A stretch of 64,000 nt of DNA from Rhodococcoides fascians A25f (GTDB lineage: Bacteria > Actinomycetota > Actinomycetes > Mycobacteriales > Mycobacteriaceae). Below the pieces are notes generated by a model. The model worked only from the letters and a program-made list of their open reading frames with translations, was not told the origin of the DNA and made no database searches. The position numbers and the translations under genes were made by a program. Positions 1 to 64,000 of the stretch are shown in pieces. Location of the stretch: the NCBI RefSeq assembly GCF_000760935.2, contig NZ_CP049744.1, forward strand, positions 4,867,501 through 4,931,500. Direction: 5' to 3'. Within the stretch, counting starts at the first letter, position 1. Every line of letters begins with the position of its first letter.

Positions 1-1
1 G

Positions 2-427
2 GGCCAGGCGCTCCCCCCCATGCTCGCCACCCGAACGGTTCTTCCGCTGATGCAGGCGCAGAACGGAGGAAGTATCGTCAACATTGCCTCCGACGCTGCG
101 AAGGTTCCGACCCCTGGCGAAAGCGTGCTGGGCGCCGCGATGGCCGCGATCGCGATGTTCACGCGAGTCACAGCTGTCGAAGCGAAGCGCAACGGCGTGC
201 GAGTCAACTGCGTGACGCCCTCACTCGTCGAGGGCACTGCAACGGCACAAAACGTTCTCAGCGACGGCTTCAGCAGGTCGTTGTTCCAGAAAGCGAGCGC
301 CCAGGCACACCTCGGAGTAGCGGTACCCGAGGACTTAGCGGCACTGATCGTCTTTCTCGGCGGACCCGCTGCCGCACGGCTGACAGGTCAATCCATCAGT
401 GTCAATGGCGGCATTTCGGCCTTCTGA
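2..427 (+). CDS. SDR-family protein, BadH-like, C-terminal part, catalytic Tyr/Lys missing
   Basis: The reading frame is open to the left edge, so the 5' part lies outside the window. The visible part is the second half of a Rossmann-fold short-chain dehydrogenase: an NIASDAAKV strand, the segment around GVRVNCVTPS, and a C-terminal LTGQSISVNGG motif. These match the style of BadH-type 2-hydroxycyclohexanecarboxyl-CoA dehydrogenases. Where the family has YxxxK, this protein reads ESVLGAAMAA, so the tyrosine is Leu and the lysine is Met. Classical SDR oxidoreduction should therefore be impaired. It may be a non-catalytic partner subunit or a diverged enzyme. A strong hairpin follows the stop codon. 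The SDR family assignment is certain; the function is not. Confidence 0.8.
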   Translation, partial: GQALPPMLATRTVLPLMQAQNGGSIVNIASDAAKVPTPGESVLGAAMAAIAMFTRVTAVEAKRNGVRVNCVTPSLVEGTATAQNVLSDGFSRSLFQKASAQAHLGVAVPEDLAALIVFLGGPAAARLTGQSISVNGGISAF

Positions 428-460
428 TCCGGCGTTGTCCTCCGCCGTGTCGATTCCAGA

Positions 461-497
461 CGTTCGGGGCGTACACCGCAGCGCTACGCCCCGAACG
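461..497. terminator. 13-bp inverted repeat after the first SDR gene
   Basis: A perfect 13-bp inverted repeat (461-473 and 485-497, stem CGTTCGGGGCGTA) with an 11-nt loop starts 34 bases after the SDR stop. There is no clear T-run, which is common for high-GC actinobacterial terminators. Confidence 0.65.
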
Positions 498-1084
498 GCT
501 GATGCCGTTGTGTAGGGGGTACTAGCAGCGAACTACGTGCACACGATCGACGATTGCACGACCTACTGCCGCAGGCGGGTGTGGTCGCGGCGACGACGGA
601 ATTACCCGCGGCGTTGCATCAGCCCTTCTCGTGCCGCGCGCGACCCGCCATGAACTGTCGCAGCAGGGCCTCCTGGTTCCGGCCGACCATGGCGCGCCAC
701 GCAAATTGAGAGCAGCAGGCCCAGTCGTGACTCCGAGAGTGGCGACATCACTTCGGTCGCCTTCGTGACGGGCAGCGCGAGATGGATGCCTCGGAAGTGC
801 GTATCCCAGCGCTGCCCAGGTGTCACCGCCGGAGTGTCGGTCCACCTGTCGATGTACCCAATAACTGCTGTGGCACAGTCGTATTGCTGACGCCACAACC
901 ATGCATATGAGATGGCCGGTCTGTGGTCCGGAGTGCTGATAGTCGCTCGACCGTTCGATCTCGAACGCTCGTCGGCTCTTGCCGCGAATGGACGTCTCAG
1001 GCTACTGTTACGCAAATGGTCAGTCCAAAGACCATAATTCTTGGAGGCGGTCCCGCCCCTCAACCGAAAGGACATCGGAGTCTG
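498..1084. other. Intergenic region before the BadI-like operon
   Basis: No convincing gene is seen. Open frames here on either strand have no recognisable domains or ribosome binding site. The only clear content is the promoter-proximal operator at 1017-1027 with a CATAAT element at 1033-1038, just before the downstream gene. Confidence 0.5.
1017..1027. promoter_or_regulatory. FadR/GntR-type operator, TGGTCAGTCCA
   Basis: The same 11-mer occurs at 4610-4620 and, inverted, at 12584-12594. It resembles the FadR-family operator TGGTCnGACCA. It lies 57 bases upstream of the BadI-like start and just upstream of a possible -10 element (CATAAT, 1033-1038). Binding by the GntR protein encoded at 4710-5480 is inferred. 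Confidence 0.65.
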
Positions 1085-1879
1085 ATGGCTGAATTCACCG
1101 ACATCACTTATGAGGTCGACAACGGTCTTGCCTGGATCACCATCAACCGCCCCGAGCGGTACAACGCGTTTCGTGCGCAAACCGTCGACGAACTGGTTCT
1201 CGCGTTCAAGCGGGCCTGGGCGAGCAGCGAGGTAGGCGTCATCGCGCTGACGGGCGCCGGTGACAAGGCGTTCTGCGCAGGCGGCGACCAGAAACAACGT
1301 ATGGAGACGGGCGACTATGGGCCCTCCGCCAGCGGTTTGTTCGAGGTGGAAGCACTTCACCGGGTGATCCGCGACGCTCCGAAGCCGGTCATCGCCGCGG
1401 TCAACGGACTGGCTATCGGCGGTGGCCACGTTCTGCACGTTCTCTGCGACCTCACGATCGCGGCCGACACCGCGCAGTTCGGCCAGAACGGCCCCCGTGT
1501 CGGATCGTTCGACGCGGGTCTCGGTTCCGGATATCTCGCTCGCGTTGTCGGCGAGAAGCGCGCACGCGAGATCTGGTTCATGCTGCGGCGACTGTCCGCA
1601 GACGAAGCGCTCGATTGGGGTCTTGTGAACAAGGTTGTCCCAGCGGCTGATCTGAAGTCCGAGGTACGTGCCTGGGCCGATCAGATGCTCGACTTCTCCC
1701 CGACCTCACTCAAGGTCCTCAAACAGTCGATGAACACCGACACCGAACATTTCGTCAGCATCGGATCCATGGCGTACTCGACACTCGAAATCTTCGGCGA
1801 AACCCCGGAAGCCCGCGAGGGCATTACTGCATTCAACGAAAAGCGCAAGCCGGACTTCAGTCCCTACCGAGGAAAATAG
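1085..1879 (+). CDS. Crotonase-family ring-cleaving hydrolase, BadI/MenB-like
   Basis: A 264-residue crotonase. It carries INRPERYNAF, an oxyanion-hole segment GAGDKAFCAGGDQ, the second loop [11 protein letters not shown], and [15 protein letters not shown] with the Asp conserved in MenB and BadI. It ends EKRKPDFSPY. The GGDQ and SFD signatures place it in the MenB/BadI branch rather than among plain enoyl-CoA hydratases. BadI opens the ring of 2-ketocyclohexanecarboxyl-CoA hydrolytically to pimeloyl-CoA. A similar hydrolytic C-C cleavage of a cyclic beta-keto-acyl-CoA is inferred here. The ATG at 1085 was chosen over a longer open frame because homology starts there and a purine-rich GAAAGGA lies upstream. 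The stop codon abuts the ATG of the next acyl-CoA dehydrogenase gene, so the two form an operon. Confidence 0.85.
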   Translation: MAEFTDITYEVDNGLAWITINRPERYNAFRAQTVDELVLAFKRAWASSEVGVIALTGAGDKAFCAGGDQKQRMETGDYGPSASGLFEVEALHRVIRDAPKPVIAAVNGLAIGGGHVLHVLCDLTIAADTAQFGQNGPRVGSFDAGLGSGYLARVVGEKRAREIWFMLRRLSADEALDWGLVNKVVPAADLKSEVRAWADQMLDFSPTSLKVLKQSMNTDTEHFVSIGSMAYSTLEIFGETPEAREGITAFNEKRKPDFSPYRGK

Positions 1880-3016
1880 ATGCAGTTCTCGCCCGAGCAG
1901 CGAGACTTCGCGGTGGCGGTGCGAACCTACTGCCGGCGCGAGCTGGCGAGCGTGGCGCAGCGTGACGCTGTCACCGACGGCGGGACCTTGTCCAACAGTG
2001 TCAAGGTTCTGTCGGACATGGCGCACAATGGCTGGCTCGGTGTGTCTTTGCCCGATGAATTCGGCGGCGGTGGAGCAGGATTCGTCGATGAATGCCTCTT
2101 TCTGGAAGAGGCGTCACGCGGGTTGGCGCCGATCACCGGATACGCGACAGGCCTCACCGCAGCGCAAACTTACCTTCGGTGGGGCTCGGACGAACAGAAG
2201 AATACGGTGGTGACCAACCTGGTGTCGGGCCGGCTGGAAGCCATTGCGCTCAGCGAGCCGGGCGCGGGGTCGGATCTGGCCGGGGTTCGGGTGAGTGCGC
2301 GGCGTGATGGTGACCGGTACCTGATCAACGGGCAGAAGACCTGGATATCGGCCGCCCATGTGGCAGAGCATGTTCTGGTGCTCACCCGTGAGGACGCATC
2401 CGGGAAGAGCCATGAGGGGCTTACGCTTCTCATGGTGCCGACAGACGCACCTGGATTGACCATCCGAGCCATCGAGACGATGGAGCCGCACACCTGCAAC
2501 GATGTGTTCTTCACAGACGTGTCGGTTCCAACGTCGGCCGTTGTCGGCGCACCCCTTGGGGCGTGGAAACAGTTGATGCGAGGACTGAGCATCGAGCGTC
2601 TCATCATTGCAGCGATGAGTATCGGCGGCGCTCAGCGGGCCCTCGACGACCTAGTGGTGTACGCCCGTGGACGAGAACAATTCGGTCGCCCGATTGCCAG
2701 TTTCCAGGCCCTCCGTCATCGCATGGCCGACATCGCCACCGATATCGATATCGCCAGGGTGTTCGTGTACGACGTCGCGCGCAGCATCGACAGCGGCTTG
2801 GAGGATGACCTGTCCAGAGAGAGCGCAATGGCGAAGATGCGCTGCACGGAGGTCGCCAAGAACACCGCCCTGGAGGCCATGCAAATGATGGGCGGGTACG
2901 GGTATGCGCGTGAGTACGGCATGGAAGGTCAGGTGCGGAGAGCCCTGGCTCCTCCGATCTACGGCGGTAGCAACGAAATTCAACGCGAAATCATCGCGAA
3001 AACCATCGGCCTCTGA
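1880..3016 (+). CDS. Acyl-CoA dehydrogenase
   Basis: A 378-residue flavin-dependent acyl-CoA dehydrogenase that should introduce an alpha,beta double bond into an acyl-CoA. It has all three regions: an N-terminal helical domain, the middle beta domain with ALSEPGAGSD and KTWIS, and the C-terminal helical domain with RREQFG-type and GGYGYAREY motifs. The usual IYEGT near the C-terminus reads IYGGS, so the Glu used by MCAD-type enzymes is absent there. A Glu in SIERLI, at the place used by isovaleryl-CoA and long-chain dehydrogenases, is a plausible catalytic base. It starts directly after the stop of the BadI-like gene and probably acts on the same substrate series. Confidence 0.88.
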   Translation: MQFSPEQRDFAVAVRTYCRRELASVAQRDAVTDGGTLSNSVKVLSDMAHNGWLGVSLPDEFGGGGAGFVDECLFLEEASRGLAPITGYATGLTAAQTYLRWGSDEQKNTVVTNLVSGRLEAIALSEPGAGSDLAGVRVSARRDGDRYLINGQKTWISAAHVAEHVLVLTREDASGKSHEGLTLLMVPTDAPGLTIRAIETMEPHTCNDVFFTDVSVPTSAVVGAPLGAWKQLMRGLSIERLIIAAMSIGGAQRALDDLVVYARGREQFGRPIASFQALRHRMADIATDIDIARVFVYDVARSIDSGLEDDLSRESAMAKMRCTEVAKNTALEAMQMMGGYGYAREYGMEGQVRRALAPPIYGGSNEIQREIIAKTIGL

Positions 3017-3738
3017 CCCCCTCACGGATGCGAACCCTCGCGCCGTGTCACACCTCCCGCTTCCCGTCCGGGATCGCCGAATCGTCGACGACGCGGGGCT
3101 TCCGAGTGATGCCCCATCGCCGAGTCAGAACATGTGGGCATGGACCGACGTCGGCGTTCGTGTTCCGATCCCGCGGTGGCTAGGGCTGCGGTGCACTCGA
3201 AGGACATCTCGCTGGCACGGACCAGAAGTGCCGAACAACGCCGACGCTTTTACTCGACACGGCTAGCGTGTCTTTTGAGAAGCGCGGAACCGGCACGAAC
3301 GCGGTTTCGTCAGTTGGCACCCGATTCGCCGACAGCCTACGCAGGTGCGCCTGGACGCTCTCTACGAGCTCGGGAACCGACGGCGTTCGTTTCATCCGAC
3401 ACGTTCGGGCACACGGAACTGCGCTGGGCGGTGGTCGGATGCTCGCCTGCCGCGGAACCTTCACCGTCCGACGAGCCCCCGAGGCCCGGTGCGGTCAAGG
3501 AAAACGGGCATCGCCAGGACCAGGTCGGTCCAAAACATTTGAAGATGGTGGATCGACCGACAGCGGGACATGTACCGGACTGCTCTGACAACCGTGCAGC
3601 GACAAGCCCTAGAAGGCGGAGTGCGGACGTAGCGGCGACCACGCTCGATCCGACAGACATCTCGCTCCACGCGGCTTACGTCTACCGGGCGATGGTGCGA
3701 GACGTCTCGCACATGATCAAAAGCAGCTGAGTCGAGGG
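3017..3738. other. Intergenic region with no recognisable gene
   Basis: About 720 bases between convergent genes. Open frames exist on both strands but carry no motif, no good ribosome binding site and no homology that can be recognised by eye. It may be a decayed gene; nothing specific is seen. Confidence 0.5.
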
Positions 3739-4521
3739 TCAGCGAAAATCAGGGCGCCGTTTCTCGACGAACGCCGTGATTCCCTCGGCGGCCTCACCTT
3801 CTTCGAACAACGACTGTTCCTGCGCGATTTCATAGCTGGCGCCCTCCGTCAGGGGGACGTCGAAGGCTGCGTTCACAGTGCGGATCACCGCGAGTTGAGC
3901 AGGCAGGGAACCACCGCGCAATTCCGCGGCGAACGCCAGAGCGCCCTCGACGACGTCACCATCGGTCACGCGTTCGACGAGGCCGATCGATAGCGCCTCC
4001 GGTGTGCGCAGCTGCCGGGCGGTCAGCATGATGTCGAGCGCTCGGCCGCGGCCCACCAACTGCGGGAGCCGTTGTGTCCCACCGGCACCAGGAATCAGCC
4101 CGATCTTGACCTCGGGTAGGCCGAACTTGGCGCTCGGTCCGGCCACGCGCAGCGTGCACGCCATCGCCAACTCCAGCCCACCGCCGAGGGCGAGACCGTC
4201 GACGGCGGCGATCGATACCCATGGAGCGGCGGCCAGGCGATCGTTCACCTCCCGCATCTTATCGCCGTACGCGGTGAACGACGCTGCGTCGATCGTTTTC
4301 AGATGCTTGATGTCGGCACCTGCAGCGAAGAACCCTGGTATGGCCGATGCAATGATCATGATCTTCACATCACCCGCCTTCTCGGCGGCGTCCATGGCGA
4401 GGTGCAATCCTTCGAGCAGCGACAATCCCAACGCATTTGCCGGAGGTCGTTGCAGGGTGACCAGGGTGATTCCGGGTTTCACCGGGTGCCAGGTGACCAC
4501 TTCGTCGGCGAGATCCGCCAT
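3739..4521 (-). CDS. Enoyl-CoA hydratase/isomerase family protein
   Basis: A 260-residue crotonase that probably hydrates an enoyl-CoA. The oxyanion-hole sequence is PGFFAAGADIKHL. Both catalytic glutamates of classical hydratases are present, in LGGGLELAMAC and in FGLPEVKIGLIPGAGGTQRL. It ends EGITAFVEKRRPDF. The ATG at 4521 has a GAGGAA ribosome binding site; the open frame extends 17 codons further without support. It is transcribed away from the GntR gene, and the shared region holds a promoter and two operator-like sites. In a BadHI-type scheme it would be the BadK-equivalent step that makes the beta-hydroxyacyl-CoA. That pathway role is inferred. Confidence 0.88.
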   Translation of the reverse strand: MADLADEVVTWHPVKPGITLVTLQRPPANALGLSLLEGLHLAMDAAEKAGDVKIMIIASAIPGFFAAGADIKHLKTIDAASFTAYGDKMREVNDRLAAAPWVSIAAVDGLALGGGLELAMACTLRVAGPSAKFGLPEVKIGLIPGAGGTQRLPQLVGRGRALDIMLTARQLRTPEALSIGLVERVTDGDVVEGALAFAAELRGGSLPAQLAVIRTVNAAFDVPLTEGASYEIAQEQSLFEEGEAAEGITAFVEKRRPDFR

Positions 4522-4579
4522 GAATTCCTCACTCAGTCTCGCGTAGCGCATGCGGGGTCGCTGCCCCCACACAATATCG

Positions 4580-4620
4580 TTGACAACGATTAATAGTCAA
4601 CCAATTATATGGTCAGTCCA
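4580..4620. promoter_or_regulatory. Divergent promoter region with FadR-type operator (TGGTCAGTCCA at 4610-4620)
   Basis: On the plus strand TTGACA (4580-4585) and AATTAT (4603-4608) are spaced by 17 nt and point at the GntR gene. On the minus strand TATAAT (4609-4604) points at the enoyl-CoA hydratase gene. The operator 11-mer at 4610-4620 sits at the expected plus-strand start site and inside the minus-strand promoter, so one bound repressor could block both. Confidence 0.65.
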
Positions 4621-4678
4621 AAATCGGACGTCTATGACCGTGGCGACATCGTGCGACCGGGGCGGTTGCTGTTAAATT

Positions 4679-4689
4679 AGGTACGACCA
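4679..4689. promoter_or_regulatory. Second FadR-type operator, AGGTACGACCA, in the GntR leader
   Basis: It matches the TNGTnnnACNA pattern of the FadR group, and its core GGTACGACC also occurs at 20726-20734. It lies 20 bases upstream of the GntR ATG, which suggests autoregulation. Confidence 0.55.
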
Positions 4690-4709
4690 TAAACGGAAAG
4701 CAGGTGTCC

Positions 4710-5480
4710 ATGGCGCAACCGTCCACAAACACAGTTGCACGCCATCGCGTCCAGTTGCAGCCGATGACGGTTCCGAAGGCGTCGGATGTCCTGGCCAACG
4801 ATCTGCGTGAACGTATTCTCCGTGGTGAATACCCGTCGGGAACCGCGCTGCCACCTGAGCGCGAGCTGGTCACCCAAACCCGAATGAGTCGCACTACGGT
4901 CCGCGAGGCCCTCAGGATCCTCGAGGTGCAAGGGTTGGTCGTCATCAAGACCGGCCGCTCGGGTGGAGCGTTCGTACAGCAACCAGGTGGAGACTCGGTC
5001 GCCAGCTCCGTCAGCTTGTTGATACGGGGTCAACAGCTGCGGCTGACGGCCCTTCTCGAAACCCGCGAAGCGATCGAACCCGCGTGTGCAAGCCTCGCGG
5101 CCAAGTACCGGACCGACGAGGACTTAGCCGGCCTCGACGCGGCGAACAAGGTGGTCGGCGATCCCGACCTGCCGCTCGAGGCGTTCTTGCGCGCGAACGT
5201 CGATTGGCACGTGGGGGTAGCAACGGCCAGTCACAACGAACTGCTGACCGGATTCATGAGTGCGCTCTCCAAAGCGATCTACAGCTCGACCGAGAACAAG
5301 GCGTTCGTCGACGATGCTGTGCGTGCGACTACATTCCGGGCGCACAAGTCGATCACAGATGCGATCAGAGCCGGTGATTCCGCAGCAGCGGTGCGCAGAA
5401 TGAGCAAGCACGTGCACGGGTACGCCGAGGCCGTGGTTCAGGTGGAGGAACGTACCGAAATCGACCTGCGCGGATCCTGA
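4710..5480 (+). CDS. FadR-type GntR transcriptional regulator (FCD ligand domain)
   Basis: A 256-residue regulator. The N-terminal winged helix-turn-helix is classical GntR (GTALPPERELVTQTRMSRTT, then VREAL and RILEVQGLV). It is followed by an all-helical FCD domain with metal/ligand residues in NVDWHVGVA, FRAHKSI and MSKHVHGY. Members of this subfamily bind palindromes of the TNGTnnnACNA type and are usually released by acyl-CoA thioesters. Such palindromes stand upstream of nearly all catabolic operons between 1 and 25.5 kb, so this is the probable pathway-specific repressor. The ATG at 4710 is preferred over GTG at 4704 because GGAAAG is better spaced. Its 3' end overlaps the convergent LLM gene by 43 bases. 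Confidence 0.9.
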   Translation: MAQPSTNTVARHRVQLQPMTVPKASDVLANDLRERILRGEYPSGTALPPERELVTQTRMSRTTVREALRILEVQGLVVIKTGRSGGAFVQQPGGDSVASSVSLLIRGQQLRLTALLETREAIEPACASLAAKYRTDEDLAGLDAANKVVGDPDLPLEAFLRANVDWHVGVATASHNELLTGFMSALSKAIYSSTENKAFVDDAVRATTFRAHKSITDAIRAGDSAAAVRRMSKHVHGYAEAVVQVEERTEIDLRGS

Positions 5481-6526
5481 GCTTCTGCCGCTTCAAGATG
5501 GGACCGTAGTCCTTGTAACACGGCTGCATTGGTGTATGCGGTCTGTTGGGCCGTCAGTCCCCACGGCGGTGCGATCAGTGTGATGTGATCGGCGACGTCG
5601 TTCGGAAGCTCGGCCAAGCGCCGTGTGAAGTCGTCCGGCCGGCACGTGATGGTAATTTTTTCGATCATGTCGTCGGTCACCGCGTCGACCAGCGCCTCGT
5701 CGTCACCGATGCGTGCCGCCTCGCGAATGCGGCCCTGGGCGGCGCTCCACCCGTGTAACTCGAACAGCCGGTCGTACACCCGTGACGCGGCGTACTGCCC
5801 GATCGCATACGCGGCTTGCCGCCTCGCCACATCCAGATCCTCGTCGATCGAGCACATCTTGATGCCCATGATCGTGACCTTCCCTGGGTCGCGGCCTGCG
5901 CGGGCGGCACCGCCAGCGATGTCCTCTGCCACCGGGCCGCGGACGTAGTCCGCCGTGTACATCGGGTGCCCCACCAACCCGTCGGCGTGCTCTCCTGCGG
6001 TTCTGACCATCAACGGGTTCACCCCTGCGATCCACATCGGGATTTCGGGCCTGACCGGCTCCGGGACACCAGCAGTCGGTGAGACGTGGACGTGATAGAA
6101 GCGTCCGTCATGATGTACCGGGCCTTCGTGCAGGTGCCACAGCGCCTTCAGGACCGTCAGCAGTTCGGCCATGCGGAGGGCGGGCGCGCTCCCGTCGACG
6201 CCGTGCCACGCCTCCATCATCTTCTTTGTCCCGTTGCCCAAGCCCAGAGTCATACGGCCGTTCGACATTTCGTCGAGATCGCGTGCCTCGGCCGCCCAGA
6301 TCAGCGGACTGCGGCCGACGCCGTAGGCGATGTTGGAACCGATCCCGATCGTGTCGGTGCCGCCGGCCAGCGCCGCCATGGGGATTGTGGCCGAGCGGCT
6401 GTACAACTCGCTGACCCACACGTTCGTGCACCCGATCGCTTCTGCTTCGCGGGCCGTCTCGACCATGGTCTCGAACCGTTGCGGCCCGCGGCCGACACCG
6501 GTGGCGTTGATGCCGAATGTAGTCAC
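5438..6526 (-). CDS. LLM-class, probably F420-dependent, oxidoreductase
   Basis: A 362-residue luciferase-like (beta/alpha)8 protein. Diagnostic segments are EAEAIGCTNVWVSELYS, IGSNIAYGVGRSP, LDEMSNGRMTLGLG and PEIPMWIAGVNP. Many actinobacterial enzymes of this type use reduced F420, but FMNH2-type monooxygenases share the fold, so the cofactor is inferred. The GTG at 6526 has GAGGAA eight bases upstream and matches where homology starts; the open frame continues upstream into the previous gene. It is the last gene of the minus-strand operon starting at 12546. A redox step on an alicyclic or ketone intermediate is possible. The substrate is unknown. Confidence 0.82.
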   Translation of the reverse strand: MTTFGINATGVGRGPQRFETMVETAREAEAIGCTNVWVSELYSRSATIPMAALAGGTDTIGIGSNIAYGVGRSPLIWAAEARDLDEMSNGRMTLGLGNGTKKMMEAWHGVDGSAPALRMAELLTVLKALWHLHEGPVHHDGRFYHVHVSPTAGVPEPVRPEIPMWIAGVNPLMVRTAGEHADGLVGHPMYTADYVRGPVAEDIAGGAARAGRDPGKVTIMGIKMCSIDEDLDVARRQAAYAIGQYAASRVYDRLFELHGWSAAQGRIREAARIGDDEALVDAVTDDMIEKITITCRPDDFTRRLAELPNDVADHITLIAPPWGLTAQQTAYTNAAVLQGLRSHLEAAEAQDPRRSISVRSST

Positions 6527-6543
6527 CGTCTGTATTCCTCGCC

Positions 6544-7377
6544 TCAAGCGCGCCGTGGGAATCGACCGAAATCCGGTGGTCTTTTTTCTTTGAACGCTTC
6601 GCGGCCCTCTTTCGCTTCCTCGGAGGCGTAGAAAAGCAGGTTCGTGTCGTGTGCGAGCTGCTGGATGCCGGCCAGCCCGTCTTCGGCCGCGTGGAAACTG
6701 GCTTTCATCATTCGCAGCGCCATGGGTGAGAGCTCGAGCATCCGGCGAGACCATGCCAGCGTCTCGGACTCCAATTCACCCAGTGGCACAACGGTATTGA
6801 CAAGGCCCATCTCCAGCGCTTCGTGTGCGTCGTATTGCCGACACAGAAACCAGATTTCCTTGGCTTTGCGGGCACCCACCATGTTGGCGAGCAAACCAGC
6901 GCCGAATCCCCCGTCGAACGAGCCCACGCGTGGGCCCACCTGCCCGAGTCGGGCGTTGTCGGCCGCCACAGTCAGATCGCAGACGATCTGCAAGACATGG
7001 CCGCCGCCAATTGCGTACCCGGCGACCATGGCCACCACAGGTTTGGGGAGTCTGCGGATCTGCACTTGCAGATCGGTGACGTGGAAGCGGCCGACCTGAT
7101 CGGGCCGGTCGGGATCTGTCAGGTAGCCGGTGTCACCGCGCACACGCTGATCGCCGCCGGAGCAGAAGGCGTTGTCCCCCTGCCCTGTGAGCACGATGAC
7201 GCCGATTGAAGGGTCCTCACGTGCCAGGGTCAATGCGCTGGAGATCTCCACAAGGGTCTGCGGGCGGAACGCGTTGTGCACTTCCGGCCGGCAGATGGTG
7301 ATTTTGGCGACTCCGTCGGGTGTGCGCGCGTACTCGACATCGTCGTAACGCTCGAGGACGGTCCAGTCGGCTTTCAC
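6544..7377 (-). CDS. MenB-like crotonase, candidate ring-cleaving (BadI-type) enzyme
   Basis: A 277-residue protein very close in pattern to 1,4-dihydroxy-2-naphthoyl-CoA synthase: [71 protein letters not shown], and a C-terminal [12 protein letters not shown]. MenB makes a ring by Claisen condensation and its homologue BadI breaks one by the reverse chemistry. There are no other menaquinone genes here, but a BadH-like SDR is directly upstream, so catabolic ring opening is more likely. The GTG start overlaps the SDR stop as GTGA, showing translational coupling. A second member of this family is at 1085-1879. Confidence 0.85.
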
Positions 7378-8132
7378 GCCATCGTCAATCCGCCACTCAC
7401 GGACAACGTCTGGCCGGTGATGTACCCGGTGTCATCCGATGCGAAGAAGGCTACCGCGGCAGCGATGTCAGCGGCGACGGCCAACCGTTTCATCGGCACG
7501 GACCGGGTCATCCCGCCTATCACCTTGTCCGCATCCTGACCCGAGCTGTCGGCGAACTTGCGCAGTGCCGGCGTGTCCGTAGGCCCGGGGCAGACGGTAT
7601 TCGCGGTGACACCCTTGGTTGCGACCTCTCGTGCAAGTGTCTTGGTGAACGCGATGATTCCGCCCTTCGCGCCTGAGTAGACCGCTTCGAGTGAGGATCC
7701 CACGCGGCCGGCGTCGGAACCGATATTGATCACGCGACCGAAGCCGCGTTCGATCATGCCCGGCACTACTGCGTGATTGACCCGCAGCGCGCCCTTGAAG
7801 TTGATGTCGAGGATCTTGTTCCAGAAATCCTCGTTGGTGTCGACGAACTTCATGAAGTCGTCCCAGCCGGCGTTGTTGACCACGACTTCGATCGGGCCGA
7901 GTTCCTGACCGATCCGTTCGATGGCAGCGCGCACCGACGCGGTGTCGGTGATGTCGACAGGAACCGCGACTGCTTCTCCGCCGTCGGCGACGATTTGCTG
8001 TGCGGTGCGTTCGGCGGCCTCGAGGTTCAGATCGGCGATCGCCACGCGGAACCCGTCGGCAGCGAGGCGGCGCGAGATGCCCTCTCCGATTCCTTGGGCT
8101 CCGCCGGTGACAAGTGCGACTCGGTTACTCAT
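7374..8132 (-). CDS. SDR dehydrogenase, BadH-like (2-hydroxy-alicyclic-acyl-CoA dehydrogenase)
   Basis: A 252-residue classical SDR with [10 protein letters not shown] for NAD(P) binding, NNAGWDDF, an active-site Ser in [13 protein letters not shown], and the catalytic pair in VYSGAKGG. It ends [13 protein letters not shown]. The NNAGWD, SDAxRVGSS and LSVSGGLTM wording is characteristic of BadH, which oxidises 2-hydroxycyclohexanecarboxyl-CoA to the 2-keto form, the substrate of BadI. The next gene is MenB/BadI-like and is coupled by a GTGA overlap, which strongly supports a BadH-BadI module. The ATG at 8132 has AAGGAAG upstream. Confidence 0.88.
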
Positions 8133-8160
8133 CGATCTTCCTTCTGTCGGGGTTCGGTGC

Positions 8161-9390
8161 TCATGCTGCAACGTTTGCGGCGCGAGCGAGGTCGTCTCGA
8201 AACTCGGGGGCTGCGACGGCGATCAGCCGACGCATGCGTTCGGTCAAGCTCTGGCCGCGCAGGTGTGCGACACCGTGTTCGGTGACCACACAGTCGACGT
8301 CGGCGCGTGCGGTGCTGACCACGCCCTCGTCCAACTCGAACTTGATCGAGGACCGCCCTCGCATCGTCGATCGAAGGGCGACGATGGAACGGGTACCGGT
8401 CAAGGACGCGGCGCGAGCAAAGTCGACCTGTCCCCCGACGGCACCGAGGTAGGAGCCACGGCTTAGCTCCGCACCTACTTGTCCGGTCAGGTCGACCTCG
8501 ATCGCGAAGTTGACGGCGACCAGGGAGGGCAATTGCGAAAGGACGCGCGGCGAATGCGTGTAGCTGGTCGGCCGAAACGACATCGGCACCTCGGACGCAC
8601 GGCTGTAAAGGGCGGAGGATCCGAGTGCGGTGCCGGCGACAGCCAGTCCGGGATCGATCTCTTTGCGTGCGCCGGTAACGACGCCCTTGTCAATGAGGGC
8701 GAGGACGCCGTCAGTGACCATCCCTGTGTGCACGCCCAGGTCCCGGTGATCGGACAGTGCGTCGAACACGGCTGCACCTGCCGTACCCACGCCGACCTGA
8801 ACGGTGGCACCGTCGTCGATTATCGACGCGACATGGCGCGCGATGGAACGTTCGAGATCACTCGGTGCGCGGCTCGGTTCATCCTGTAGCGGTCGATCCG
8901 TGGACACTGTAGATGCGAACCTGGACAACGGGATACGCGGTGAGCCCGGCACGTCCGGCATTTGTTCGTTGATTTCAGCGAACAGCAGTGGTGTGTGTTC
9001 GAGTGCGTCGGCCATGTAGTCCACACCGATCCCGAGCGAGCACAGACCGTCGGAACCTGGCGGCGCTACTTGAAGCAATCCGATGTCGCGCGGGAACCAG
9101 CCTTCGGCGAACATCCGCGGAAATGCCGAATAGTGGCACGGGACGACTTCGAGTCGATTCTCCTTCTCGAGTGCGCGAAGGGCACCCAGCCCACCGTAGG
9201 AGACCACGGTATCGGCGACCGACACCGCCTGCGCGATCTGATCGTTCCAGCTGAGCCCGCTGAACAGCCGCAAGGGGCCGAGGTCGGGCTCGCGGGCGAG
9301 CAGCATGTCGACGAGTGGTCGCGGCTCCGCCGCTGCCTGGCCCCACCACACCCCCATGCCAGGGCGAAGCCATTCGCTGAAACCGTCCAT
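8161..9390 (-). CDS. Acetyl-CoA hydrolase/transferase (4-hydroxybutyrate CoA-transferase) family
   Basis: A 409-residue family I CoA-transferase. Motifs include GVGTAGAAVFDAL, NFAIEVDLTGQVGAE with a glutamate in the usual catalytic position, GAVGGQVDFARAA and VVTEHGVAHLRG. It probably moves CoA between an acyl-CoA and a free acid (or hydrolyses one), allowing substrate activation or recycling in the pathway. Its ATG overlaps the stop of the upstream thiolase gene as TGATG, so the pair is co-translated. The longer open frame upstream lies inside the thiolase gene. The exact substrates are unknown. Confidence 0.85.
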   Translation of the reverse strand: MDGFSEWLRPGMGVWWGQAAAEPRPLVDMLLAREPDLGPLRLFSGLSWNDQIAQAVSVADTVVSYGGLGALRALEKENRLEVVPCHYSAFPRMFAEGWFPRDIGLLQVAPPGSDGLCSLGIGVDYMADALEHTPLLFAEINEQMPDVPGSPRIPLSRFASTVSTDRPLQDEPSRAPSDLERSIARHVASIIDDGATVQVGVGTAGAAVFDALSDHRDLGVHTGMVTDGVLALIDKGVVTGARKEIDPGLAVAGTALGSSALYSRASEVPMSFRPTSYTHSPRVLSQLPSLVAVNFAIEVDLTGQVGAELSRGSYLGAVGGQVDFARAASLTGTRSIVALRSTMRGRSSIKFELDEGVVSTARADVDCVVTEHGVAHLRGQSLTERMRRLIAVAAPEFRDDLARAANVAA

Positions 9391-10589
9391 CAGCTCTCGC
9401 GTTCGAGGAGTGTGCCAGTTCCGAGACCGCCGCCGCAACACATGGTGACCAGACCCAGATGTGAGTCGCGGCGCTCCATCTCGGAAAGAATTGTGGCTAC
9501 CAAGCGGGCGCCTGTCGCTCCGACGGCATGCCCGAGTGCGAGCGCACCGCCGTTCACATTGACGCGTTCTTCGTCGGGCTCGAGTTCACGCTGCCATGCC
9601 AACACCACTGACGAGAATGCCTCGTTGACTTCGAAGAGATCGATGTCGTGGATCGACAAACGATTTCGGTTCAAGATCTTGTGCGTGGCCGGGATGGGAC
9701 CCGTCAGCATGATGATCGGGTCGACACCGACTGTGGTCTGGTCCGCGACGCGCGCCCGGATGCGGAGGCCGTAGCGTTCGGCGGCCTCGCGTGTGCAGAG
9801 CAGGACTGCTGCTGCACTGTCGCAGATAGGGCTGGACGTGCCCGCCGTGATGCGTCCCCCGTCCGGTCGGAAGACCGGATTGAGTGCGGACAGCGTCTCG
9901 AGTGTCGTGGACGGCCGGATGGTCTGGTCGCTCGTGCGGCGCTCGCCGTCGAGCACCATCTCGACCATCTCGTCGTCGAACCGACCGGCGGCGACCGCAG
10001 CCGAGGCAAGGGTGTGGGAACGGACAGCGAACTCGTCCATTTCCGTGCGCGAGATGTTCCACCGATCGGCGATCAGCTCGGCGCTCTCGCCCTGGGTGAC
10101 GAAGTCGTACCGCTCGCGCAGTTCGGCAGGCCATGGGTCGCCGTAGAGTTCGGAGATCTTGCCCGGTGAATTCATGGGGACGTGCCCCATGTGCTCGACT
10201 CCACCGGCGATCACCACGTCGTGCACTCCGGACGCAACCAAAGATGCTGCGAAGTTCACGGCGGTCTGCGCGGATCCGCAACGACGATCGAGCGTCGTCG
10301 CGGGCACCTCGGCAGGAAATCCGGCCTGCAGCCACGCGTTACGTCCGATGTTGCGCGATTGCTCGCCGAACGGTGCGGTGCACCCGATGATCAGGTCCTC
10401 GACCATCGCTGGGTCGATCCCCGATCGAGCAACGAGGTCCTGATAACAGGCTGCCAACATCGCATTGGGATGGGTGTCTCGGAACCAGCCCTTCTCGGGA
10501 TGTGACCGCCCGATGGGCGTGCGTACGGCCTCGGCGATGACCACCTCGCGGCCCGCCGAAGTGAAGGGTCCAGAAATCTTCGATGCCAT
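9390..10589 (-). CDS. Thiolase family protein (acetyl-CoA acyltransferase)
   Basis: A 399-residue thiolase. The nucleophilic Cys is in TTLDRRCGSAQTA, the His in NVNGGALALGHAVGATGAR, and the second Cys in MCCGGGLGTG, so it looks catalytically complete. It begins EVVIAEAVRTPIGRSHPEKG. It should cleave a beta-ketoacyl-CoA with CoA. The ATG at 10589 lies two bases after the stop of the upstream SDR gene; the open frame further upstream is spurious. It is part of the 12546-to-5438 operon and probably degrades the dicarboxyl-CoA chain released by ring opening. That placement is inferred. Confidence 0.9.
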   Translation of the reverse strand: MASKISGPFTSAGREVVIAEAVRTPIGRSHPEKGWFRDTHPNAMLAACYQDLVARSGIDPAMVEDLIIGCTAPFGEQSRNIGRNAWLQAGFPAEVPATTLDRRCGSAQTAVNFAASLVASGVHDVVIAGGVEHMGHVPMNSPGKISELYGDPWPAELRERYDFVTQGESAELIADRWNISRTEMDEFAVRSHTLASAAVAAGRFDDEMVEMVLDGERRTSDQTIRPSTTLETLSALNPVFRPDGGRITAGTSSPICDSAAAVLLCTREAAERYGLRIRARVADQTTVGVDPIIMLTGPIPATHKILNRNRLSIHDIDLFEVNEAFSSVVLAWQRELEPDEERVNVNGGALALGHAVGATGARLVATILSEMERRDSHLGLVTMCCGGGLGTGTLLERES

Positions 10590-10591
10590 GG

Positions 10592-11380
10592 TCAGATCAC
10601 CGTTCCACCGTCGACCGGGAGTACCTGACCGGTGATGTACGCCGCCGCGTCGGAGGCGAGAAACACGAACGTAGGAGCAATCTCGTCCGGAAAAGCCCAC
10701 CGTCCCAATGGTATTCGAGCCAGAGTCTTGGCGGCCAACTTCTCGTTGCTCCGAATGTTCTCGGTCATCGCCGTCGCTGCGAGTGGCGCGACGGCGTTGA
10801 CCGTGATGGACCGCTTGGCGAGCTCGCGTGCGAGGGACATGGTCAAGCCCACGATGGCCGCTTTTGCCGCTCCGTAGTTGGCTTGGCCGATGGTGCCGGT
10901 GAGGCCGGCGGCCGATGTCACGTTGATGACGCGGCCGGTGCCGTCCTCGGGGAGGAAGCGTAGCGCTGCGTGAGTGCAGTGGTACGCACCCATGACATGG
11001 GTATCGAGGACTCTGCGGAACTTAGCTTCGTCCATGTTGGGGAACATTGCGGGTGCTACGACGCCCGCATTGTTGACGAGGATGTGCAGTCGGCCGTCGC
11101 CCAGCCGGGTCGCTGCTGTCACCGCGTCACGGGCGTTGTCGCCGTCGCACACATCGAGTCGGAACGGCTCCGCGACCCCGCCGGCCCCGACGATGCCGTC
11201 GCTGACGCGCGTGGCCGCTTCGAGGTCGATGTCGGTGACCAGTACGGCTGCACCGGCTGCGGCGAACGCCCGAGCTATTGCTTCACCGACTCCCCCTCCC
11301 GCGCCGGTGATCAACGCGGTGCGACCACGGAGCCCGAAGATTCTCAGGCTGTCGGGCACGGTGGATGACGCGAGTGCCAT
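10592..11380 (-). CDS. Short-chain dehydrogenase/reductase
   Basis: A 262-residue classical SDR with TGAGGGVGEAIA for cofactor binding, LVNNAGVVAP, a Ser in NVTSAAG, the YGAAK catalytic motif, and C-terminal ITGQVLPVDGG. It could act as a 3-hydroxyacyl-CoA dehydrogenase between the hydratase and thiolase steps. The ATG at 11380 overlaps the preceding acyl-CoA dehydrogenase stop as TGATG, with GGAGC upstream. The long N-terminal extension of the open frame overlaps that gene and is rejected. Confidence 0.87.
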   Translation of the reverse strand: MALASSTVPDSLRIFGLRGRTALITGAGGGVGEAIARAFAAAGAAVLVTDIDLEAATRVSDGIVGAGGVAEPFRLDVCDGDNARDAVTAATRLGDGRLHILVNNAGVVAPAMFPNMDEAKFRRVLDTHVMGAYHCTHAALRFLPEDGTGRVINVTSAAGLTGTIGQANYGAAKAAIVGLTMSLARELAKRSITVNAVAPLAATAMTENIRSNEKLAAKTLARIPLGRWAFPDEIAPTFVFLASDAAAYITGQVLPVDGGTVI

Positions 11381-12546
11381 CAGTAGCTCCTCGGGAGGCC
11401 GAGGACGTGCGATCCGAGGTAGTTCAGGATCATCTCCTGGCTGATGGGTGCGATGCGTGTGAGGCGTGCTTCGCGGAAGTAACGCGAGACGTTGTATTCC
11501 TCGGAGTAGCCCATGCCGCCGTGCGTCTGTAGGGCTCGGTCGGCCGCGTCGAATCCGGCGTCGGCACACAGATACTTGGCCATGTTGGCCTCCTTGGCGC
11601 ACGGTAAGCCGTTGTCGTAGAGCCATGTGGCTTTGCGGAGGATCAACTCGGCGGCGTCCAGTCGAGCCAACGAATCGGCCAACGGGAATTGGATACCTTG
11701 GTTCTTGCCGATCTGGCGGCCGAACACTTCGCGTTCGTTGCCGTACTTCACGCCGGCTCGTAATGCCGCGCGGCCGATTCCAAGTGCCTCAGCCGCGACG
11801 AGCATGCGCTCGGGGTTGAGTCCGTCGAGAATGTATTTGAAACCTTGACCTTCCTCGCCGATGCGGTCTTCGACGGGAATCTCCAAACCGTCGATGAACA
11901 ACTCGTTCGAGGTGATCGCGTTGCGGCCCATTTTCTTGATCGGGCGGATGTCGACCTTGTTGCGGTCCAGATCGGTCAGGAACAGTGTCATTCCGTCGGT
12001 CTTACGGGCGGACTCGTCGAACTTGGCGGTGCGGGTCAGCAGGAGAATCTTCTCGGACTCCATTGCTTTGGAGATCCACACTTTGCGACCGTTCACGACG
12101 TACTTGTCACCGTCGCGCTTGGCGAAGGTGGTGATTCGGGTGGTGTCCAGGCCTGCACCGGGCTCGGTCACACCGAAACATACGTGCAGGTCACCGTTGA
12201 CGATGCGTGGCAGTGTCTTCCGCTTCATCTCGTCGCTGCCGTGCACGATGACCGGGTGCATGCCGAAAATCGACAGATGCATCGAGCTGGCCCCGTTCAT
12301 TCCGGCGCCGGATGCCGCGACCTCTTCGAGGAGGATCGACGCCTCGGTGATGCCGAATCCGTGGCCGCCGTACTCCTCTGGAGTGGTGATGCCCAACCAA
12401 CCGCCGGAGGCGAACGCATCGTAGAACTCCGTCGGGAATTCGTGGTTCGAATCCTTGTCCGACCAGTACTGGTCGTCGAACTTGCCCGCGAGCTCTCTGA
12501 CTGCGTCACGGATGGTGCTCTGATCGTCTGTCAGCGTGAAATCCAC
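11380..12546 (-). CDS. Acyl-CoA dehydrogenase
   Basis: A 388-residue acyl-CoA dehydrogenase. Motifs are PEEYGGHGFG, VTEPGAGLDTT, GRKVWISKA, EREVFGRQIG and THGGMGYSEEYNVSRYFREARL, with the C-terminal HVLGLPRSY. The C-terminal IYEGT is replaced by IAPISQEM, a pattern seen in a distinct subgroup that includes terpenoid-type acyl-CoA dehydrogenases. It starts with GTG preceded by GGAGG and is the first gene of the long minus-strand operon (12546 to 5438). A FadR-type operator lies 37 bases upstream. Confidence 0.88.
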   Translation of the reverse strand: MDFTLTDDQSTIRDAVRELAGKFDDQYWSDKDSNHEFPTEFYDAFASGGWLGITTPEEYGGHGFGITEASILLEEVAASGAGMNGASSMHLSIFGMHPVIVHGSDEMKRKTLPRIVNGDLHVCFGVTEPGAGLDTTRITTFAKRDGDKYVVNGRKVWISKAMESEKILLLTRTAKFDESARKTDGMTLFLTDLDRNKVDIRPIKKMGRNAITSNELFIDGLEIPVEDRIGEEGQGFKYILDGLNPERMLVAAEALGIGRAALRAGVKYGNEREVFGRQIGKNQGIQFPLADSLARLDAAELILRKATWLYDNGLPCAKEANMAKYLCADAGFDAADRALQTHGGMGYSEEYNVSRYFREARLTRIAPISQEMILNYLGSHVLGLPRSY

Positions 12547-12583
12547 GTCGGTCCTCCAAAATCGGTTGATCTAACCATATCAA

Positions 12584-12594
12584 TGGACTGACCA
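12584..12594. promoter_or_regulatory. FadR/GntR-type operator (TGGTCAGTCCA on the minus strand)
   Basis: It is identical, inverted, to the sites at 1017 and 4610. It lies 37 bases upstream of the acyl-CoA dehydrogenase start that heads the large operon ending at 5438. Confidence 0.65.
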
Positions 12595-12621
12595 AATACA
12601 CAACGGCTGCGGTGCATCCGT

Positions 12622-13668
12622 CTAGCTCCCGTCCAGCAGCCAGGTCGCAATGAGTTCGTTCCAGACCGGAGGCGACCCGAACAGAGTGCGGTCGAGTTTC
12701 GCGCGCTTGTAGAACAGCTGCAGGTCGTGTTCCCAGGTGTATCCGATAGCGCCGTGCACTGTCAGCGCGGTATCTGCAACGTCCGCCACACTTCCGGTCA
12801 CTTGAGCCTTCGCCACCGCGGCCACAGCCGAGGCGTCGATCAGACCGGTGTCGATCGCCGCGCCGGCGTAGAGCGCGGTCGAATACGATGCCTCGACCGT
12901 GACGAGCATTTGCGCGGCTGCGTGTTTGACGGCCTGGAACGAGCCGATCAGCTGTCCGAACTGCTTGCGTTGAAGGCTGTACTGCACCGACAGTTCCAAC
13001 ATTTTCTCCGCGCACCCCAATGCATCCGCGGCGACCAGAACCGCGGCGATGTTCGATGCCCTCTGCGCGGCGGACGGATCTGTGTCGACGACCGATGCGG
13101 CGGCCGCCGCATCGGTCGAGAATTCCACCGCTGATGTCGATCGTGACCGGTCGAGGAGATCGTCCGCGTGCAGCGTCGCGGCGGACGCGTTGATTCGTGC
13201 GAATCCGACCCTTCCGTCATTGCCGGAGGACGTCGGCACCAAGAACACGTCTGCTTCGGCAGCTCCGAGGACATGCGCCACCGGACCCGGTGCCGGAGTC
13301 CAGTTCGGCACCCGGTCCGCGCGCACGGCCACCGCGAAGGTGACCTCACCGGAAAGCTGTTGCGAGAGCTCCTCCTCGGTGAGCAGAGGCGCCGCAATCG
13401 CTGCGCCGAGCCAGGCAGAACTCGGAACTGCGGATCGGCCGAACTCGCGCGACGCCAGCGCCAGCTCGAGGACGCCGCCACCCTGTCCACCGGACTCCTC
13501 CGAGTACCCGACGCCCCACCAGCCTTCTTCGACAAGGCTCGCGGTGAAGGTCGCAGCGTCTCCGTCCGACTGCAGCTGACGAACGGTGGCCGTGCCGTAC
13601 TTGGCTGCAGTCCACTCCCGCAGCGACTTCGAGAACATTTCTTGCTCGTCCGACAGTTCCCAATGCAT
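12622..13668 (-). CDS. Acyl-CoA dehydrogenase family protein, small subunit type
   Basis: A 348-residue, shortened acyl-CoA dehydrogenase with a poorly conserved middle domain; no EPGAGSD motif is visible. The C-terminal domain is good: SLQRKQFGQLIGSFQAVKH and TVHGAIGYTWEHDLQLFYKR. This combination is typical of one subunit of the alpha2beta2 heterotetrameric dehydrogenases known from steroid side-chain degradation (FadE/ChsE pairs). The full-length protein at 15642-16829, in the same operon, is the natural partner. The start at 13668 has GAGGAG six bases upstream, nine bases after the ligase stop. Confidence 0.82.
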   Translation of the reverse strand: MHWELSDEQEMFSKSLREWTAAKYGTATVRQLQSDGDAATFTASLVEEGWWGVGYSEESGGQGGGVLELALASREFGRSAVPSSAWLGAAIAAPLLTEEELSQQLSGEVTFAVAVRADRVPNWTPAPGPVAHVLGAAEADVFLVPTSSGNDGRVGFARINASAATLHADDLLDRSRSTSAVEFSTDAAAAASVVDTDPSAAQRASNIAAVLVAADALGCAEKMLELSVQYSLQRKQFGQLIGSFQAVKHAAAQMLVTVEASYSTALYAGAAIDTGLIDASAVAAVAKAQVTGSVADVADTALTVHGAIGYTWEHDLQLFYKRAKLDRTLFGSPPVWNELIATWLLDGS

Positions 13669-13677
13669 CAGATCTCC

Positions 13678-15630
13678 TCACTTCACCGACGCGGAGTGCA
13701 CGACGTTGCGAATGGCGTCGACTGCATCGGGGTTCTCGGCGCTCGACAGGTCACCCGGATCGGTTCCGATTGCAGCCGCTCGCACTGCGCGGCGCATGAT
13801 CTTCGCGGATCGGGTCTTCGGTAGTGCTGCGACAGCGAACACTCTCGACGGAGCGAACGGTTTACCGACACCGGCGGCGACGAGGGCGCGCAGTTCGTCG
13901 GAAACGCCCTCGGTGCTCACCCCGGCGCGGGGCACCCAGAAGGCCCATACACTCTCGCCCTTCTTGGCATCCGGAACACCCACCGCCGCCGCCTCTGCGA
14001 CGGCAGGGTGCGTCGTGAGTACCGATTCGACCTCGGCGGGTGCGAGTCGTTTGCCGGCGACATTCATGACGTCGTCGGAGCGGCCGAGGATGAACCAACG
14101 GCCGGCGTGATCGACGAGGGCATAGTCGCCGTGGCACCACATGCCGTCGAAGGTCGACCAATACGCTTCGAGGTACCGTTCACGGTCCCGCCACACCCCG
14201 CGCGTCATAGCGGGCCAGGGCTGACGGCACACCAGTTCGCCGATGCTGCCACGCAACGGTTCTCCCTCGTCGTCGACCACGTCTACATCCATGCCGAGTG
14301 ACGGCCCACCCAGTGAGCAGCTGGGGATCGGTTCCACCGGGTAGGGGGCAAGGAACGACCCGCCCACCTCGGTTCCGCCCGAGAAATTGATGACCGGGAC
14401 ACGGCCACCGAAGACTTCGGCGGCCAGCCAGTCGTAGGAGTCGGGATCCCAGGGTTCGCCGGTCGAACCGAGCGTGCGCACACTCGACAGATCACGTGTG
14501 ACGATGTCCGACACTGCGGCGCCTTTGAGGGCCCGTATCAGTGTCGGCGACACCCCAAGCATCGAGATACGGTGCCGCGCAACCAGATCCCACAACCTGA
14601 ACTCGTCCGGACTGTCCGGCGACCCTTCGTACAAGGCGAGCGTTGCCCCGTTCGCGTGAGTGCCGAATGCCGCCAGAGGTCCCATGATCCAACCCATGTC
14701 GGTGATCCAGCAGAAGACGTCCCCGACTCCGACGTCGAAGGAGTAGGCGACCTCGGAAGCGACTTTGACGGTGAATCCGGCGTGAGTGTGTACCGCTCCC
14801 TTGGGCTTTCCGGTGGTCCCCGATGTGTACCCGAGCATCAGGGTCTGCATGGATGGGAACGGCTGAAATTCGAAGGAGGGTCGGGAGGGGTCGGTCAGTG
14901 TGTTCCACTCTGCGATCGTCACCGCCGCGCCGCTGAAATCTGTTCCACGTCCTACGTTGTCGACCGTGATCACCGAATGGACGGACGGCACATCGTTCAG
15001 AGCTCTGCCCATCTCTGCGGCCATGTCGACGATCTTGCCGCGCCGAATCGTGCCGTCTGCGACCACGACCACCTTCACGTCTGCGTCGTTCAACCGTGCG
15101 GCGATCGCAGGTGCCGCGAACCCTGAGAACAGCGGTACGAGGACCGCGCCGATACCCGCGATTGCGTAGCAGGCGACCACAGCTTCCGGGATCATGGGCA
15201 TGTAGAGAGCCACCGTCTCGCCGGGACTCACGCCCAGATCTCGTAGCCCGGATGCCAGCCGTCCCACCTGCTCGGCAAGCTCGCCATAGGTCAAGGTCCG
15301 TACCGTTCCGTCTTCTGCCTCGTGCACCACAGCAGTTCGGTCGGCGCCGTCGCCGATCCACCGGTGAATGCATGCATCGACGACGTTGAACGTGCTTCCG
15401 GTGAACCATTCCGGAAACGCGGCGCCGGCGGACAGGTCCACGACTGTTTCGTACGGTGTGGCGAACGGAATGCCGAGATCATCGATGGCTGCGTTCCAGT
15501 ACCACGCGGTATCGGCCACCGATCGGGACCTCAGGTCGTCGATGTGTTCGATTCCGTGCGCACGTGCCAACCTCGTGACGTTCGCGCTGTCGATACGGTC
15601 CGCGTCAGGTGTCCACACGTAGTCGCTCAT
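13678..15630 (-). CDS. Acyl-CoA synthetase (AMP-forming)
   Basis: A 650-residue adenylate-forming ligase of the acetyl/propionyl-CoA synthetase size class. Seen in order: substrate/ATP motif GYTSGTTGKPKGAVHTH, then GSTGEPWDPDSYDW, SGGTEVGGS, HGDYALVDHAGRWFILGRSDD, NVAGKRLAPAEVES, and the catalytic Lys region LPKTRSAKIMRRAV. It activates a free acid to its CoA thioester with ATP. In this operon the substrate is probably the alicyclic acid made by the alcohol and aldehyde dehydrogenases at 22.8-25.4 kb; this is inferred. The ATG at 15630 has AAAGAGAG upstream and follows the acyl-CoA dehydrogenase stop by 11 bases. Confidence 0.9.
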   Translation of the reverse strand: MSDYVWTPDADRIDSANVTRLARAHGIEHIDDLRSRSVADTAWYWNAAIDDLGIPFATPYETVVDLSAGAAFPEWFTGSTFNVVDACIHRWIGDGADRTAVVHEAEDGTVRTLTYGELAEQVGRLASGLRDLGVSPGETVALYMPMIPEAVVACYAIAGIGAVLVPLFSGFAAPAIAARLNDADVKVVVVADGTIRRGKIVDMAAEMGRALNDVPSVHSVITVDNVGRGTDFSGAAVTIAEWNTLTDPSRPSFEFQPFPSMQTLMLGYTSGTTGKPKGAVHTHAGFTVKVASEVAYSFDVGVGDVFCWITDMGWIMGPLAAFGTHANGATLALYEGSPDSPDEFRLWDLVARHRISMLGVSPTLIRALKGAAVSDIVTRDLSSVRTLGSTGEPWDPDSYDWLAAEVFGGRVPVINFSGGTEVGGSFLAPYPVEPIPSCSLGGPSLGMDVDVVDDEGEPLRGSIGELVCRQPWPAMTRGVWRDRERYLEAYWSTFDGMWCHGDYALVDHAGRWFILGRSDDVMNVAGKRLAPAEVESVLTTHPAVAEAAAVGVPDAKKGESVWAFWVPRAGVSTEGVSDELRALVAAGVGKPFAPSRVFAVAALPKTRSAKIMRRAVRAAAIGTDPGDLSSAENPDAVDAIRNVVHSASVK

Positions 15631-15641
15631 GGGGCTCTCTT

Positions 15642-16829
15642 TCAGCTTCGTGGCATGCCGAGCACACGCTCGGCGGCAATGTTGCGTTGAATGAAGGTCG
15701 ATCCCCCGGCGATGGCAGTCCCGCGCGCCTGATAGGCGAGGCGGAGCCAACGCTGCTGGTCCGAGTTTTCCTGATCGGTCGTATCCGACAGGGCCAGTTG
15801 ACCCCCGAAATCGGAAAGTTCGAGTCCGAAGTCGGCAATGTCTTCGACTAGTGGGCAGAAATACAGTTTGCCTATCGACGCGACCGGTCCTGGGGGTTCA
15901 CCGGTTGCCGCGCCGGTGATCACACGTTGGCCGATGAGGTAATGCGTCAAAGCTCGCCCATAGAGATCCGCAATTTTCTGACGTACCTCGGATTTCGACG
16001 TCATCGGCTCATCGTGCTGTCCCACGGTTCGTTGCGCCTGTTCGATCAGATCGACGACGGCGCGCGTGGTGTTCACTCGGCCGGTGGCGATGCCCACCCT
16101 CTCGAAAGCCAGCGTTCCCATCGCTACCTTCCACCCGCCGTCTACCTCACCGACCACGGCGGAGTCGGGGACGACGACATCGTCGAGGAATACCTCGTTG
16201 AATTCGGCTTCTCCGAGCATGTGAGCGAGTGGCCGCACGGTGATGCCTTCACTCGACATCGGCAGAAGAAAGTATGTGATTCCGCGATGTCTCTCGCCTC
16301 CGCCGGTGCGAGCCAACAGAATTGCATTGTCTGCGATCTGTGCACGAGACGTCCAGATCTTCTGACCCTGGATCCGCCACCCGCCGTCGACCTTCGTCGC
16401 CTTGGTTCGCAGCGATGCCAAGTCCGACCCCGACTCGGGTTCGGAGAACAGCTGGCACCACACTTCATCGCCGGTGAGAATCGGTTGCAGGTAGCGCTTC
16501 TTCTGTTCCTCGCTGCCGAACGCCGAGATGGTGGGCCCTGCAAAGTCTTCGCCGATGATGTTGAGTCGCTCCGGCGCGCCGGCCCGATCGGTCTCCTCGT
16601 TGAAAATGGCCTTGATCTTTGCGTCCGCTCCGGCGCCGCCGTACTCGACAGGCCACGACAGACCAGCAAAACCGGCGTCGAACAACATGCGCTGCCACAC
16701 CGACCACGAGGCGCGCTGGTCCTCGAGGCGCTGCGATGCCTGCCGAGGGACGGTCTTCACCGCGTCGGCCAACCACCGTCGAACCGTCGACCGAAACTCT
16801 GCCTCGGCGGCGGAGTCTGTTAGATCCAT
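15642..16829 (-). CDS. Acyl-CoA dehydrogenase, large subunit type
   Basis: A 395-residue acyl-CoA dehydrogenase resembling the FadE29/FadE17 branch: GGAGADAKIKAIFNEE, GEDFAGPTISAFGSEEQK, FSEPESGSDLASL, GQKIWTSRAQ and AFERVGIATGRVN, with a C-terminal GGSTFIQRNIAAERVLGMPRS. The usual IYEGT Glu is not present at the C-terminal end, which fits a heteromer in which catalytic residues are shared with the small subunit at 12622-13668. It has a clear GGAGG ribosome binding site and is first in its operon. A FadR-type operator lies in the divergent intergenic region to the MaoC pair. Confidence 0.87.
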   Translation of the reverse strand: MDLTDSAAEAEFRSTVRRWLADAVKTVPRQASQRLEDQRASWSVWQRMLFDAGFAGLSWPVEYGGAGADAKIKAIFNEETDRAGAPERLNIIGEDFAGPTISAFGSEEQKKRYLQPILTGDEVWCQLFSEPESGSDLASLRTKATKVDGGWRIQGQKIWTSRAQIADNAILLARTGGGERHRGITYFLLPMSSEGITVRPLAHMLGEAEFNEVFLDDVVVPDSAVVGEVDGGWKVAMGTLAFERVGIATGRVNTTRAVVDLIEQAQRTVGQHDEPMTSKSEVRQKIADLYGRALTHYLIGQRVITGAATGEPPGPVASIGKLYFCPLVEDIADFGLELSDFGGQLALSDTTDQENSDQQRWLRLAYQARGTAIAGGSTFIQRNIAAERVLGMPRS

Positions 16830-16866
16830 GGAACCTCCGAAAGTCGTCTCGGTCTAAAGGTACAAT

Positions 16867-16877
16867 AGGTCTGACCA
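16867..16877. promoter_or_regulatory. FadR/GntR-type operator, AGGTCTGACCA, between divergent operons
   Basis: The core GGTCTGACC is a near-perfect palindrome. It lies 37 bases upstream of the minus-strand acyl-CoA dehydrogenase start and 20 bases upstream of the plus-strand MaoC start, directly after a TACAAT element (16861-16866). The same 11-mer occurs at 25504-25514. Confidence 0.68.
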
Positions 16878-16897
16878 AAAAAGACAGGGGCAAACAG

Positions 16898-17350
16898 ATG
16901 GAACCGGATTTCGGTGGTGGTCGGGTTCTCGACTCCGTCACGCTAGACGTGGAAGCCGGAAAGATCCGCGAGTTCGCCCGGGCCACTCGTACGACCGACG
17001 CCGTCCACACGGACGCCACTGCGGCGTCACGTGCCGGCTTCGACCGCCTACCCGCAACGCCCACGCACGTGGTCGTGGCGGGACATCAGCGTGATCAGAA
17101 GGAGTTCGTACGTGCTCTCGGACTGGCGATCGAACGCGTCGTCGTCGGCAGCGTCGAATGGAAATATCTGCGTCCGTTGCTGGCCGGCGACACAGTGACC
17201 GGCACTCGGCGTGTCGTCGACGACACCACACGGGAAGGCAAGCGGGGCGGCAGTATGCGCTTGGTGACACTGGAGACGACGTGGGCAGACTCGTCCGGTC
17301 AGGCTGTGATCATTCAAAGAGAAGTCTTGATCGAACGGGGAAAGAGTTGA
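16898..17350 (+). CDS. MaoC-like hydratase, N-terminal-type (structural) subunit
   Basis: A 150-residue single hotdog domain of the FAS1/MaoC N-terminal type: REFARATRTTDAVHTDATAA, PTHVVVAGHQ, and VVGSVEWKYLRPLLAGDTV. It lacks the catalytic Asp/His signature of (R)-hydratases. Proteins of this type pair with a catalytic hotdog subunit, as in HadAB and ChsH1-ChsH2. The next gene encodes such a partner and overlaps it by TTGA. The ATG at 16898 is chosen because homology begins there and CAGGGGCAAACAG supplies a ribosome binding site. Confidence 0.82.
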   Translation: MEPDFGGGRVLDSVTLDVEAGKIREFARATRTTDAVHTDATAASRAGFDRLPATPTHVVVAGHQRDQKEFVRALGLAIERVVVGSVEWKYLRPLLAGDTVTGTRRVVDDTTREGKRGGSMRLVTLETTWADSSGQAVIIQREVLIERGKS

Positions 17351-17781
17351 ACCGCAAACCGAAGCGTCTGTCCGCGGGAGACACTCTCGGCGGCCGAACG
17401 ATCGGACCGATAACGCAGACCGATATCGTGCGCTTCGCCGGTGCCGGTGGCGATTTCAATCCGCTGCACCATGACGACGAGTACGCGCGGGCCGCAGGGT
17501 TGCCAGGAGTGATTGCGATGGGTCAACTGCAAGCCGGACTCCTGGCGGCGTGGATCGCCGATACTGTCCACGTGGAACACTTGCTGGCATATTCGGTGCG
17601 TTTCGCGTCGCCGCTGGCGATCGGTGACCTCGTCCGGCTTACCGGCTCGGTCTCCGCGGTCGATTCCGACAACCACACAGCGGAGCTGACTGTGCAGGCC
17701 GCGGTAGGTGACCGAGTCGTGGCTTCCGGTCGGGCGCACACGCGAATCTCGACCGCCGCGTTAGACGTTCGATCGCAATAG
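17347..17781 (+). CDS. MaoC-like hydratase, catalytic subunit
   Basis: A 144-residue hotdog protein with the (R)-specific enoyl-CoA hydratase signature AGAGGDFNPLHHDDEYARAA (catalytic Asp and His), followed by GVIAMGQLQAGLLAAW. It likely forms the active heteromer with the preceding gene product. The start is a TTG inside the overlap TTGA, with GGGGAAAGAG just upstream. No ATG or GTG in the right place exists, and the overlap implies coupled translation. The resulting hydratase may handle a bulky side-chain or ring enoyl-CoA, as in steroid pathways. The substrate is inferred only loosely. Confidence 0.82.
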   Translation: MNRKPKRLSAGDTLGGRTIGPITQTDIVRFAGAGGDFNPLHHDDEYARAAGLPGVIAMGQLQAGLLAAWIADTVHVEHLLAYSVRFASPLAIGDLVRLTGSVSAVDSDNHTAELTVQAAVGDRVVASGRAHTRISTAALDVRSQ

Positions 17782-17834
17782 CGCCCACTGGACACCACAG
17801 CAGCCCAATTCGTTCCCGACACGATTCTGCCGGC

Positions 17835-17867
17835 CCGCGGTGTGCGGACAAAGGACGTACACCGCGG
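17835..17867. terminator. Hairpin between convergent genes
   Basis: A 9-bp inverted repeat, CCGCGGTGT (17835-17843) and ACACCGCGG (17859-17867), lies between the ends of the MaoC operon and the thioesterase gene. It is suited to act as a two-way terminator. Confidence 0.55.
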
Positions 17868-18030
17868 CCCGATGCAGAGTGCGTCGGTGCGGTATTGCCA
17901 AGGCCAACGCTGCATCCGTGTGCACGCAGGTACTCGCGCAGCCACTTGGCCGGGCTCACGCCAATTCGCTGCGCATCAGAGCGACCCGAACGCCGCAGCC
18001 ATAGCCTGCCCGTGTAATACGCGACGTTCC

Positions 18031-18810
18031 TTACTGCTCGTTTCGCACTGCGGGCTGGACGGTCACCGTTGCAATGGAACACGGTTTACCGACAGCATTC
18101 TCGGAGACGACCCGAACAATGGCCTGAGAACGACCGCGGTGGACCACCTCTGACCTAAAGGTCGTCGCGCGGAGGGCGTCGGCCGGCCGCACGTACGCGA
18201 TGTCGACGCTCGTAGTACGCAGTTCGCCGCGCGCTCCGAGCGCGTTCATTGCCGCAAATTCGGATCCGCACACAAGAACTCCACCGTGAACGATACCCAT
18301 CACGTTGGCTGCATACGGGGTTTGTCCCATCACGAGACGGTCGGGGGAGGGAGTGGTGATCTCGAGACGGGAGCGTAGTGAGGGATCCCCTTCGAGCAAG
18401 TCCGAACGCAGCGGCGAATCCCGCGCCGCCAATCTCCGCTCCACCACGTGCGATCGTTGGGTCACCAACGCAAGAAGGGAACCGCACGAGTCGCGAGCGG
18501 AACCCTGCGTCGTTCCGCTGGTGCCGTCACGGGCGACGATGTCGCCGGTCACCGTGATCGGTGTTCCATCCACTGGCGGGTCACGAAGGAAGTCCATGCG
18601 GATACCGAGACTCACAGGCCACGACTCAGCAGAAACCCCGGACACGACGATGTATCCCGTCACGTCGTCCAGGACGACACCGAGCGCAGCCCGACACACA
18701 CCGACTACGGGATCGGTCAACCACGATCCCGACGCCATCTCCAACTGAGCGTGCTCCTGCGAGAGGCTGACGGGCCGGATGTACAGAGCACGTTCGATGT
18801 CACCGGTCAC
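18031..18810 (-). CDS. Double-hotdog acyl-CoA thioesterase-like protein
   Basis: About 259 residues with two hotdog repeats. The second has VMGIVHGGVLVCGSEFAAMNAL, the PaaI/4HBT-type helix motif, followed by SVDIAYVRPADALRATTF. The first repeat is more diverged. It probably hydrolyses an acyl-CoA, relieving CoA trapping, but the family also includes non-hydrolytic members. The start is uncertain: the frame is open to 18888 and GTG at 18810 gives the best N-terminus. The longer version would overlap the ligase remnant just upstream. Confidence 0.65.
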   Translation of the reverse strand: MTGDIERALYIRPVSLSQEHAQLEMASGSWLTDPVVGVCRAALGVVLDDVTGYIVVSGVSAESWPVSLGIRMDFLRDPPVDGTPITVTGDIVARDGTSGTTQGSARDSCGSLLALVTQRSHVVERRLAARDSPLRSDLLEGDPSLRSRLEITTPSPDRLVMGQTPYAANVMGIVHGGVLVCGSEFAAMNALGARGELRTTSVDIAYVRPADALRATTFRSEVVHRGRSQAIVRVVSENAVGKPCSIATVTVQPAVRNEQ

Positions 18811-18842
18811 GAAGCCGCGACCGACCGCGGATGTCTCCGACG

Positions 18843-19235
18843 TCAACGCGCGCTCACAGGGATTCCCGCACTGAACTTTTCGGCCCAAAGTTTGCGCAGT
18901 ACAAGCTCTCGAATCGCTCCGGTCGCCGTCGCCGGTACCTCATCCACTTCAACGACCCGCTCCGGTGCCTTCTGCACTGCCCCTCCTCTATCGGTCGGGC
19001 ACGTCCGGAGATATCGCACGTTCGAAGCATCCTGCCCGTGCCTGGGAGCTACGAATACGCACATTTCGTCGCCGAGACGTTCGTCCGATGTTTCAACCAC
19101 GGTCAGTGCTCCTACTTCGAGATGCTCGGCCAACTCGCCCTCGACCACCAGGACGCTCACTCGGACCGCCGCGGGATGAAGATGTATGTCTGCCGTCTGT
19201 CCGGTTGGCCGCAGACAATTGTCTATGCCCGCCAT
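18843..19235 (-). pseudogene. C-terminal remnant of an acyl-CoA ligase
   Basis: The frame encodes about 130 residues resembling only the small C-terminal domain of AMP-forming acyl-CoA ligases: VVEGELAEHLEVGALTVVE, SDERLGDEMCVFVAPRHG, and VDEVPATATGAIRELVL, where the catalytic Lys of TGKI is replaced by Ala. The large N-terminal ATP-binding domain is absent; the CitE-like gene ends only about 80 bases upstream. The start within the frame is arbitrary. This is read as a leftover after deletion of most of a ligase gene. Confidence 0.6.
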
Positions 19236-19313
19236 CTTGTCCGGGTGGGAAGACCGAACAGTGCCGCCATTCGGTGGCTACGCGGCTGTGTGTGCAGGAA
19301 CGCTCGGCCACTG

Positions 19314-20219
19314 CTACGAGATCCCTTCAGGTCGGGGATCCGCAGCTGCTGCGAGGGCCAGCACGCGTCGCGCCTGCGCGAGATGGGGCGCGTCGAGCAT
19401 CTTTCCATCCAAAGAAACGGTTCCTACGTCTCCGGTGAACGCCTCGATGACGCGGTGCGCGTGGTCGACCTCCGCGGCCGACGGTGTGAATGCATCGTTG
19501 ATGACATCGACCTGTGCTGGATGTATCGCAATCCTGCCACTGAATCCTTCTGCGCGGGCGTGACGTGAAGACTCCGCGAGCCCCTCCGAGTCGCGGACAT
19601 CGACGAAAAGAGTCTCCACCGCCTCGACGCCGGCTGCCCGTGCGGCCATCAATGTCATCGACCGCACCATCTGGTAGGTGAATGCCCAGCCGCCGTCCGG
19701 TCCGGTATTCTTGGAGGCACCGAGTGCAGCACTCAGATCCTCAGCACCCCATGTCATTCCGAAGAGCCGGGGCAGCGCGGCCTCGGCGAAGTCGCCGAGT
19801 CGGAAAGGGGCTGTCGGGGTCTCCGTCACGACGGGAAGAACCTGTATCTGTCCCTGTGGTAAGCCGCTCGCTGCTTCGAGTGCGTCGAGGTAGTGGTGAA
19901 CTCTGAGTACCTCGGCTGGACTGTCGATCTTGGGGATCATGATCCCCGCCGGGTTCGAGTGCACCACCGCTGCGAGGTCCAACAACGCATGGGCGGTATC
20001 GACGGGATTCATACGTACCCACAGCTGCGGACCCTGCGCTCGCCCCTGATGGTCACGAAGAAATTGATGCACCAGTTCGCGTGCTACCGGTTTGCGATTC
20101 TCGCTGACCGCGTCCTCGAGGTCCAGGATCAGGGCATCTGCTCTGCTGTCTGCGCCTTTGGACAACTTTTTCTCGCTGTCGCCTGGTACGAAGAGGAAGG
20201 ACCGTAATGGCGCGCTCAC
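19314..20219 (-). CDS. CitE-like HpcH/HpaI aldolase/citrate lyase family protein
   Basis: A 301-residue TIM-barrel protein beginning [18 protein letters not shown], with [12 protein letters not shown] (metal/substrate acidic residues), [10 protein letters not shown], and a central [16 protein letters not shown]. The last motif is typical of CitE-like and malyl/methylmalyl-CoA lyases. These enzymes cleave or form beta-hydroxyacyl-CoA bonds with Mg2+. It starts at a GTG that overlaps the stop of the MaoC gene as GTGA. A hydratase plus CitE-like lyase pair resembles mesaconyl/citramalyl-CoA handling, which would suit late steps on branched C5-type intermediates. That is inference. Confidence 0.85.
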
Positions 20220-20677
20220 TCCGGCTTCTTACGCTGCAGACCCGCCCGTTTGCACGACGCCACCAACTCGTCACGTTGGTTGAAAGCACGGTGGAGAAAA
20301 ACGACAATCCCTTGATCGGGCCGAGATTTCGAGTCACGCAGCTCGATGACCTCGGTGGTGACATGGAGAGTGTCGCCATGAAACACGGGTGCTGGAAACC
20401 TTACTTCGTCCCACCCGAGGTTGGCGACGGCCGTTCCGAGAGTGGTATCTCCCACCGAGATTCCCACCATCAACCCCAGGGTGAAAGCGCTGTTGACGAT
20501 ACGCTGGCCGTAGTCGGTGCCACGCATGTACTCCTCGTCGAGATGGAGCTGCGCGGGGTTGTGGGTCATCGCGGTGAAGAGGACGTTGTCGGTTTCGGTC
20601 ACCGTTCGTCTGATTGCGTGTTCGAAGGTCTGTCCGACAGTCAGTTCGTCGAACCACAAGCCTGCCATATGCATCAT
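20216..20677 (-). CDS. MaoC-family hydratase (mesaconyl-CoA hydratase-like)
   Basis: About 153 residues: a single hotdog domain with [25 protein letters not shown]. The N-P-x-x-L-H-L-D pattern, with Thr/His in place of the usual GD, is typical of the mesaconyl-CoA/beta-methylmalyl-CoA hydratase branch. Downstream are [24 protein letters not shown] and a charged C-terminus. It is coupled to the CitE-like gene by GTGA. The ATG at 20677 has GAGG five bases upstream, while 20701 has no ribosome binding site. A FadR-type operator lies 47 bases upstream. Confidence 0.82.
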
Positions 20678-20724
20678 CCTGTCCTCGGGAACGCCGATCA
20701 TGAGCCGGCACTCTACAAAGTAAA

Positions 20725-20735
20725 TGGTACGACCA
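20725..20735. promoter_or_regulatory. FadR/GntR-type operator, TGGTACGACCA
   Basis: The outer arms TGGT and ACCA are a perfect palindrome. It is located between the thiolase stop and the MaoC/CitE operon start. Confidence 0.62.
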
Positions 20736-20765
20736 AATCCGGCCAGCGCTTCCGGCTTTCTGCAC

Positions 20766-21944
20766 TCAAGCCTTGATCAACAGGGCATTGCCTTGGCCGC
20801 CGCCGCCGCACAGAGCCGCTGCGCCGATACCGCCACCGGCACGCTTCAACGAGTGCGCGAGAGACAAGGCCAGCCGCGCACCGGACATACCGACAGGATG
20901 CCCCAATGCGACTGCCCCGCCGTTGATGTTGACTCTGGACGGGTCCAAACCGAGCCGCTCGATCGACGCAAGTGCCACTCCAGCGAACGCCTCGTTGATT
21001 TCGATCAGATCCAGGTCAACGACCTGTGTCACCCCATCCTTCATCAGGGCAGCGGAAATGGCCGCAGCTGGCTGATACAACAACGAAGTGTCCGGACCCG
21101 CGACGAAGGCGGACGCCCCGAGGGTCGCCAGCCAGTCGAGTCCGAGTTCGCGGGCTCTGGCCTCGGTCATCAGCACGACCGCAGCGGCCCCGTCGGACAG
21201 CTGCGATGCCGATCCGGCAGTGATGGACCCGTCCTGTCGGAAAGCCGGGCGGAGCTTGCCGAGGCTGTCCGCTGTGGTGCCTTCACGAATACCCTCGTCG
21301 ACGGTCATGGTCGAAGATCCTCGACGCCCAGCGATCTCCACAGGCGCTATCTCGCCGGCGAAGGTGCCGCTCGCAGTGGCGGCTGCGGCCAGAGCGTGTG
21401 ACCGCGCGGCGAATTCGTCCTGCGCTTGACGAGCCACACCAGCTTCACGGACATAGCTCTCGGTCGCCTCACCCATCGACACCTTGTCGAAAGCGCAAAT
21501 CAAGGCATCCGAATCGAGCGCATCGTCGAGACTCGCCGCACCGTACCGAAATCCAGTCCGTGCACCCTTGGCGAGATATGGGGCATTGGTCATCGATTCC
21601 ATACCGCCTGCAACCACGATCTCCGCGTCTCCGCAGCTGATCAGACGGCCAGCCTCGATGATTGCCTGCAACCCGGACAAGCACAGGTTGTTGATCGTGA
21701 TCGCGGTCGTGGTCAGTGGCAGTCCCGCGGCAACTGCTGCCTTACGTGCCGGATTGGGTCCGACACCGGCCTGAACCACATTTCCCATGATCACAGCGTC
21801 TACCGATTCCGCACTCACATCCGCTCGCGCCAGGGCGTTGGAGATGGCGTGTGCTCCGAGGTCGACCGCACTCAGCGAAGCGAGCGCACCCGCCAACTTA
21901 CCGATCGGGGTGCGTGCCCCGGCAACGATAACAATCCCGCTCAT
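20766..21944 (-). CDS. Acetyl-CoA acetyltransferase (thiolase)
   Basis: A 392-residue thiolase, complete at the active site: nucleophilic Cys in TINNLCLSGLQAI, His in NINGGAVALGHPVGMSGAR, and second Cys in ALCGGGGQGNAL. It begins IVIVAGARTPIGKLAGALA, close to biosynthetic-type thiolases that act on acetoacetyl-CoA and short beta-ketoacyl-CoAs. The ATG at 21944 has GGAGGAG about nine bases upstream; an extra upstream Met is not supported. It is the second thiolase of the regulon and likely handles terminal short-chain thiolysis. Confidence 0.9.
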   Translation of the reverse strand: MSGIVIVAGARTPIGKLAGALASLSAVDLGAHAISNALARADVSAESVDAVIMGNVVQAGVGPNPARKAAVAAGLPLTTTAITINNLCLSGLQAIIEAGRLISCGDAEIVVAGGMESMTNAPYLAKGARTGFRYGAASLDDALDSDALICAFDKVSMGEATESYVREAGVARQAQDEFAARSHALAAAATASGTFAGEIAPVEIAGRRGSSTMTVDEGIREGTTADSLGKLRPAFRQDGSITAGSASQLSDGAAAVVLMTEARARELGLDWLATLGASAFVAGPDTSLLYQPAAAISAALMKDGVTQVVDLDLIEINEAFAGVALASIERLGLDPSRVNINGGAVALGHPVGMSGARLALSLAHSLKRAGGGIGAAALCGGGGQGNALLIKA

Positions 21945-22013
21945 GTGAACCGTCTCCTCCAATAGGTGTGGTCGTCCGAGGCCCGGCCCTCGTGTTCGTC
22001 GACCGGTCAGTAC

Positions 22014-22730
22014 TCAGCTTCTGACGGGCGCGAACAGTCCGCAGAGCACTGAGACGGTCAAACCCACGGCCAGCGCGCACAACATGAGCAGGAGCGCTAC
22101 GCCGGCAACAAGTGTCCGCAGAGCAGTCCCGACGCCTTCTATCAGTTCGTGCACCGTCACTCCCTCACGTCGGATCGCCTCTGCTCTCGTCACGAGCCAT
22201 GACATCATATGGTCTGACCGAAAGCGAATTACGGTATGGTGCGGTGCTGCGAGATACGGAGCATCGCCCGAGCTGTCGATCTGCGCCGAACCGTCGAGGA
22301 ACCGCTGCTCCAGCCAGCTGATGGAGGGACGTGATGCGGCCAGCAAACCGAAGAAGTGATCGACCACGCCCAACTGCGGCAGCAACGGCGGGGCGTCAAT
22401 CTCATCCGAGTAGCTCGCCTCGGCACCCTTGCTGCACCACTTCGTAAGCAGCTCTCGGGTTTGGTACGTCGGAACCACGTCGTCGTTCACGTTCTGCAAC
22501 AGCACAATTGGAACGGTCGGCGATGTTTGCCCGAGTACGAGGCGTTCGAGAACCTCGCGAATCTGTGCATCTGATTCGAGACTTTCCGCTATGGACATGC
22601 CGCTTTTGGTGAAGTCTTTGCTTGCTCTGAAATCCCCAGTACGCAACGTCGCCCAGGACGCATTGCTGCGCAGTCCTCTCTGACGGATGGAGTCGATCGA
22701 GTTAGGCCGGACAACGAGCTGGAACAGATG
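22014..22730 (-). pseudogene. C-terminal remnant of a secretory-lipase-family protein
   Basis: The frame resembles the second half of the actinobacterial secretory lipase family: SWATLRTG, PIVLLQNVNDDVVPTYQTRE (region of the catalytic Asp), LLTKWCSKG, LGVVDHFFGLLAASRPSISW (region of the catalytic His) and a hydrophobic tail. The half with the GxSxG nucleophile is missing, and the place where it should be is occupied by a strong hairpin and the end of the aldehyde dehydrogenase gene. No ribosome binding site is seen. It is most likely an untranslated relic. Confidence 0.6.
22210..22220. promoter_or_regulatory. FadR/GntR-type operator-like site, TGGTCTGACCG
   Basis: It matches the other sites except for the last base and sits inside the lipase remnant, 265 bases upstream of the thiolase start. 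If the remnant is not translated, this may be the thiolase promoter region. It is more distant than the other sites, so confidence is lower. Confidence 0.45.
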
Positions 22731-22767
22731 ATTGCCACGGGTCCACAACGCGCGGACCCGTGGCAAT
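22731..22767. terminator. 14-bp perfect hairpin downstream of the aldehyde dehydrogenase gene
   Basis: ATTGCCACGGGTCC (22731-22744) pairs perfectly with GGACCCGTGGCAAT (22754-22767) across a 9-nt loop. It starts 15 bases after the aldehyde dehydrogenase stop on the minus strand. It is a strong candidate terminator despite lacking a long T-run. Confidence 0.75.
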
Positions 22768-22782
22768 CAGCTCAGGAAAGTC

Positions 22783-24261
22783 CTACTCGCGCACGCGCGC
22801 TTTCAGGTCGTCGAGCGCGGCCTGGATGTTCGCGTCGATTGCCTGTGCGAAACCTTCGGTAGCCAACGAGGCACCGACAAGTCCATCCGTCAGACCCAAC
22901 TCGCCTTCAGCGACCGCAACGGTTCTCATGTGACTCAAACGGTCGAACCCTGCTCGACCGTGGTACGCACCAGATCCCGAGTTGCCAACCCCTCCAAACG
23001 GCGTCCCAGGTAAGAACGCGTGTGCAATACCGTCATTGACAGTGATGCCGCCGCTGCGCGTGAACTCCAAGAACCGGTCGAACTGGGCGTCTTGTTCGCC
23101 GTACCAGTAGGCACCCAGCGGCGACGGATGTGAGTTGATGTAGTCGATCGCTTCGTCGACATGAGCGTAGCTGTAGATCGAGATGACCGGCCCGAACACC
23201 TCTTCGGTCGATATCGCTGCGTCCGCCGGTACGTTACGGAGGATTGTGGGGGTCAGCAGGCGGTCCCCGGAGGGTTCACCTTGCTGATCCGATTCGCCTG
23301 GGATGGCCACCCGTTCGGCGCCCTTCTCCACAGCGTCGTCGACCAGGCCTTCGATACGAGCATAATTACGCTGGTTTACGATCGACACGAGACCGGCGGT
23401 GCTGCTCGGGTCCGGAAAGAGCGCACGAATTTCACTTCCGAGCTTCTGTACGAAGACTTCCTCGTCTTTCTGCGGGACGAACACGTAATCGGGGCACAGA
23501 CAGACCTGCCCTGAGTTCAACAACCTTGATCCGGCAATGCGGTGGGCGGCGAGGTCGAGATCCGCCGACTCCGACACCACCACCGGGTTTTTCCCCCCGA
23601 GTTCCAAAGTCGTGGGAACGAGGTTTCGAGCCGCAGCCTCGGCGACCTTCTTGCCGATCGCCGGCGATCCGGTGAACACGATGTGGTCGAGTTGCAATTG
23701 CGAGAAATGCTCCGCTGTCGATATGTCGCCGACCACGACGGCAACCTCATCGGGACTCAGACGCTCCGCCACGGCAGCTGCAAGAACCGCACCGGTACGA
23801 GGATGAAAGTCGGGGAACTTGATGATGACCCGGTTTCCAGCAGCGAGCGCGTCGATTGCGGGGTGGATCGTCAATTCGAGGGGGAAGTTCCATGCGCCGA
23901 TCACACCGACGACGCCGAGGGGTTGCGGAACAACGTAACCGCCCGAAACGTCCTGAGGCTTCATCCACTCGGCGATACCATCGCGAAGCTCTTGTGCAGC
24001 ACCGACGAACGGCAACGTGTCCAACGCCTTCGTCAGGGCTGTGGGCCGGGAGCCGTATTCTGCATTCAGACTTTCCGCGATCTCATCGATGTGCTCAACA
24101 ATCGCCAGAAGCAGACGGTCGATCCGATTGATCCGTACCTCGGCCGACGGAGTGCCTTCCTTTCGAAAGGCGGCGCGCTGGTCGCGGACAAGGCGCTCGA
24201 GAGTTTCTCGTGACACCGGTTTCCCGACTTCGTTTGTGGAAATGGTCGACGTGGAAGTCAT
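22783..24261 (-). CDS. Aldehyde dehydrogenase (coniferyl-aldehyde dehydrogenase-like)
   Basis: A 492-residue NAD(P)-dependent aldehyde dehydrogenase. It has the cofactor segment IGAWNFPLELTIHPAIDALA, FTGSPAIGKKVAEAAA, the general base Glu in TLELGGKNPVVV, the nucleophilic Cys in SGQVCLCPDYVFV, and EEVFGPVISIYSY. The C-terminal part resembles CalB-type and fatty/aryl aldehyde dehydrogenases with a hydrophobic tail region. It should oxidise the aldehyde made by the neighbouring alcohol dehydrogenase to the acid used by the CoA ligase. The start has AAAGGGAAAA upstream. It is the second gene of the two-gene operon and ends at a strong hairpin. Confidence 0.9.
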   Translation of the reverse strand: MTSTSTISTNEVGKPVSRETLERLVRDQRAAFRKEGTPSAEVRINRIDRLLLAIVEHIDEIAESLNAEYGSRPTALTKALDTLPFVGAAQELRDGIAEWMKPQDVSGGYVVPQPLGVVGVIGAWNFPLELTIHPAIDALAAGNRVIIKFPDFHPRTGAVLAAAVAERLSPDEVAVVVGDISTAEHFSQLQLDHIVFTGSPAIGKKVAEAAARNLVPTTLELGGKNPVVVSESADLDLAAHRIAGSRLLNSGQVCLCPDYVFVPQKDEEVFVQKLGSEIRALFPDPSSTAGLVSIVNQRNYARIEGLVDDAVEKGAERVAIPGESDQQGEPSGDRLLTPTILRNVPADAAISTEEVFGPVISIYSYAHVDEAIDYINSHPSPLGAYWYGEQDAQFDRFLEFTRSGGITVNDGIAHAFLPGTPFGGVGNSGSGAYHGRAGFDRLSHMRTVAVAEGELGLTDGLVGASLATEGFAQAIDANIQAALDDLKARVRE

Positions 24262-24295
24262 CTATTTTCCCTTTCAGTGCAAATATGAATCTCTG

Positions 24296-25396
24296 TCAGA
24301 AAACGAGAACCGGCTTGATCGCGACGCCGGTTTCCAAATCCTCGACCGCCTGATTGATTTCTTGGAATGAGTACTTTTTCACCAACCGATCGATCGGGAA
24401 CCGCCCCTGGCGGTACAACTCGATGAGGCGGGGAATGAATTCGTGGGGACGCGAGTTACCCTCGGTCACTCCTACGATGGTTTTACCGGCCATCAGCAAT
24501 TCGAGCATGTCGACGCGTACTTCTGTACCTGCCTTGCCGAACCCCAACACCGCGCACGTTCCGGCGGGGGCGAGCGCGCTGACCGCGGTGCGCACGACTG
24601 CGGTGGATGCCGTCGTGTCGACAGCGAAGTCGGCCCCCATGCCTGTGATCTCGCGGATCGCGTCGACGAGATCGTCCGCGTCGCCCCTCAAAGTGTGGGT
24701 GGCCCCGACCTCGCGTGCCACATCCAGACGTTCATCGACCAAGTCCACAGCGATCACCGATTCGCAACCCACAACGCGAGCGGCCATGACCGCGGACAGG
24801 CCAACAGCACCGACACCGAATACGACCAGGCTGGACCCTGCTTGCGGTCGCAACTTGTTCATCACTGTTCCGGCGCCGGTCTGGATCCCACAGCCGAGGG
24901 GACCCAACAGGCTGAGATCGACGTCTTCTGGGACTTTCACGATGTTGCGTTCGTTCGCGATCGCGTAGGAGGCAAATGTCGATTGCGCGAAGAAGTTTCC
25001 GTTTACTCGGTCGCCGGAAACCGTGGAGATAGCGCTCGTTCCGTCGAGGCGACCTCCACTGACGTTTCTCATGGTGAACTCGATGCAGTACGCAGGTAGG
25101 CCCTGACGACAAGTGATGCAGATACCGCATGCGTCGAATGTGACGACGACCTTGTCTCCGACCGCGAACCTGGTGACGCCGTCACCGACGGCGTCGATCT
25201 CACCGCTCCCTTCGTGACCCAGCACGAGCGGGAGCGGTACCGGCAACCACTGTCGTTGAACCCCGATGTCCGTGTGGCAGATACCGACAGAATGCACGCG
25301 AACGCGAACCTCGCCGGGACGGGGGTCGTCCAGGTCGAGTTCTTCGATCTGAAACGGTGTTTCAGGCTCGCGTACTACAGCCGCTGTGATTCGCAT
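24296..25396 (-). CDS. Zinc-dependent alcohol dehydrogenase (aryl/terpenoid alcohol type)
   Basis: A 366-residue medium-chain dehydrogenase. Catalytic zinc ligands lie in GICHTDI and LGHEGSGEI. The structural zinc Cys set is CGICITCRQGLPAYC. The cofactor-binding segment is VFGVGAVGLSAVMAAR, and GCGIQTGAGTVMN is typical of the benzyl/geraniol/perillyl alcohol dehydrogenase group. With the aldehyde dehydrogenase 34 bases downstream it would convert a primary alcohol to a carboxylic acid. The ATG at 25396 has GGAGG upstream; the open frame extends 35 codons further but is not supported. The promoter region is shared with the divergent AcoR-like activator and contains a FadR-type operator. Confidence 0.9.
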   Translation of the reverse strand: MRITAAVVREPETPFQIEELDLDDPRPGEVRVRVHSVGICHTDIGVQRQWLPVPLPLVLGHEGSGEIDAVGDGVTRFAVGDKVVVTFDACGICITCRQGLPAYCIEFTMRNVSGGRLDGTSAISTVSGDRVNGNFFAQSTFASYAIANERNIVKVPEDVDLSLLGPLGCGIQTGAGTVMNKLRPQAGSSLVVFGVGAVGLSAVMAARVVGCESVIAVDLVDERLDVAREVGATHTLRGDADDLVDAIREITGMGADFAVDTTASTAVVRTAVSALAPAGTCAVLGFGKAGTEVRVDMLELLMAGKTIVGVTEGNSRPHEFIPRLIELYRQGRFPIDRLVKKYSFQEINQAVEDLETGVAIKPVLVF

Positions 25397-25503
25397 GGGC
25401 CTCCTCAATGTTGCACCCGTCGAGGTCGTCTTCGGGTGTGATCCAGATGACACAACTCTAAGAAGTAAACGATCTGACTGACCGTCCAACTTTCTGGACA
25501 ATT

Positions 25504-25514
25504 AGGTCTGACCA
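25504..25514. promoter_or_regulatory. FadR/GntR-type operator, AGGTCTGACCA
   Basis: Identical to the 11-mer at 16867-16877. It lies between the divergent alcohol dehydrogenase and AcoR-like regulator genes. A related half-site (CTGACTGACC, 25474-25483) is 30 bases to its left. Confidence 0.63.
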
Positions 25515-25581
25515 TTGGTAGGAACCTGAGCGCCCCGGGTGGTAGGTTCGACTCTGTGACCAGCGACGAGGCGGCTGAGCA

Positions 25582-27195
25582 GTGAGGGTGGTGACCGGTC
25601 GAGCAACACAGCCCGATCCGCGGCGCCCCGAGATCGCGTCGTCGTGGCTTCGGTCCCGACTCAACGGTGTCAACCCCAGCAACCCACCGCTTCTCGACTT
25701 CAGTGAGGGGTTCGAAGGGGGTTCTCTCGCGGCTGCAGCCGGTCCGGTGCTCTTGGCGTTGTCGAGCGATCTCGCCGATGTTGGGGCGGGAGTGCTGCTC
25801 GCGGACAGTGATGCACGCATTACCGATGTGCGCGCTGCTGAAAACTCGGTCCGGGACTGGATGGCCGCGCTCGGCGCTGTCCGCGGCGCGCGGTTCGGCG
25901 AGGACAACGCCGGCACGAATGCAATCGGTACCCCGCTGGAGGTGCAGCGATGCGTGTCGGTGCTGGGCGATGAGCACTTCCATGAGCAGTTCAAGAACTT
26001 CAGTTGCCACGGCGAGCCGATTCATCATCCGGTGACCCGCCGCACGGTCGGTGTCCTCGACATCTGTTACCACAGGGGAGCCGACAATCCGCTTTTTCGT
26101 GCGTTGGCTCGACGAGTTGTCGGTGATATCGCGGAGCAGTTGTTGGTTGCCAGCCCAAGGAACGAGCGCGCGCTCGCTGCCGCGTTCTCGTCGCCGCGTC
26201 TTCAAGGCGTAGCTGCTCGTATCGCGTTGGGCAACAACTCGATCATGGCGACACCTGCAGCTCTAGACATGCTGCACGTCGAAGACCACATCGCCCTCAG
26301 AGCGCAGGCCGACGATGTTCTCCGAGGCAAGACGATGCCCGAAACCCTCACGCTGGGAAATGGCACATCGGTCAAGCTGAAATGGAATGTCATAGAAGGC
26401 GCGTCCGGCGTTGTCGTGGCTTTGACGGCGCCGATGGAATCGAACGGACTCGAGTCCGCGACCACTCTCACAGATGACATGTGGCCCGCTCTTCTCAGCG
26501 GTGAGCACGGATCGGGTAGGACAGCACGCGCGCGTGAATTGCTGAACGACAGTGAGTTTTTGGTGCTCGATGGCGTCGACTCTGATTCACACCGCCACTT
26601 TCGACGACGTATGGAGGCCGCATTCCGCAAACCCAATCACATCTCAGTACTTCTCGAAAACGTGCATCTGCTGAACGAATCCGATATTGCAAGCTTGGCA
26701 GGTCGTCTTGATAGACCCGGACGAAGTGTTGTTATGACCTGTGTTCCCGGGCGGCGCTGGGACGACATCAAAGGCGCTCTCATACCACTGATCGGTCGCC
26801 AGGAAACGATTACGCCGTTACGCGAACGGAGGGATGAAATTCCTCGGATAGCGATGCGAATGCTGCACGAATCTGCGAACGGGAACAATGTCAGGTTCGC
26901 ACCAGCGTCGCTTCGCGCGCTTGCAAGTCAGCCATGGCCGGGCAATATGGCCGAGTTGCGTCGACTGGTCGAGGTGGTGGCACAACATTCGACAGGCGAG
27001 GTGTCGCTATCGGACCTTCCCTGTTCGTACCGCCACACATACCGGCCCCTGTCGCCTCGTCACGAAGCGGAACGAGAGGCGATTGCAACAGCCATTGCGG
27101 CGGCCCAGGGAAATCGCACGCAGGCAGCGATCAATCTGGGCGTCAGCCGATCTACCTTGTACAACCGCATGAAAATACTCGATATAAGTAGTTGA
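25582..27195 (+). CDS. AcoR-type transcriptional activator (GAF, degenerate AAA, Fis HTH)
   Basis: A 537-residue protein. Residues about 1-200 are the AcoR-type sensory region, beginning RPEIASSWLRSRLNGVNP with a GAF-like domain (GTNAIGTPLE, HFHEQFKNFSCHGEPIHHP). The central part aligns with the AAA domain of sigma-54 activators, but Walker A is HGSGRT (Lys to Arg), Walker B reads SVLLENVHLL and the GAFTGA loop is absent. The C-terminal Fis helix-turn-helix is intact (NRTQAAINLGVSRSTLYNRM). Actinobacteria lack sigma-54, and relatives such as MimR activate monooxygenase genes without it. It may activate the divergent alcohol/aldehyde dehydrogenase operon. GTG at 25582 is taken as start; 25591 is an alternative. 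Confidence 0.8.
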   Translation: MRVVTGRATQPDPRRPEIASSWLRSRLNGVNPSNPPLLDFSEGFEGGSLAAAAGPVLLALSSDLADVGAGVLLADSDARITDVRAAENSVRDWMAALGAVRGARFGEDNAGTNAIGTPLEVQRCVSVLGDEHFHEQFKNFSCHGEPIHHPVTRRTVGVLDICYHRGADNPLFRALARRVVGDIAEQLLVASPRNERALAAAFSSPRLQGVAARIALGNNSIMATPAALDMLHVEDHIALRAQADDVLRGKTMPETLTLGNGTSVKLKWNVIEGASGVVVALTAPMESNGLESATTLTDDMWPALLSGEHGSGRTARARELLNDSEFLVLDGVDSDSHRHFRRRMEAAFRKPNHISVLLENVHLLNESDIASLAGRLDRPGRSVVMTCVPGRRWDDIKGALIPLIGRQETITPLRERRDEIPRIAMRMLHESANGNNVRFAPASLRALASQPWPGNMAELRRLVEVVAQHSTGEVSLSDLPCSYRHTYRPLSPRHEAEREAIATAIAAAQGNRTQAAINLGVSRSTLYNRMKILDISS

Positions 27196-27417
27196 GCAAT
27201 GCGCACCGCACCCCCGGTCAGCGTGAGCCGAAGAACGCACCGACGTGCTCCCGGTATTCGACACGATGTCAGGTCTAGCTCTAGCTCCGCCGCATAGATG
27301 TGGACCGATAACGTCGTATACGTCGGCTCGATCTCGTCAGGAACCGATAACCCGGTTTTACGTCAGGTGAAACGACAGGACATCTTGACGATCAGTTGTT
27401 GCTAACGCCGACGGACG

Positions 27418-27915
27418 TCATGCATCGCTTCCCTCGTCGAGTAGGTCGAGGGTGCGCTGCAGCAGCGCTTCGATGCGGTCTTCGACGTCGTCGACGAGGT
27501 CGGGGACGCAGGCGAGGGCTTGGTGGGCGCGGCGGCGGGCGGCGGTTCCGGTGCGGTAGTACTCGGAGCCGAGCTCGACGAACGACGGTTCTTGCTCGGC
27601 GGGCGTCGGGCGGTCGCGCTGGCGGAGCTGGTCCGGTCGCGGCATCCGGCGGCGCGGGGTGTGTTGCGGCGGGGTGCCCGTGCGATGGGCGTGGACAACT
27701 GCCCCGACCTCGGCGGCGGTCATCGCGGCGGCGGGCAGCGGCATGTGGCCCCACCGGTCGATGGGTACCGCGACCGGACCCGGGCGGTCCGGCCACCCGT
27801 TCATATCGGGAAAGGTGTTGTCTCGCAGGTGTTCGGCGATCAGCGTCGTGGACGGGTAGCGGTCGGAGAACCGCAGGATCGAGCGCCAGCGTTCCCACAG
27901 TTCGGTCGGCGTCAC
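27418..27915 (-). CDS. Uncharacterised protein coupled to an integrase-like gene
   Basis: A 165-residue protein, mostly helical by appearance, beginning TPTELWERWRSILRFSDRYP, with AEHLRDNTFPDMNGWPDRPG in the middle and an acidic C-terminus DLVDDVEDRIEALLQRTLDL. I do not recognise the family. Its GTG start overlaps the stop of the integrase-like gene upstream as GTGA, with AAGGCGGAG before it, so the two products are made together and may work together. The frame is open much further upstream, but that part overlaps the partner gene and is low-complexity Arg-rich. Confidence 0.65.
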   Translation of the reverse strand: MTPTELWERWRSILRFSDRYPSTTLIAEHLRDNTFPDMNGWPDRPGPVAVPIDRWGHMPLPAAAMTAAEVGAVVHAHRTGTPPQHTPRRRMPRPDQLRQRDRPTPAEQEPSFVELGSEYYRTGTAARRRAHQALACVPDLVDDVEDRIEALLQRTLDLLDEGSDA

Positions 27916-28409
27916 CTCCGCCTTTCCCCAGGATCGATCCGGATGCGATGGTGACCGCCGATCCACAGACTGCTTCCATCGGTCGCGATGTCGGAGCGGT
28001 CGAGTCCGGCTATTGCCCTGTAGGACAGGCCCGTCCCGGCGAGGAGCAACAAGAGCGCGTCGCGGCGACCGAACAACGTCTCCGTCGACCCGACATTCGG
28101 CAACGCGGCTGCGAGAGCCGAATACTGTACGGCTCGCCGACCGATGCGCTCTGCTCGTGCCGAGTCGAGCGCGAGCCGCAGCGACGTCACCCGCCCCGGT
28201 TGCGGATACCCCGCATCGAGATGGGCTCGATTGACAGCCGAGACCCGCCGCAGCTGCACCGCATCGCCCGCGGGGTTGTCCCCGAGGAACTCGGCCAGTA
28301 CCGCCGGGCTGGCCGGCATCGGGCTTACCTCGGCGGCGGCGCACCAGTCGGCGAACAACGCCCATTCGTAGCGATACGCCGTGGGCTGAGCGCTCCGTCG
28401 CGACGACAT
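27912..28409 (-). CDS. Integrase-like protein, SAM-like DNA-binding domain, truncated catalytic region
   Basis: A 165-residue protein. Residues about 10-110 look like the core-binding domain of tyrosine recombinases (TAYRYEWALFADWCAAAEV, VLAEFLGDNP, VNRAHLDAG). Residues about 115-150 look like the first block of the catalytic domain, RRDALLLLLAGTGLSYRAIAGL, but the conserved Arg of box I reads Ser and the rest (K, HxxR, H, Tyr) is missing before the stop. It is either a remnant or a DNA-binding protein derived from a recombinase. Coupling to the next gene argues for selection on the present form. Confidence 0.65.
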   Translation of the reverse strand: MSSRRSAQPTAYRYEWALFADWCAAAEVSPMPASPAVLAEFLGDNPAGDAVQLRRVSAVNRAHLDAGYPQPGRVTSLRLALDSARAERIGRRAVQYSALAAALPNVGSTETLFGRRDALLLLLAGTGLSYRAIAGLDRSDIATDGSSLWIGGHHRIRIDPGERRR

Positions 28410-28538
28410 GCCGCGACGCTACCCGCAGCCACCGACTGTCCTCTCGCGTCGTCCATGCCGGGCGACCGCAGTCGGCGGTGATGCGTGTGAACCGGTACCG
28501 CCACGGCGTCGGTGCTGGGCGTCTGTTTCACTACCGAC

Positions 28539-28796
28539 ATGAGCGAATCGGGACATCTCACACCGGCGGCCCACGCCGTTGGTGACAGAGTCCAACTGCG
28601 TACACCCGACGCAGCGGGTGTCCTCGTCGAGGACTACGCGACTATCGGCATCCTGGACTCCGCCGCAGCGGGCAGGGAATGGGCGCTGCCCCGGCGGTGG
28701 GCAGTCGCCCTCGACGACGGCCGACTGGTCTTCGCCGCCGACAGCGACATCGCGGCCGACAACGAAGCTCCGCGGCGCGGCACCGCGGGAGCGTGA
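28539..28796 (+). CDS. Small hypothetical protein
   Basis: An 85-residue acidic protein with VGDRVQLRTPDAAGVLVEDY and REWALPRRWAVALDDGRLVF, suggesting a small beta-barrel (SH3/KOW-like) fold, though no family is named with confidence. Third codon positions are strongly G/C. The stop overlaps the GTG of the following zinc-ribbon gene (GTGA), supporting it as a real gene. The ribosome binding site is weak. Confidence 0.6.
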   Translation: MSESGHLTPAAHAVGDRVQLRTPDAAGVLVEDYATIGILDSAAAGREWALPRRWAVALDDGRLVFAADSDIAADNEAPRRGTAGA

Positions 28797-29002
28797 CCGA
28801 GCCCAACCAGCTGCACCCGGTGGCGCGCCGGGACAGTCTGCGGTATTGCCGCGGCATGAACCGGGTGAAGTTTTTGATGCTCGGGCCGAGCCGATCCTGC
28901 TCGACGTGCCAGTGGCGGCGGTGGTACTCGACGGCCTTGGGGTGCTCGCATTGTTCGCCACTGTCGCCGCCGTTTCCGGTATACGAGAAGGCGCGGTGGT
29001 GA
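28793..29002 (+). CDS. Small zinc-ribbon-like protein
   Basis: A 69-residue protein starting at a GTG coupled by GTGA to the preceding gene. It contains SCSTCQWRRWYSTALGCSHC, two CxxC knuckles separated by 12 residues, the pattern of a small zinc ribbon. Third codon positions are mostly G/C, which argues for real coding in this frame rather than the overlapping hydrophobic frame. Function unknown; a nucleic-acid-binding or accessory role is only a guess. Confidence 0.55.
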   Translation: MTEPNQLHPVARRDSLRYCRGMNRVKFLMLGPSRSCSTCQWRRWYSTALGCSHCSPLSPPFPVYEKARW

Positions 29003-29206
29003 CCTCGACTGCCGGTGTGTACGTACTGGCTGGCCGGGTGCTGCGTCCTCGCCGTGCCAGCCTTGCCGAACAGTCCCGGAGGCCGTCGGCGACGCCGGGG
29101 CAACAGCCGTCATGAACTCACGCGGCGGGGGTCGGCACGCTGACCACAGTTACCGCATCGTCATCCTTTGTTGACGACCACAAGGAATCCGCTGATCCGC
29201 GTCGAA

Positions 29207-29965
29207 TTACGCCGGGGAGGATGCTGGAGGAGCCGAACCGCCCTGATGAGCACGGTCCAGTCTTGCTTCGAGCTCAGACAACTCGCTGTCGAGGAATTTG
29301 AAGAGTTCCTCCGGAGTGCTAAAGGTCGTGCCCTGCGCTTCGGAACCCGGCGAGTAACGGCTGCCGTGTGAAGCCAAGGTGGCCATCACGGGGTCGACTA
29401 TGACTGGGAACCCACGTAGACGAATGTCGCGCAGAGCTTGATCCACGCTGGCGATGATGTTTGTCCCGGAGTAGCCACTTTCCCCGACCTCGGGTCGCAG
29501 ACCCGCGTCAATTCGCACGTACTTTTTTAGGGCCCAGTACCGTTCCCTAGCCTCATCAGCTCGGTGCTCCAGTTTCATCAGCTTAGTCATGGCCAGGTCA
29601 TAGTGGAGCCGTTCGGTGAGATCCGCGATCGACGTCAAGGTGACGTTGGAGACCAGCGCCGCCTCCAAGGCACCAGACTGGTAGCCGGATTCGGCCATTA
29701 CGAAGCCACGATCAGCGCCCACGTCATCAACTATCTGCCTTAAAGCGAGGACCTTTTCTTTAGGAATCCGTGACTGCCACGCCTTACACTCGACGACCCA
29801 GGTGATGTCGAAACCCACGAAACTGCCCCGCACGAGGACATCGATGTCGTGCGAAGTTCTGACGCCCTGGACTGTTTGATCGACCAGCGCCTCCATGCCC
29901 AGGTCAGCGAAAAACCGGGAGACCTCCAGCTGGTAGTTCATCCACTCTGGGTTCGCTTCGACCAC
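29207..29965 (-). CDS. Mrr-like restriction endonuclease-fold protein
   Basis: A 252-residue protein. The nuclease core is HDIDVLVRGSFVGFDITWVV followed by ECK, the D...ExK catalytic pattern of the PD-(D/E)xK fold as in Mrr. It is followed by ALRQIVDDVGADRGFVMAES, matching the conserved helix and strand after the Mrr active site. The N-terminal EWMNYQLEVSRFFADLGMEA resembles the substrate-proximal part of Mrr_cat. The GTG at 29965 has GGAGG eight to nine bases upstream; the remaining upstream frame is unsupported. It is divergent to the SIR2-like gene. A role in restricting foreign or modified DNA is inferred. Confidence 0.75.
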   Translation of the reverse strand: MVEANPEWMNYQLEVSRFFADLGMEALVDQTVQGVRTSHDIDVLVRGSFVGFDITWVVECKAWQSRIPKEKVLALRQIVDDVGADRGFVMAESGYQSGALEAALVSNVTLTSIADLTERLHYDLAMTKLMKLEHRADEARERYWALKKYVRIDAGLRPEVGESGYSGTNIIASVDQALRDIRLRGFPVIVDPVMATLASHGSRYSPGSEAQGTTFSTPEELFKFLDSELSELEARLDRAHQGGSAPPASSPA

Positions 29966-30469
29966 GCGCCTAGCCCTCCTGCACGGAGTATCGGTTCCTG
30001 CATCACACAAGTACACGGTAGGCCGAACAATAAGAACCCACCTCATGTAAGGCTGAATCAGCCTAATGCGTAGGGGCGGCTCGTGAACGAACGCGGACCG
30101 TGTAGACCATGGCGAGCACCGCCGAGTTCGGTCCCCGCCTGTTGCGTGCGAACCGGCCGGTGCGAGGGCCTCGACCACCGGGTAGGTCCAGTCTGCACTA
30201 CCGCGCCGTTCAAGGCTCTCGACGCTTGCGCCTACCTGTTACGTTTCGGTGTTGTGTTGCTGGGTTCGCTCCAGATTTAGAGTCGCGTCAGTTTTGGTGT
30301 CATACGCGTGCACGACTGAGTCAAGTCAAACCTCGGGCAGAGCAGGTAACTGTCGTAGCTTCGCAGACCGGCAGGGGTCATTCAGCTGAACGAATAATTT
30401 GTGGCAGATTCCGGTGCCGAGCAGCTGGGTTTAAGCTTGGATACTAACGACAGTAAAGGTGAGGTACGC
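29966..30469. other. Divergent intergenic region between nuclease and SIR2-like genes
   Basis: About 500 bases with no convincing gene. Small open frames have no motifs. It must contain the promoters of the two divergent genes, but no clear consensus promoter pair was identified. Confidence 0.5.
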
Positions 30470-32047
30470 GTGACCATTGAAGACCAGCTATCCGATCACT
30501 TGAAGAAATTCTCTTCTGGCCCAATTCTATTTGTCGGCTCCGGTGTGTCTCAGCGGTACGCAGGAACACCGACCTGGAACACTTTGTTGGAACAACTTAG
30601 CGCCCAGTCGGGGTGGCCACTCCAATACTATCAAACGCACGTAGGTACAGATCCAGAAGACATAGCCGAGATGCTGGCCTCAGAGCTGCATTCCAAAACA
30701 TGGACTCCTGAATTAAAAGCATGGCGTGACAAAAATATAAACGATCTCGTGAATAGCCAGAGCGCAGTAAAGATAAGAGCTAGAGAGCTGGTAGAGAACA
30801 GCTACAAGATAACCACTGACCCAAAGATGGTCGACGAGATGCGCCTGTTGAAAGATTGCGCTGACAATATCGATTTGGTAATTACCACGAACTACGATTT
30901 TTTTCTTGAGGAAATATTCTCCAATTTCGTAGTTTATTCAAGCCAGAACGAATTGATTGCGGCCGAGACTGCTGGCGTTGCGGAGATTTATAAAATACAC
31001 GGCAGCCTCAGCAGTCCAAATTCAATTGTGCTAACGAAATCCGACTACGACGAGTTTAACAAGAGGAATGAGTATCTAATTGCTAAACTGCTCACTCTTT
31101 TTGCGGAACATCCGATCATTTTCTTAGGGTACAGCCTTGGGGACCGAAACGTTCAAAGTATATTGCGTAGCCTTCAAAACTGTCTCACCGAAGAGCGTGT
31201 TCGCGATACGCTACGAGACAAGCTGATCTTTGTGTCTTGGGACAAAACCCCTGGTGTCGCAGCCATGAGCCCGTCGGTGCAGGTAATCGGGTCCACTGGC
31301 ATCCCCATACAGCTTATCCAGACCTCCGATTTCGCACCAGTTTTCCGCGCAATAAAGAAGGTGCCCAGCAGTTTGCCGAAGCACATTATAAGGCAGGTGC
31401 AGGAGAGGCTATACAGAATCATTCTAGATCCTAGTTCGCAGGCCAAAATGTTGCATGTGGACGATCTCATGGGAGTGGCCGACCACAGCTCCATCTACGT
31501 TGGCGTTGGCGCGATGGCGAATGTCCAGCAGCGCGGCTATCTGGGAGTTTCACGCGTGGAAATATGTCGGGACTGCATCAACGTGAGCAGCGATCTGGAC
31601 TACTCATCTGTTGTTGCCATGACTTTTATCCAATTGCTGCAAAATCCTGGTTATTTTCCGATGTTTAAATGTTTGAGGGGTGCTGGTTATTTAGATGTTG
31701 ATGGCAACATCAGAAAACCGAAAGAGCTCCCGCCAAAAGTTGTTGAAAAGGCACAAGATCCTCGCCGCTACAGTGTCAATGCAAGCTCGCAGAAACTCTT
31801 TCACAGCCGGGCAAGTTCATTTGTATCTTTCACGGAAATGAAAGAATCGCTGGATCGAGAAGATACCCTGCGGTTACTTTTATGTCTGCCGCAGGCCAAA
31901 ATTGACGTGGAAGAACTGAGGTCATTCCTAGACGACTCGTGGAGTCAGTGCTTAGGGTCAGACGGGAAACCCAGCACTGACTTGGTGAAAGCGATCTGTT
32001 TCTACGACCTACTGCGTTACGGCCCGGCGCACACTATTGACGTCTGA
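30470..32047 (+). CDS. SIR2-like (NAD-binding) protein, candidate phage-defence NADase
   Basis: A 525-residue protein. The N-terminal half is a SIR2-like Rossmann domain: PILFVGSGVSQRYAGTPTW (nucleotide-binding loop), VITTNYDFFLEEIF (conserved Asn and Asp), IYKIHGSLSSPNSIVLTKSD (active-site His) and IIFLGYSLGDRNVQSILRSL. This matches the defence-associated SIR2 NADases rather than deacetylases, which would need a zinc-binding module not seen here. The C-terminal half is unfamiliar and may sense infection. The coding sequence is clearly richer in A/T and in rare codons than its neighbours, a sign of recent transfer. The GTG at 30470 has AGGTGAGG upstream. Confidence 0.82.
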   Translation: MTIEDQLSDHLKKFSSGPILFVGSGVSQRYAGTPTWNTLLEQLSAQSGWPLQYYQTHVGTDPEDIAEMLASELHSKTWTPELKAWRDKNINDLVNSQSAVKIRARELVENSYKITTDPKMVDEMRLLKDCADNIDLVITTNYDFFLEEIFSNFVVYSSQNELIAAETAGVAEIYKIHGSLSSPNSIVLTKSDYDEFNKRNEYLIAKLLTLFAEHPIIFLGYSLGDRNVQSILRSLQNCLTEERVRDTLRDKLIFVSWDKTPGVAAMSPSVQVIGSTGIPIQLIQTSDFAPVFRAIKKVPSSLPKHIIRQVQERLYRIILDPSSQAKMLHVDDLMGVADHSSIYVGVGAMANVQQRGYLGVSRVEICRDCINVSSDLDYSSVVAMTFIQLLQNPGYFPMFKCLRGAGYLDVDGNIRKPKELPPKVVEKAQDPRRYSVNASSQKLFHSRASSFVSFTEMKESLDREDTLRLLLCLPQAKIDVEELRSFLDDSWSQCLGSDGKPSTDLVKAICFYDLLRYGPAHTIDV

Positions 32048-32130
32048 AGTTCGTCCGAATCTGCGACGGCTGCAGGACGGTTTTCTCGTTAACTAGTGTG
32101 CACCTCAGTGCAATTCGATCGCTCATGATG

Positions 32131-33306
32131 TCAGAGACCAATATCCGTGACGGCGTTGCCCACGAGGGGCGCGTGCTCACGCCGGTAGACCTCGACCGAG
32201 TCCAGGCTGGCATGGCCCGTTTGGCGCGCGATAGCGGATCCGTCGGCACCGTTTCGGGTTCCTTGGGTGACGAAGCCGGCTCGGAGAGAGTGCCCTCCGA
32301 GCTTGGCTAGGGCAGTGGGGTCGTAGCCCGCGTGTTCGGCGCGGCGTCGGATGGTCTGGTGGATCGCTGCCCCGGACAGCGGTGTTGAGGCAAGGTTTCC
32401 GTTCTTCGCGACGGCCCGGAACAACGGTACCCGGGTTGCGGTGCGTGGCACTCCCCCACGACACACGTGCGCGTCGAACAGTTCCTGTTTCCGTAGTAGC
32501 CGAATGACGGCGGGGCGGCCGCCGACATCGAACGCGGCGACGACCTGCACCCAGCGGACATAGGCGCACGGTGGGCAGGTCTCGTGATTGCCTGTGTATG
32601 GCAGGGCTTTAACTACTCCCCTGCCCTCTTGGTCGGTCTTGGATTTCCGCAACCGCACATGTAGGCCGTCGTGCCGGTGCACGGTAACGTCCCCACACAC
32701 CAGCTCGGAGAGTTCGCCGCGGCGAAAGGCACCCGCGAACCCCATCAGCAGGATTGCGGAGTCACGGCGTTCGAGGACTTCGTCCGCCCAGCCCCGACAT
32801 CGCTCCCGCGCCGTCAAGACAAGAAGCTTGATGTCGTCGGCCAGCAGCGGATCCCGCGGTTGGCGCAGTCGGTCCCCCGCGGCGGCGTACTCGCGCCGGA
32901 TCCCCGACAACGTGGCGGAGACCAGCTCATGCGCGGACGGAGAGAGATGGCCCGTGGTGCGGTGCTGGTGGTTGATCGCGGCAATCCACGTGCCGAAGGT
33001 GGCGACAGCGTAGGCCCGCTCCCCTGCTTCGGTGCGGGTGTCGGCAGCGTCGACGAGGTAGGCGGCGACGGTAATCGGGTGTGCCGGAAGCGTCACGTGA
33101 CCATTTGCGGCGCACCAGCTGGCGAAGCGTCTCCACGCAGCCGCATACGTCTTGCGTGTCCCCTCGGACCGGGAGGACTGCACAGCGCTTGCGATTCGCT
33201 TGGCGACGGCGGGCGGGATCTCCGGCTCGACAGCGACCGGCCTGCCAGCTTCGGCAGTGCCGACAAGGGTGGCCACCGCAGGCGTTCGGCACGGTCGAAA
33301 GTCCAT
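32131..33306 (-). CDS. Tyrosine recombinase/site-specific integrase
   Basis: A 391-residue recombinase with a core-binding N-terminal domain (EGTRKTYAAAWRRFASWC). The full catalytic set is visible: box I Arg in AGAFRRGELSEL, a Lys in RLRKSKTDQEG, HxxR in GGHSLRAGFVTQ, the second His in TGHASLDSVEVY, and the Tyr in EVYRREH. An insertion with CPPCAYVRW and an HVCRGGVPR stretch is unusual in size. It probably catalyses integration, excision or dimer resolution of the element. It converges on the SIR2-like gene. No obvious attachment site or tRNA gene is next to it. Confidence 0.88.
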   Translation of the reverse strand: MDFRPCRTPAVATLVGTAEAGRPVAVEPEIPPAVAKRIASAVQSSRSEGTRKTYAAAWRRFASWCAANGHVTLPAHPITVAAYLVDAADTRTEAGERAYAVATFGTWIAAINHQHRTTGHLSPSAHELVSATLSGIRREYAAAGDRLRQPRDPLLADDIKLLVLTARERCRGWADEVLERRDSAILLMGFAGAFRRGELSELVCGDVTVHRHDGLHVRLRKSKTDQEGRGVVKALPYTGNHETCPPCAYVRWVQVVAAFDVGGRPAVIRLLRKQELFDAHVCRGGVPRTATRVPLFRAVAKNGNLASTPLSGAAIHQTIRRRAEHAGYDPTALAKLGGHSLRAGFVTQGTRNGADGSAIARQTGHASLDSVEVYRREHAPLVGNAVTDIGL

Positions 33307-33652
33307 ACTGGCAGCGTATCGTAGGTCGCCGACAACTTTGCAGAGCAAAACTGTGCTGAGCTGGTGTTTCAGCGGAGATGGTGCGGAAAATGCAATTTAC
33401 CGCGGGAAATCGGATCTACTTTTCTACGGTGCTCAACACCGACCGTCGGGCAGGATGCGGTGGCGAGAATTTCAGCCCGAAAAGTCATATTCACACCGAC
33501 GGTTCACCGCATGTTCGAGCACCTCCGTACGAACACATACGCACCAATAGATACAAACCGGAATACAGACCAGCTGGTTGCTAGCGCGGCTGTCAGCTGT
33601 TCGTTACTGTGCCTAGTTACCAAGGGCAGCGAGGTGTGGGAGGCGCGGTTAG
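33307..33652. other. Intergenic region, no gene seen
   Basis: About 350 bases, somewhat richer in A/T than the surroundings, between the divergent integrase and SDR genes. Short open frames carry no motif. It likely contains the two promoters. Confidence 0.45.
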
Positions 33653-34468
33653 ATGCCAGGGGAATGGAGAGCAGCGGTCACCGGCGCAGGTTCTGGAGTC
33701 GGCCGCGAAATCGCGTTGCAGCTTGCAAGCCAGGACTGGTCACTTGTGCTCGCGGACAACAACTACGATGCACTACTGGACACACAGTCCCAATGTGTCG
33801 CTAAGACCGCAGTCGCACACGCGACTCAAGTCGACGTCGCCGACCGGACCGAAATCAATTCATGGGCCGCTTCATCACGTAGAGTTCTTGGCGGTCTCGA
33901 TGCGATCTTCAACGTCGCGGGCGTTCTATACAGCGGTGACGTCATCGAAACTCCCCCAGCTGACTTCGATCTCGTCATGGCAACCAACTTCGAGAGTGTG
34001 GTGAATAGCTCTCGCGCCTTCCTTCCAGACATTCTGAAGTCACGTCGAGGTCGAATCATCAACGTGTCGTCCGCATTTGGTGTCATGTCCGCACCCGGCT
34101 ACTCGGCTTACAACTCCTCTAAATTTGCTGTTCGGGGCTTCACCGAGGCCCTAAGCCAAGAACTGCGCCTGACGTCACGAACCGCGCGTGCGACGTGCGT
34201 GATCCCTGGTGGCCTCAAAACGCCGATCGCACGGACGGCACGGGCGGCACCCGGCGTTGATCGCGCGCGAACGGCGAATTTTTTCGACACCCGCGTAGCC
34301 CGAACCGCCCCTGAAGTGGCTGCCCAGAAGATCATCGCGGGTGCGTGGAAGGGTAAGTCGCAGGTGACAGTCGGATATGACGCCCGCCTCATCGACGTAA
34401 CCACGCGCCTACTCGGCTCTCATTATCAACATCTGCTGCCTGCGCTCCAAGCACTGCGGCGGCTTTGA
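33653..34468 (+). CDS. Short-chain dehydrogenase/reductase
   Basis: A 271-residue classical SDR with TGAGSGVGREIA, FNVAGVLYSG, an active-site Ser in INVSSAFG, the YNSSK catalytic motif, and IPGGLKTPIART. The C-terminal extension (SHYQHLLPALQAL) is typical of oxidoreductases acting on lipophilic substrates. GGGAGG lies about nine bases upstream of the ATG. It stands apart from the catabolic regulon and has no FadR-type site. Substrate unknown. Confidence 0.82.
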   Translation: MPGEWRAAVTGAGSGVGREIALQLASQDWSLVLADNNYDALLDTQSQCVAKTAVAHATQVDVADRTEINSWAASSRRVLGGLDAIFNVAGVLYSGDVIETPPADFDLVMATNFESVVNSSRAFLPDILKSRRGRIINVSSAFGVMSAPGYSAYNSSKFAVRGFTEALSQELRLTSRTARATCVIPGGLKTPIARTARAAPGVDRARTANFFDTRVARTAPEVAAQKIIAGAWKGKSQVTVGYDARLIDVTTRLLGSHYQHLLPALQALRRL

Positions 34469-34522
34469 CTAGCCATCACCAATAGATAATTCACTCACCA
34501 GACCTGCGGGGGTCGGTCAACT

Positions 34523-35527
34523 ATGTCGAATAGCTGGATCCTGATAGAGACGTTCGGAGACGCAGAGCCGTCCGTGATCGGAGTTGGGTCTTCGCCGAAA
34601 TCCTTTGTCCCACCTCGTAATGTTCTCCGCAGCTCCGCCAGCCGCAACGAGGCAGTGGCCGCGGTAGCGGAGGCGCTTTCAACAGGAGCCCGAGTGGATC
34701 GGCTGTGCAAAGACCGCTTCAGGCGGGTACTGGCCGAACCACTGCGAACCTTCGCGGGTCGCACACATGGTGCGTGGGTGTGGCTCGGCCAGCGCGAAGA
34801 GACTCCGCCTGCGCGAGACGCCGCCGGGGCGTGGCATTTCAACCTCACGAAAAGCACGGCAAGCGGGAGCGGCGATCTCCTCGACCTTTACCGCGTTCCT
34901 CCAGACGAGCGCGAAACCCAGCGTGCACTCGCGGGAGCCTTCACCCGACTGGTCACCAACCGTGACGAGAGCGAAGCGATGGCCAAGATCGTGCAATCAG
35001 CGCCGGGCACCACTCACCAAGCGGTCTGGACAGTGAGGCGGGACGACGGTGAACTTCGGGCCGCGCACTTCTCGTGCCGAATGATTGCCGAAGACGGGAT
35101 TTCGGGCACCGAAGTCATCCTGCGGGGTATCACCCACGACATCGGCCCCGCAGGTGAAATCAATATCGCTCCCCCACCCACGATTCTCGAGCATCGCGTT
35201 CTGGAGGCTTCCACAAAGGAGGGCGAGTACCGCGCACTGGTCAACCTTAGAAATCTGAGCTTACTTCGCTGGTACAACTCCGAACCTGCACCGAATATCT
35301 GCTGGGAAAACCTTCCTGGCGAACCTGTACCGGCGATTCATCCGGACGACATAACAATTGCGAAGCAAATGTCGAACGCACTCGCACGCGAACGCACTAA
35401 CGGCGTGCTTCGGTTCAGAACTCTTGATGGCGACTGGAAGCCGATGACAGTCGATGCCGTTCTAGTTTCACTCGATCAGCACACCACGGCCGCACTCGTC
35501 ACTCTGACCGAGTTGTGCGAGGAGTAA
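34523..35527 (+). CDS. PAS/GAF-like sensor protein without output domain
   Basis: A 334-residue protein. Residues about 100-210 look like a PAS domain (AWHFNLTKSTASGSGDLLDL, then VWTVRRDDGELRAAHFSCR). Residues about 240-330 look like a second PAS-like region (NICWENLPGEPVPAIHPDD, LRFRTLDGDWKPM). The N-terminal region is GAF/DUF5593-like as found in mycobacterial and rhodococcal proteins. No kinase, cyclase or DNA-binding domain is present, so it may work with a separate partner. It lies downstream of the SDR gene, separated by 54 bases, and may share its transcript. Confidence 0.6.
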   Translation: MSNSWILIETFGDAEPSVIGVGSSPKSFVPPRNVLRSSASRNEAVAAVAEALSTGARVDRLCKDRFRRVLAEPLRTFAGRTHGAWVWLGQREETPPARDAAGAWHFNLTKSTASGSGDLLDLYRVPPDERETQRALAGAFTRLVTNRDESEAMAKIVQSAPGTTHQAVWTVRRDDGELRAAHFSCRMIAEDGISGTEVILRGITHDIGPAGEINIAPPPTILEHRVLEASTKEGEYRALVNLRNLSLLRWYNSEPAPNICWENLPGEPVPAIHPDDITIAKQMSNALARERTNGVLRFRTLDGDWKPMTVDAVLVSLDQHTTAALVTLTELCEE

Positions 35528-35600
35528 ATAAACTGGCGGATCCCCACGGACTCACAGAGACTGTTACGGACCGCAAGCGGCCGAGGCGCTTACGCAACAA

Positions 35601-35618
35601 GTGCGTTTTTTAGTTGCG
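35601..35618. repeat. Near-identical repeat, copy 1 (downstream of the XRE gene)
   Basis: GTGCGTTTTTTAGTTGCG. It differs by one base from copy 2 at 36146-36163. It also forms an inverted repeat with ACGCAAC at 35592-35598 (pairing with GTTGCGT at 35613-35619). Confidence 0.6.
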
Positions 35619-35622
35619 TCCT

Positions 35623-36075
35623 TTACAGGGATTGTGCGCGTGTCGTGCGGGCATCGCGAGTTCGACTCCACGCAGCTGCCACTGTTCGAGTCGACACACC
35701 ATACGTTTCGGCGAACGACTCGATGCGCTCCTCGGTCTCGGACTTTCGCCCACGCTCGATGTCGGCGAGAACGGTAGTCGACATCCCGAGCAGCTGCGCA
35801 GCGTCGCCCTGGGACAGCGCCGCATGCACCCTCAGGTCGGACAATTTGAGCTGAGACTCCGGGATCGGAACCAGCGCCGCTACGGACGTGTGCAGGGCGT
35901 TCGCAATTCGGCCAAGCGTCGCAGGCGGTGGCGTTGAGCGCCCCGTTTCCCAGGTCGATACTGCTTGCCTGGTCGCGCCCACCTTGGCCGCAAGGTCGTC
36001 AGCGCTGAACCCCGCACGTACCCGCAGCTCACGCAACCGGTCGGCGCGAAACCCACGAACTCCGCTTCGCGGCAC
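35623..36075 (-). CDS. XRE-family regulator with two helix-turn-helix domains
   Basis: A 150-residue protein with two tandem HTH_3 domains. The first is RLRELRVRAGFSADDLAAKV, GATRQAVSTWETGRSTPPPA; the second is LSDLRVHAALSQGDAAQLLG, MSTTVLADIERGRKSETEE. A short basic tail follows. GTG at 36075 is preferred because AGGGAG is nine bases upstream; TTG at 36084 is too close to it. Near-identical 18-bp sequences lie on both sides of the gene (35601 and 36146) and may be its operators. It could control the conjugation operon or maintenance functions downstream. Confidence 0.85.
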   Translation of the reverse strand: MPRSGVRGFRADRLRELRVRAGFSADDLAAKVGATRQAVSTWETGRSTPPPATLGRIANALHTSVAALVPIPESQLKLSDLRVHAALSQGDAAQLLGMSTTVLADIERGRKSETEERIESFAETYGVSTRTVAAAWSRTRDARTTRAQSL

Positions 36076-36145
36076 TGTCCCCAACTCCCTGTCGAACCTT
36101 CAAGACAGTCCCATCTTGCTCGATCCACCGCAGCCTCGAACTCTT

Positions 36146-36163
36146 GTGCGTTTTATAGTTGCG
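36146..36163. repeat. Near-identical repeat, copy 2 (upstream of the XRE gene)
   Basis: GTGCGTTTTATAGTTGCG lies 70 bases upstream of the XRE start, in its promoter region, and overlaps an A/T-rich stretch that reads TATAAA on the minus strand. A further TTGCG-type element (GTTACTGTTGCG) follows on the right. Confidence 0.6.
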
Positions 36164-36532
36164 CGTTACTGTTGCGACTATGCATCCATTCGATTCGAGT
36201 TTCACGAAGCAGAACCGATTGCGCGGTGCACCTAACCTGTTCTACAGTCCTGATGCGCGCCCAAAAGGGATTCCTCGGTGCTTGTCGATCTCGGCACTGC
36301 TTGTAGCGCGGGACGTCAGGTCGGTCTGTTCACAGGTTCCGTCCGATCTTTCCTGTCGGGAGTTCTACATGTTCGCGTGTTTCGCCCTTGCCGCATCACA
36401 GTTGCCGTCGACGGCTGACATCAGCATTTATCGTCGCCGAAGTTCAGCGTTGGGCCGTTACGGACGAGGTGCGACGGCAGGTGTATCCGCCCGACATCGC
36501 CGCTTTCGCCGGGGTTACGGGGGCGAATCAAG
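36164..36532. other. Intergenic region upstream of a small gene
   Basis: An open frame from 36180 and another around 36429 (IVAEVQRWAVTDEVRRQVYP) can be read, but neither has a ribosome binding site or recognisable domain. The latter could be a worn-down gene end. No feature is called with confidence. Confidence 0.4.
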
Positions 36533-36754
36533 GTGAGTGCCGCACGGGACGCGATGATGCCAAATTTCCTCGCGCAGAAACAGTTCTGCGCGTCAATCGT
36601 CGTAAATCGGACACACGGCGACTTGACTGCCTGCTCGCTCGAGCAAGGGCATTCCGGTCGCCACCAATACATCGGTGACGACGGAGCCCTGCTAGCCGAG
36701 TGGGGTCCATCCACATCGTGCAATGAGCGGTCAATTCCTACCCGTAAGCCCTAG
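36533..36754 (+). CDS. Small Cys/His-rich hypothetical protein
   Basis: Up to 73 residues (GTG at 36533, or ATG at 36554/36557). The C-terminal half reads ACSLEQGHSGRHQYIGDDG followed by LLAEWG. This C-x(5)-GHxGxH...W pattern is common in small proteins of actinobacterial plasmids and phages and may bind metal. Function unknown. Confidence 0.5.
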   Translation: MSAARDAMMPNFLAQKQFCASIVVNRTHGDLTACSLEQGHSGRHQYIGDDGALLAEWGPSTSCNERSIPTRKP

Positions 36755-37200
36755 ACCTGACAGTCCGGACTGCAACCCGACTCGGGTGGGCTTTCGCTGA
36801 TAGTCCCACTCGTGAGCTACAGGAGCTCCCCCGCGCCCTGTAGCTCGACCGGTGGACCGGCGCGAGGGTCGCGCAGTGAGCGCATTTCATCATGTTCAGC
36901 GCTGCGCGGCCCCGCCGGGACATCACCCCTCGGACTCACACCCGTTCGCACAGAAAGGATTCCGATACCCGATGTGGATTTTCCAGCAGCCGTGGTTCTG
37001 GTCGGTGGTCTTCGGCTGGCGCTGAGCCTCTAGCACGTGATGGGTGCGTGCGACTGGCCCAAAACCTATGGATCGCATGCACCCATCCACTTCTCTCGAC
37101 CGACTTACCTAAAACCAATTGTCGCCAGAACGGTTGCTCCGCAATCGCATTCACCAGCACGACCCGATCACCGGGTCGCACCAGGAAGGGATCGACACCA
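36755..37200 (+). promoter_or_regulatory. Leader region of the conjugation operon with two inverted repeats
   Basis: No convincing gene. It contains a perfect palindrome ACCCGACTCGGGT (36775-36787) and a perfect 10-bp inverted repeat GAGCTACAGG / CCTGTAGCTC (36814-36823 and 36837-36846, 13-nt loop). These may be terminator or regulatory structures ahead of the T4SS operon. GGAAGGG directly precedes the first ATG at 37201. Confidence 0.5.
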
Positions 37201-38520
37201 ATGCCAGCACCACAGGACACCGGACACCACCGCTCATCCAAGAAGCGAGGGCGGGTGATCAAATCGCTGCCCGCCGTGGCCGCGGTGACGATCGCCGGCC
37301 TGACTATGCAGGCCGCTCCTGCTCAGGCTGCACCATCGCAGCCGGGAGTGACCAGTCCTCAGGGATCACAACCGGGGGTCACGAGCACACCGCAGACGGT
37401 ACCGGCCACCCCGCCGCCTGCCCCGACTCAGGAGCGCGAGTTCTTCATCCCACCGTCTCAGCGGGTGCAGGAAACTCAGTGGCGCAGCTTCGACGACTAT
37501 CAGTCGGGTAATCAGCAGTCCTCGTACCAAAACAGCTACTACGAGCCCGCTCCCCCGCCGCAGGCCGAACCGGCCCAAGCACCACCCGCATTGCAGTCAG
37601 CTCCGCCTCCGCCGGTCCCGACCGTGCAGCGCAAGGTCATCGCCCCGATCGACGCACCTGAGGGCTACGTCCTAGTCGGCGGAGAACTGGTGCCGTACGA
37701 CCCGAACCTGGTCGACCGCAACCAGGTGAAGAAGTTCAACAACACCGTGGCCGCGCTCCAGGCCGACGGCGGGAACTGGCTCGTGGACAACGGGTTCGCC
37801 GATGCTCCTCGCGCCGATCGCATCGCCGCAGGCACCGCGACCGGTGTCATAACCGGTGGCGCTGTCGGTCTCGCGGCATCTGTGGTGCCGGCGGCGGTGA
37901 TCACCGGAACCGCAGCCGCTATCGGCGGCGGCCTCGGTGTCGCCGCCACTACAGGCACCGGTGCTGTCATCTGGGGAGGACCAGTGGGTTGGGTCTTCAT
38001 CCCCGGAGCGGCAGCACTCGCGGGAGCAGGCGTCGGCGCAGCCCTGTCGGCACCGATCGTGCTGGGCCTGACCGGTGCAGGCGCTGTCATCGGCGGCATC
38101 CTCGGTGCCTCCATTCTCGGCGGCGAGCAGCAAATCATCGAAGAGCCGGCCCCCGCCCCGGCGTTTGTTCCTCCGGCCGCCGACAGCGTCCCGGCGATTC
38201 CGCCGGCCGCGACAGTCGATCTCCCCGGCCCTGTCGGGCAGGTTCGCGACACTCTCGCTGCCGACCCGAACGGCCGCCAGGTTCTCGCGGCGGCCGACAC
38301 CGCAGTCCAGAACGCGGCTCCGATCGTCGACAAAGCCGTCGACGATGCGTCGGTGTGGACCGCACCGGCGGCCTCGGCAGTGCAGGGCTTCACCTCGAAG
38401 GCCCTCGAACAGCCGCAGGTGGCTCAGACCGTCGAGACGGTGCAGTCGGCTGCAGCTCCTCTGGTCGATCAGGCCACTGCCGCTCTCGGCGGCTTGCAGG
38501 CGGCGTTCGCACCCGCCTGA
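37201..38520 (+). CDS. Secreted glycine/alanine-rich protein at head of conjugation operon
   Basis: A 439-residue protein. A basic N-terminus (HHRSSKKRGRVIK) and hydrophobic AVAAVTIAGLTMQAAPAQA form a signal peptide with cleavage expected after AQA. Then come a Pro/Gln-rich linker, the segment APEGYVLVGGELVPYDP, and a long hydrophobic Gly/Ala-rich stretch (about residues 210-310) with GxxxG-type repeats that could insert in a membrane. A Pro-rich linker and helical Ala-rich C-terminus follow. Similar rhodococcal plasmid proteins are annotated as insoluble domain proteins. It has the best ribosome binding site of the region and opens the operon, so a surface or mating-channel role is inferred. 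Confidence 0.72.
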   Translation: MPAPQDTGHHRSSKKRGRVIKSLPAVAAVTIAGLTMQAAPAQAAPSQPGVTSPQGSQPGVTSTPQTVPATPPPAPTQEREFFIPPSQRVQETQWRSFDDYQSGNQQSSYQNSYYEPAPPPQAEPAQAPPALQSAPPPPVPTVQRKVIAPIDAPEGYVLVGGELVPYDPNLVDRNQVKKFNNTVAALQADGGNWLVDNGFADAPRADRIAAGTATGVITGGAVGLAASVVPAAVITGTAAAIGGGLGVAATTGTGAVIWGGPVGWVFIPGAAALAGAGVGAALSAPIVLGLTGAGAVIGGILGASILGGEQQIIEEPAPAPAFVPPAADSVPAIPPAATVDLPGPVGQVRDTLAADPNGRQVLAAADTAVQNAAPIVDKAVDDASVWTAPAASAVQGFTSKALEQPQVAQTVETVQSAAAPLVDQATAALGGLQAAFAPA

Positions 38521-38568
38521 TTCGCCCTACAGCCAGCTAGTTGAACCAGCCAGGAAGGACACATCCAG

Positions 38569-39162
38569 ATGATCCGCCGTTCGACGACATCTCCGATTGC
38601 CAGTGCCACCGGCCCAGCCCGATCAGGGGTGCCGTCGAGCTCGCCCCGTGTGCCGCGATCGCGCCGACGCGCGGTCGCGGCAGCCGGGGCTGCTGTCATG
38701 TTCATGGCCGTCGCCGCCGCTGTGTTGTTCAGCGGTGGTGACTCCGAGCCGGACACGACAGCCACCGATACGGTTATCTCTTCCTCCGTAGCGCCGACAA
38801 CTGTTGCGGCCGGGCCGGATTGCTCGATGCCGGCCGGTGATCAGAACAGCGGCCCTGGGGTCATCGCGGCGTTCGAGCACGCCTACTACGTCCAGCGATC
38901 GGGCGCGGCCGCGCACGCTCTGGTGTCACCGAACGCCCCGGCGAGTGCCCCGTTCTCCGTCGAAGCCAACCTCGACGCAGGTATCGCCACCGTCCCTGTC
39001 GGCACCACCTACTGCCTCGACATCGACCCGGCGCGCACCGGTTCCTACACCCTCACCCTCACCGAGAGCGGCCCGAACGGGCCTGGAACGCAGTACCGCC
39101 AACGGATCACCACCGACCAGGTCGACGGTCGCTACGTCATTGCCGCCATCGAGCAAGCGTGA
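38569..39162 (+). CDS. Membrane-anchored conjugation protein with soluble domain
   Basis: A 197-residue protein with a basic cytoplasmic N-terminus, one transmembrane helix (AVAAAGAAVMFMAVAAAVLF), a Thr/Ser-rich linker, and an external domain with two cysteines (GPDCSMPAG and TTYCLDIDP) around GVIAAFEHAYYVQRSGAAAH. The fold resembles NTF2-like external domains of Gram-positive T4SS proteins, but no family is certain. It lies in the T4SS operon 48 bases after the previous gene. Confidence 0.6.
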   Translation: MIRRSTTSPIASATGPARSGVPSSSPRVPRSRRRAVAAAGAAVMFMAVAAAVLFSGGDSEPDTTATDTVISSSVAPTTVAAGPDCSMPAGDQNSGPGVIAAFEHAYYVQRSGAAAHALVSPNAPASAPFSVEANLDAGIATVPVGTTYCLDIDPARTGSYTLTLTESGPNGPGTQYRQRITTDQVDGRYVIAAIEQA

Positions 39163-39236
39163 TCACCCACCGCCGCCACAGCGCGAGATCGCCGCAGCAC
39201 CGCGGCGAACAGCCACCACGAAAGGAACGCCAGGAC

Positions 39237-39893
39237 ATGAGCGATGCAGCGAGCGAATGGGCCGAGGCCGCCACCGCAGTACGACAGGCACGCGAGACCC
39301 TCGAGGCGTCGACCGCGAGCGAGATCCGCGCATGGGCCGAAAAGTCCGGGCTGACCGACTGGTCGATGTGGCAGAAGATCAAACGAGAGCTCTACAAGCA
39401 GCTCGACCTGGACTACGACGGATTGCGCGCCAGCGAGGCCGAGCAGGTCACCGACGCGGTCGCCTCCGCTGCGTCGGCCGCACCGCTGGTCGAGCTCTAC
39501 GCCGCAGGCGATGAGCGCGGCAGCTTCGCAGTGGTCGGAGACGGTGACGAAACAGCCTGGTACGGAACATTTCACGCCAAGGACGCGGTCTTTCGGCAGG
39601 GCGATCAGACCTCGGCCGACGACTCGGCGGCAGGCAAGGCAGCCTTTCTCGCCGGCAAGCTACGCGAGGAGCTCGACGCTCCCGCGATCCGGCTGATTCT
39701 GCATATCTCCAACCCGCACCTCGACGGCACGCGGCTCGCCGCTCTCGCCGCGCGATACGGAGTGCACCTCGAACGCCTCGAGATCGACGACGAGAACCCG
39801 GCCACCGTGTGGTGCGAGGATCCCGGTCACCGTCCGTGGCAGGCCATCCGGCTCTCCGATCTGCTCGTCGACGATCAAGCGGAGGTCGGCTGA
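39237..39893 (+). CDS. Hypothetical conjugation-operon protein
   Basis: A 218-residue soluble protein with a helical, charged N-terminus (ASEWAEAATAVRQARETLEA) and an alpha/beta C-terminal half (SFAVVGDGDETAWYG, IRLILHISNPHLDGTRLAAL, and PGHRPWQAIRLSDLL). I do not recognise the family. The ATG at 39237 follows GAAAGGAACGCCAGGAC. Its TGA overlaps the ATG of the ParA-like gene (TGATG), so the two are translated together. Confidence 0.6.
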   Translation: MSDAASEWAEAATAVRQARETLEASTASEIRAWAEKSGLTDWSMWQKIKRELYKQLDLDYDGLRASEAEQVTDAVASAASAAPLVELYAAGDERGSFAVVGDGDETAWYGTFHAKDAVFRQGDQTSADDSAAGKAAFLAGKLREELDAPAIRLILHISNPHLDGTRLAALAARYGVHLERLEIDDENPATVWCEDPGHRPWQAIRLSDLLVDDQAEVG

Positions 39894-41185
39894 TGGCCGA
39901 GCAACACCCACGCCGCCCAGACGTCGACAACCCCGTCGCGGGGTACGAAGCCGAGGACACCGTCAACCTCCGCGCTCAGCGCCTGCGCCGACCCGAATCC
40001 GAACCGGACGAACAGCCTGCAGAAGAGTCGGCCGACGACACCGCACCGGACCCGTACGGGGTCGGGCAGGACGCATTGGCAGCGGTCGAGACACCCGACG
40101 TCGACCCCTCAGCGTTCTACCGAGCTCGACTGTTCGACCGCCAGGAAGAAGACCCGACCGCCGAGCCCGCCGAAGCAGGGCTGAGGGGCCGGATCAACGC
40201 CGCTCTGGGAACTCATCTCAAGCCCAAGCCCACATCGGCGGAAGTCAGACTGCGTCAGTCGATTCGCGTTGTGCAACAACCCCTTCCCGGATGCTCGGTG
40301 GTCTCCGTCATCAATCCCAAAGGCGGAGCGGGCAAAACTCCGACATCGGTGCTGCTCGGTTCGACGTTCGGTAAGCACCGTGGCCACGGGGTGACTGTCT
40401 TCGACGCCAGCGAGTCACTCGGCAGTCTCGGCGATCGAGCCGCCCGCACCACCGATCCGGAGCTCACGGTGTGGGACCTGCTCGACCACGCCCATGAACT
40501 GGCCTCCTCGTCGGCGGTATCGGGATCGCTCAACGCGTTCCTGCGGCGTCAACCGACGATGGAAGACATTCTCGCTGCGGACAATTCGGCCGACCGTGAG
40601 CGCAACCTGGGGTGGGACGAATGCGCCGCGGTGATGGCAGTGCTACGCCGACACCGGGACCTGATCGTCATCGACACCGCCGCCAATCCCTTGGCCGAGA
40701 GCTGGCAGTGGGCCGTGCAGCATTCCGATGCCCTGGTCGTTCCGCTCCCGCTACGCCTCGACATCGCCCGGCAGGTCTATCAAATGCTCGAGGGCATCAT
40801 CGCCCGCGGCTACGGGCACCTGTTGGCGTCGACGATCGTCGTGACCTGTGCGACGCCCGATTCCAACCCGCAGTTGGCGTCGGCGGTCTTCGAGGATCTG
40901 CGCAATCTCGGTGTCCAGGAGGGCAATTTCATTCAGGCCCCGTACGAATCAGCGCTCGCCCGCGGCGATCGGATCGTCTACAAGGACCTCCCGCCCGCCA
41001 CGATCGAGGCCTACACCAATGTCACCGCCCTGGTCGCCGACAACGTCGCCGCCGCGCGAGCCGGCGCGGCCTATCAGTTCACCGATCCGTATTCCCCGCA
41101 GCCGGTGTACCGCCAGCCCGACAGCGCACCACCCCCACAGCTCTCGCAGTGGGAGCGGCGCAGCCGCGACCGTCGCGGAGCCTGA
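39893..41185 (+). CDS. MinD/ParA-like ATPase of the conjugation operon
   Basis: A 430-residue protein. The N-terminal ~140 residues are acidic and probably disordered. The ATPase part has a deviant Walker A, INPKGGAGKTPTSVLLG, an Asp in VTVFDASESLGSLGDRA, and DLIVIDTAANPLAESWQWAV as switch region/Walker B. This is the SIMIBI (MinD/ParA/TadZ) family. Within T4SS operons of actinobacteria such proteins probably position the machinery, for example at the cell pole, rather than partition DNA. No ParB or parS was seen next to it. It is coupled to the previous gene by TGATG. Confidence 0.78.
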   Translation: MAEQHPRRPDVDNPVAGYEAEDTVNLRAQRLRRPESEPDEQPAEESADDTAPDPYGVGQDALAAVETPDVDPSAFYRARLFDRQEEDPTAEPAEAGLRGRINAALGTHLKPKPTSAEVRLRQSIRVVQQPLPGCSVVSVINPKGGAGKTPTSVLLGSTFGKHRGHGVTVFDASESLGSLGDRAARTTDPELTVWDLLDHAHELASSSAVSGSLNAFLRRQPTMEDILAADNSADRERNLGWDECAAVMAVLRRHRDLIVIDTAANPLAESWQWAVQHSDALVVPLPLRLDIARQVYQMLEGIIARGYGHLLASTIVVTCATPDSNPQLASAVFEDLRNLGVQEGNFIQAPYESALARGDRIVYKDLPPATIEAYTNVTALVADNVAAARAGAAYQFTDPYSPQPVYRQPDSAPPPQLSQWERRSRDRRGA

Positions 41186-41224
41186 CCCGTCCCCCACCCC
41201 GCTCGAGCACACGAGGAGAACACC

Positions 41225-43306
41225 ATGACCGGCCAGAGAACGCTCACCACCCCGCGGCGACGACAACGCCGGACACTGTCGGCGCTGACCGTCGTCGTCT
41301 CCGCGGTGGTCCTGGCCGCGGGCACCGTCCCCGCACACGCCGCACCGGCAGCGACGGCGGCGACCTCGTGCGCGAAGTACGTCGCGATCATGGCCCCGGG
41401 TACGTGGGAGACCAATGTCGCTGCGAATCCCACCACCCCGGTCGGGATGCTCGCCACCGTCGGTAACGCGCTGAAGCAGAAGTACGGCAACGACATCGAG
41501 GTCTACTACCCGGCGTACGCGGCGTCGGCGTTCGATAAGGGCCGCACCTACGCCGACAGCAAGGAAACCGGCAAGAGCGCCATCAACAACATCCTCACCT
41601 CCGCGTGCGCGACGTCGAAGTTCCTGCTCTCGGGCTACTCCCAAGGCGCGGACGCCGCTGGCGACGTCGCCGCCGAGATCGGTAACGGACGCGGCGTCGT
41701 TCCCGCGGCCCGGATTCTCGGAGTCGGTCTGGTCGCCGATCCGCACCAGGGCACCGCCGGCGGCACCGTCGTCGGGCCGAAGGTCGACGGTCAGGGCATC
41801 GGCGGGGTCCGGCCCGAAGGCTTCGGTTCCTTGGCCCCGGTGGTCAAGCAGCTCTGCAATCCCACGGACCTGTACTGCTCGACGAACGCCGGCAAGGACG
41901 GTCTGCTCGCGGGCCTGGGCAAGGTCCTGGCGAACAAGCCCGTCGACCCGGCCGCCACCGGCGGACAGGGCGGAACCGGGTCAGCCCCGGCCGCGTCGAG
42001 TTCCGCAGTGGCGTCGACGACCGCGCAGGGCGGTGTGACCGGTGCCGGGACGCAGCCGGGCGCGACGCCGACACAGGCCGGAGGGGTCAGCGATTTCTCG
42101 TCGTCGCTGGTCTCGGACTTCTCCCGCGTCGATCTGGCCGGTGCGGCGAACACCGCATCCATTCTCGGGGAGCGGGTGGCCACCCTGCCCGACTCGGTGG
42201 GAACCAACCGCACTCAGTCGCAGGTCGCCAGCGTCGGGGCCTCGGCGACATCGTTGCTCAATACCCTCGAACCGGTCGCCGATGTGCAGTCGGTGATCGC
42301 CGCGAATCCCGGAATCCGCTCGACTCTCGACACCGCACCGGAAGGATCACCGGAGGCGAAGACCTCGACGGTGCTCGACGCGCTGGACCAGATCGACATT
42401 CCCGCAGTCCTGAGCACAGCGACGTCGATCGCCGACACCGCGTCGTCGGTGCTGGGCGGCACCGGCACCACCGCGGGCCTTGCCGGCACCGCGTCGACCC
42501 TGAGCGGGCAGGTCGCACCGTTGCAGTCCGTGTCCCCGGATGCGCTGACCTCGGCAACGCAGGTGCTTTCGCTGCTCAAGCCGAAGACGGTGGTCAACCA
42601 GGTCGTCAACGTCGCGACCGGCTTCACGAGCCTGGACTACCAAGGCATCGTCGACAACCTGATCGCGTTGCCGCAGAAGGTCGCTGCTCTCGATGTCGCG
42701 GGATCGCACAAGATCGCCGGTGATCTCAACAACCAGTTCGCGCCGATCGTGAAGGTGGCCGCTGGCGTGGACCTGCATACCTTGGCGGCGTTGGTGGCGA
42801 TGATCCCCGACCCCAGCGGCTCGGCGCAGATTGCCTCCCTGGTGTTGAGCTTGCTCGGCAACGTCGACGTGATCCGCCTGGCCAACGATGTCGGCGCGAT
42901 TCAGGAAGTCGCGTGGAAGATCCTCGAAACCGGCAACCTCGCGGCCACCGCCGAGCTGCTGCCCATCGGGCTCGACCTCGCCTCGGTCGCGGTCGGAGTG
43001 CTCGCCGGATCCTCCAAGACCAGCCCCGACCAACTCGGATCACAGACCCAGGTCACCGGACAGTCCGCAGCGATCGGCCAGCAAGCCTCCACCGGCGATT
43101 TCGCCGGTCTGGCAGGCAGTCTCGTCTCACTGGCCTCGTCGCCGAGTGCCGGCGATGCCGCGGAGCTGGTCGGTGCCGGTATCGACGCCGCGACGTTCTT
43201 CGCCTCCGGTGCGCACCAGTCCTACGGCGACTTCAAGGTCGACTCCACCGGCCGCAGCGCCCTGCAATGGCTCATCGACTTCTTCACCCAGAAGATCGGG
43301 GGCTGA
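41225..43306 (+). CDS. Secreted cutinase-family protein with long helical C-terminus
   Basis: A 693-residue protein. The signal peptide is basic then ALTVVVSAVVLAAGTVPAHA. Residues about 45-220 form a cutinase-like alpha/beta-hydrolase domain with the nucleophile motif LSGYSQGADAAGDVA and a Cys-flanked Asp in CNPTDLYCSTN. The catalytic His normally just after this (HL/HxxY) is not visible; the sequence reads KDGLLAGLGKVL. The remaining ~450 residues are Ala/Ser/Thr/Val-rich helices. It lies inside the T4SS operon with a GAGGAGA ribosome binding site. It may act on, or bind to, mycolic-acid esters of the cell envelope during mating; this is inference. Confidence 0.75.
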   Translation: MTGQRTLTTPRRRQRRTLSALTVVVSAVVLAAGTVPAHAAPAATAATSCAKYVAIMAPGTWETNVAANPTTPVGMLATVGNALKQKYGNDIEVYYPAYAASAFDKGRTYADSKETGKSAINNILTSACATSKFLLSGYSQGADAAGDVAAEIGNGRGVVPAARILGVGLVADPHQGTAGGTVVGPKVDGQGIGGVRPEGFGSLAPVVKQLCNPTDLYCSTNAGKDGLLAGLGKVLANKPVDPAATGGQGGTGSAPAASSSAVASTTAQGGVTGAGTQPGATPTQAGGVSDFSSSLVSDFSRVDLAGAANTASILGERVATLPDSVGTNRTQSQVASVGASATSLLNTLEPVADVQSVIAANPGIRSTLDTAPEGSPEAKTSTVLDALDQIDIPAVLSTATSIADTASSVLGGTGTTAGLAGTASTLSGQVAPLQSVSPDALTSATQVLSLLKPKTVVNQVVNVATGFTSLDYQGIVDNLIALPQKVAALDVAGSHKIAGDLNNQFAPIVKVAAGVDLHTLAALVAMIPDPSGSAQIASLVLSLLGNVDVIRLANDVGAIQEVAWKILETGNLAATAELLPIGLDLASVAVGVLAGSSKTSPDQLGSQTQVTGQSAAIGQQASTGDFAGLAGSLVSLASSPSAGDAAELVGAGIDAATFFASGAHQSYGDFKVDSTGRSALQWLIDFFTQKIGG

Positions 43307-43451
43307 CCGGCGGCCACCGAGCAGGCTCTCCAGCCGGGCGGACATGACGCAGAGCAGCCGAAAACTACAGCAACACAACCGAATTACGCGTACCACCACA
43401 GGTGTCCGGGCGGGCACTGATCATCTTGTCGATTCGTGAGGACATGCACCA

Positions 43452-45137
43452 ATGGCAGCATCACAGCAGGGCAGCAAGGGCAGTGCCGGCGCACTGAGCC
43501 TGTTGCTGATCGCCGCCATTGCTGCGATCGGCATGTTCGGTGTCCTCTCGGGCGATCGCACGCCCCCGGTCGACGAAGGCACGTGCCTGCCGGCCGGCGC
43601 GGCCGTGGTGGCTCCGCACTCGGGAACAGTGGTGATGCCGCTGCGTGAAGGCACCTATCAGGCCACGAGCGGTTTCGGTGCCCGCACGAACCCGGTCACC
43701 GGCGAAGCCGAAGGACACCAGGGCCAGGACTACTCCGCCCCGATCGGAACCCCGATCTACGCGGCCACCGACGGCACGGTCGTCAAGGCCGAACACGCCA
43801 GCGGGTTCGGCAACTGGATCATCATCGACACCACCGTCGACGGCCAGTCGCTCTCGACGGTCTACGGCCACATGAACGACGACGGCGTCGGGGTCACCGC
43901 GGGCCAGACCGTCAAAGCCGGTGACCCGATCGGCGCCGTCGGCAACGCCGGACAGTCCACCGGGCCGCACCTGCACTTCGAGGTCTGGCCCGGCACCCGT
44001 CTCGCATCCGGATCGAGCCCGGTCGATCCCGTCGCCTGGCTCGCAGCCGCCGGTGCCACCGCCCCGACCGCCACCGCGGACGTCCTCGCCGCCACCTCCG
44101 CCGCGACCCCGACCACCGGTGCTGCGGCGCAGGGCGTATCGAGCCGGTCGGTCAAACTCGCCGCCGCGATCAAACCCGGCTGCGGAGTCCCGGCCGGATC
44201 GACCGGACTGCGACCGGGATCGGTGCCCGCTGATTTCGAGCCGTGGATCGTCAAAGCCGGCACCGTGTGCCCCGAGGTCACTGCCCCGGTCGTCGCCGCG
44301 CAGCTCGAACAAGAGGGCGGCTTCGACGTCGACGCCCACAACGCAGGATCGGGCGCGGACGGACCGGCGCAGTTCATGCCCGCCACCTGGGCCGCGAAAG
44401 GCGTCGACGGAGACGGAGACGGCCGCAAGGACACCCGCAGCATCGCCGACGCGGTGATGAGCCAAGCCGCCTACGACTGCGAGCTGGCGGGCATCGCCAA
44501 GGACTCGCTCGCCGCCGGCAAGCTCAGCGGCGACCTGACCGAGCTGTACCTGTCGATGTACAACTGCGGGCCCGGTGCGACCCTCTCGCAGGGCCGGGTG
44601 TGCCAGAACGCCGAAACCCTCGACTACGTCGCGAAGATTCCCCGACGGGCAGCAGAGGCGTTCTCCGTCGCCGTCCCCCAGGCCACACCGGGCATCGTCC
44701 CCGGTGGCCCGTTCGGTCAGAACGTCGTCGCGGCGGCGATGCGCTGGCTCGGCACCACCTACGCCTGGGGCGGAGGCGACCGCAACGGACCCACCCGCGG
44801 GGTCAGCGACGGCGGCGGCCGCGCGGACATGATCGGCGACTTCGACAAGGTCGGCTTCGACTGCTCCGGCCTGGTCCTCTACGCCGTCGCACAAGCCTCC
44901 GGCGGCGCGATCGTGCTCCCCCACCAGGACTCGGCGCAGATCGCCGACAGCCGCGGCCGCGTCATCGCCACCCCCGGCGAGCTCGCTCCCGGCGACATCA
45001 TCCAACCACACTCGGGCCACATCTTCATCTGGCTCGGCGGAAACAAGGTCGTCGAGGCACCGCAGTCCGGCGACGTCGTGAAGGTATCGGACTGGACCCC
45101 GCCCGCGAGCGGCCTGACAGCACGGAGATTCGGATGA
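43452..45137 (+). CDS. Three-domain peptidoglycan hydrolase (M23, transglycosylase, NlpC/P60)
   Basis: A 561-residue protein with an N-terminal transmembrane anchor (ALSLLLIAAIAAIGMFGVL). Domain 1 (about 70-190) is M23/LytM: HQGQDYS and GPHLHFEVWPG hold the zinc ligands. Domain 2 (about 275-400) resembles lytic transglycosylases, with Glu in QLEQEGGFDVDAHN and GPAQFMPATWA. Domain 3 (about 430-560) is NlpC/P60: Cys in FDCSGLVLYAV and His in PHSGHIFIWLG. Together these could cut both glycan and peptide bonds, the VirB1-type role of opening the wall for the T4SS. The stop overlaps the next gene as ATGA. Confidence 0.88.
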   Translation: MAASQQGSKGSAGALSLLLIAAIAAIGMFGVLSGDRTPPVDEGTCLPAGAAVVAPHSGTVVMPLREGTYQATSGFGARTNPVTGEAEGHQGQDYSAPIGTPIYAATDGTVVKAEHASGFGNWIIIDTTVDGQSLSTVYGHMNDDGVGVTAGQTVKAGDPIGAVGNAGQSTGPHLHFEVWPGTRLASGSSPVDPVAWLAAAGATAPTATADVLAATSAATPTTGAAAQGVSSRSVKLAAAIKPGCGVPAGSTGLRPGSVPADFEPWIVKAGTVCPEVTAPVVAAQLEQEGGFDVDAHNAGSGADGPAQFMPATWAAKGVDGDGDGRKDTRSIADAVMSQAAYDCELAGIAKDSLAAGKLSGDLTELYLSMYNCGPGATLSQGRVCQNAETLDYVAKIPRRAAEAFSVAVPQATPGIVPGGPFGQNVVAAAMRWLGTTYAWGGGDRNGPTRGVSDGGGRADMIGDFDKVGFDCSGLVLYAVAQASGGAIVLPHQDSAQIADSRGRVIATPGELAPGDIIQPHSGHIFIWLGGNKVVEAPQSGDVVKVSDWTPPASGLTARRFG

Positions 45138-45727
45138 GAACCACCCGCACCGCCCTGACCGGATTGCTCATCGCTGCAACGGTTCTCACTGCCTGCGGTG
45201 GTGAAAGCACCAACAACGGCAGCGAGGTCCCGTCGATTCCGGCGCAGCAGTGGACACCGGGTACGCCCCCGCCGAGCGGCAGCGATCCCACCCGCACCCC
45301 GCCGCCGGCTGCGACTGTGCTGCCCGACCTCGCGGCAGGGGTGGACCGGCAGGACCCGGACTCGGTGGCCACCGCGGCGTTGACGGTCTGGTTCACCTGG
45401 AACACCGCCGTCGACGCCGGACCCAACGATGCCGCCGCCCGCACCGCGCCGCTGCTCACCTCCGAGTACGCGCGTGAGATCACCTCCACTACAGCGCAAT
45501 CGAGCCCCGGCGCGCAGTGGCTGGCCTGGGCCGCAGGCGGCGCGGTCCTGACCCCTGACTTCGTCGCCGACGACGAACCCGTTCCCCCGCGGATCGATTC
45601 GACGGCCTACCGGTCCTACCGCGTCACACAACGCATCGACGGGGCACCGGTGAGCGAGAGGGTCGTCGCGATGATCCTGCGGCGCGGGTCCGGCGGCTGG
45701 GAGGTGAGCCGCATTCAAGACAAATAG
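45134..45727 (+). CDS. Conjugation-associated lipoprotein
   Basis: A 197-residue protein with a lipoprotein signal: basic MRTTRT, hydrophobic ALTGLLIAATV and lipobox LTAC. After a Pro-rich linker the domain (TAALTVWFTWNTAVDAGPND, then TAYRSYRVTQRIDG and GGWEVSRIQD) has the look of NTF2/VirB8-like folds found in Gram-positive T4SS. It starts within the stop of the hydrolase gene (ATGA). Confidence 0.7.
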   Translation: MRTTRTALTGLLIAATVLTACGGESTNNGSEVPSIPAQQWTPGTPPPSGSDPTRTPPPAATVLPDLAAGVDRQDPDSVATAALTVWFTWNTAVDAGPNDAAARTAPLLTSEYAREITSTTAQSSPGAQWLAWAAGGAVLTPDFVADDEPVPPRIDSTAYRSYRVTQRIDGAPVSERVVAMILRRGSGGWEVSRIQDK

Positions 45728-45786
45728 CCACTACCTCGTTCGTGTGCTTTCACTGCAGAACAACCCGTTTCGGAAAGGAACCCCCG

Positions 45787-46200
45787 ATGGACACAGAATC
45801 CGTCACCACCCCCACCACCCGTACACCGCACCGAGCACGCCGCGTCCTCGGCGTCCTCGCTATCACTGCCGCGCTGACCGTCCTGGCCGGCGGAGTCGCC
45901 GCCGCACAGGCGGTCAACCCGTACGACGGGGTCAACCCGGACATCGGCTTGTTCGGGCCCGCCCTGAACCAGACGTGGAAGCGCCTGCTCGCGGCGATCT
46001 GGGGAGCCAGCATCGCCCTCGCTGGCCTCTGGGTACTGACCTCGTTCCTCGCCTCCAGGAAGGCCCGCAAGCGCAACATGTCCAGCGATCTGAGCGAAGC
46101 GGGCGAGGATCTCAAGCTCTCCCTCATCATCTTGGGCGGTGTCGCCGCTGTCTCGCCGATCGTCGGCGCAGTCCTGCTTCTCGTCCAGCCCGGCGCGTAG
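45787..46200 (+). CDS. Small membrane protein, pilin/VirB2-like topology
   Basis: A 137-residue protein. Signal-like N-terminus RRVLGVLAITAALTVLAGGVAAAQA, a short external part PYDGVNPDIGLFGP, a transmembrane helix (LLAAIWGASIALAGLWVLTS), a basic cytoplasmic loop (RKARKRN) and a second helix (LSLIILGGVAAVSPIVGAVL). Signal plus two helices with a basic loop is the layout of VirB2/TrbC-type pilins and small T4SS membrane proteins. Identity is inferred from topology and position. GGAAAGGAA provides the ribosome binding site. Confidence 0.62.
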   Translation: MDTESVTTPTTRTPHRARRVLGVLAITAALTVLAGGVAAAQAVNPYDGVNPDIGLFGPALNQTWKRLLAAIWGASIALAGLWVLTSFLASRKARKRNMSSDLSEAGEDLKLSLIILGGVAAVSPIVGAVLLLVQPGA

Positions 46201-46268
46201 CCGACCCGGCTCTACCCTCCATTTTCTTTGCCCCGACGCGGCACCGTCCGCAGAAACGAGCACTCATC

Positions 46269-47003
46269 ATGGCCATCGACTACCGCAATGTCGGCTCCGA
46301 ACCCCCCAGCTCCCCCAACACCGGCACCGTCTCCGGTGATCAGCACTCCGACAGCAAGTCCGGGTCCAAACGCTGGATCATTCTCGGGGCCGTCGCCCTG
46401 GCGATCCTCGCCGTCGTCTCGGTGATCGTCGTCGGTCTGTCGGGCGGTTCCGACGAGACCGGCGGCAGCGATGCCATCCGCGCAGTACACGGACCCACGA
46501 CGGTGAACAACGGTGTCCCCAGCGGCTACACCCGCGACACCCAAGGCGCATCGACGGCCGCGGTGAACGTGCTGCAGGCGTTCGATCAGGCCAGCCAGGG
46601 CCGCATCGACATGAACGATGTCCGCTCGACGATGATCGCCGCCGACCCCGGCCCCGAACTGGCCCGCGAGATCGAACTCGGCAGCAACCGCGACGAGAGC
46701 AGCGACGTGATGAACACCCTGCCGGCCGCGGTGCACGTGTCCTCGTTCGCTGCCGACGCCGCGCAGATCTCGGTGTGGTCGATGACCACCACCCAGTCCG
46801 ACATCAACAACACCGGCACCGTCGCTGTGAGCACTCTGTGGGCGACCACCGACATCTCGTTGGTCTGGCAGGACGGGGACTGGAAGGCCAAGGACTGGTC
46901 CTACCGCCAGGGCCCGCGGCCGGAAGACGCCTCTTACCCGGCCGCTGATTCCACGCTCGGCGGTCAACTGACCGCCGGGTACTACACCTTCTACATCGAC
47001 TAG
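46269..47003 (+). CDS. VirB8/TcpC-like bitopic conjugation protein
   Basis: A 244-residue protein: cytoplasmic tail, one transmembrane helix (WIILGAVALAILAVVSVIVV), and an external domain with STAAVNVLQAFDQASQGRID, ISVWSMTTTQSDINNTGTV and ISLVWQDGDWKAKDWSYRQG. This ends like NTF2-fold VirB8/TcpC proteins (WxxDxDW-like strand). VirB8-type proteins nucleate T4SS assembly. It stands directly before the VirB6-like gene, nine bases away. Confidence 0.7.
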   Translation: MAIDYRNVGSEPPSSPNTGTVSGDQHSDSKSGSKRWIILGAVALAILAVVSVIVVGLSGGSDETGGSDAIRAVHGPTTVNNGVPSGYTRDTQGASTAAVNVLQAFDQASQGRIDMNDVRSTMIAADPGPELAREIELGSNRDESSDVMNTLPAAVHVSSFAADAAQISVWSMTTTQSDINNTGTVAVSTLWATTDISLVWQDGDWKAKDWSYRQGPRPEDASYPAADSTLGGQLTAGYYTFYID

Positions 47004-47011
47004 GAGAGAAC

Positions 47012-49186
47012 ATGATTCGCCGTCTCGTTCTCATCGCGGTCACTGCCGCACTGGTGGCTCTGTTCGGGTCATCCGCTGTTGCGCTCGCCCAGCCTTCCGC
47101 CGTTCCCGCTCCCGCACCGGGTGCGGTCACCGCCCAGCAACCGGCATCGAGGCTGCCCGCGCACTTCCCGGACGATCTCAAGAAATTCATCGGCGGTACC
47201 GAGGAATTTCGGAGCGGGCCCTGGTTCGCAGGGGACTGCCGAGACCACGGCGGCGACCTGGGAACCTATATCTCCCAAGCACTCACGAACGAAAACCGGC
47301 TCCTGTACTGGACCGCATCGGACGAGAACAAAGCCGTCATGCTCGACGGTGCGAGCGCGGTCGGCGGCGACCCGCAGGCCCAGGCCACGGCCGAGATCAC
47401 CCGTGAGGCCGTCGCCGACGGGACCGAACCACCCGCCGACGCTCTACCGACCGTATTCCCGGCCGGGGACACCAGTTTTCACCCGCCAACCGGAACCTGC
47501 GCCGAGGACCTCGCTCGGTGGGGCACCAAGGAATGGGGCACGTGGGGCTTCGCCTGGGCGCAGAGCCCGGACGCGGACTCGCTGACCGCGATCAAAGCGC
47601 TGCCCGGTGCCGACAAGGTGCCCGACGCCGCCTGGTCGGACCCGTGCTCACAGGGTTCGGGCGACCAGTACTGCATGCACGCCTTCTTCGTCGACTGCTC
47701 GAAAGCCGAACGGGCAGATGCCAGCCGCTGCCAGGACTGGAATCTGTCGATCGGGCGATTGTTCGCCGGCACCGCGAACTGGATCGACAAGAACACGTCG
47801 TTCACCGAGCGCCTCGAGGAAACCCTCGGCAAGGTCATCGCGGCCACCCCGCAGTACAAGCTTGGCAAGGCCTACCTGCAGGCATTCTCCTGGATCTCGG
47901 GGGCAGCGAACGACGTCGTCGACTTCGTCACCGATCCGACCACCGTCATCGACGACTGGGTAAACGCCACCAAGAGCGGGGCACTCTCCCTCACCGACGC
48001 CGTGCTGCGTGGGCTCACCTCGACCGGCGACTTCGATCCCACCCAGCAGTGGTTCGTGACCTATTACGCCGGATCGACAGGTCTGGGAATCATGGTCATG
48101 TCGCTGGCGGTACTGCTGGCGATCATGCGATCACGGCACAAGGGCTCACCATCGGAGCTGGTGGCCAACGTCTTCGGCTACATGCCCGCCGGGGTGGTGA
48201 TGATGCTGTTCTCCCTGGCCCTGGCTCAACTGGTGATCGAGTTCGCGACGGTGCTCACCGAGGGCATCGCCAGTTTCAGCGGATTCACGATCACCGAGAT
48301 GGTGCAGAACATCTACGCCACGATGGGCACGCTGAACAAGGACACCGTCGTCGGCGGCTCGATCGTCGGCCTGGTCTTCTTCGGCATCCTGCTGCTCGGC
48401 GCGATGTCGGTCTACCTCGGTCTGCTCATGCACCAGATCGGGCTTCCGCTGACCGCGTGCGTCGCCGGAATCGGCTACGGCATGTGGGTGCACCCGACGT
48501 GGCGAACCAAAGCGCTGCGGCCACTGTTCACGTTCGTCGGCATCGTGCTCAGCAAGCCGATGCTGTTCCTGCTCATCGCGATCGTGCTCGCCGGGGCCAA
48601 CAACGCTCTGCTCTCGGGCGGCGGCGGCTCGGGAGACCTGACCTCGCTCGGGGCTCTGGTGCTCGTCGGGGCCTCGATGGTCGTCGTCGGCCTGGCACCG
48701 TGGGCGATGCTCGCATGGGCACCGATCCTGCCGACCAAGGCCGACTCCGAAGGATTCGGCCGCGGTGGTGGCTCCGTCGCCGGTGGTGTGATCGGAGGCG
48801 TGGGCAGCTCGGCACTGTTCCGCAGCCGCAGCGGCGGAGGTGGCGGAGGCGGCTCGACCGTCACACCGCGCTCGACCCGCTCCGGCGACGGCGTCGACAA
48901 GGCCACCCGATCCGCGCATTCGACCCCGACGAACAACTCCACCCCCGGCCACACAACCGGGACCGCCCACAGCGGCGGCACCGACAAGGGCGGGACGTCG
49001 ACATCGAAGCGCTCGACCATGGGAATGGCCGGCCGACTCGGCGGAAAGCTCGCGACGGGATCGGCCGCGACGGTCGCCTCGGCCGGGGCAGCGGCGGTGC
49101 CGATCGCCGCGCAGTCCGCAGCGGCGGCGATGAACAAAGCCAAATCCAGTGCCGAGTCCGCTCCGTCCGAAGCCGAAGGCAGGTAA
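47012..49186 (+). CDS. VirB6/TrbL-like polytopic conjugation membrane protein
   Basis: A 724-residue protein with a signal peptide (LVLIAVTAALVALFGSSAVALA) and a ~300-residue external Cys-containing domain (GTCAEDLARWG, then DPCSQGSGDQYCMHAFFVDC). At least six transmembrane segments lie between about residues 345 and 580, for example GLGIMVMSLAVLLAIMRSRH, VVMMLFSLALAQLVIEFATV and PMLFLLIAIVLAGANNALL. The cytoplasmic tail is Gly/Ser/Thr-rich. This matches the VirB6/TrbL channel component of actinobacterial T4SS. AGGAGAGAAC precedes the ATG. Confidence 0.8.
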   Translation: MIRRLVLIAVTAALVALFGSSAVALAQPSAVPAPAPGAVTAQQPASRLPAHFPDDLKKFIGGTEEFRSGPWFAGDCRDHGGDLGTYISQALTNENRLLYWTASDENKAVMLDGASAVGGDPQAQATAEITREAVADGTEPPADALPTVFPAGDTSFHPPTGTCAEDLARWGTKEWGTWGFAWAQSPDADSLTAIKALPGADKVPDAAWSDPCSQGSGDQYCMHAFFVDCSKAERADASRCQDWNLSIGRLFAGTANWIDKNTSFTERLEETLGKVIAATPQYKLGKAYLQAFSWISGAANDVVDFVTDPTTVIDDWVNATKSGALSLTDAVLRGLTSTGDFDPTQQWFVTYYAGSTGLGIMVMSLAVLLAIMRSRHKGSPSELVANVFGYMPAGVVMMLFSLALAQLVIEFATVLTEGIASFSGFTITEMVQNIYATMGTLNKDTVVGGSIVGLVFFGILLLGAMSVYLGLLMHQIGLPLTACVAGIGYGMWVHPTWRTKALRPLFTFVGIVLSKPMLFLLIAIVLAGANNALLSGGGGSGDLTSLGALVLVGASMVVVGLAPWAMLAWAPILPTKADSEGFGRGGGSVAGGVIGGVGSSALFRSRSGGGGGGGSTVTPRSTRSGDGVDKATRSAHSTPTNNSTPGHTTGTAHSGGTDKGGTSTSKRSTMGMAGRLGGKLATGSAATVASAGAAAVPIAAQSAAAAMNKAKSSAESAPSEAEGR

Positions 49187-49189
49187 GCG

Positions 49190-50776
49190 ATGTCGACCGA
49201 GACCGTCGAGCACGACAGCGAGCAGAGAACCTCCATCCTGGGCGGTGAGATCGCGCGCCGCGGCATGACCGGGATCTCGGCACCGGTGCTCATCACCTGG
49301 ACCGCGGCTCTGATCATCGGCGTCGTGTACTACTTCGCGGCCGGTGGCGGCGCGATGACCGTCGGGCTCGTGGCCGTGTTCTACGTCGGGGTGTTCGCCT
49401 CGACATACGAATTCGGAGACGTTTCCCTGGCGGCGCGGCAGATGCACCGGTTGCGGAACTGGTCGCGGATGCGGCGCGGGGAGCACGTCTATCGCAACAC
49501 CGACGACCCTGCCTACGGGGTAGCCGATCTCGACCCCGGCTGGGAGTATCCGGTGCCGCTCGGGCGGACCGCCCCGCTCGACGTCGCCGGCACCGGCCTG
49601 GACGAGATGTTCATCGTCCGCACCGCGAACCCCGGCGAGCGGGCCTATTACACGGTCGTACTGTCCGTGCAGGGCCTGGCAGGGGGGCTGCGCACCGACG
49701 CGGCCTGGGCGACGACATCGGAGAAGTTCGGTCTGTTCAGCGCCTCGATGGCCCGCAAGACCTCGCTCATCCGCGGAGTGCAGCTGATCCACCGCTCCAT
49801 TCCCGCGGATCTGACCATGCACGAGGACTGGGTCGAGCGGGAGGTCGAAAAGCTCGGCGACATGCGTCTGCGGGCACCGGTGGAGTCCTACGGCGACCTC
49901 ATCGACACCATCCGGCCGCACTCGGAAGAGCACCGGGCGTACGTGGTGCTCAAGTTCCCCCAGACCGACCAGTTCGAGGCCGAAGCCGCGCGGGCTGCAG
50001 GTGGGAAAGGTGCCCGATTCGAAGGCGGTGTCGCCCAGGTGATCCGCGACGAGACGATGCGTGCGGTGAGCAAACTCGTCGCCGCCGGCATGGGCCGTGT
50101 CCAGGTCCTCGGTGAGCAGCGCACCTGCGCGTTGATCCGCGCGTTCGTCGACCCGTCGAACCCACTCGATCGCCACCAAGGGGCGCGGTGGTCGAACTGC
50201 TGGCCCTCCTACGTCGGTGGCCAGGACTCGGTGGTGGTGTCGCGGCGCTGGCACACCCGTGTCGGGTTCCTCCCGCCGGCGAGCATCGAACCCATTCCGC
50301 TGGGCCCGCTGTGGCTCGCGCCGCTGCTGACCGGTGTCGCCCCCGACATCGGCGACGACGAGAACCCGCCCTCACCGACGATCCGAACAGTCAGTGTCCG
50401 AGTCGATTTCGTGCCCGACGCCGTCGCCCGGGAAGCGGCCAGTCAGGACTTCACCCAGGACCGGGCCTCGCAGGAAAGTGCCGCACGCAAAGGCATCACC
50501 GGCGACGGCTCGGCCGAAGTGATGGCCACCGCGTCCGGGCGTCGACGCACCGATCTGATGCCGGGCTCGGGCCATCACGGCACCATCTACTCCCTCGCGG
50601 TCGCGGTCACGGGCCGCGACGAAGACGACCTCGAGCGGGCCTGCATGCGCGTGGAGGAAGCCGCCGACGAATCGGCAATCAAAACCATCACCTGGCAGGA
50701 CGACACGCACGACGTCGCCCTGTTCACCACCCTGCCCTTCGCTCGCGGTCTCGCCGTGACGCGCTACACCAAGTAG
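49190..50776 (+). CDS. SCO6880-type protein, N-terminal (PrgI plus VirB4-N) half of a split VirB4
   Basis: A 528-residue protein. Two transmembrane helices at about residues 28-75 (LITWTAALIIGVVYYFAAGG and MTVGLVAVFYVGVFAS) resemble PrgI/VirB3. The rest resembles the N-terminal, non-ATPase domain of VirB4 (GTGLDEMFIVRTANPGERAY, AYVVLKFPQTDQFEAEAARA, and HGTIYSLAVAVTGRDEDDLE). No Walker motifs are present. Proteins of this layout are annotated as SCO6880 family in actinobacteria. The ATPase half is encoded by the next gene, so VirB4 is divided into two polypeptides. Confidence 0.8.
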   Translation: MSTETVEHDSEQRTSILGGEIARRGMTGISAPVLITWTAALIIGVVYYFAAGGGAMTVGLVAVFYVGVFASTYEFGDVSLAARQMHRLRNWSRMRRGEHVYRNTDDPAYGVADLDPGWEYPVPLGRTAPLDVAGTGLDEMFIVRTANPGERAYYTVVLSVQGLAGGLRTDAAWATTSEKFGLFSASMARKTSLIRGVQLIHRSIPADLTMHEDWVEREVEKLGDMRLRAPVESYGDLIDTIRPHSEEHRAYVVLKFPQTDQFEAEAARAAGGKGARFEGGVAQVIRDETMRAVSKLVAAGMGRVQVLGEQRTCALIRAFVDPSNPLDRHQGARWSNCWPSYVGGQDSVVVSRRWHTRVGFLPPASIEPIPLGPLWLAPLLTGVAPDIGDDENPPSPTIRTVSVRVDFVPDAVAREAASQDFTQDRASQESAARKGITGDGSAEVMATASGRRRTDLMPGSGHHGTIYSLAVAVTGRDEDDLERACMRVEEAADESAIKTITWQDDTHDVALFTTLPFARGLAVTRYTK

Positions 50777-50790
50777 CCCAGGAGATTTCG

Positions 50791-52287
50791 ATGCCGCAAC
50801 ACACCACCCGTCGTCCGTCCACCCGACCGGCCGCGACCGAGCAACCGGTACGCCCGCGGTTGCTCGGCGGCGATCGCGAACGACTCGGCGACGTCGACGC
50901 CGTCCTTGAGGCCGCGCAGGCGGTCCCGAAGCGGATTGCCCGCCGTAAGCCACCTCGGCGGTTCGCGCTCCTAGACCGCTACGGCTGGTACGAACCCCGC
51001 TCCGAAGGCGCGTGGAGCACCACCAGGCAGTCCGAAGCGCTGAACCTGGCCATCAGCCGCCGCAGTGCGCGCCACCAGGGAGCGGTGACCGGCCTGAACC
51101 GGATCTCCCAGGATCTGGTGATCACCGATCCGTTCGAGCTCTACGGCACCGACATCTCCAACATCAACGTCTGCGTCGTCGGGGACATCGGCAAGGGCAA
51201 GTCCTCGATGATCAAGACCGCATTTCTGTGGCGGCAGATCATCTTCGGCCGACAGGTGGTGGTCATCGACAAGAAACGCCAGGGCAGCGAAGGCGAGTAC
51301 TCCATCTTCGCCCGCACCCTCGAGGTGGAATCGGTCCGGTTCAAAACCGGTGGCGGCGGCGCCAGACTGAACCTGCTCGACCCGGCGATCACCACCGGCG
51401 GTGAACACGCCGGCGGCCTCGACGGTGTCACCCCAGCCGGTCAGGAAGCCCTCGTGCTCGCCGTCCTCGCCGACACGATGGAACGCCCGCTGACCACCCC
51501 GGAGAAAAGCGCCGTCGGCCGCGCGTTGGAGCTGGTCAACGCCGACGCCGCCGCCACCGGTCGCGCACCGGTGCTCGAGGATCTCGCCCGCCGCCTCGTC
51601 GAACCCTCCACCGCCGACGGCACGTACTTCGGTGACCGCTGGTCCGAGCGCTCCCTCGAATGGGGCTACGAACCGGGCCTGGCCCTGCTGCGTCTGGTCG
51701 ACCGGGACCTCAAAGGTCTCGTCGACGCAGAAACCTCCCCGGAGGTCCGCGCCGCGCTCGAGTACCCCTTCGCGCACTTCGACGTCTCCGCGCTGCCGAC
51801 CGAAGGGCCTGCGCTGCGGGTGGTGATGACCGTGATCAACACCTGGCTGGCGAACCTGCTCGCGGCACGCTCGTCGGTGTCCAAGCAGACCATCCTCATC
51901 GTCGAGGAAGGCTGGCACGTCGCCGAAGGATCGACCGGCGCGGTGTTCCGTTCGAACATGAAACTCTCCCGCGGACTGGGCCTGTCGACCGTCTCGGCCT
52001 TCCATCACCCCTCCGACATGTCCCACGATTCCCCCGCCCGGGCGCTCATGCAGGAAGCGGGAATCGTGTTCCTGTTCGCGCAGGAACGCTTCGACGACGC
52101 CCGCGAGACAGCCGAGATGTATCACCTCCCGCCCGGGTCCATCGACATCATCATGGGCCTGGGCCAGGGCGAATGCCTGGTCAAGATCGGCTCGGCCGAC
52201 CCGATCCTGATGGAACACGTCCGCTCCCCGCAAGAGATCGCCCTCACCGACACCGACGCCGCCGTCAAAGGAGTCACGCCCGCATGA
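50791..52287 (+). CDS. VirB4-type conjugation ATPase (C-terminal half)
   Basis: A 498-residue ATPase with SNINVCVVGDIGKGKSSMIK as Walker A and KQTILIVEEGWHVAEGS as Walker B with the Glu pair. Other VirB4/TraC features are VVVIDKKRQGSEGEYSI, RLNLLDPAI, and the sensor-like STVSAFHHPSDMS. It has no transmembrane segments and should energise T4SS assembly and substrate transfer together with the preceding SCO6880-type protein. The ATG at 50791 follows AGGAGATTTCG. Its stop overlaps the next ATG (ATGA). Confidence 0.87.
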   Translation: MPQHTTRRPSTRPAATEQPVRPRLLGGDRERLGDVDAVLEAAQAVPKRIARRKPPRRFALLDRYGWYEPRSEGAWSTTRQSEALNLAISRRSARHQGAVTGLNRISQDLVITDPFELYGTDISNINVCVVGDIGKGKSSMIKTAFLWRQIIFGRQVVVIDKKRQGSEGEYSIFARTLEVESVRFKTGGGGARLNLLDPAITTGGEHAGGLDGVTPAGQEALVLAVLADTMERPLTTPEKSAVGRALELVNADAAATGRAPVLEDLARRLVEPSTADGTYFGDRWSERSLEWGYEPGLALLRLVDRDLKGLVDAETSPEVRAALEYPFAHFDVSALPTEGPALRVVMTVINTWLANLLAARSSVSKQTILIVEEGWHVAEGSTGAVFRSNMKLSRGLGLSTVSAFHHPSDMSHDSPARALMQEAGIVFLFAQERFDDARETAEMYHLPPGSIDIIMGLGQGECLVKIGSADPILMEHVRSPQEIALTDTDAAVKGVTPA

Positions 52288-53102
52288 GCACCTCACCGCC
52301 CTCACCGTCAGCGGCCCGGCGTTCCCGCACCATCGACGTCCACGTGAGCTCGCCGGCCCCGATCGGGTACGACGACACCCGCTCGAGCACCAGGGGCCGG
52401 TTCGCAACGTCCTCCGCCGCAGCACGATTCGCCGTCAGCCACGCCGCCGCCCGCGAGGCCGCCGCCCTCGACGCCGGTCGCCCCGCCGTCCCCGTCACTG
52501 TCACCATCACTGTCGACGGGCACGACGACGTCTGTGTGTCCGGCACCGCCGGCGAGATCGCCTGCGCCCTCGCCGCCGTCCCGGCCTACAGCGCCGGCGT
52601 CCGCACAGCGCGGATACCGGCACCGGCCTACCTTTTTGCCGCCGGCGACGAGGCCGCCCTGCCGATCCAATGGCGGAGCGACCTCGGCCCCGATAGCCGT
52701 GTGATTGTGACAACCGGCGTCGACGTGCGTGTGCTCTCGACTCGGCCCGATCCACTGCCGAACTCGACACTGCTGCTCGGACAGTGGGCACCGGACCTCG
52801 CGCACCGCCTCGCGCACGACCTCGCCCGCTCGATCACCGAGCGCAGTGGTCGACGGACCCCGGCCACCGTGACGTACCTGCCCGACCAGGGGCGGTTCGA
52901 GATCACCCATCCCGCCCCGATCTCCGATACCGACGCCGCCGCGGTGGCCCGGTACATCCGGATCACCCGACTTCGAGCCAACCTCGCCGCCCTCGACCCG
53001 GTGGCCGACGCGGACTGCGCTGTCGGTCTCGCCGCCGAGCTGCACGTGCTCGAAAGCTATTCCCGCCATGTCCCTTCCACCGACGACAGGACAGTTCGAT
53101 GA
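52284..53102 (+). CDS. Hypothetical protein between VirB4 and VirD4 genes
   Basis: A 272-residue soluble protein rich in Ala, Arg and Thr, with SAAARFAVSHAAAREAAALD, VPVTVTITVDGHDDVCVSGT and VARYIRITRLRANLAALDPV. I recognise no domain. It is coupled by ATGA overlaps to both the VirB4 ATPase gene upstream and the VirD4 gene downstream, which implies a role in the same machine, possibly as adaptor. Confidence 0.6.
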   Translation: MSTSPPSPSAARRSRTIDVHVSSPAPIGYDDTRSSTRGRFATSSAAARFAVSHAAAREAAALDAGRPAVPVTVTITVDGHDDVCVSGTAGEIACALAAVPAYSAGVRTARIPAPAYLFAAGDEAALPIQWRSDLGPDSRVIVTTGVDVRVLSTRPDPLPNSTLLLGQWAPDLAHRLAHDLARSITERSGRRTPATVTYLPDQGRFEITHPAPISDTDAAAVARYIRITRLRANLAALDPVADADCAVGLAAELHVLESYSRHVPSTDDRTVR

Positions 53103-54946
53103 GTGCGATGCAATCCCCTCCCCGTAGACCCAGTGAGCCGTTCGTTCCATCCGAGGTCTGGGTCGGTGCCGCTCTGATCGTGGGTCTGGTCTTCGCTGTC
53201 GCCGGCGGCGGCATGGTCTCCTCGCTGGTCTCGGGCAAGGTGATCGCGATGCCCACCAGCCTCGGTGAGCTGTTGTCGATCTTCCGCGGGTTGGTCACGA
53301 ACCCGTCGGACCCCGCGGCCGCGTGGCCGGCGACCGCGCAGCCGGGCCCGGCGTGGGTGACCTGGGTGTGCATTCTGGTACTCGGTGCGCTGTATACCGC
53401 TGTCGCACTGTGGATCAGCTCCGAGATCGACGACTGGCAGCACCACCGCGGTCAGGCGCAACGTGGATTCGCCGGTCGACGCGAGCTCGTCCGGGCAGGT
53501 ATCGACGAGAAGAGTGTCCGCAAAGCCGCCGTCGCCACCCGTTCCTCGTTGAAGGGCACGCGGGCATCGAAACTGGACGCGAGCGAGGTCGCGATCGCAT
53601 TGGGCCGCAACATGGTCGACCCCGACAAGGTCGTCTACATCAAGCAGAACGACTGCATGCTCGTCGAAGGCGTCACCGGCTCGGGTAAGACCTGGCGCGT
53701 GGCGTATCAGCGCTGCATGGACGCACCCGGCACCCTGCTCGTGACCTCGACGAAAGTGGACCTGATCTCGTCGACGTACGAGCACCGCGCCGCGCTCGGG
53801 CGAGTGTCGATCTTCGATCCGGACAACAAAACCGGGTGGCCCGACCCGATCCGCTGGTCGATCCTCTCCGGATGCCAGGATCCGGACGTGGCGATCCGCC
53901 GCGCACAGAGCTTGGTGTCGGCAATGCCGATGGGAGACACCAAGAACGGCGGCTACTGGGAGGACAAAGCAGTAGTGCTGCTGCGCTGCTACCTGCACGC
54001 GGCCGCGATCAGTGGTGCGGATCTTGCCACGCTGCGCGTGTGGGTGAACTCCCGCAAAGGCCGCGAACCACGCGAAATCCTCATGCGGACGATGCCCGGC
54101 TGGGAAGCCGAACTCGGCCAGATCCTCGACTCCGGATCGGACTCCTCCGACGACATGATCGGAGCGGCCAGCAGACTCCTCGCCCCGCTCGCCTCCCCCG
54201 CACTGCTCAAGGCGGTCGATGTGCCGATGCGCGAGTCGTTCGACATCGACGAGTTCATTCGATCCGACGGGGACACGCTGTATCTGGTGTCGAAAGGCAA
54301 AGACAACTCGGCGGCACCGTTCATCGCGGCCCTCGCCAGCGAAGTGCACTACCTCGCCGATCGCCACTCGCAGACCCTGCCCGGTGGCCGATTCGATCCC
54401 CCGATCCGGTTCGAACTCGACGAAGTCAACAACGTCGCCCCGATCCCGGGCCTACCGGATCTGATGTCGGACTCGGGCGGCCGAGGCATCACCATCCACG
54501 CCTACGCCCACAACGAAGAGCAGAACAAGCTCCGCTGGGGCGCGGTCGCCGGCAAGATGTTCGCCGACAACTCCCCCGCCCGCCTGATCCTGCCCGGCCT
54601 CAAAGGCGACGAACTGCAGGCGATCTCGAAGATGCTCGGCGACCGGTACGAGTGGCAGCCCTCCGGCAACGCCCAGTCCGGCCCGACGCTGCGAGAGGTA
54701 CCGGTGATGTCGCCGGCGCAGATCCGCCAGATGGACCCTGACCAAGGGCTGCTGATCTACCGCACCGCGCCGCCGATCCTGGTGCACCTGCCGACAGTGT
54801 GGGACGAGAAGGAATCACGCGCCGCGGTGCTGCAATCGCAGAAGGTGTTCGACGAGATCGTGGCGACGGGCACCGCGCCTCGTGCCGGGCTCCGGTCCGG
54901 CGCGGTAGTGCTCGACAAGGTCAGTGACGGGACGACACTGTCGTGA
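53099..54946 (+). CDS. Type IV coupling protein, VirD4/TraG family
   Basis: A 615-residue protein with two N-terminal transmembrane helices (VGAALIVGLVFAVAGGGMVS and VTWVCILVLGALYTAVALWI). The ATPase domain has Walker A MLVEGVTGSGKTWRVAYQR, then SIFDPDNKTGWPDPIRWSIL, Walker B IRFELDEVNNVAPIPGLPDL and GITIHAYAHNEEQNKLRWG. This is the DNA-pumping ATPase that links the relaxosome (TraA at 59.4-63.4 kb) to the channel. Its start overlaps the previous stop (ATGA), and its stop overlaps the next GTG (GTGA). Confidence 0.9.
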   Translation: MSAMQSPPRRPSEPFVPSEVWVGAALIVGLVFAVAGGGMVSSLVSGKVIAMPTSLGELLSIFRGLVTNPSDPAAAWPATAQPGPAWVTWVCILVLGALYTAVALWISSEIDDWQHHRGQAQRGFAGRRELVRAGIDEKSVRKAAVATRSSLKGTRASKLDASEVAIALGRNMVDPDKVVYIKQNDCMLVEGVTGSGKTWRVAYQRCMDAPGTLLVTSTKVDLISSTYEHRAALGRVSIFDPDNKTGWPDPIRWSILSGCQDPDVAIRRAQSLVSAMPMGDTKNGGYWEDKAVVLLRCYLHAAAISGADLATLRVWVNSRKGREPREILMRTMPGWEAELGQILDSGSDSSDDMIGAASRLLAPLASPALLKAVDVPMRESFDIDEFIRSDGDTLYLVSKGKDNSAAPFIAALASEVHYLADRHSQTLPGGRFDPPIRFELDEVNNVAPIPGLPDLMSDSGGRGITIHAYAHNEEQNKLRWGAVAGKMFADNSPARLILPGLKGDELQAISKMLGDRYEWQPSGNAQSGPTLREVPVMSPAQIRQMDPDQGLLIYRTAPPILVHLPTVWDEKESRAAVLQSQKVFDEIVATGTAPRAGLRSGAVVLDKVSDGTTLS

Positions 54947-55560
54947 CCGCACCGGGGGCCGAGCAAGAAGAATTGGTGCCGTCACGGTTCACCTGGCGCT
55001 ACCTCGACGCCGAACAGGCTCGGGCCCTGTGGACTGAACTGATCGACTGGACCACCTGGCTGCGGGAGCGCTACGAGCTCGGCACCAAGATCCCGCCGTG
55101 CTGGTACCGCCACGATCCCGTCGTCGAGGAACTGAGCGCCCTGATGGCGGCGTGGACCGATGCCTACTATCGCGGTGACGAGTACCGGGACGACCTCACC
55201 GCCTGGCACACCCAGTGGTTCCGGCCGCTCATGGCGCGCATCCGCGACATCTCGGACTTCGACAGTTGCACTCACGATCGGTGCGCACACCGGCCGTTGC
55301 CGTCGGCCACGCTCGCCGGCATCGAGGAGTTCGTCGACGCCGACGTCGCCGCCCGCCCCGAACCGGCACCGCCTGCGCCGGTCGTCGACGTCACCGCGGC
55401 CGAGGGAGTGCGCACCATCCCGGCCGACGACATGGACATGGCCATCGACTCCGGTCTCGCCGAGCCGATCGACCCCGCCGACCCCGACAGCCCCGTGAGC
55501 TTCGAGGGCATGGAATGGACCTTCGATGCCCGCATGGGTGCCTGGGTTCCTTCCACCTGA
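54943..55560 (+). CDS. DUF4913-like protein of the conjugation operon
   Basis: A 205-residue acidic protein with WTELIDWTTWLRERYELGTK, IPPCWYRHDPVVEELSALMA and DDLTAWHTQWFRPLMARI. This W/P/C-rich helical pattern is that of DUF4913 proteins often found beside actinobacterial TraG/VirD4 genes. The C-terminal third is acidic and probably flexible, ending in SFEGMEWTFDARMGAWVPS. GTG start coupled to VirD4 by GTGA. It is the last gene of the operon and is followed by two strong inverted repeats. Confidence 0.72.
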   Translation: MTAPGAEQEELVPSRFTWRYLDAEQARALWTELIDWTTWLRERYELGTKIPPCWYRHDPVVEELSALMAAWTDAYYRGDEYRDDLTAWHTQWFRPLMARIRDISDFDSCTHDRCAHRPLPSATLAGIEEFVDADVAARPEPAPPAPVVDVTAAEGVRTIPADDMDMAIDSGLAEPIDPADPDSPVSFEGMEWTFDARMGAWVPST

Positions 55561-55604
55561 CCGTCATTTCCACTCCCTGAGCTGCGGGCCTGTAAAGCTC
55601 GAGA

Positions 55605-55652
55605 GTGGCCGCGACGCCGTACATCCCGCCCGGATACGGCCCTCGCGGCCAC
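55605..55652. terminator. Extended inverted repeat after the conjugation operon
   Basis: GTGGCCGCG (55605-55613) pairs with CGCGGCCAC (55644-55652), and inside it GCCGT/ACGGC arms pair as well, giving a long bulged hairpin about 45 bases after the last T4SS stop. Confidence 0.6.
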
Positions 55653-55680
55653 CGAAGAGAGCAGGACCGCCGAACCTGGG

Positions 55681-55718
55681 CATCGGCCGGACGTTCCCCG
55701 CCCGGACGCCGGCCGATG
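55681..55718. repeat. Second inverted repeat, CATCGGCCGG / CCGGCCGATG
   Basis: A perfect 10-bp inverted repeat (55681-55690 and 55709-55718) with an 18-nt loop, directly after the first hairpin. It could be a second terminator or an operator for the repeat-protein gene at 55850. Confidence 0.5.
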
Positions 55719-55849
55719 TCCGGGACAATTCCAGAGCTTCATGCCAGTTGCGGAAGAGTGATGTAGCTCACACCGAAGTATTTGTCGTTTCTGGTTGTTG
55801 GCGCAGCTAGTAGGTGAGGACACAATCGAAACGACGGAAGGCCCCACCT

Positions 55850-57169
55850 ATGTCTGACTCAGACGACACGACTCAGCCCGAGAAGACGACCCGTTCGCTC
55901 TCCATGTACGAGGTCGAGCGCAAATTCGGCCCTGGTGCCGCCATGCAGCTCGCGCACGTGCGGAAGAACTTGCCGACCTACGCGAAGCAAGCCCGCGATG
56001 CAGCCGAGACTGCTGACGCAGCGAAGGCGGGCCCAGGAGCACCCGTCGCTGGTCCGGCCTCTACTCGGCCGGTCCCAGCCACCGGGACCCACAAATCAGC
56101 CAGCCGCGTGGACCTCGGGGGGCTTGCCCCACGCATCGAGATGCCTGACTTCGCCGCCTCAATCCCCAAGATGAACTTCTTCGACAACATCGCACCCAAG
56201 CTCAACCTCTTCGACAACATCGCACCCAAGATTAATTTCTTCGACAACATCGCACCCAAGATCAACCTGATTCCGCCCATCGAGTTACCCAATCTCCCCG
56301 TCTCGATCCCCACGATCCCCGCGACCAACTTCCTCGACAACATCGCACCCAAGATCAACCTGATTCCGCCCATCGAGTTACCCAATCTCTCCGTCTCGAT
56401 CCCCAAGCTCGACCTCGGTCTCGACTTGGCTGTACCGAGGATCGACCTGGGTGCGTTGAGTGCGATCACGAGCGTCGCGGGGGTGCTCGGCCAGTGGAGC
56501 GACTTCTCCTCGCTCCAGATCTTTCCGATCGCCGACACCCTCAGCGCGAGGGTCTCGTCACTGCTCGACGTCTGGAAGGTTCTGGGTGACTTCGGCCATC
56601 GGGCGGCGCGGTTTGGGCTCCATGCTGCGCTCGCTGCTCGAGAGGCTGTTCTTCACGGTGAAGCGGAGCCGCTGGTGCGCTTCATGGAGACCTGGTTGCG
56701 CGTCAAGCCGACGAAAGAGGGTCAGGATGCCGTCGCAGCTGCGCTTCTCGACGACGACTGGCTGGACGTCACCCCCGACCAGGTGATCTCCACCATCGGA
56801 AGTCTGCAGAAGCGTCATCGGAGCATCCAACGCCCCATCACCGAGTCACAGCTCAATCACTTCAAGGTCGTGAGGCTCGACGCAACCATAGGCCGAGACC
56901 CGAACGGCGTGACATTCAAGGATCTGGTGCCGGCACAGGCAGATCGAGATCCGTTCGAGGCCGAGTTCAGCGACCCGACACTGGTGTGGATCCTCAGCAA
57001 GCTCGACCCGATGGAGCAGGCCATCCTCGCGGCAAAAGCAAGTGGGGCACGTACGTGGGCAGATGCCGCGACCGAGTGCGGTGCTCCTCTGAAACAAGGC
57101 GAATCAGTGCGGAGAAAGGTCAACCGATACCGGGACCAGGCGCTGGGCGAGGAAAGGAACGTGAGCTAG
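55850..57169 (+). CDS. Repeat-containing protein with possible C-terminal HTH
   Basis: A 439-residue protein I cannot assign to a family. N-terminal part: SMYEVERKFGPGAAMQLAHV, soluble and helical. Residues about 105-185 hold short repeats of FDNIAPKxN followed by two copies of LIPPIELPNLxVSIPxx, like a beta-solenoid or fibre. A helical middle (RVSSLLDVWKVLGDFGHRAA) follows. The C-terminus, LDPMEQAILAAKASGARTWADAATECGAPL, resembles a sigma-region-4-like helix-turn-helix (EQAIL...TWADAA). The repeats are also repeated at DNA level. The gene stands alone after the T4SS operon, and its base composition in the repeat region is less G/C-rich. Confidence 0.6.
   Translation: MSDSDDTTQPEKTTRSLSMYEVERKFGPGAAMQLAHVRKNLPTYAKQARDAAETADAAKAGPGAPVAGPASTRPVPATGTHKSASRVDLGGLAPRIEMPDFAASIPKMNFFDNIAPKLNLFDNIAPKINFFDNIAPKINLIPPIELPNLPVSIPTIPATNFLDNIAPKINLIPPIELPNLSVSIPKLDLGLDLAVPRIDLGALSAITSVAGVLGQWSDFSSLQIFPIADTLSARVSSLLDVWKVLGDFGHRAARFGLHAALAAREAVLHGEAEPLVRFMETWLRVKPTKEGQDAVAAALLDDDWLDVTPDQVISTIGSLQKRHRSIQRPITESQLNHFKVVRLDATIGRDPNGVTFKDLVPAQADRDPFEAEFSDPTLVWILSKLDPMEQAILAAKASGARTWADAATECGAPLKQGESVRRKVNRYRDQALGEERNVS
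56182..56404 (+). repeat. Intragenic direct repeats
   Basis: CGACAACATCGCACCCAAG recurs at 56182-56200, 56212-56230, 56242-56260 and 56335-56353 (period 30, then 93). A longer unit of 70 bases (56242-56311) is repeated at 56335-56404 with a single difference. This indicates recent in-frame duplication and potential length variation. Confidence 0.85.
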
Positions 57170-57222
57170 GAGCGGTTTTGGACGGCCGACCAGCCCCGAC
57201 AACGGCCTTTGCCACCGTGTGG

Positions 57223-57298
57223 TATGATGTAGGTGCAGACGAGTCATGCCCGAAGCGGCTGACGCTTCGGGCTCGTACTGCAGAAAGGAGACAACTTC
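57223..57298 (+). promoter_or_regulatory. Promoter-like element, hairpin and strong ribosome binding site before a tiny ORF
   Basis: TATGAT (57223-57228, preceded by TGTGG) resembles an extended -10. CCCGAAGCG and CGCTTCGGG (57249-57257, 57263-57271) form a perfect 9-bp hairpin with a 5-nt loop. GAAAGGAGAC then precedes ATG 57299. The arrangement suggests a short, structured transcript. Confidence 0.5.
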
Positions 57299-57409
57299 AT
57301 GAACGTTGAAACTCAGACGCGCAACAAACGCGTTCGAAATTTCGCTTTCCGCCTGATCGCCCAAACGATCTTGCGTGAAGCCATTCATCTGGTTTTGAAC
57401 TGCTTCTGA
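57299..57409 (+). CDS. Possible 36-residue peptide (leader or small toxin-like)
   Basis: A 36-codon frame with an excellent ribosome binding site (AAAGGAG, 8-nt spacing). The peptide starts with a basic, polar part (NVETQTRNKRVRN) followed by an amphipathic hydrophobic part (FAFRLIAQTILREAIHLVLN) ending Cys-Phe. Such a layout fits a leader peptide or a small membrane-active peptide. It is downstream of a promoter-like element and hairpin and upstream of two more hairpins. No known family recognised. Confidence 0.45.
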   Translation: MNVETQTRNKRVRNFAFRLIAQTILREAIHLVLNCF

Positions 57410-57417
57410 TGTATTGA

Positions 57418-57448
57418 GTTATCTCTGAGTGCTACCTCAGTAGATAAC
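57418..57448. repeat. Bulged inverted repeat after the tiny ORF
   Basis: GTTATCTCTGAG (57418-57429) pairs with CTCAG-T-AGATAAC (57436-57448) across a 6-nt loop with one bulged base. It is A/T-rich compared with the surroundings. A regulatory RNA hairpin or operator is possible. Confidence 0.5.
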
Positions 57449-57494
57449 TTTACCGGAGCTTTCAGAAAAGTCAACAACAGGAAGGAGGTCAGCC

Positions 57495-57525
57495 GGTGGT
57501 TGCAGTCGCGCAGACTGCAACCACC
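57495..57525. terminator. 13-bp perfect hairpin, GGTGGTTGCAGTC / GACTGCAACCACC
   Basis: Arms 57495-57507 and 57513-57525 with loop GCGCA. It is immediately preceded by AAGGAGGTC and overlaps a 14-codon frame (GTG 57496 to TAG 57540), so the hairpin would sequester that start and lies next to a strong ribosome binding site. It is likely the end of the small transcript, or an attenuator. Confidence 0.55.
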
Positions 57526-57540
57526 ACCATCCTGACGTAG

Positions 57541-57789
57541 GGGTTTACGACCCAGCCTGCGCCGCGGGCCCCTGAAGCCACTCCCGAGCTTCTCCTGTCC
57601 GGACAGAACCAGTTACGCCATGGCTGCGAGGGAGAAAGGTCGACATAAGTGGGCGTGAGATAAATCCTGCATAGTCGGCCGCTGGTCGGGCCGCGCGAGC
57701 CCGTTCTCACCGACTCTTCGGCCATACGCAGAAACGCAACACTTGCCACCCAGGTGCTTCCCAGGTGACAAGTGTCGAATCGTCGGTCT
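57541..57789. other. Spacer between the hairpin locus and the DUF2690 gene
   Basis: No gene seen. Short minus-strand frames here are extensions past the DUF2690 gene without motifs. Confidence 0.4.
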
Positions 57790-58314
57790 CTATCGATCCG
57801 AGCAGACCGTCGCTTCCTGCCAGTAGCCGTTGTAGAAGAGTCTCCCCTTCGCGCAGGCGGGATCGGAGGGGCGGAGGCTGATGTAATACGTCCAGTTTTG
57901 ACTGACGTTGTAGTCGACGGAGTATGCGCTGCCTGGGCCGCTCAGCCAGTCGCCGCGGGCTGCTCGGGACTCGATCTGTGACAGTTTCCCCATGTACGAG
58001 GTTGTCCTTGCCCAGTTCCCACTGCAGGAGTACGCCCACCTCAGGTCAATCCGACCAATGACCGCACCCCGTCGATCGAGGATGTCCTTGGATTTGACGT
58101 TTTGAGCGTTCGGACAGGCAGTAGCCGGGTTCGCAACTCCTCCCGTATCAGCGGCTTCCGCCGGTACCGGTCCGGCGAACACGAGTGCAAACGTCGCCCC
58201 CATCACCGCAAGAAAAGCGAACGTCGCACGCACCCATCGCACGTGAATAGGTTGCCTCGGTAGTGCCACGGGGGCAGGACGGTCGTAGTCAAGAACCGAA
58301 TGCGAAGAGATCAT
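57790..58314 (-). CDS. Secreted DUF2690-type protein
   Basis: A 174-residue protein with a signal sequence (VRWVRATFAFLAVMGATFAL, cleavage near AEA-AD) and a mature domain with paired cysteines: ATACPNAQNVKSKDILDRRG, VIGRIDLRWAYSCSGNWART and a C-terminal ACAKG...ATVCSD. This is the DUF2690 pattern of exported actinobacterial proteins, function unknown. The start may be at a later codon than 58314, because the first ~25 residues are not signal-like. A protein with a related external domain is encoded divergently at 58474. Confidence 0.7.
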   Translation of the reverse strand: MISSHSVLDYDRPAPVALPRQPIHVRWVRATFAFLAVMGATFALVFAGPVPAEAADTGGVANPATACPNAQNVKSKDILDRRGAVIGRIDLRWAYSCSGNWARTTSYMGKLSQIESRAARGDWLSGPGSAYSVDYNVSQNWTYYISLRPSDPACAKGRLFYNGYWQEATVCSDR

Positions 58315-58473
58315 CTGGGGCTCCGTTTCATGTCAGGGGCTCACCGACAGCGGGAGTCGGCTACATCGACAGAACCAGCATCTGTGTCCATCCACACTGG
58401 TCCAGAGCCTGGATTGGAATACTGGACGACAAGACTCACGCTGCGGAGCGTGATGCACATGCAAGGGGGGGCC

Positions 58474-59352
58474 ATGACCGAATCGACGGCGAACAAAGCG
58501 AGTGGTTTATTGCCGGATGCGCGTTCGGATGAGGAGGGGAACGACACCGTCGATAGCGCGGAGAAGCTTCTCGCCCCCTTCCGAGCAGCCCTGGTCGAGC
58601 TGAACGAATCGAGACGGGGCATCGACGCGCTCGCACATCGAGCGAAGTCGCTTGGCTACAAGCCATGTAGCCGCTCGACGATGAGCAATGTCCAGCTGTG
58701 CTTAACCTTGCCGACAGCGACCGCAGTTGCGTCGTACGTGGCTGCGGTCACCGGCGACGACGCCACACAAGTCAAAAAATTCGTTGCGTGGCGCGACAAC
58801 ATCAAGGCCGAACTAGACCCCTCGCCAGCCCCAGCAGCCTTACCTTCTCCACCGAACAGTCCTATCCGGCGAACACGGTGGATCCGAGACTGCGTCATCA
58901 TCTGCACCACTGTGATCGTTACGGCGGCTGCGACTACCGCGATCAACTATTCACTGTTCCGGGGACACGAGACGGCGAGTGGTCCGGCGGTAACAACCGG
59001 TCATGATCCGATCGAAGCCGGATGCATCGCGGACGCGGTCAGAGCGAACCTTCCAACAACCAGTGACCAGTTCACGCTCGTAGCGGTGTACTCACCGTCC
59101 TGCAACGCCGTGTGGGGGAAAGCCGAGCGACTCGACGGCCAGGGATCGGGCAACACGATCTCCGTCACCACTTATAGAGCGGACGAGAAGGACGGGCCAG
59201 ACACCCAGACCGTCGTAGAACATGACGTTGGAAACGCCTACACGCCTATAGTGCTCCGCCAAGGACCGACGGATCGCATATGTGTCGATGGGTCGATGAC
59301 GATCGATGAAGGACAAGCTGTGGTCGACTCGATCGACCCCCAGTGCACATAA
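58474..59352 (+). CDS. Membrane protein with cytoplasmic helical domain and external DUF2690-like domain
   Basis: A 292-residue protein. Residues about 25-115 form a helical cytoplasmic domain (PFRAALVELNESRRGIDALA, GYKPCSRSTMSNVQLCLTLP) that resembles an XRE-like helix-turn-helix with the unusual YVAAVTGDDATQVKKFVAWR helix. One transmembrane helix follows (CVIICTTVIVTAAATTAI). The external domain has CIADAVRANLP, VYSPSCNAVWGKAERL and C-terminal DPQCT. DNA-binding plus membrane plus DUF2690 is known in Streptomyces-type regulators. It may sense an external signal. Start chosen at ATG 58474 after AAGGGGGG; 58453/58459 are alternatives. Confidence 0.65.
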   Translation: MTESTANKASGLLPDARSDEEGNDTVDSAEKLLAPFRAALVELNESRRGIDALAHRAKSLGYKPCSRSTMSNVQLCLTLPTATAVASYVAAVTGDDATQVKKFVAWRDNIKAELDPSPAPAALPSPPNSPIRRTRWIRDCVIICTTVIVTAAATTAINYSLFRGHETASGPAVTTGHDPIEAGCIADAVRANLPTTSDQFTLVAVYSPSCNAVWGKAERLDGQGSGNTISVTTYRADEKDGPDTQTVVEHDVGNAYTPIVLRQGPTDRICVDGSMTIDEGQAVVDSIDPQCT

Positions 59353-59383
59353 CAGGCTCGAGGTCCTGATCATCGTCGATGAC

Positions 59384-62300
59384 TTACAGTCCGGGTCGCC
59401 GGTTAGGTCCAGGGCGCCGGGCTTGCTGTTGGCGTAGTTGTTCGCGGCGTTCGGCTTTACGTTGTTCGGCGAGGCGTAGTTGTTCGGCTGCACGATGCTC
59501 GGCGGCCTCTCGCCGCGCCCGGTCCGTGTCGACGATCGGATCGGGCGTCGCAGGTTGCGGAGCCGGCGTCGTCTGCTGTCCGGGGCCTGCGTGTGCGGGC
59601 ACCGACGCGGGTGTGGTGACTGTCTTGATGCGGGCGTTGACCTGATCCCACGCGCGGGCCGCTTCGCCGTGTTCGGGTCGGTCTCCGATGAGCGTGCGGT
59701 CGGTGTCGATGCCGAATTGTTCCCGGTAGGCCCCGACCTGCCCGGCGGTGATCTGCCAGCGCAATCGGGCACCGCCGGAGTCGGGCACCTCGCCGAGGTG
59801 GCGGGTCCAGGCGGGTTGTTCGTCGACGGCGTGCTGGCCGAGCTCGCGGGTGCGTTCAGCGATCTCGGTGTATCGGCGGCGAGTCCAGGCGACGAGTTCG
59901 GGGTCGATTCCTTCGCGGTCCTGCATCGGCGGCAGCACCCAGCTCGGGGCACTGTGGTCGCGTGATTCTCGGCCGAGGGGCCAGCGTCGTTCGGCGTCGT
60001 CGAGCAGATCCGCTGCGCTCGAGTCGGGGTCGGTGACACCGCGCCGCAGTTCCACGATCGCGGCGTGGGGGTCTTTGCCGGCGCGTTCGGCATTGCGCAG
60101 ATGGGCGACGAGGTCGGGCCACGCCCCGTCGTCGGCGAGGATGTTCTCGGCGTGCTCACCGAACTGGGTCCGCAGCGTCGGTTCGATGCTCTGCGCCCAG
60201 GCGTGCATCTCGTCTGCGCCGTTCTCGATGTGCTTTTCGAGTCGCCAGTGCATCACGGCGGAGACGGAGTCGGCGCTGGCGAGTTCGCGCTGTGAGCGTG
60301 CGGCGGCGAGGGTGGGGGCTGCGTCGAGGCCGAGCTGCTCGGCGCGGCGGTACTGGTGGACGAAGGTGTCCCATTCGGCTTCGGTGATCATCGTGTTCGC
60401 CAGTTCCGGCCCCATGTTCTCGCGGACGATCGCTTCGATGCGGTGCGCGTCGATGAGTTCGCCCGCGTACTCGTATCCGCCGACGTTGTAGTCGAGCTTG
60501 CGGTGTGCGACGGCTGCGTCGCGTTGCTGTTCGGTCGCCGAGACGTCCGAGCCGTCGCGGCCGATGATGGTCCGCACGACTTCGTCGGCGATCTTCTTGT
60601 CCGGGTGCACGTGGATCAGGTGCGGGTCGACGATCCGGTCGATGGGCACGTACAGCTGGTTTCCATCACGGCCACGAGTGAGGGCGACGTAGAGGGCTTG
60701 CCGGTTCATGGTGTCGTCGACGAGGACGTGGACCTGGTCGACGGTCATCCCTTGCGACCGGTGGATAGTGGCCGCGTAACCGAGCTCGCAGTGCTCTGTG
60801 ACGTACTCGGCCGGCAGGCGGATGCTCCCGCCGTGTTCGAGGTGGCGCACGGTCAGCGATCCGTCGCGGTGCGCGGTCTTGACCGTCCACAAGTCGCCGT
60901 TGCGGACCCGTTCCCCACGTGTGCCGGTCACCCGCAAGCTGGTGTCGTTGCGGCGGGTGACGATGCGGTCCCCGGCGCTGGCGCGCAGTCCGTCGGACAG
61001 ATCGTTGCCGCCCTTCTTGACCAGTCCCTTGGCGAGTCGATCAGTGCGGGCCCGGTCGTTGAGGTCGCGGACGGCGTGGTTGCTGCTGGCGATCATCAGC
61101 GACGTCGTCTCGGTCTCCGAGGTCTCCGCCCAGGCGGTGAAGACCTTTTCGGCGAGGTCGTCCGCCATGCCGTGCTGCACCCGGTCTTTCGCGGCGTACC
61201 AGGCCGCGACGGAGGTATCACCGTCGCGCAGTCGCAGCGAGATCTCGGCTTCCTCTTTGTCGCGGAAGCGGTGGACGTCGACCAGTTCCGGTGCCGCGCT
61301 CGATCGAGCGACCAGCCGCAGTGCACCGCCCGTGTCGACGGCGGCGAGCTGCTGCGGGTCACCGAGTAGCCGGACCACTGCGCCGTGCTCGGCGGCGATG
61401 TAGGTCAGCCGGTCCAGATTGTGTGTCGAGGCCATGCCTGCTTCGTCGACGAGGATCATCGCGCCCGGGGTGATGCCGGTGTCGAGTTCGTTCTCGTAGC
61501 GGGTGAGAACGTCGGCGATGGTGCGGCCGGTGACACCCAGTTCGGTGCCCAGGACGTCGGCGGCTTTCGCGGACGGTCCGAGGGCGATCACGTCGTATCC
61601 GGCACTGCGCCACGCATCGACGACGACGCGCATGGCGGTGGTCTTGCCGGTTCCGGCCGGTCCGACGCCGGCAGCCAAGAGAGCACCGGAGAAGAGAAAA
61701 TGTTCGACGAGTGCTTTCTTGTCCGCGCCGAGGTCCCAGCCTTTGAGTTGGGTGTGCGCGGCGAGGGCTGCGGTGTAGGCGTGGGCAGGTGCCATGACCG
61801 CGGTCGGGGTGTGGGCGGCACCGACGAGGCGGTGTTCGGCGGCGAGGATCGCTGCGCTGGTGTAGGTCTCGTTGCCGTGCACGGTCAGGATCGACTCCCC
61901 GTCGCTGCGTTGCAGCGCCTTGGGTGTCGCGTCGACCTGCCGGGTCAACCGGATGGACTCTGCGCCGAGCGCGGCTTCGGTGACCTTCTCGGCGACCGCG
62001 TCACGCTCGGCCGCGGTCGCGAACACCAGCGGCCGCAGTTGTCGTTGGACTTCGGCTTGGATGTGCCAGCGGTTCCAGCTCGAGCGTTGCTGTGCGATGC
62101 GTGCGACTGCGGTGCGGGCGATCTCGCGGTGGTCGATCGAGGCGGCGTCGGTGACGCTGATCGTGTTCCCGGTGCTCGATTTCAGTGCTGAGTTCAGGGC
62201 GCGGCGGCCGACGACGTCGAGCGCGCGTTTGCGCCATTCCGCGCGTTGGGCACCGAGCGATTTCGGTGGTGCTTTCTCGTTGCGGGTTTCCAGGGTCGCT

Positions 62301-63427
62301 TGGTCGGCGAGGCGCATCTGCATCGCGGTCGAGGGGTCTTTGCCGTGGGTCTTGCGGTAGTCGGAGACGAGCTTTTCCAGGCGTGACTCGATGGCGTCGC
62401 GGCGGGAGAACTCGCTGAGCAGTGCGGTGGGGATGCCCTCGATTTCGCGGACGGCGCGTTTGTTGGTTCCGGTGCCGGGTCGGTCGGCGAATACGGTGCC
62501 GAGCTCGCGGGTGACGTACTCCTCGATGAGGGTGTTGTAGCGCTCGGATGCGGCGACGGCGAGCTTGTGCAGCACGCGGCCGTCGAGGCTGCGCCATTTG
62601 CCGTCGATGCCTTGCACTTTGGTGGAGATCGCGACGTGGGTGTGCAGGTTCGGGTCACCGTTACGGTTGTCGCGGTGATCGAACCGGGTGTACATCAGGC
62701 CGGTCGATTCGATCTGTCCCACACCGGCTTTCCCGACGCGAGTGTAAGAGGCGTTGTCCTCAACCCAGCCGATGGCATCGCTCACCGCGGCGCTGTGTGC
62801 GCGCTCGATCGCGACACGGGTGTCGTCGTCACCCAGCCCCCAGAGAACGGACACCGACTTCTGCGGAGTCAGCACGCAGTCGTAGCCGGCGACGGGTTGA
62901 CGTTCGCGGCGCTGCTGCGAGGCGATGTAGCGGACGAGCTCGGCTTCACTGGCCGGTGACCGGCCGACTTCGCGGTGGAACTCGTCGGCTCCGACGCGGT
63001 AGCGGATCTGCTGGCACTGCTCGGCGGTGAGCGGCTTTCCGCCGGCGGCGCGGTCGTTATCGATCTCGGCGCGGATACGTTTCATCAGCGGCACCTCGTT
63101 GCGGAAGCTCGCGAACTTGCGGCCGAGTCGCACGCTCTCGATCGCCGCGTTCGCCTTCGTACCGTCGAGGACTGCGGCCTCGATCAGCGCCTGGGCTTCG
63201 GGGTGCAGGCCTTCACCGAACAGCGCCTTCATCTGGTCCTCGCGGACGTACCCGGACACCCCCAGCTCGGCCGAGGCCCGTCCTCCCCAGATGCCCGGTT
63301 CGGTGCCTTCGGCGGCGTAGTAGTCGGTGAGATCTTGGCCGCGTTCGAGGCGGATATCGGCGCTGGCGACCTCGCGGGTGAGGTAGGTGTAGCCGTCGCC
63401 CGCGTGCAGCGCGTGGACGGTCATCAT
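59384..63427 (-). CDS. traA: MobF-family conjugative relaxase-helicase TraA
   Basis: About 1347 residues. The relaxase domain is N-terminal: TVHALHAGDGYTYLTREVA carries the candidate catalytic tyrosines, and the HUH metal motif is NGDPNLHTHVAISTKV. The helicase part has RecD/TraI motifs: Walker A LLAAGVGPAGTGKTTAMR, Walker B ILVDEAGMAST, then LLGDPQQLAAVDTGGALRL and AATIHRSQGMTVDQVHVLV. The Gly/Gln/Arg-rich tail QLRQQQARRPGPNRRPG ends the protein. It nicks oriT and unwinds the transferred strand. The start is ATG 63427 or 63424 (GTG 63436 possible); no strong ribosome binding site is seen. It is transcribed opposite to the T4SS operon. Confidence 0.9.
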   Translation of the reverse strand: MMTVHALHAGDGYTYLTREVASADIRLERGQDLTDYYAAEGTEPGIWGGRASAELGVSGYVREDQMKALFGEGLHPEAQALIEAAVLDGTKANAAIESVRLGRKFASFRNEVPLMKRIRAEIDNDRAAGGKPLTAEQCQQIRYRVGADEFHREVGRSPASEAELVRYIASQQRRERQPVAGYDCVLTPQKSVSVLWGLGDDDTRVAIERAHSAAVSDAIGWVEDNASYTRVGKAGVGQIESTGLMYTRFDHRDNRNGDPNLHTHVAISTKVQGIDGKWRSLDGRVLHKLAVAASERYNTLIEEYVTRELGTVFADRPGTGTNKRAVREIEGIPTALLSEFSRRDAIESRLEKLVSDYRKTHGKDPSTAMQMRLADQATLETRNEKAPPKSLGAQRAEWRKRALDVVGRRALNSALKSSTGNTISVTDAASIDHREIARTAVARIAQQRSSWNRWHIQAEVQRQLRPLVFATAAERDAVAEKVTEAALGAESIRLTRQVDATPKALQRSDGESILTVHGNETYTSAAILAAEHRLVGAAHTPTAVMAPAHAYTAALAAHTQLKGWDLGADKKALVEHFLFSGALLAAGVGPAGTGKTTAMRVVVDAWRSAGYDVIALGPSAKAADVLGTELGVTGRTIADVLTRYENELDTGITPGAMILVDEAGMASTHNLDRLTYIAAEHGAVVRLLGDPQQLAAVDTGGALRLVARSSAAPELVDVHRFRDKEEAEISLRLRDGDTSVAAWYAAKDRVQHGMADDLAEKVFTAWAETSETETTSLMIASSNHAVRDLNDRARTDRLAKGLVKKGGNDLSDGLRASAGDRIVTRRNDTSLRVTGTRGERVRNGDLWTVKTAHRDGSLTVRHLEHGGSIRLPAEYVTEHCELGYAATIHRSQGMTVDQVHVLVDDTMNRQALYVALTRGRDGNQLYVPIDRIVDPHLIHVHPDKKIADEVVRTIIGRDGSDVSATEQQRDAAVAHRKLDYNVGGYEYAGELIDAHRIEAIVRENMGPELANTMITEAEWDTFVHQYRRAEQLGLDAAPTLAAARSQRELASADSVSAVMHWRLEKHIENGADEMHAWAQSIEPTLRTQFGEHAENILADDGAWPDLVAHLRNAERAGKDPHAAIVELRRGVTDPDSSAADLLDDAERRWPLGRESRDHSAPSWVLPPMQDREGIDPELVAWTRRRYTEIAERTRELGQHAVDEQPAWTRHLGEVPDSGGARLRWQITAGQVGAYREQFGIDTDRTLIGDRPEHGEAARAWDQVNARIKTVTTPASVPAHAGPGQQTTPAPQPATPDPIVDTDRARREAAEHRAAEQLRLAEQRKAERREQLRQQQARRPGPNRRPGL

Positions 63428-63755
63428 CGCGGGCACCGCCGCCGACGAGGTTGTGTGCGGCGAGATCTCACGAGTCGATCTCCCTCGAAATCTGCTTCTA
63501 AATCGCGCGGCACAGTCGCGATAGTACGCAGATTCCGCCCATGGACACTAATAGTGCAAGAGGTGTGTGACGTTTGGTTTTTCATTTCGCGAAGAGACAC
63601 AGGAAATCTGAAGTCGATAGTATCTAGATTTCGGACGAACTAGAACGTGCATGGACGGTGAGGGACGAAAGTTGAAGCAGGACAGATCAATCAGGGCGAC
63701 CGTGGGTGCGTAGCACTCTTCCGCCGGCCGGCATGTCGGCGGTAGCCTGTCCCGT
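63428..63755. other. Divergent intergenic region, candidate oriT
   Basis: About 330 bases, visibly richer in A/T than the genes around it. It contains a perfect palindrome CACTAATAGTG (63546-63556), the inverted segments CCGCCGGCCG...CGGCGG near 63721-63742, and a GGTGCGTAG run near 63704-63712 that loosely recalls MobF nic sites. Its position next to traA is typical of oriT. No nic site can be fixed by eye. Confidence 0.4.
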
Positions 63756-64000
63756 ATGACTCCCTCAAACGGTGGACCGATCAGCGCTCGGGAACGGGCT
63801 CGGCGGGCGAATGCGCAGCGATTGTCGGACGCACAGTTGCGTTTGAAGAATCAGGAGCAGGATTTGATCTCGTATTTCGATGCCACCCGCGACGAACAAA
63901 AAATCAACGACGATGTGACCACGAGGATCGAGCGGTTGCGGCGGGACGCGGAAACCAAACTCGACGCGGCGTATGAGAGACGCGCAAGAGCACTGGCCGA
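63756..64000 (+). CDS. Coiled-coil protein next to traA, truncated by window end
   Basis: At least 81 residues beginning MTPSNGGPISARERARRANA. The rest is charged and helical (QLRLKNQEQDLISYFDATRD, then RLRRDAETKLDAAYERRARA), suggesting a coiled coil. The frame is open to the end of the window. Small helical proteins divergent from traA in actinobacterial plasmids may be relaxosome accessories. That is inference from position only. Confidence 0.6.
   Translation, partial: MTPSNGGPISARERARRANAQRLSDAQLRLKNQEQDLISYFDATRDEQKINDDVTTRIERLRRDAETKLDAAYERRARALA

Follow-up and report, generated by a model that had tools for sequence, protein, structure and literature searches.

Eight short sites in the first 25.6 kb of the window, the whole 64,000-nucleotide stretch of Rhodococcoides fascians A25f DNA analysed here, are very probably (roughly 90%) operators of a GntR regulator encoded at 4710..5480 (+), which is predicted to repress one alicyclic-acid gene set until it is released by a metabolite. 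The sites precede seven catabolic units and gntR itself, and the whole has the appearance of a genuine gene battery under one regulator, of a kind already known. All eight 11-mers lie where the first-pass annotation had located them and, as it had noted, those at 1017, 4610 and 12584 (minus strand) are one identical sequence, whilst 16867 and 25504 share another. The common form that it described holds for most of them, with 12584 matching on the minus strand only and 22210 departing from it by a final G. In all eight sites the two bases on either side are A or T.

The leftmost operator (1017..1027, +) precedes genes for BadI1, a BadI/MenB-like crotonase-fold hydrolase (1085..1879, +, start assumed), and the acyl-CoA dehydrogenase ACAD1 (1880..3016, +). 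The divergent region between gntR and the enoyl-CoA hydratase gene ECH (3739..4572, −, ORF as listed; the true start may be ~4521) contains two operators, one at 4610..4620 (−) on the ECH side, adjoining a TATAAT, and one at 4679..4689 (+) before gntR, where it is predicted to serve autoregulation. Although the 4610 site had been described as overlapping both divergent promoters, it lies near that of ECH, and 4679 lies near that of gntR. The operator at 12584..12594 (−) stands before the acyl-CoA dehydrogenase gene ACAD2 (11380..12546, −) and the operon running from it to LLM; this comprises an SDR (10592..11382, −, start assumed; the listed ORF reaches 11626), the thiolase Thio1 (9390..10589, −, start assumed), the 4-hydroxybutyrate-type CoA-transferase CoAT (8161..9441, −), a BadH-like SDR (7374..8171, −), MenB2 (6544..7377, −) and LLM, a luciferase-like F420-type oxidoreductase (5438..6754, −, ORF as listed, start uncertain). 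The next (16867..16877, −) precedes genes for the acyl-CoA dehydrogenase ACADl (15642..16829, −), the acetyl/acetoacetyl-CoA-synthetase-like ligase AMPlig (13678..15750, −, ORF as listed) and the short acyl-CoA dehydrogenase subunit ACADs (12622..13668, −). The remaining three lie before a MaoC-type hydratase (20216..20701, −; the true start may be nearer 20674) and CitE-like lyase (19314..20219, −), at 20725..20735 (−); before the thiolase Thio2 (20766..21962, −), at 22210..22220 (−); and before the zinc alcohol dehydrogenase ADH (24296..25501, −, ORF as listed; true start ~25395) and aldehyde dehydrogenase ALDH (22783..24261, −), at 25504..25514 (−). The distance to the assumed gene start is about 26–114 bp, except for Thio2, where it is ~270 bp with a small ORF between; this site falls in the tail of the ORF at 22014–22766. 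The claim that each site serves a separate transcription unit is sound for nearly every operon, the qualifications being the pair in one divergent region and the remoteness of the Thio2 site. The 25504 site is also 73 bp before a divergent AcoR-like gene; this gene, which adjoins ADH, might share in the control, as might a second GntR paralogue present in relatives.

Motif density in the genome, proposed by the first-pass annotation as a check, gives a different answer for the bare consensus and for the flanked one. With up to two mismatches, TGGTCNGACCA matches the window 39 times against 36.8 expected, so the loose consensus is not above chance, and the bare 11-mer WGGTCNGWCCA is likewise at chance level, occurring 37 times in the genome where its reversed control occurs 38 times. 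With at most one mismatch, nine of ten window matches fall within 1–25.6 kb; two of 29 other permuted half-sites also give eight there and, in the loci of 35 relatives, the permuted half-site GTTCG is commoner (176) than the real half-site (116). The specificity of the eight sites is decided by the A/T flanks and by position. The flanked pattern WWWGGTMNGWCCRWW has nine matches in the 5.9 Mb genome, eight of which are the named sites, against one for its control; recovering the eight is by construction, their scarcity elsewhere is not. The A/T flanks carry much of the operator specificity, and part of the flank may belong to the promoter instead of the operator.

A matrix built from 34 distinct GntR-upstream sites, all of them from other species, places exactly the eight sites in the top eight window positions, with scores from 26.4 (16867) through 23.3 (4679), 19.7 (25504), 19.1 (12584 and 22210), 18.1 (4610) and 12.2 (20725) to 10.8 (1017). 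The ninth-ranked position scores 7.9 and is inside a gene. Only one of 500 mirror-permuted matrices matched its number of hits in 1–25.6 kb (permuted mean 0.25), and the motif copies at seven other genome positions (L086–L092), taken with their 3-kb surroundings, score at most 3.9. The equality of the bare-consensus counts with their controls is what would be expected had the sites arisen as chance matches in A/T-rich intergenic gaps, but this explanation is scarcely credible, as it is contradicted by the matrix ranking, the permuted-matrix controls and conservation at fixed places across genera. Four further candidates were rejected: 10589, where the SDR gene ends (−6.6), 12455, within ACAD2 (−2.8), 3522 (−1.5) and 12567 (1.9), which corresponds to the −10-like region of ACAD2 in relatives. 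The set may extend to the left, where a borderline site lies ~0.75 kb outside the window.

The same site arrangement recurs in related soil bacteria of other actinobacterial genera. Of 17 loci from Nocardia, Gordonia and Williamsia, 16 have two sites before gntR, and 4610 and 4679 are conserved as a pair in 12/12 aligned sequences, the gntR-region alignment having taken 11 of 17 close loci; the ACAD2-region alignment, which took 12, covers the 12584 site. In relatives, sites stand before the first genes of units (ACAD2 31/32, ACADl 25/30, BadI1 15/17), whilst inner genes are nearly free of them (MenB2 0/22, BadH 0/31, CoAT 0/27, AMP ligase 0/29, ACAD1 0/10, CitE 0/9, Thio1 1/32). Taking all genes together, 142 of 352 have a site, against a mean of 2.65 and a maximum of 40 for 100 permuted matrices; matches under gene-specific identity limits, set by the analyst, were excluded from this count, and its gntR figures, and partly those for ECH and ACADs, are circular. 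The MaoC site was counted in only three of nine relatives because the start projected from the window ORF reaches 5–8 bp from the site in six loci; at any distance below 300 bp, a site scoring at least 10 is found in 8/9, L077 having none of score 10. The ACADl site is absent from three Mycobacterium/Mycolicibacterium records (5/30 loci, one present twice), and in a Prauserella locus (L032) neither gntR nor ACAD2 is preceded by a site scoring 10.

Across 37 same-genus genomes, the two with a GntR orthologue have nine and ten flanked matches, and the other 35 have 45 in total against 30 for the control. In 25 relatives the totals, summed by hand with palindromes counted on both strands, are 200 against 22; one of them, the Prauserella genome G085, has one match against two. 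For the 16 of these 25 whose matches are given in full, 96 of the 135 distinct places fall no more than 50 kb from gntR, in ~1.5% of the sequence. One locus with 31% identity (L036) was excluded as an orthologue. These distributions bear on the proposal that several FadR-subfamily regulators share a TGGT-N3-ACCA type site, so that the eight would not form one protein's regulon. The source genome has 16 GntR-type matches, and TKGT/ACMA boxes are described as common to the subfamily in the part of PMC4494728 consulted, but the flanked site hardly occurs in this genome outside the cluster and is scarce in genomes without this GntR orthologue, which makes such sharing very improbable.

The regulator belongs to the FadR subfamily of the GntR family (PF00392, 64.6 bits against a cut-off of 27), its C-terminal domain being FCD (PF07729, 85.0 against 24.3). 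The first-pass annotation had called the sites FadR-family operators, which is apt for the subfamily; the protein itself is not an E. coli-type FadR, since FadR models give it 44.4 and 43.5 bits, far below their cut-offs of 189 and 249.2, and no FadR_C match was reported at E 0.001. It shares with E. coli FadR the general operator form and conserved FadR-type recognition residues (compared at what we take to be the FadR DNA-contact positions), but has FCD in place of FadR_C. Among solved structures, NanR and CGL2915 come closest in sequence and in fold; they are local regulators of the FadR subfamily with the same GntR winged helix and FCD domain. In contrast to these, the protein would regulate a CoA-dependent ring-degradation cluster, and at N162 it has Asn where FCD proteins have an Asp that serves as a metal ligand. 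Given the FCD domain, the low FadR scores and the NanR/CGL2915 folds, an acyl-CoA effector does not follow and is unsupported. The operator is of the TKGT/ACMA palindrome type of NanR/CGL2915-like regulators (PMC4494728, seen in part); a TKGT-N3-ACMA-type palindrome with predicted autoregulation is conserved at 4610 and 4679, whereas those sites that carry GTCC as one of their halves deviate from this pattern.

In the proposed mechanism, a GntR dimer would occupy each site and, as several sites abut or sit just upstream of a −10-like box, would exclude RNA polymerase; a pathway metabolite in the FCD pocket would then release it, switching on genes for the oxidation, CoA activation and beta-oxidation of an alicyclic, possibly polycyclic, acid and for its BadH/BadI/MenB-like ring opening. 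Of the ~25-kb single-repressor regulon claimed previously, GntR as cognate regulator with autoregulation is upheld by sequence, whilst its role as repressor is deduced from site position. The same protein might bind and activate, or act differently by promoter, as the greater distances of the Thio2 and ADH sites from their assumed starts (271 and 114 bp) would allow. This is improbable, however, as by eye a −10-like box lies directly after the site or within ~6 bases at ECH, Thio2, ACADl, ACAD2 and BadI1, a place suited to steric repression. The operator is specific enough to tag genes belonging to the ring-degradation pathway and, by means of a reporter and candidate inducers, offers a direct route to its substrate.

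The CoA pathway encoded by the operons is of a BadH/BadI/MenB-like kind, with an alicyclic, perhaps polycyclic, compound as its substrate, and the cluster probably lies on acquired DNA. In common with the bad/ali cyclohexanecarboxylate pathway, it has a BadH-like dehydrogenase, BadI/MenB-like hydrolases, a hydratase, a ligase and acyl-CoA dehydrogenases; unlike that pathway, it adds a CoA-transferase, the LLM enzyme, MaoC/CitE and extra acyl-CoA dehydrogenases. It also falls short of the bad models (BadH 312.3 of 431.2 bits; BadI1 319.3 and MenB2 260.7 of the BadI cut-off of 467.6), whilst MenB2 scores above the cut-offs of the NCBI MenB models (442.6 against 380 and 380 against 342.7 bits). 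The PDB entry nearest to ACADl is Tcur3483, which we take to be a steroid-type heteromeric dehydrogenase. A bad-type set is reported, in the part of PMC4591350 available, for Rhodococcus BCP1 and R7, and excerpts of PMC12507874 propose Bad-like enzymes for the B-ring of estrogen in the aed pathway. An estrogen-type assignment was rejected, there being nothing specific to aed in the window and no matching cluster in the open-access literature, where no description of this cluster's pathway was found.

Several genomes carry, in linkage with the cluster, a cassette of a PaaX-like regulator, two HGD-D proteins and a BcrAD-type activase. Of the 37 genomes of the genus, the two that have the GntR cluster are the only ones with the HGD gene; 12 of the 25 relatives with GntR have this gene, and in ten of the 12 it shares a contig with gntR at a distance of at most 50 kb (distances worked out by hand). 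The 2-hydroxyacyl-CoA dehydratase/benzoyl-CoA reductase superfamily is known mainly from anaerobes. It is tentatively suggested, as a rather unlikely reading, that regulon and cassette together make up a single pathway and that, in these presumably aerobic Actinobacteria, BadH/BadI-like ring opening would be fed by an ATP-driven iron-sulfur step of this superfamily; if so, an oxygen-sensitive enzyme family would be placed in aerobes. Membership of the cassette in the GntR regulon is not supported in the source genome (best score −0.4, L111), and 12 of 18 cassette loci have no site scoring at least 10. The others have a strong site ~56 bp before HGD2 in the Prauserella genome G085 (L099, 21.2), a site of 11.4 (L095), sites of 10.6 and 8.0 (L110) and, in L097, L100 and L106, sites of 15.4–17.6 at ~1–1.3 kb.

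All eight of the 11-bp sites that the first-pass annotation had claimed between 1017 and 25514 are present (starting at 1017, 4610, 4679, 12584, 16867, 20725, 22210 and 25504), and together they define a well-supported local regulon under a known type of regulator, the GntR protein encoded at 4710-5480. The bare consensus alone proves nothing on operators: with up to two mismatches it matches the window 39 times against 36.8 expected, and in a whole-genome check WGGTCNGWCCA stays at control density, with 37 occurrences versus 38 for the reversed control. When no more than one mismatch is allowed, the first 25.6 kb hold nine of the ten window matches, but two permuted half-sites reach eight there. 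It is the surroundings that set the eight sites apart. All eight carry A/T at both bases on each side, and the pattern flanked in this way is nearly confined to them, with nine matches in 5.9 Mb against one for the control; recovery of the eight is by construction, the near-absence of further matches (a single one) is not.

Independent evidence comes from a 23-column matrix whose training set, 34 distinct sites at 35 loci, was drawn only from gntR promoters in other species. Its top eight positions in the window, scoring 26.4 to 10.8, are exactly the same eight, all outside genes as drawn, and the ninth (7.9) lies within the ALDH gene. Of 500 mirror-permuted matrices one reached eight such hits in the region, the average being 0.25. 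Some 0.75 kb beyond the window's left edge, at 11754-11764 of L070 (a stretch of the same genome), a site scoring 9.8 is placed between an AMP-ligase ORF and an SDR ORF, the latter cut by that edge (20-427); it is a borderline candidate for a ninth regulon member.

Relatives of the regulator (63-88% identity) are found in 35 named actinobacterial loci, several of them near duplicates, so the following counts are not independent. Two sites precede gntR in 16 of the 17 Nocardia, Gordonia and Williamsia loci, and both form conserved blocks in an alignment of 12 gntR upstream regions; the ACAD2 site and its -10-like box are likewise conserved. Sites scoring at least 10 within 300 bp before a gene occur at the first genes ACAD2 (31/32), ACADl (25/30) and BadI1 (15/17), and at the inner genes the counts are 0/22 for MenB2, 0/31 for BadH, 0/27 for CoAT, 0/29 for the AMP ligase, 0/10 for ACAD1, 0/9 for CitE and 1/32 for Thio1. 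MaoC scored 3/9 as first counted and 8/9 once start choice is allowed for. The values for gntR (33/35) and, in part, ECH (18/25) and ACADs (16/29) are circular because training promoters were shared. The total is 142 of 352, whereas 100 permuted matrices averaged 2.65 and never exceeded 40. Exceptions are Prauserella, with no site before either gntR or ACAD2, and the Mycobacterium/Mycolicibacterium records, with none before ACADl. Close counterparts of Thio2 and ADH, at the right end, are missing from these relatives, so the case for their sites is one of sequence and position.

Operator site and regulator go together across genomes. The two of 37 same-genus genomes with a GntR orthologue have 9 and 10 flanked-pattern matches, and the other 35 have 45 in total versus 30 for the control. 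In twenty-five relatives the number of matches ranges from 1 to 17 per genome (200 in total versus 22 for the control). For the 16 with complete listings, the DNA within 50 kb of gntR makes up about 1.5% of the sequence and holds 96 of the 135 distinct match positions. Matrix, conservation and co-occurrence support the proposed 25-kb regulon of a single regulator, whose repressive mode we infer.

The regulator combines a GntR winged helix with an FCD domain (predicted structure: mean pLDDT 83.4, pTM 0.65), its nearest folds being CGL2915 (TM-score 0.61) and NanR (0.44; both by query length). In 27 aligned sequences, E49, R50, S59, R60, T62 and R64 of the helix-turn-helix are invariant, as are N162, H166, H211 and H233, presumably at the metal- and effector-binding positions of FCD proteins. 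FadR models score far under cut-off and the domain search reported no FadR_C. The operator is of FadR type; the proposed acyl-CoA effector is just one possibility. Oriented with transcription, most sites are roughly TTTGGTCAG(A/T)CC(A/T), and inspection by eye places a -10-like box directly after the site or within about 6 bases of it at ECH (TATAAT), Thio2 (TATGAT), ACADl, ACAD2 and BadI1. A GntR dimer bound there would block the polymerase, and a metabolite would release it. PMC4494728 describes FadR-subfamily boxes and extra half-sites 7-12 nt away, and some distant relatives have an overlapping half-site of that kind. Beside the ECH promoter, a perfect inverted repeat, ATCGTTGTCAACGAT (4556-4586), seen in none of the aligned relatives, could be the site of another regulator. 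Loci L069 (genome G003) and L080 (Gordonia lacunae) carry another GntR paralogue, 41% identical, close to the same cluster; together with the TGGTCAAACCA or TGGTCACACCA sites in its vicinity it may represent a sister regulon.

The units encode ADH, ALDH, an AMP ligase, several acyl-CoA dehydrogenases, hydratases, SDRs, BadI/MenB-like and MenB-like hydrolases, a CoA-transferase, an LLM enzyme, thiolases and MaoC/CitE. This set reads as a putative route by which an alicyclic acid is oxidised, activated, taken through beta-oxidation and ring-opened; neither the BadH nor the BadI model cut-off was passed, and searches of the open-access literature found no description of the pathway under this regulon. 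Adjoining this ring-degradation cluster, some 5.6-10 kb outside the window on its left (L070:2512-6919), intact ORFs encode a PaaX-like regulator, two HGD-D proteins and a BcrAD-type activase. The cassette is strongly linked to the GntR cluster: of the 37 same-genus genomes, the two that have the cluster are the only ones with HGD2. Matrix scoring nevertheless finds no GntR operator at the cassette in this genome. Cysteines are conserved in five HGD2 columns (18/18) and six HGD1 columns (5/5), and the closest structural matches are subunits of 2-hydroxyacyl-CoA dehydratase and of arene-CoA reductase; BCR-type models all fall below cut-off and only the general activase domain passes.

The cluster's GC content (about 0.60-0.65 versus mostly 0.66-0.70 at 38-56 kb) and the regulator's presence in two of 37 same-genus genomes point to horizontal acquisition. 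To its right, 29207-33348 holds mobile or defence-type genes for an Mrr-like nuclease, a tyrosine recombinase and a SIR2_2 protein, the last in low-GC DNA (about 0.50 at 30-32 kb). Between ALDH and Thio2, an ORF at 22014-22766 matches only the C-terminal part of a secretory lipase (PF03583) and is perhaps a gene remnant. In Mycobacterium rhizamassiliense, the cluster contains a meta-cleavage-type set (L084:5757-14003) of Rieske oxygenase, LigB, FAA hydrolase, DmpG-like aldolase and acetaldehyde dehydrogenase.
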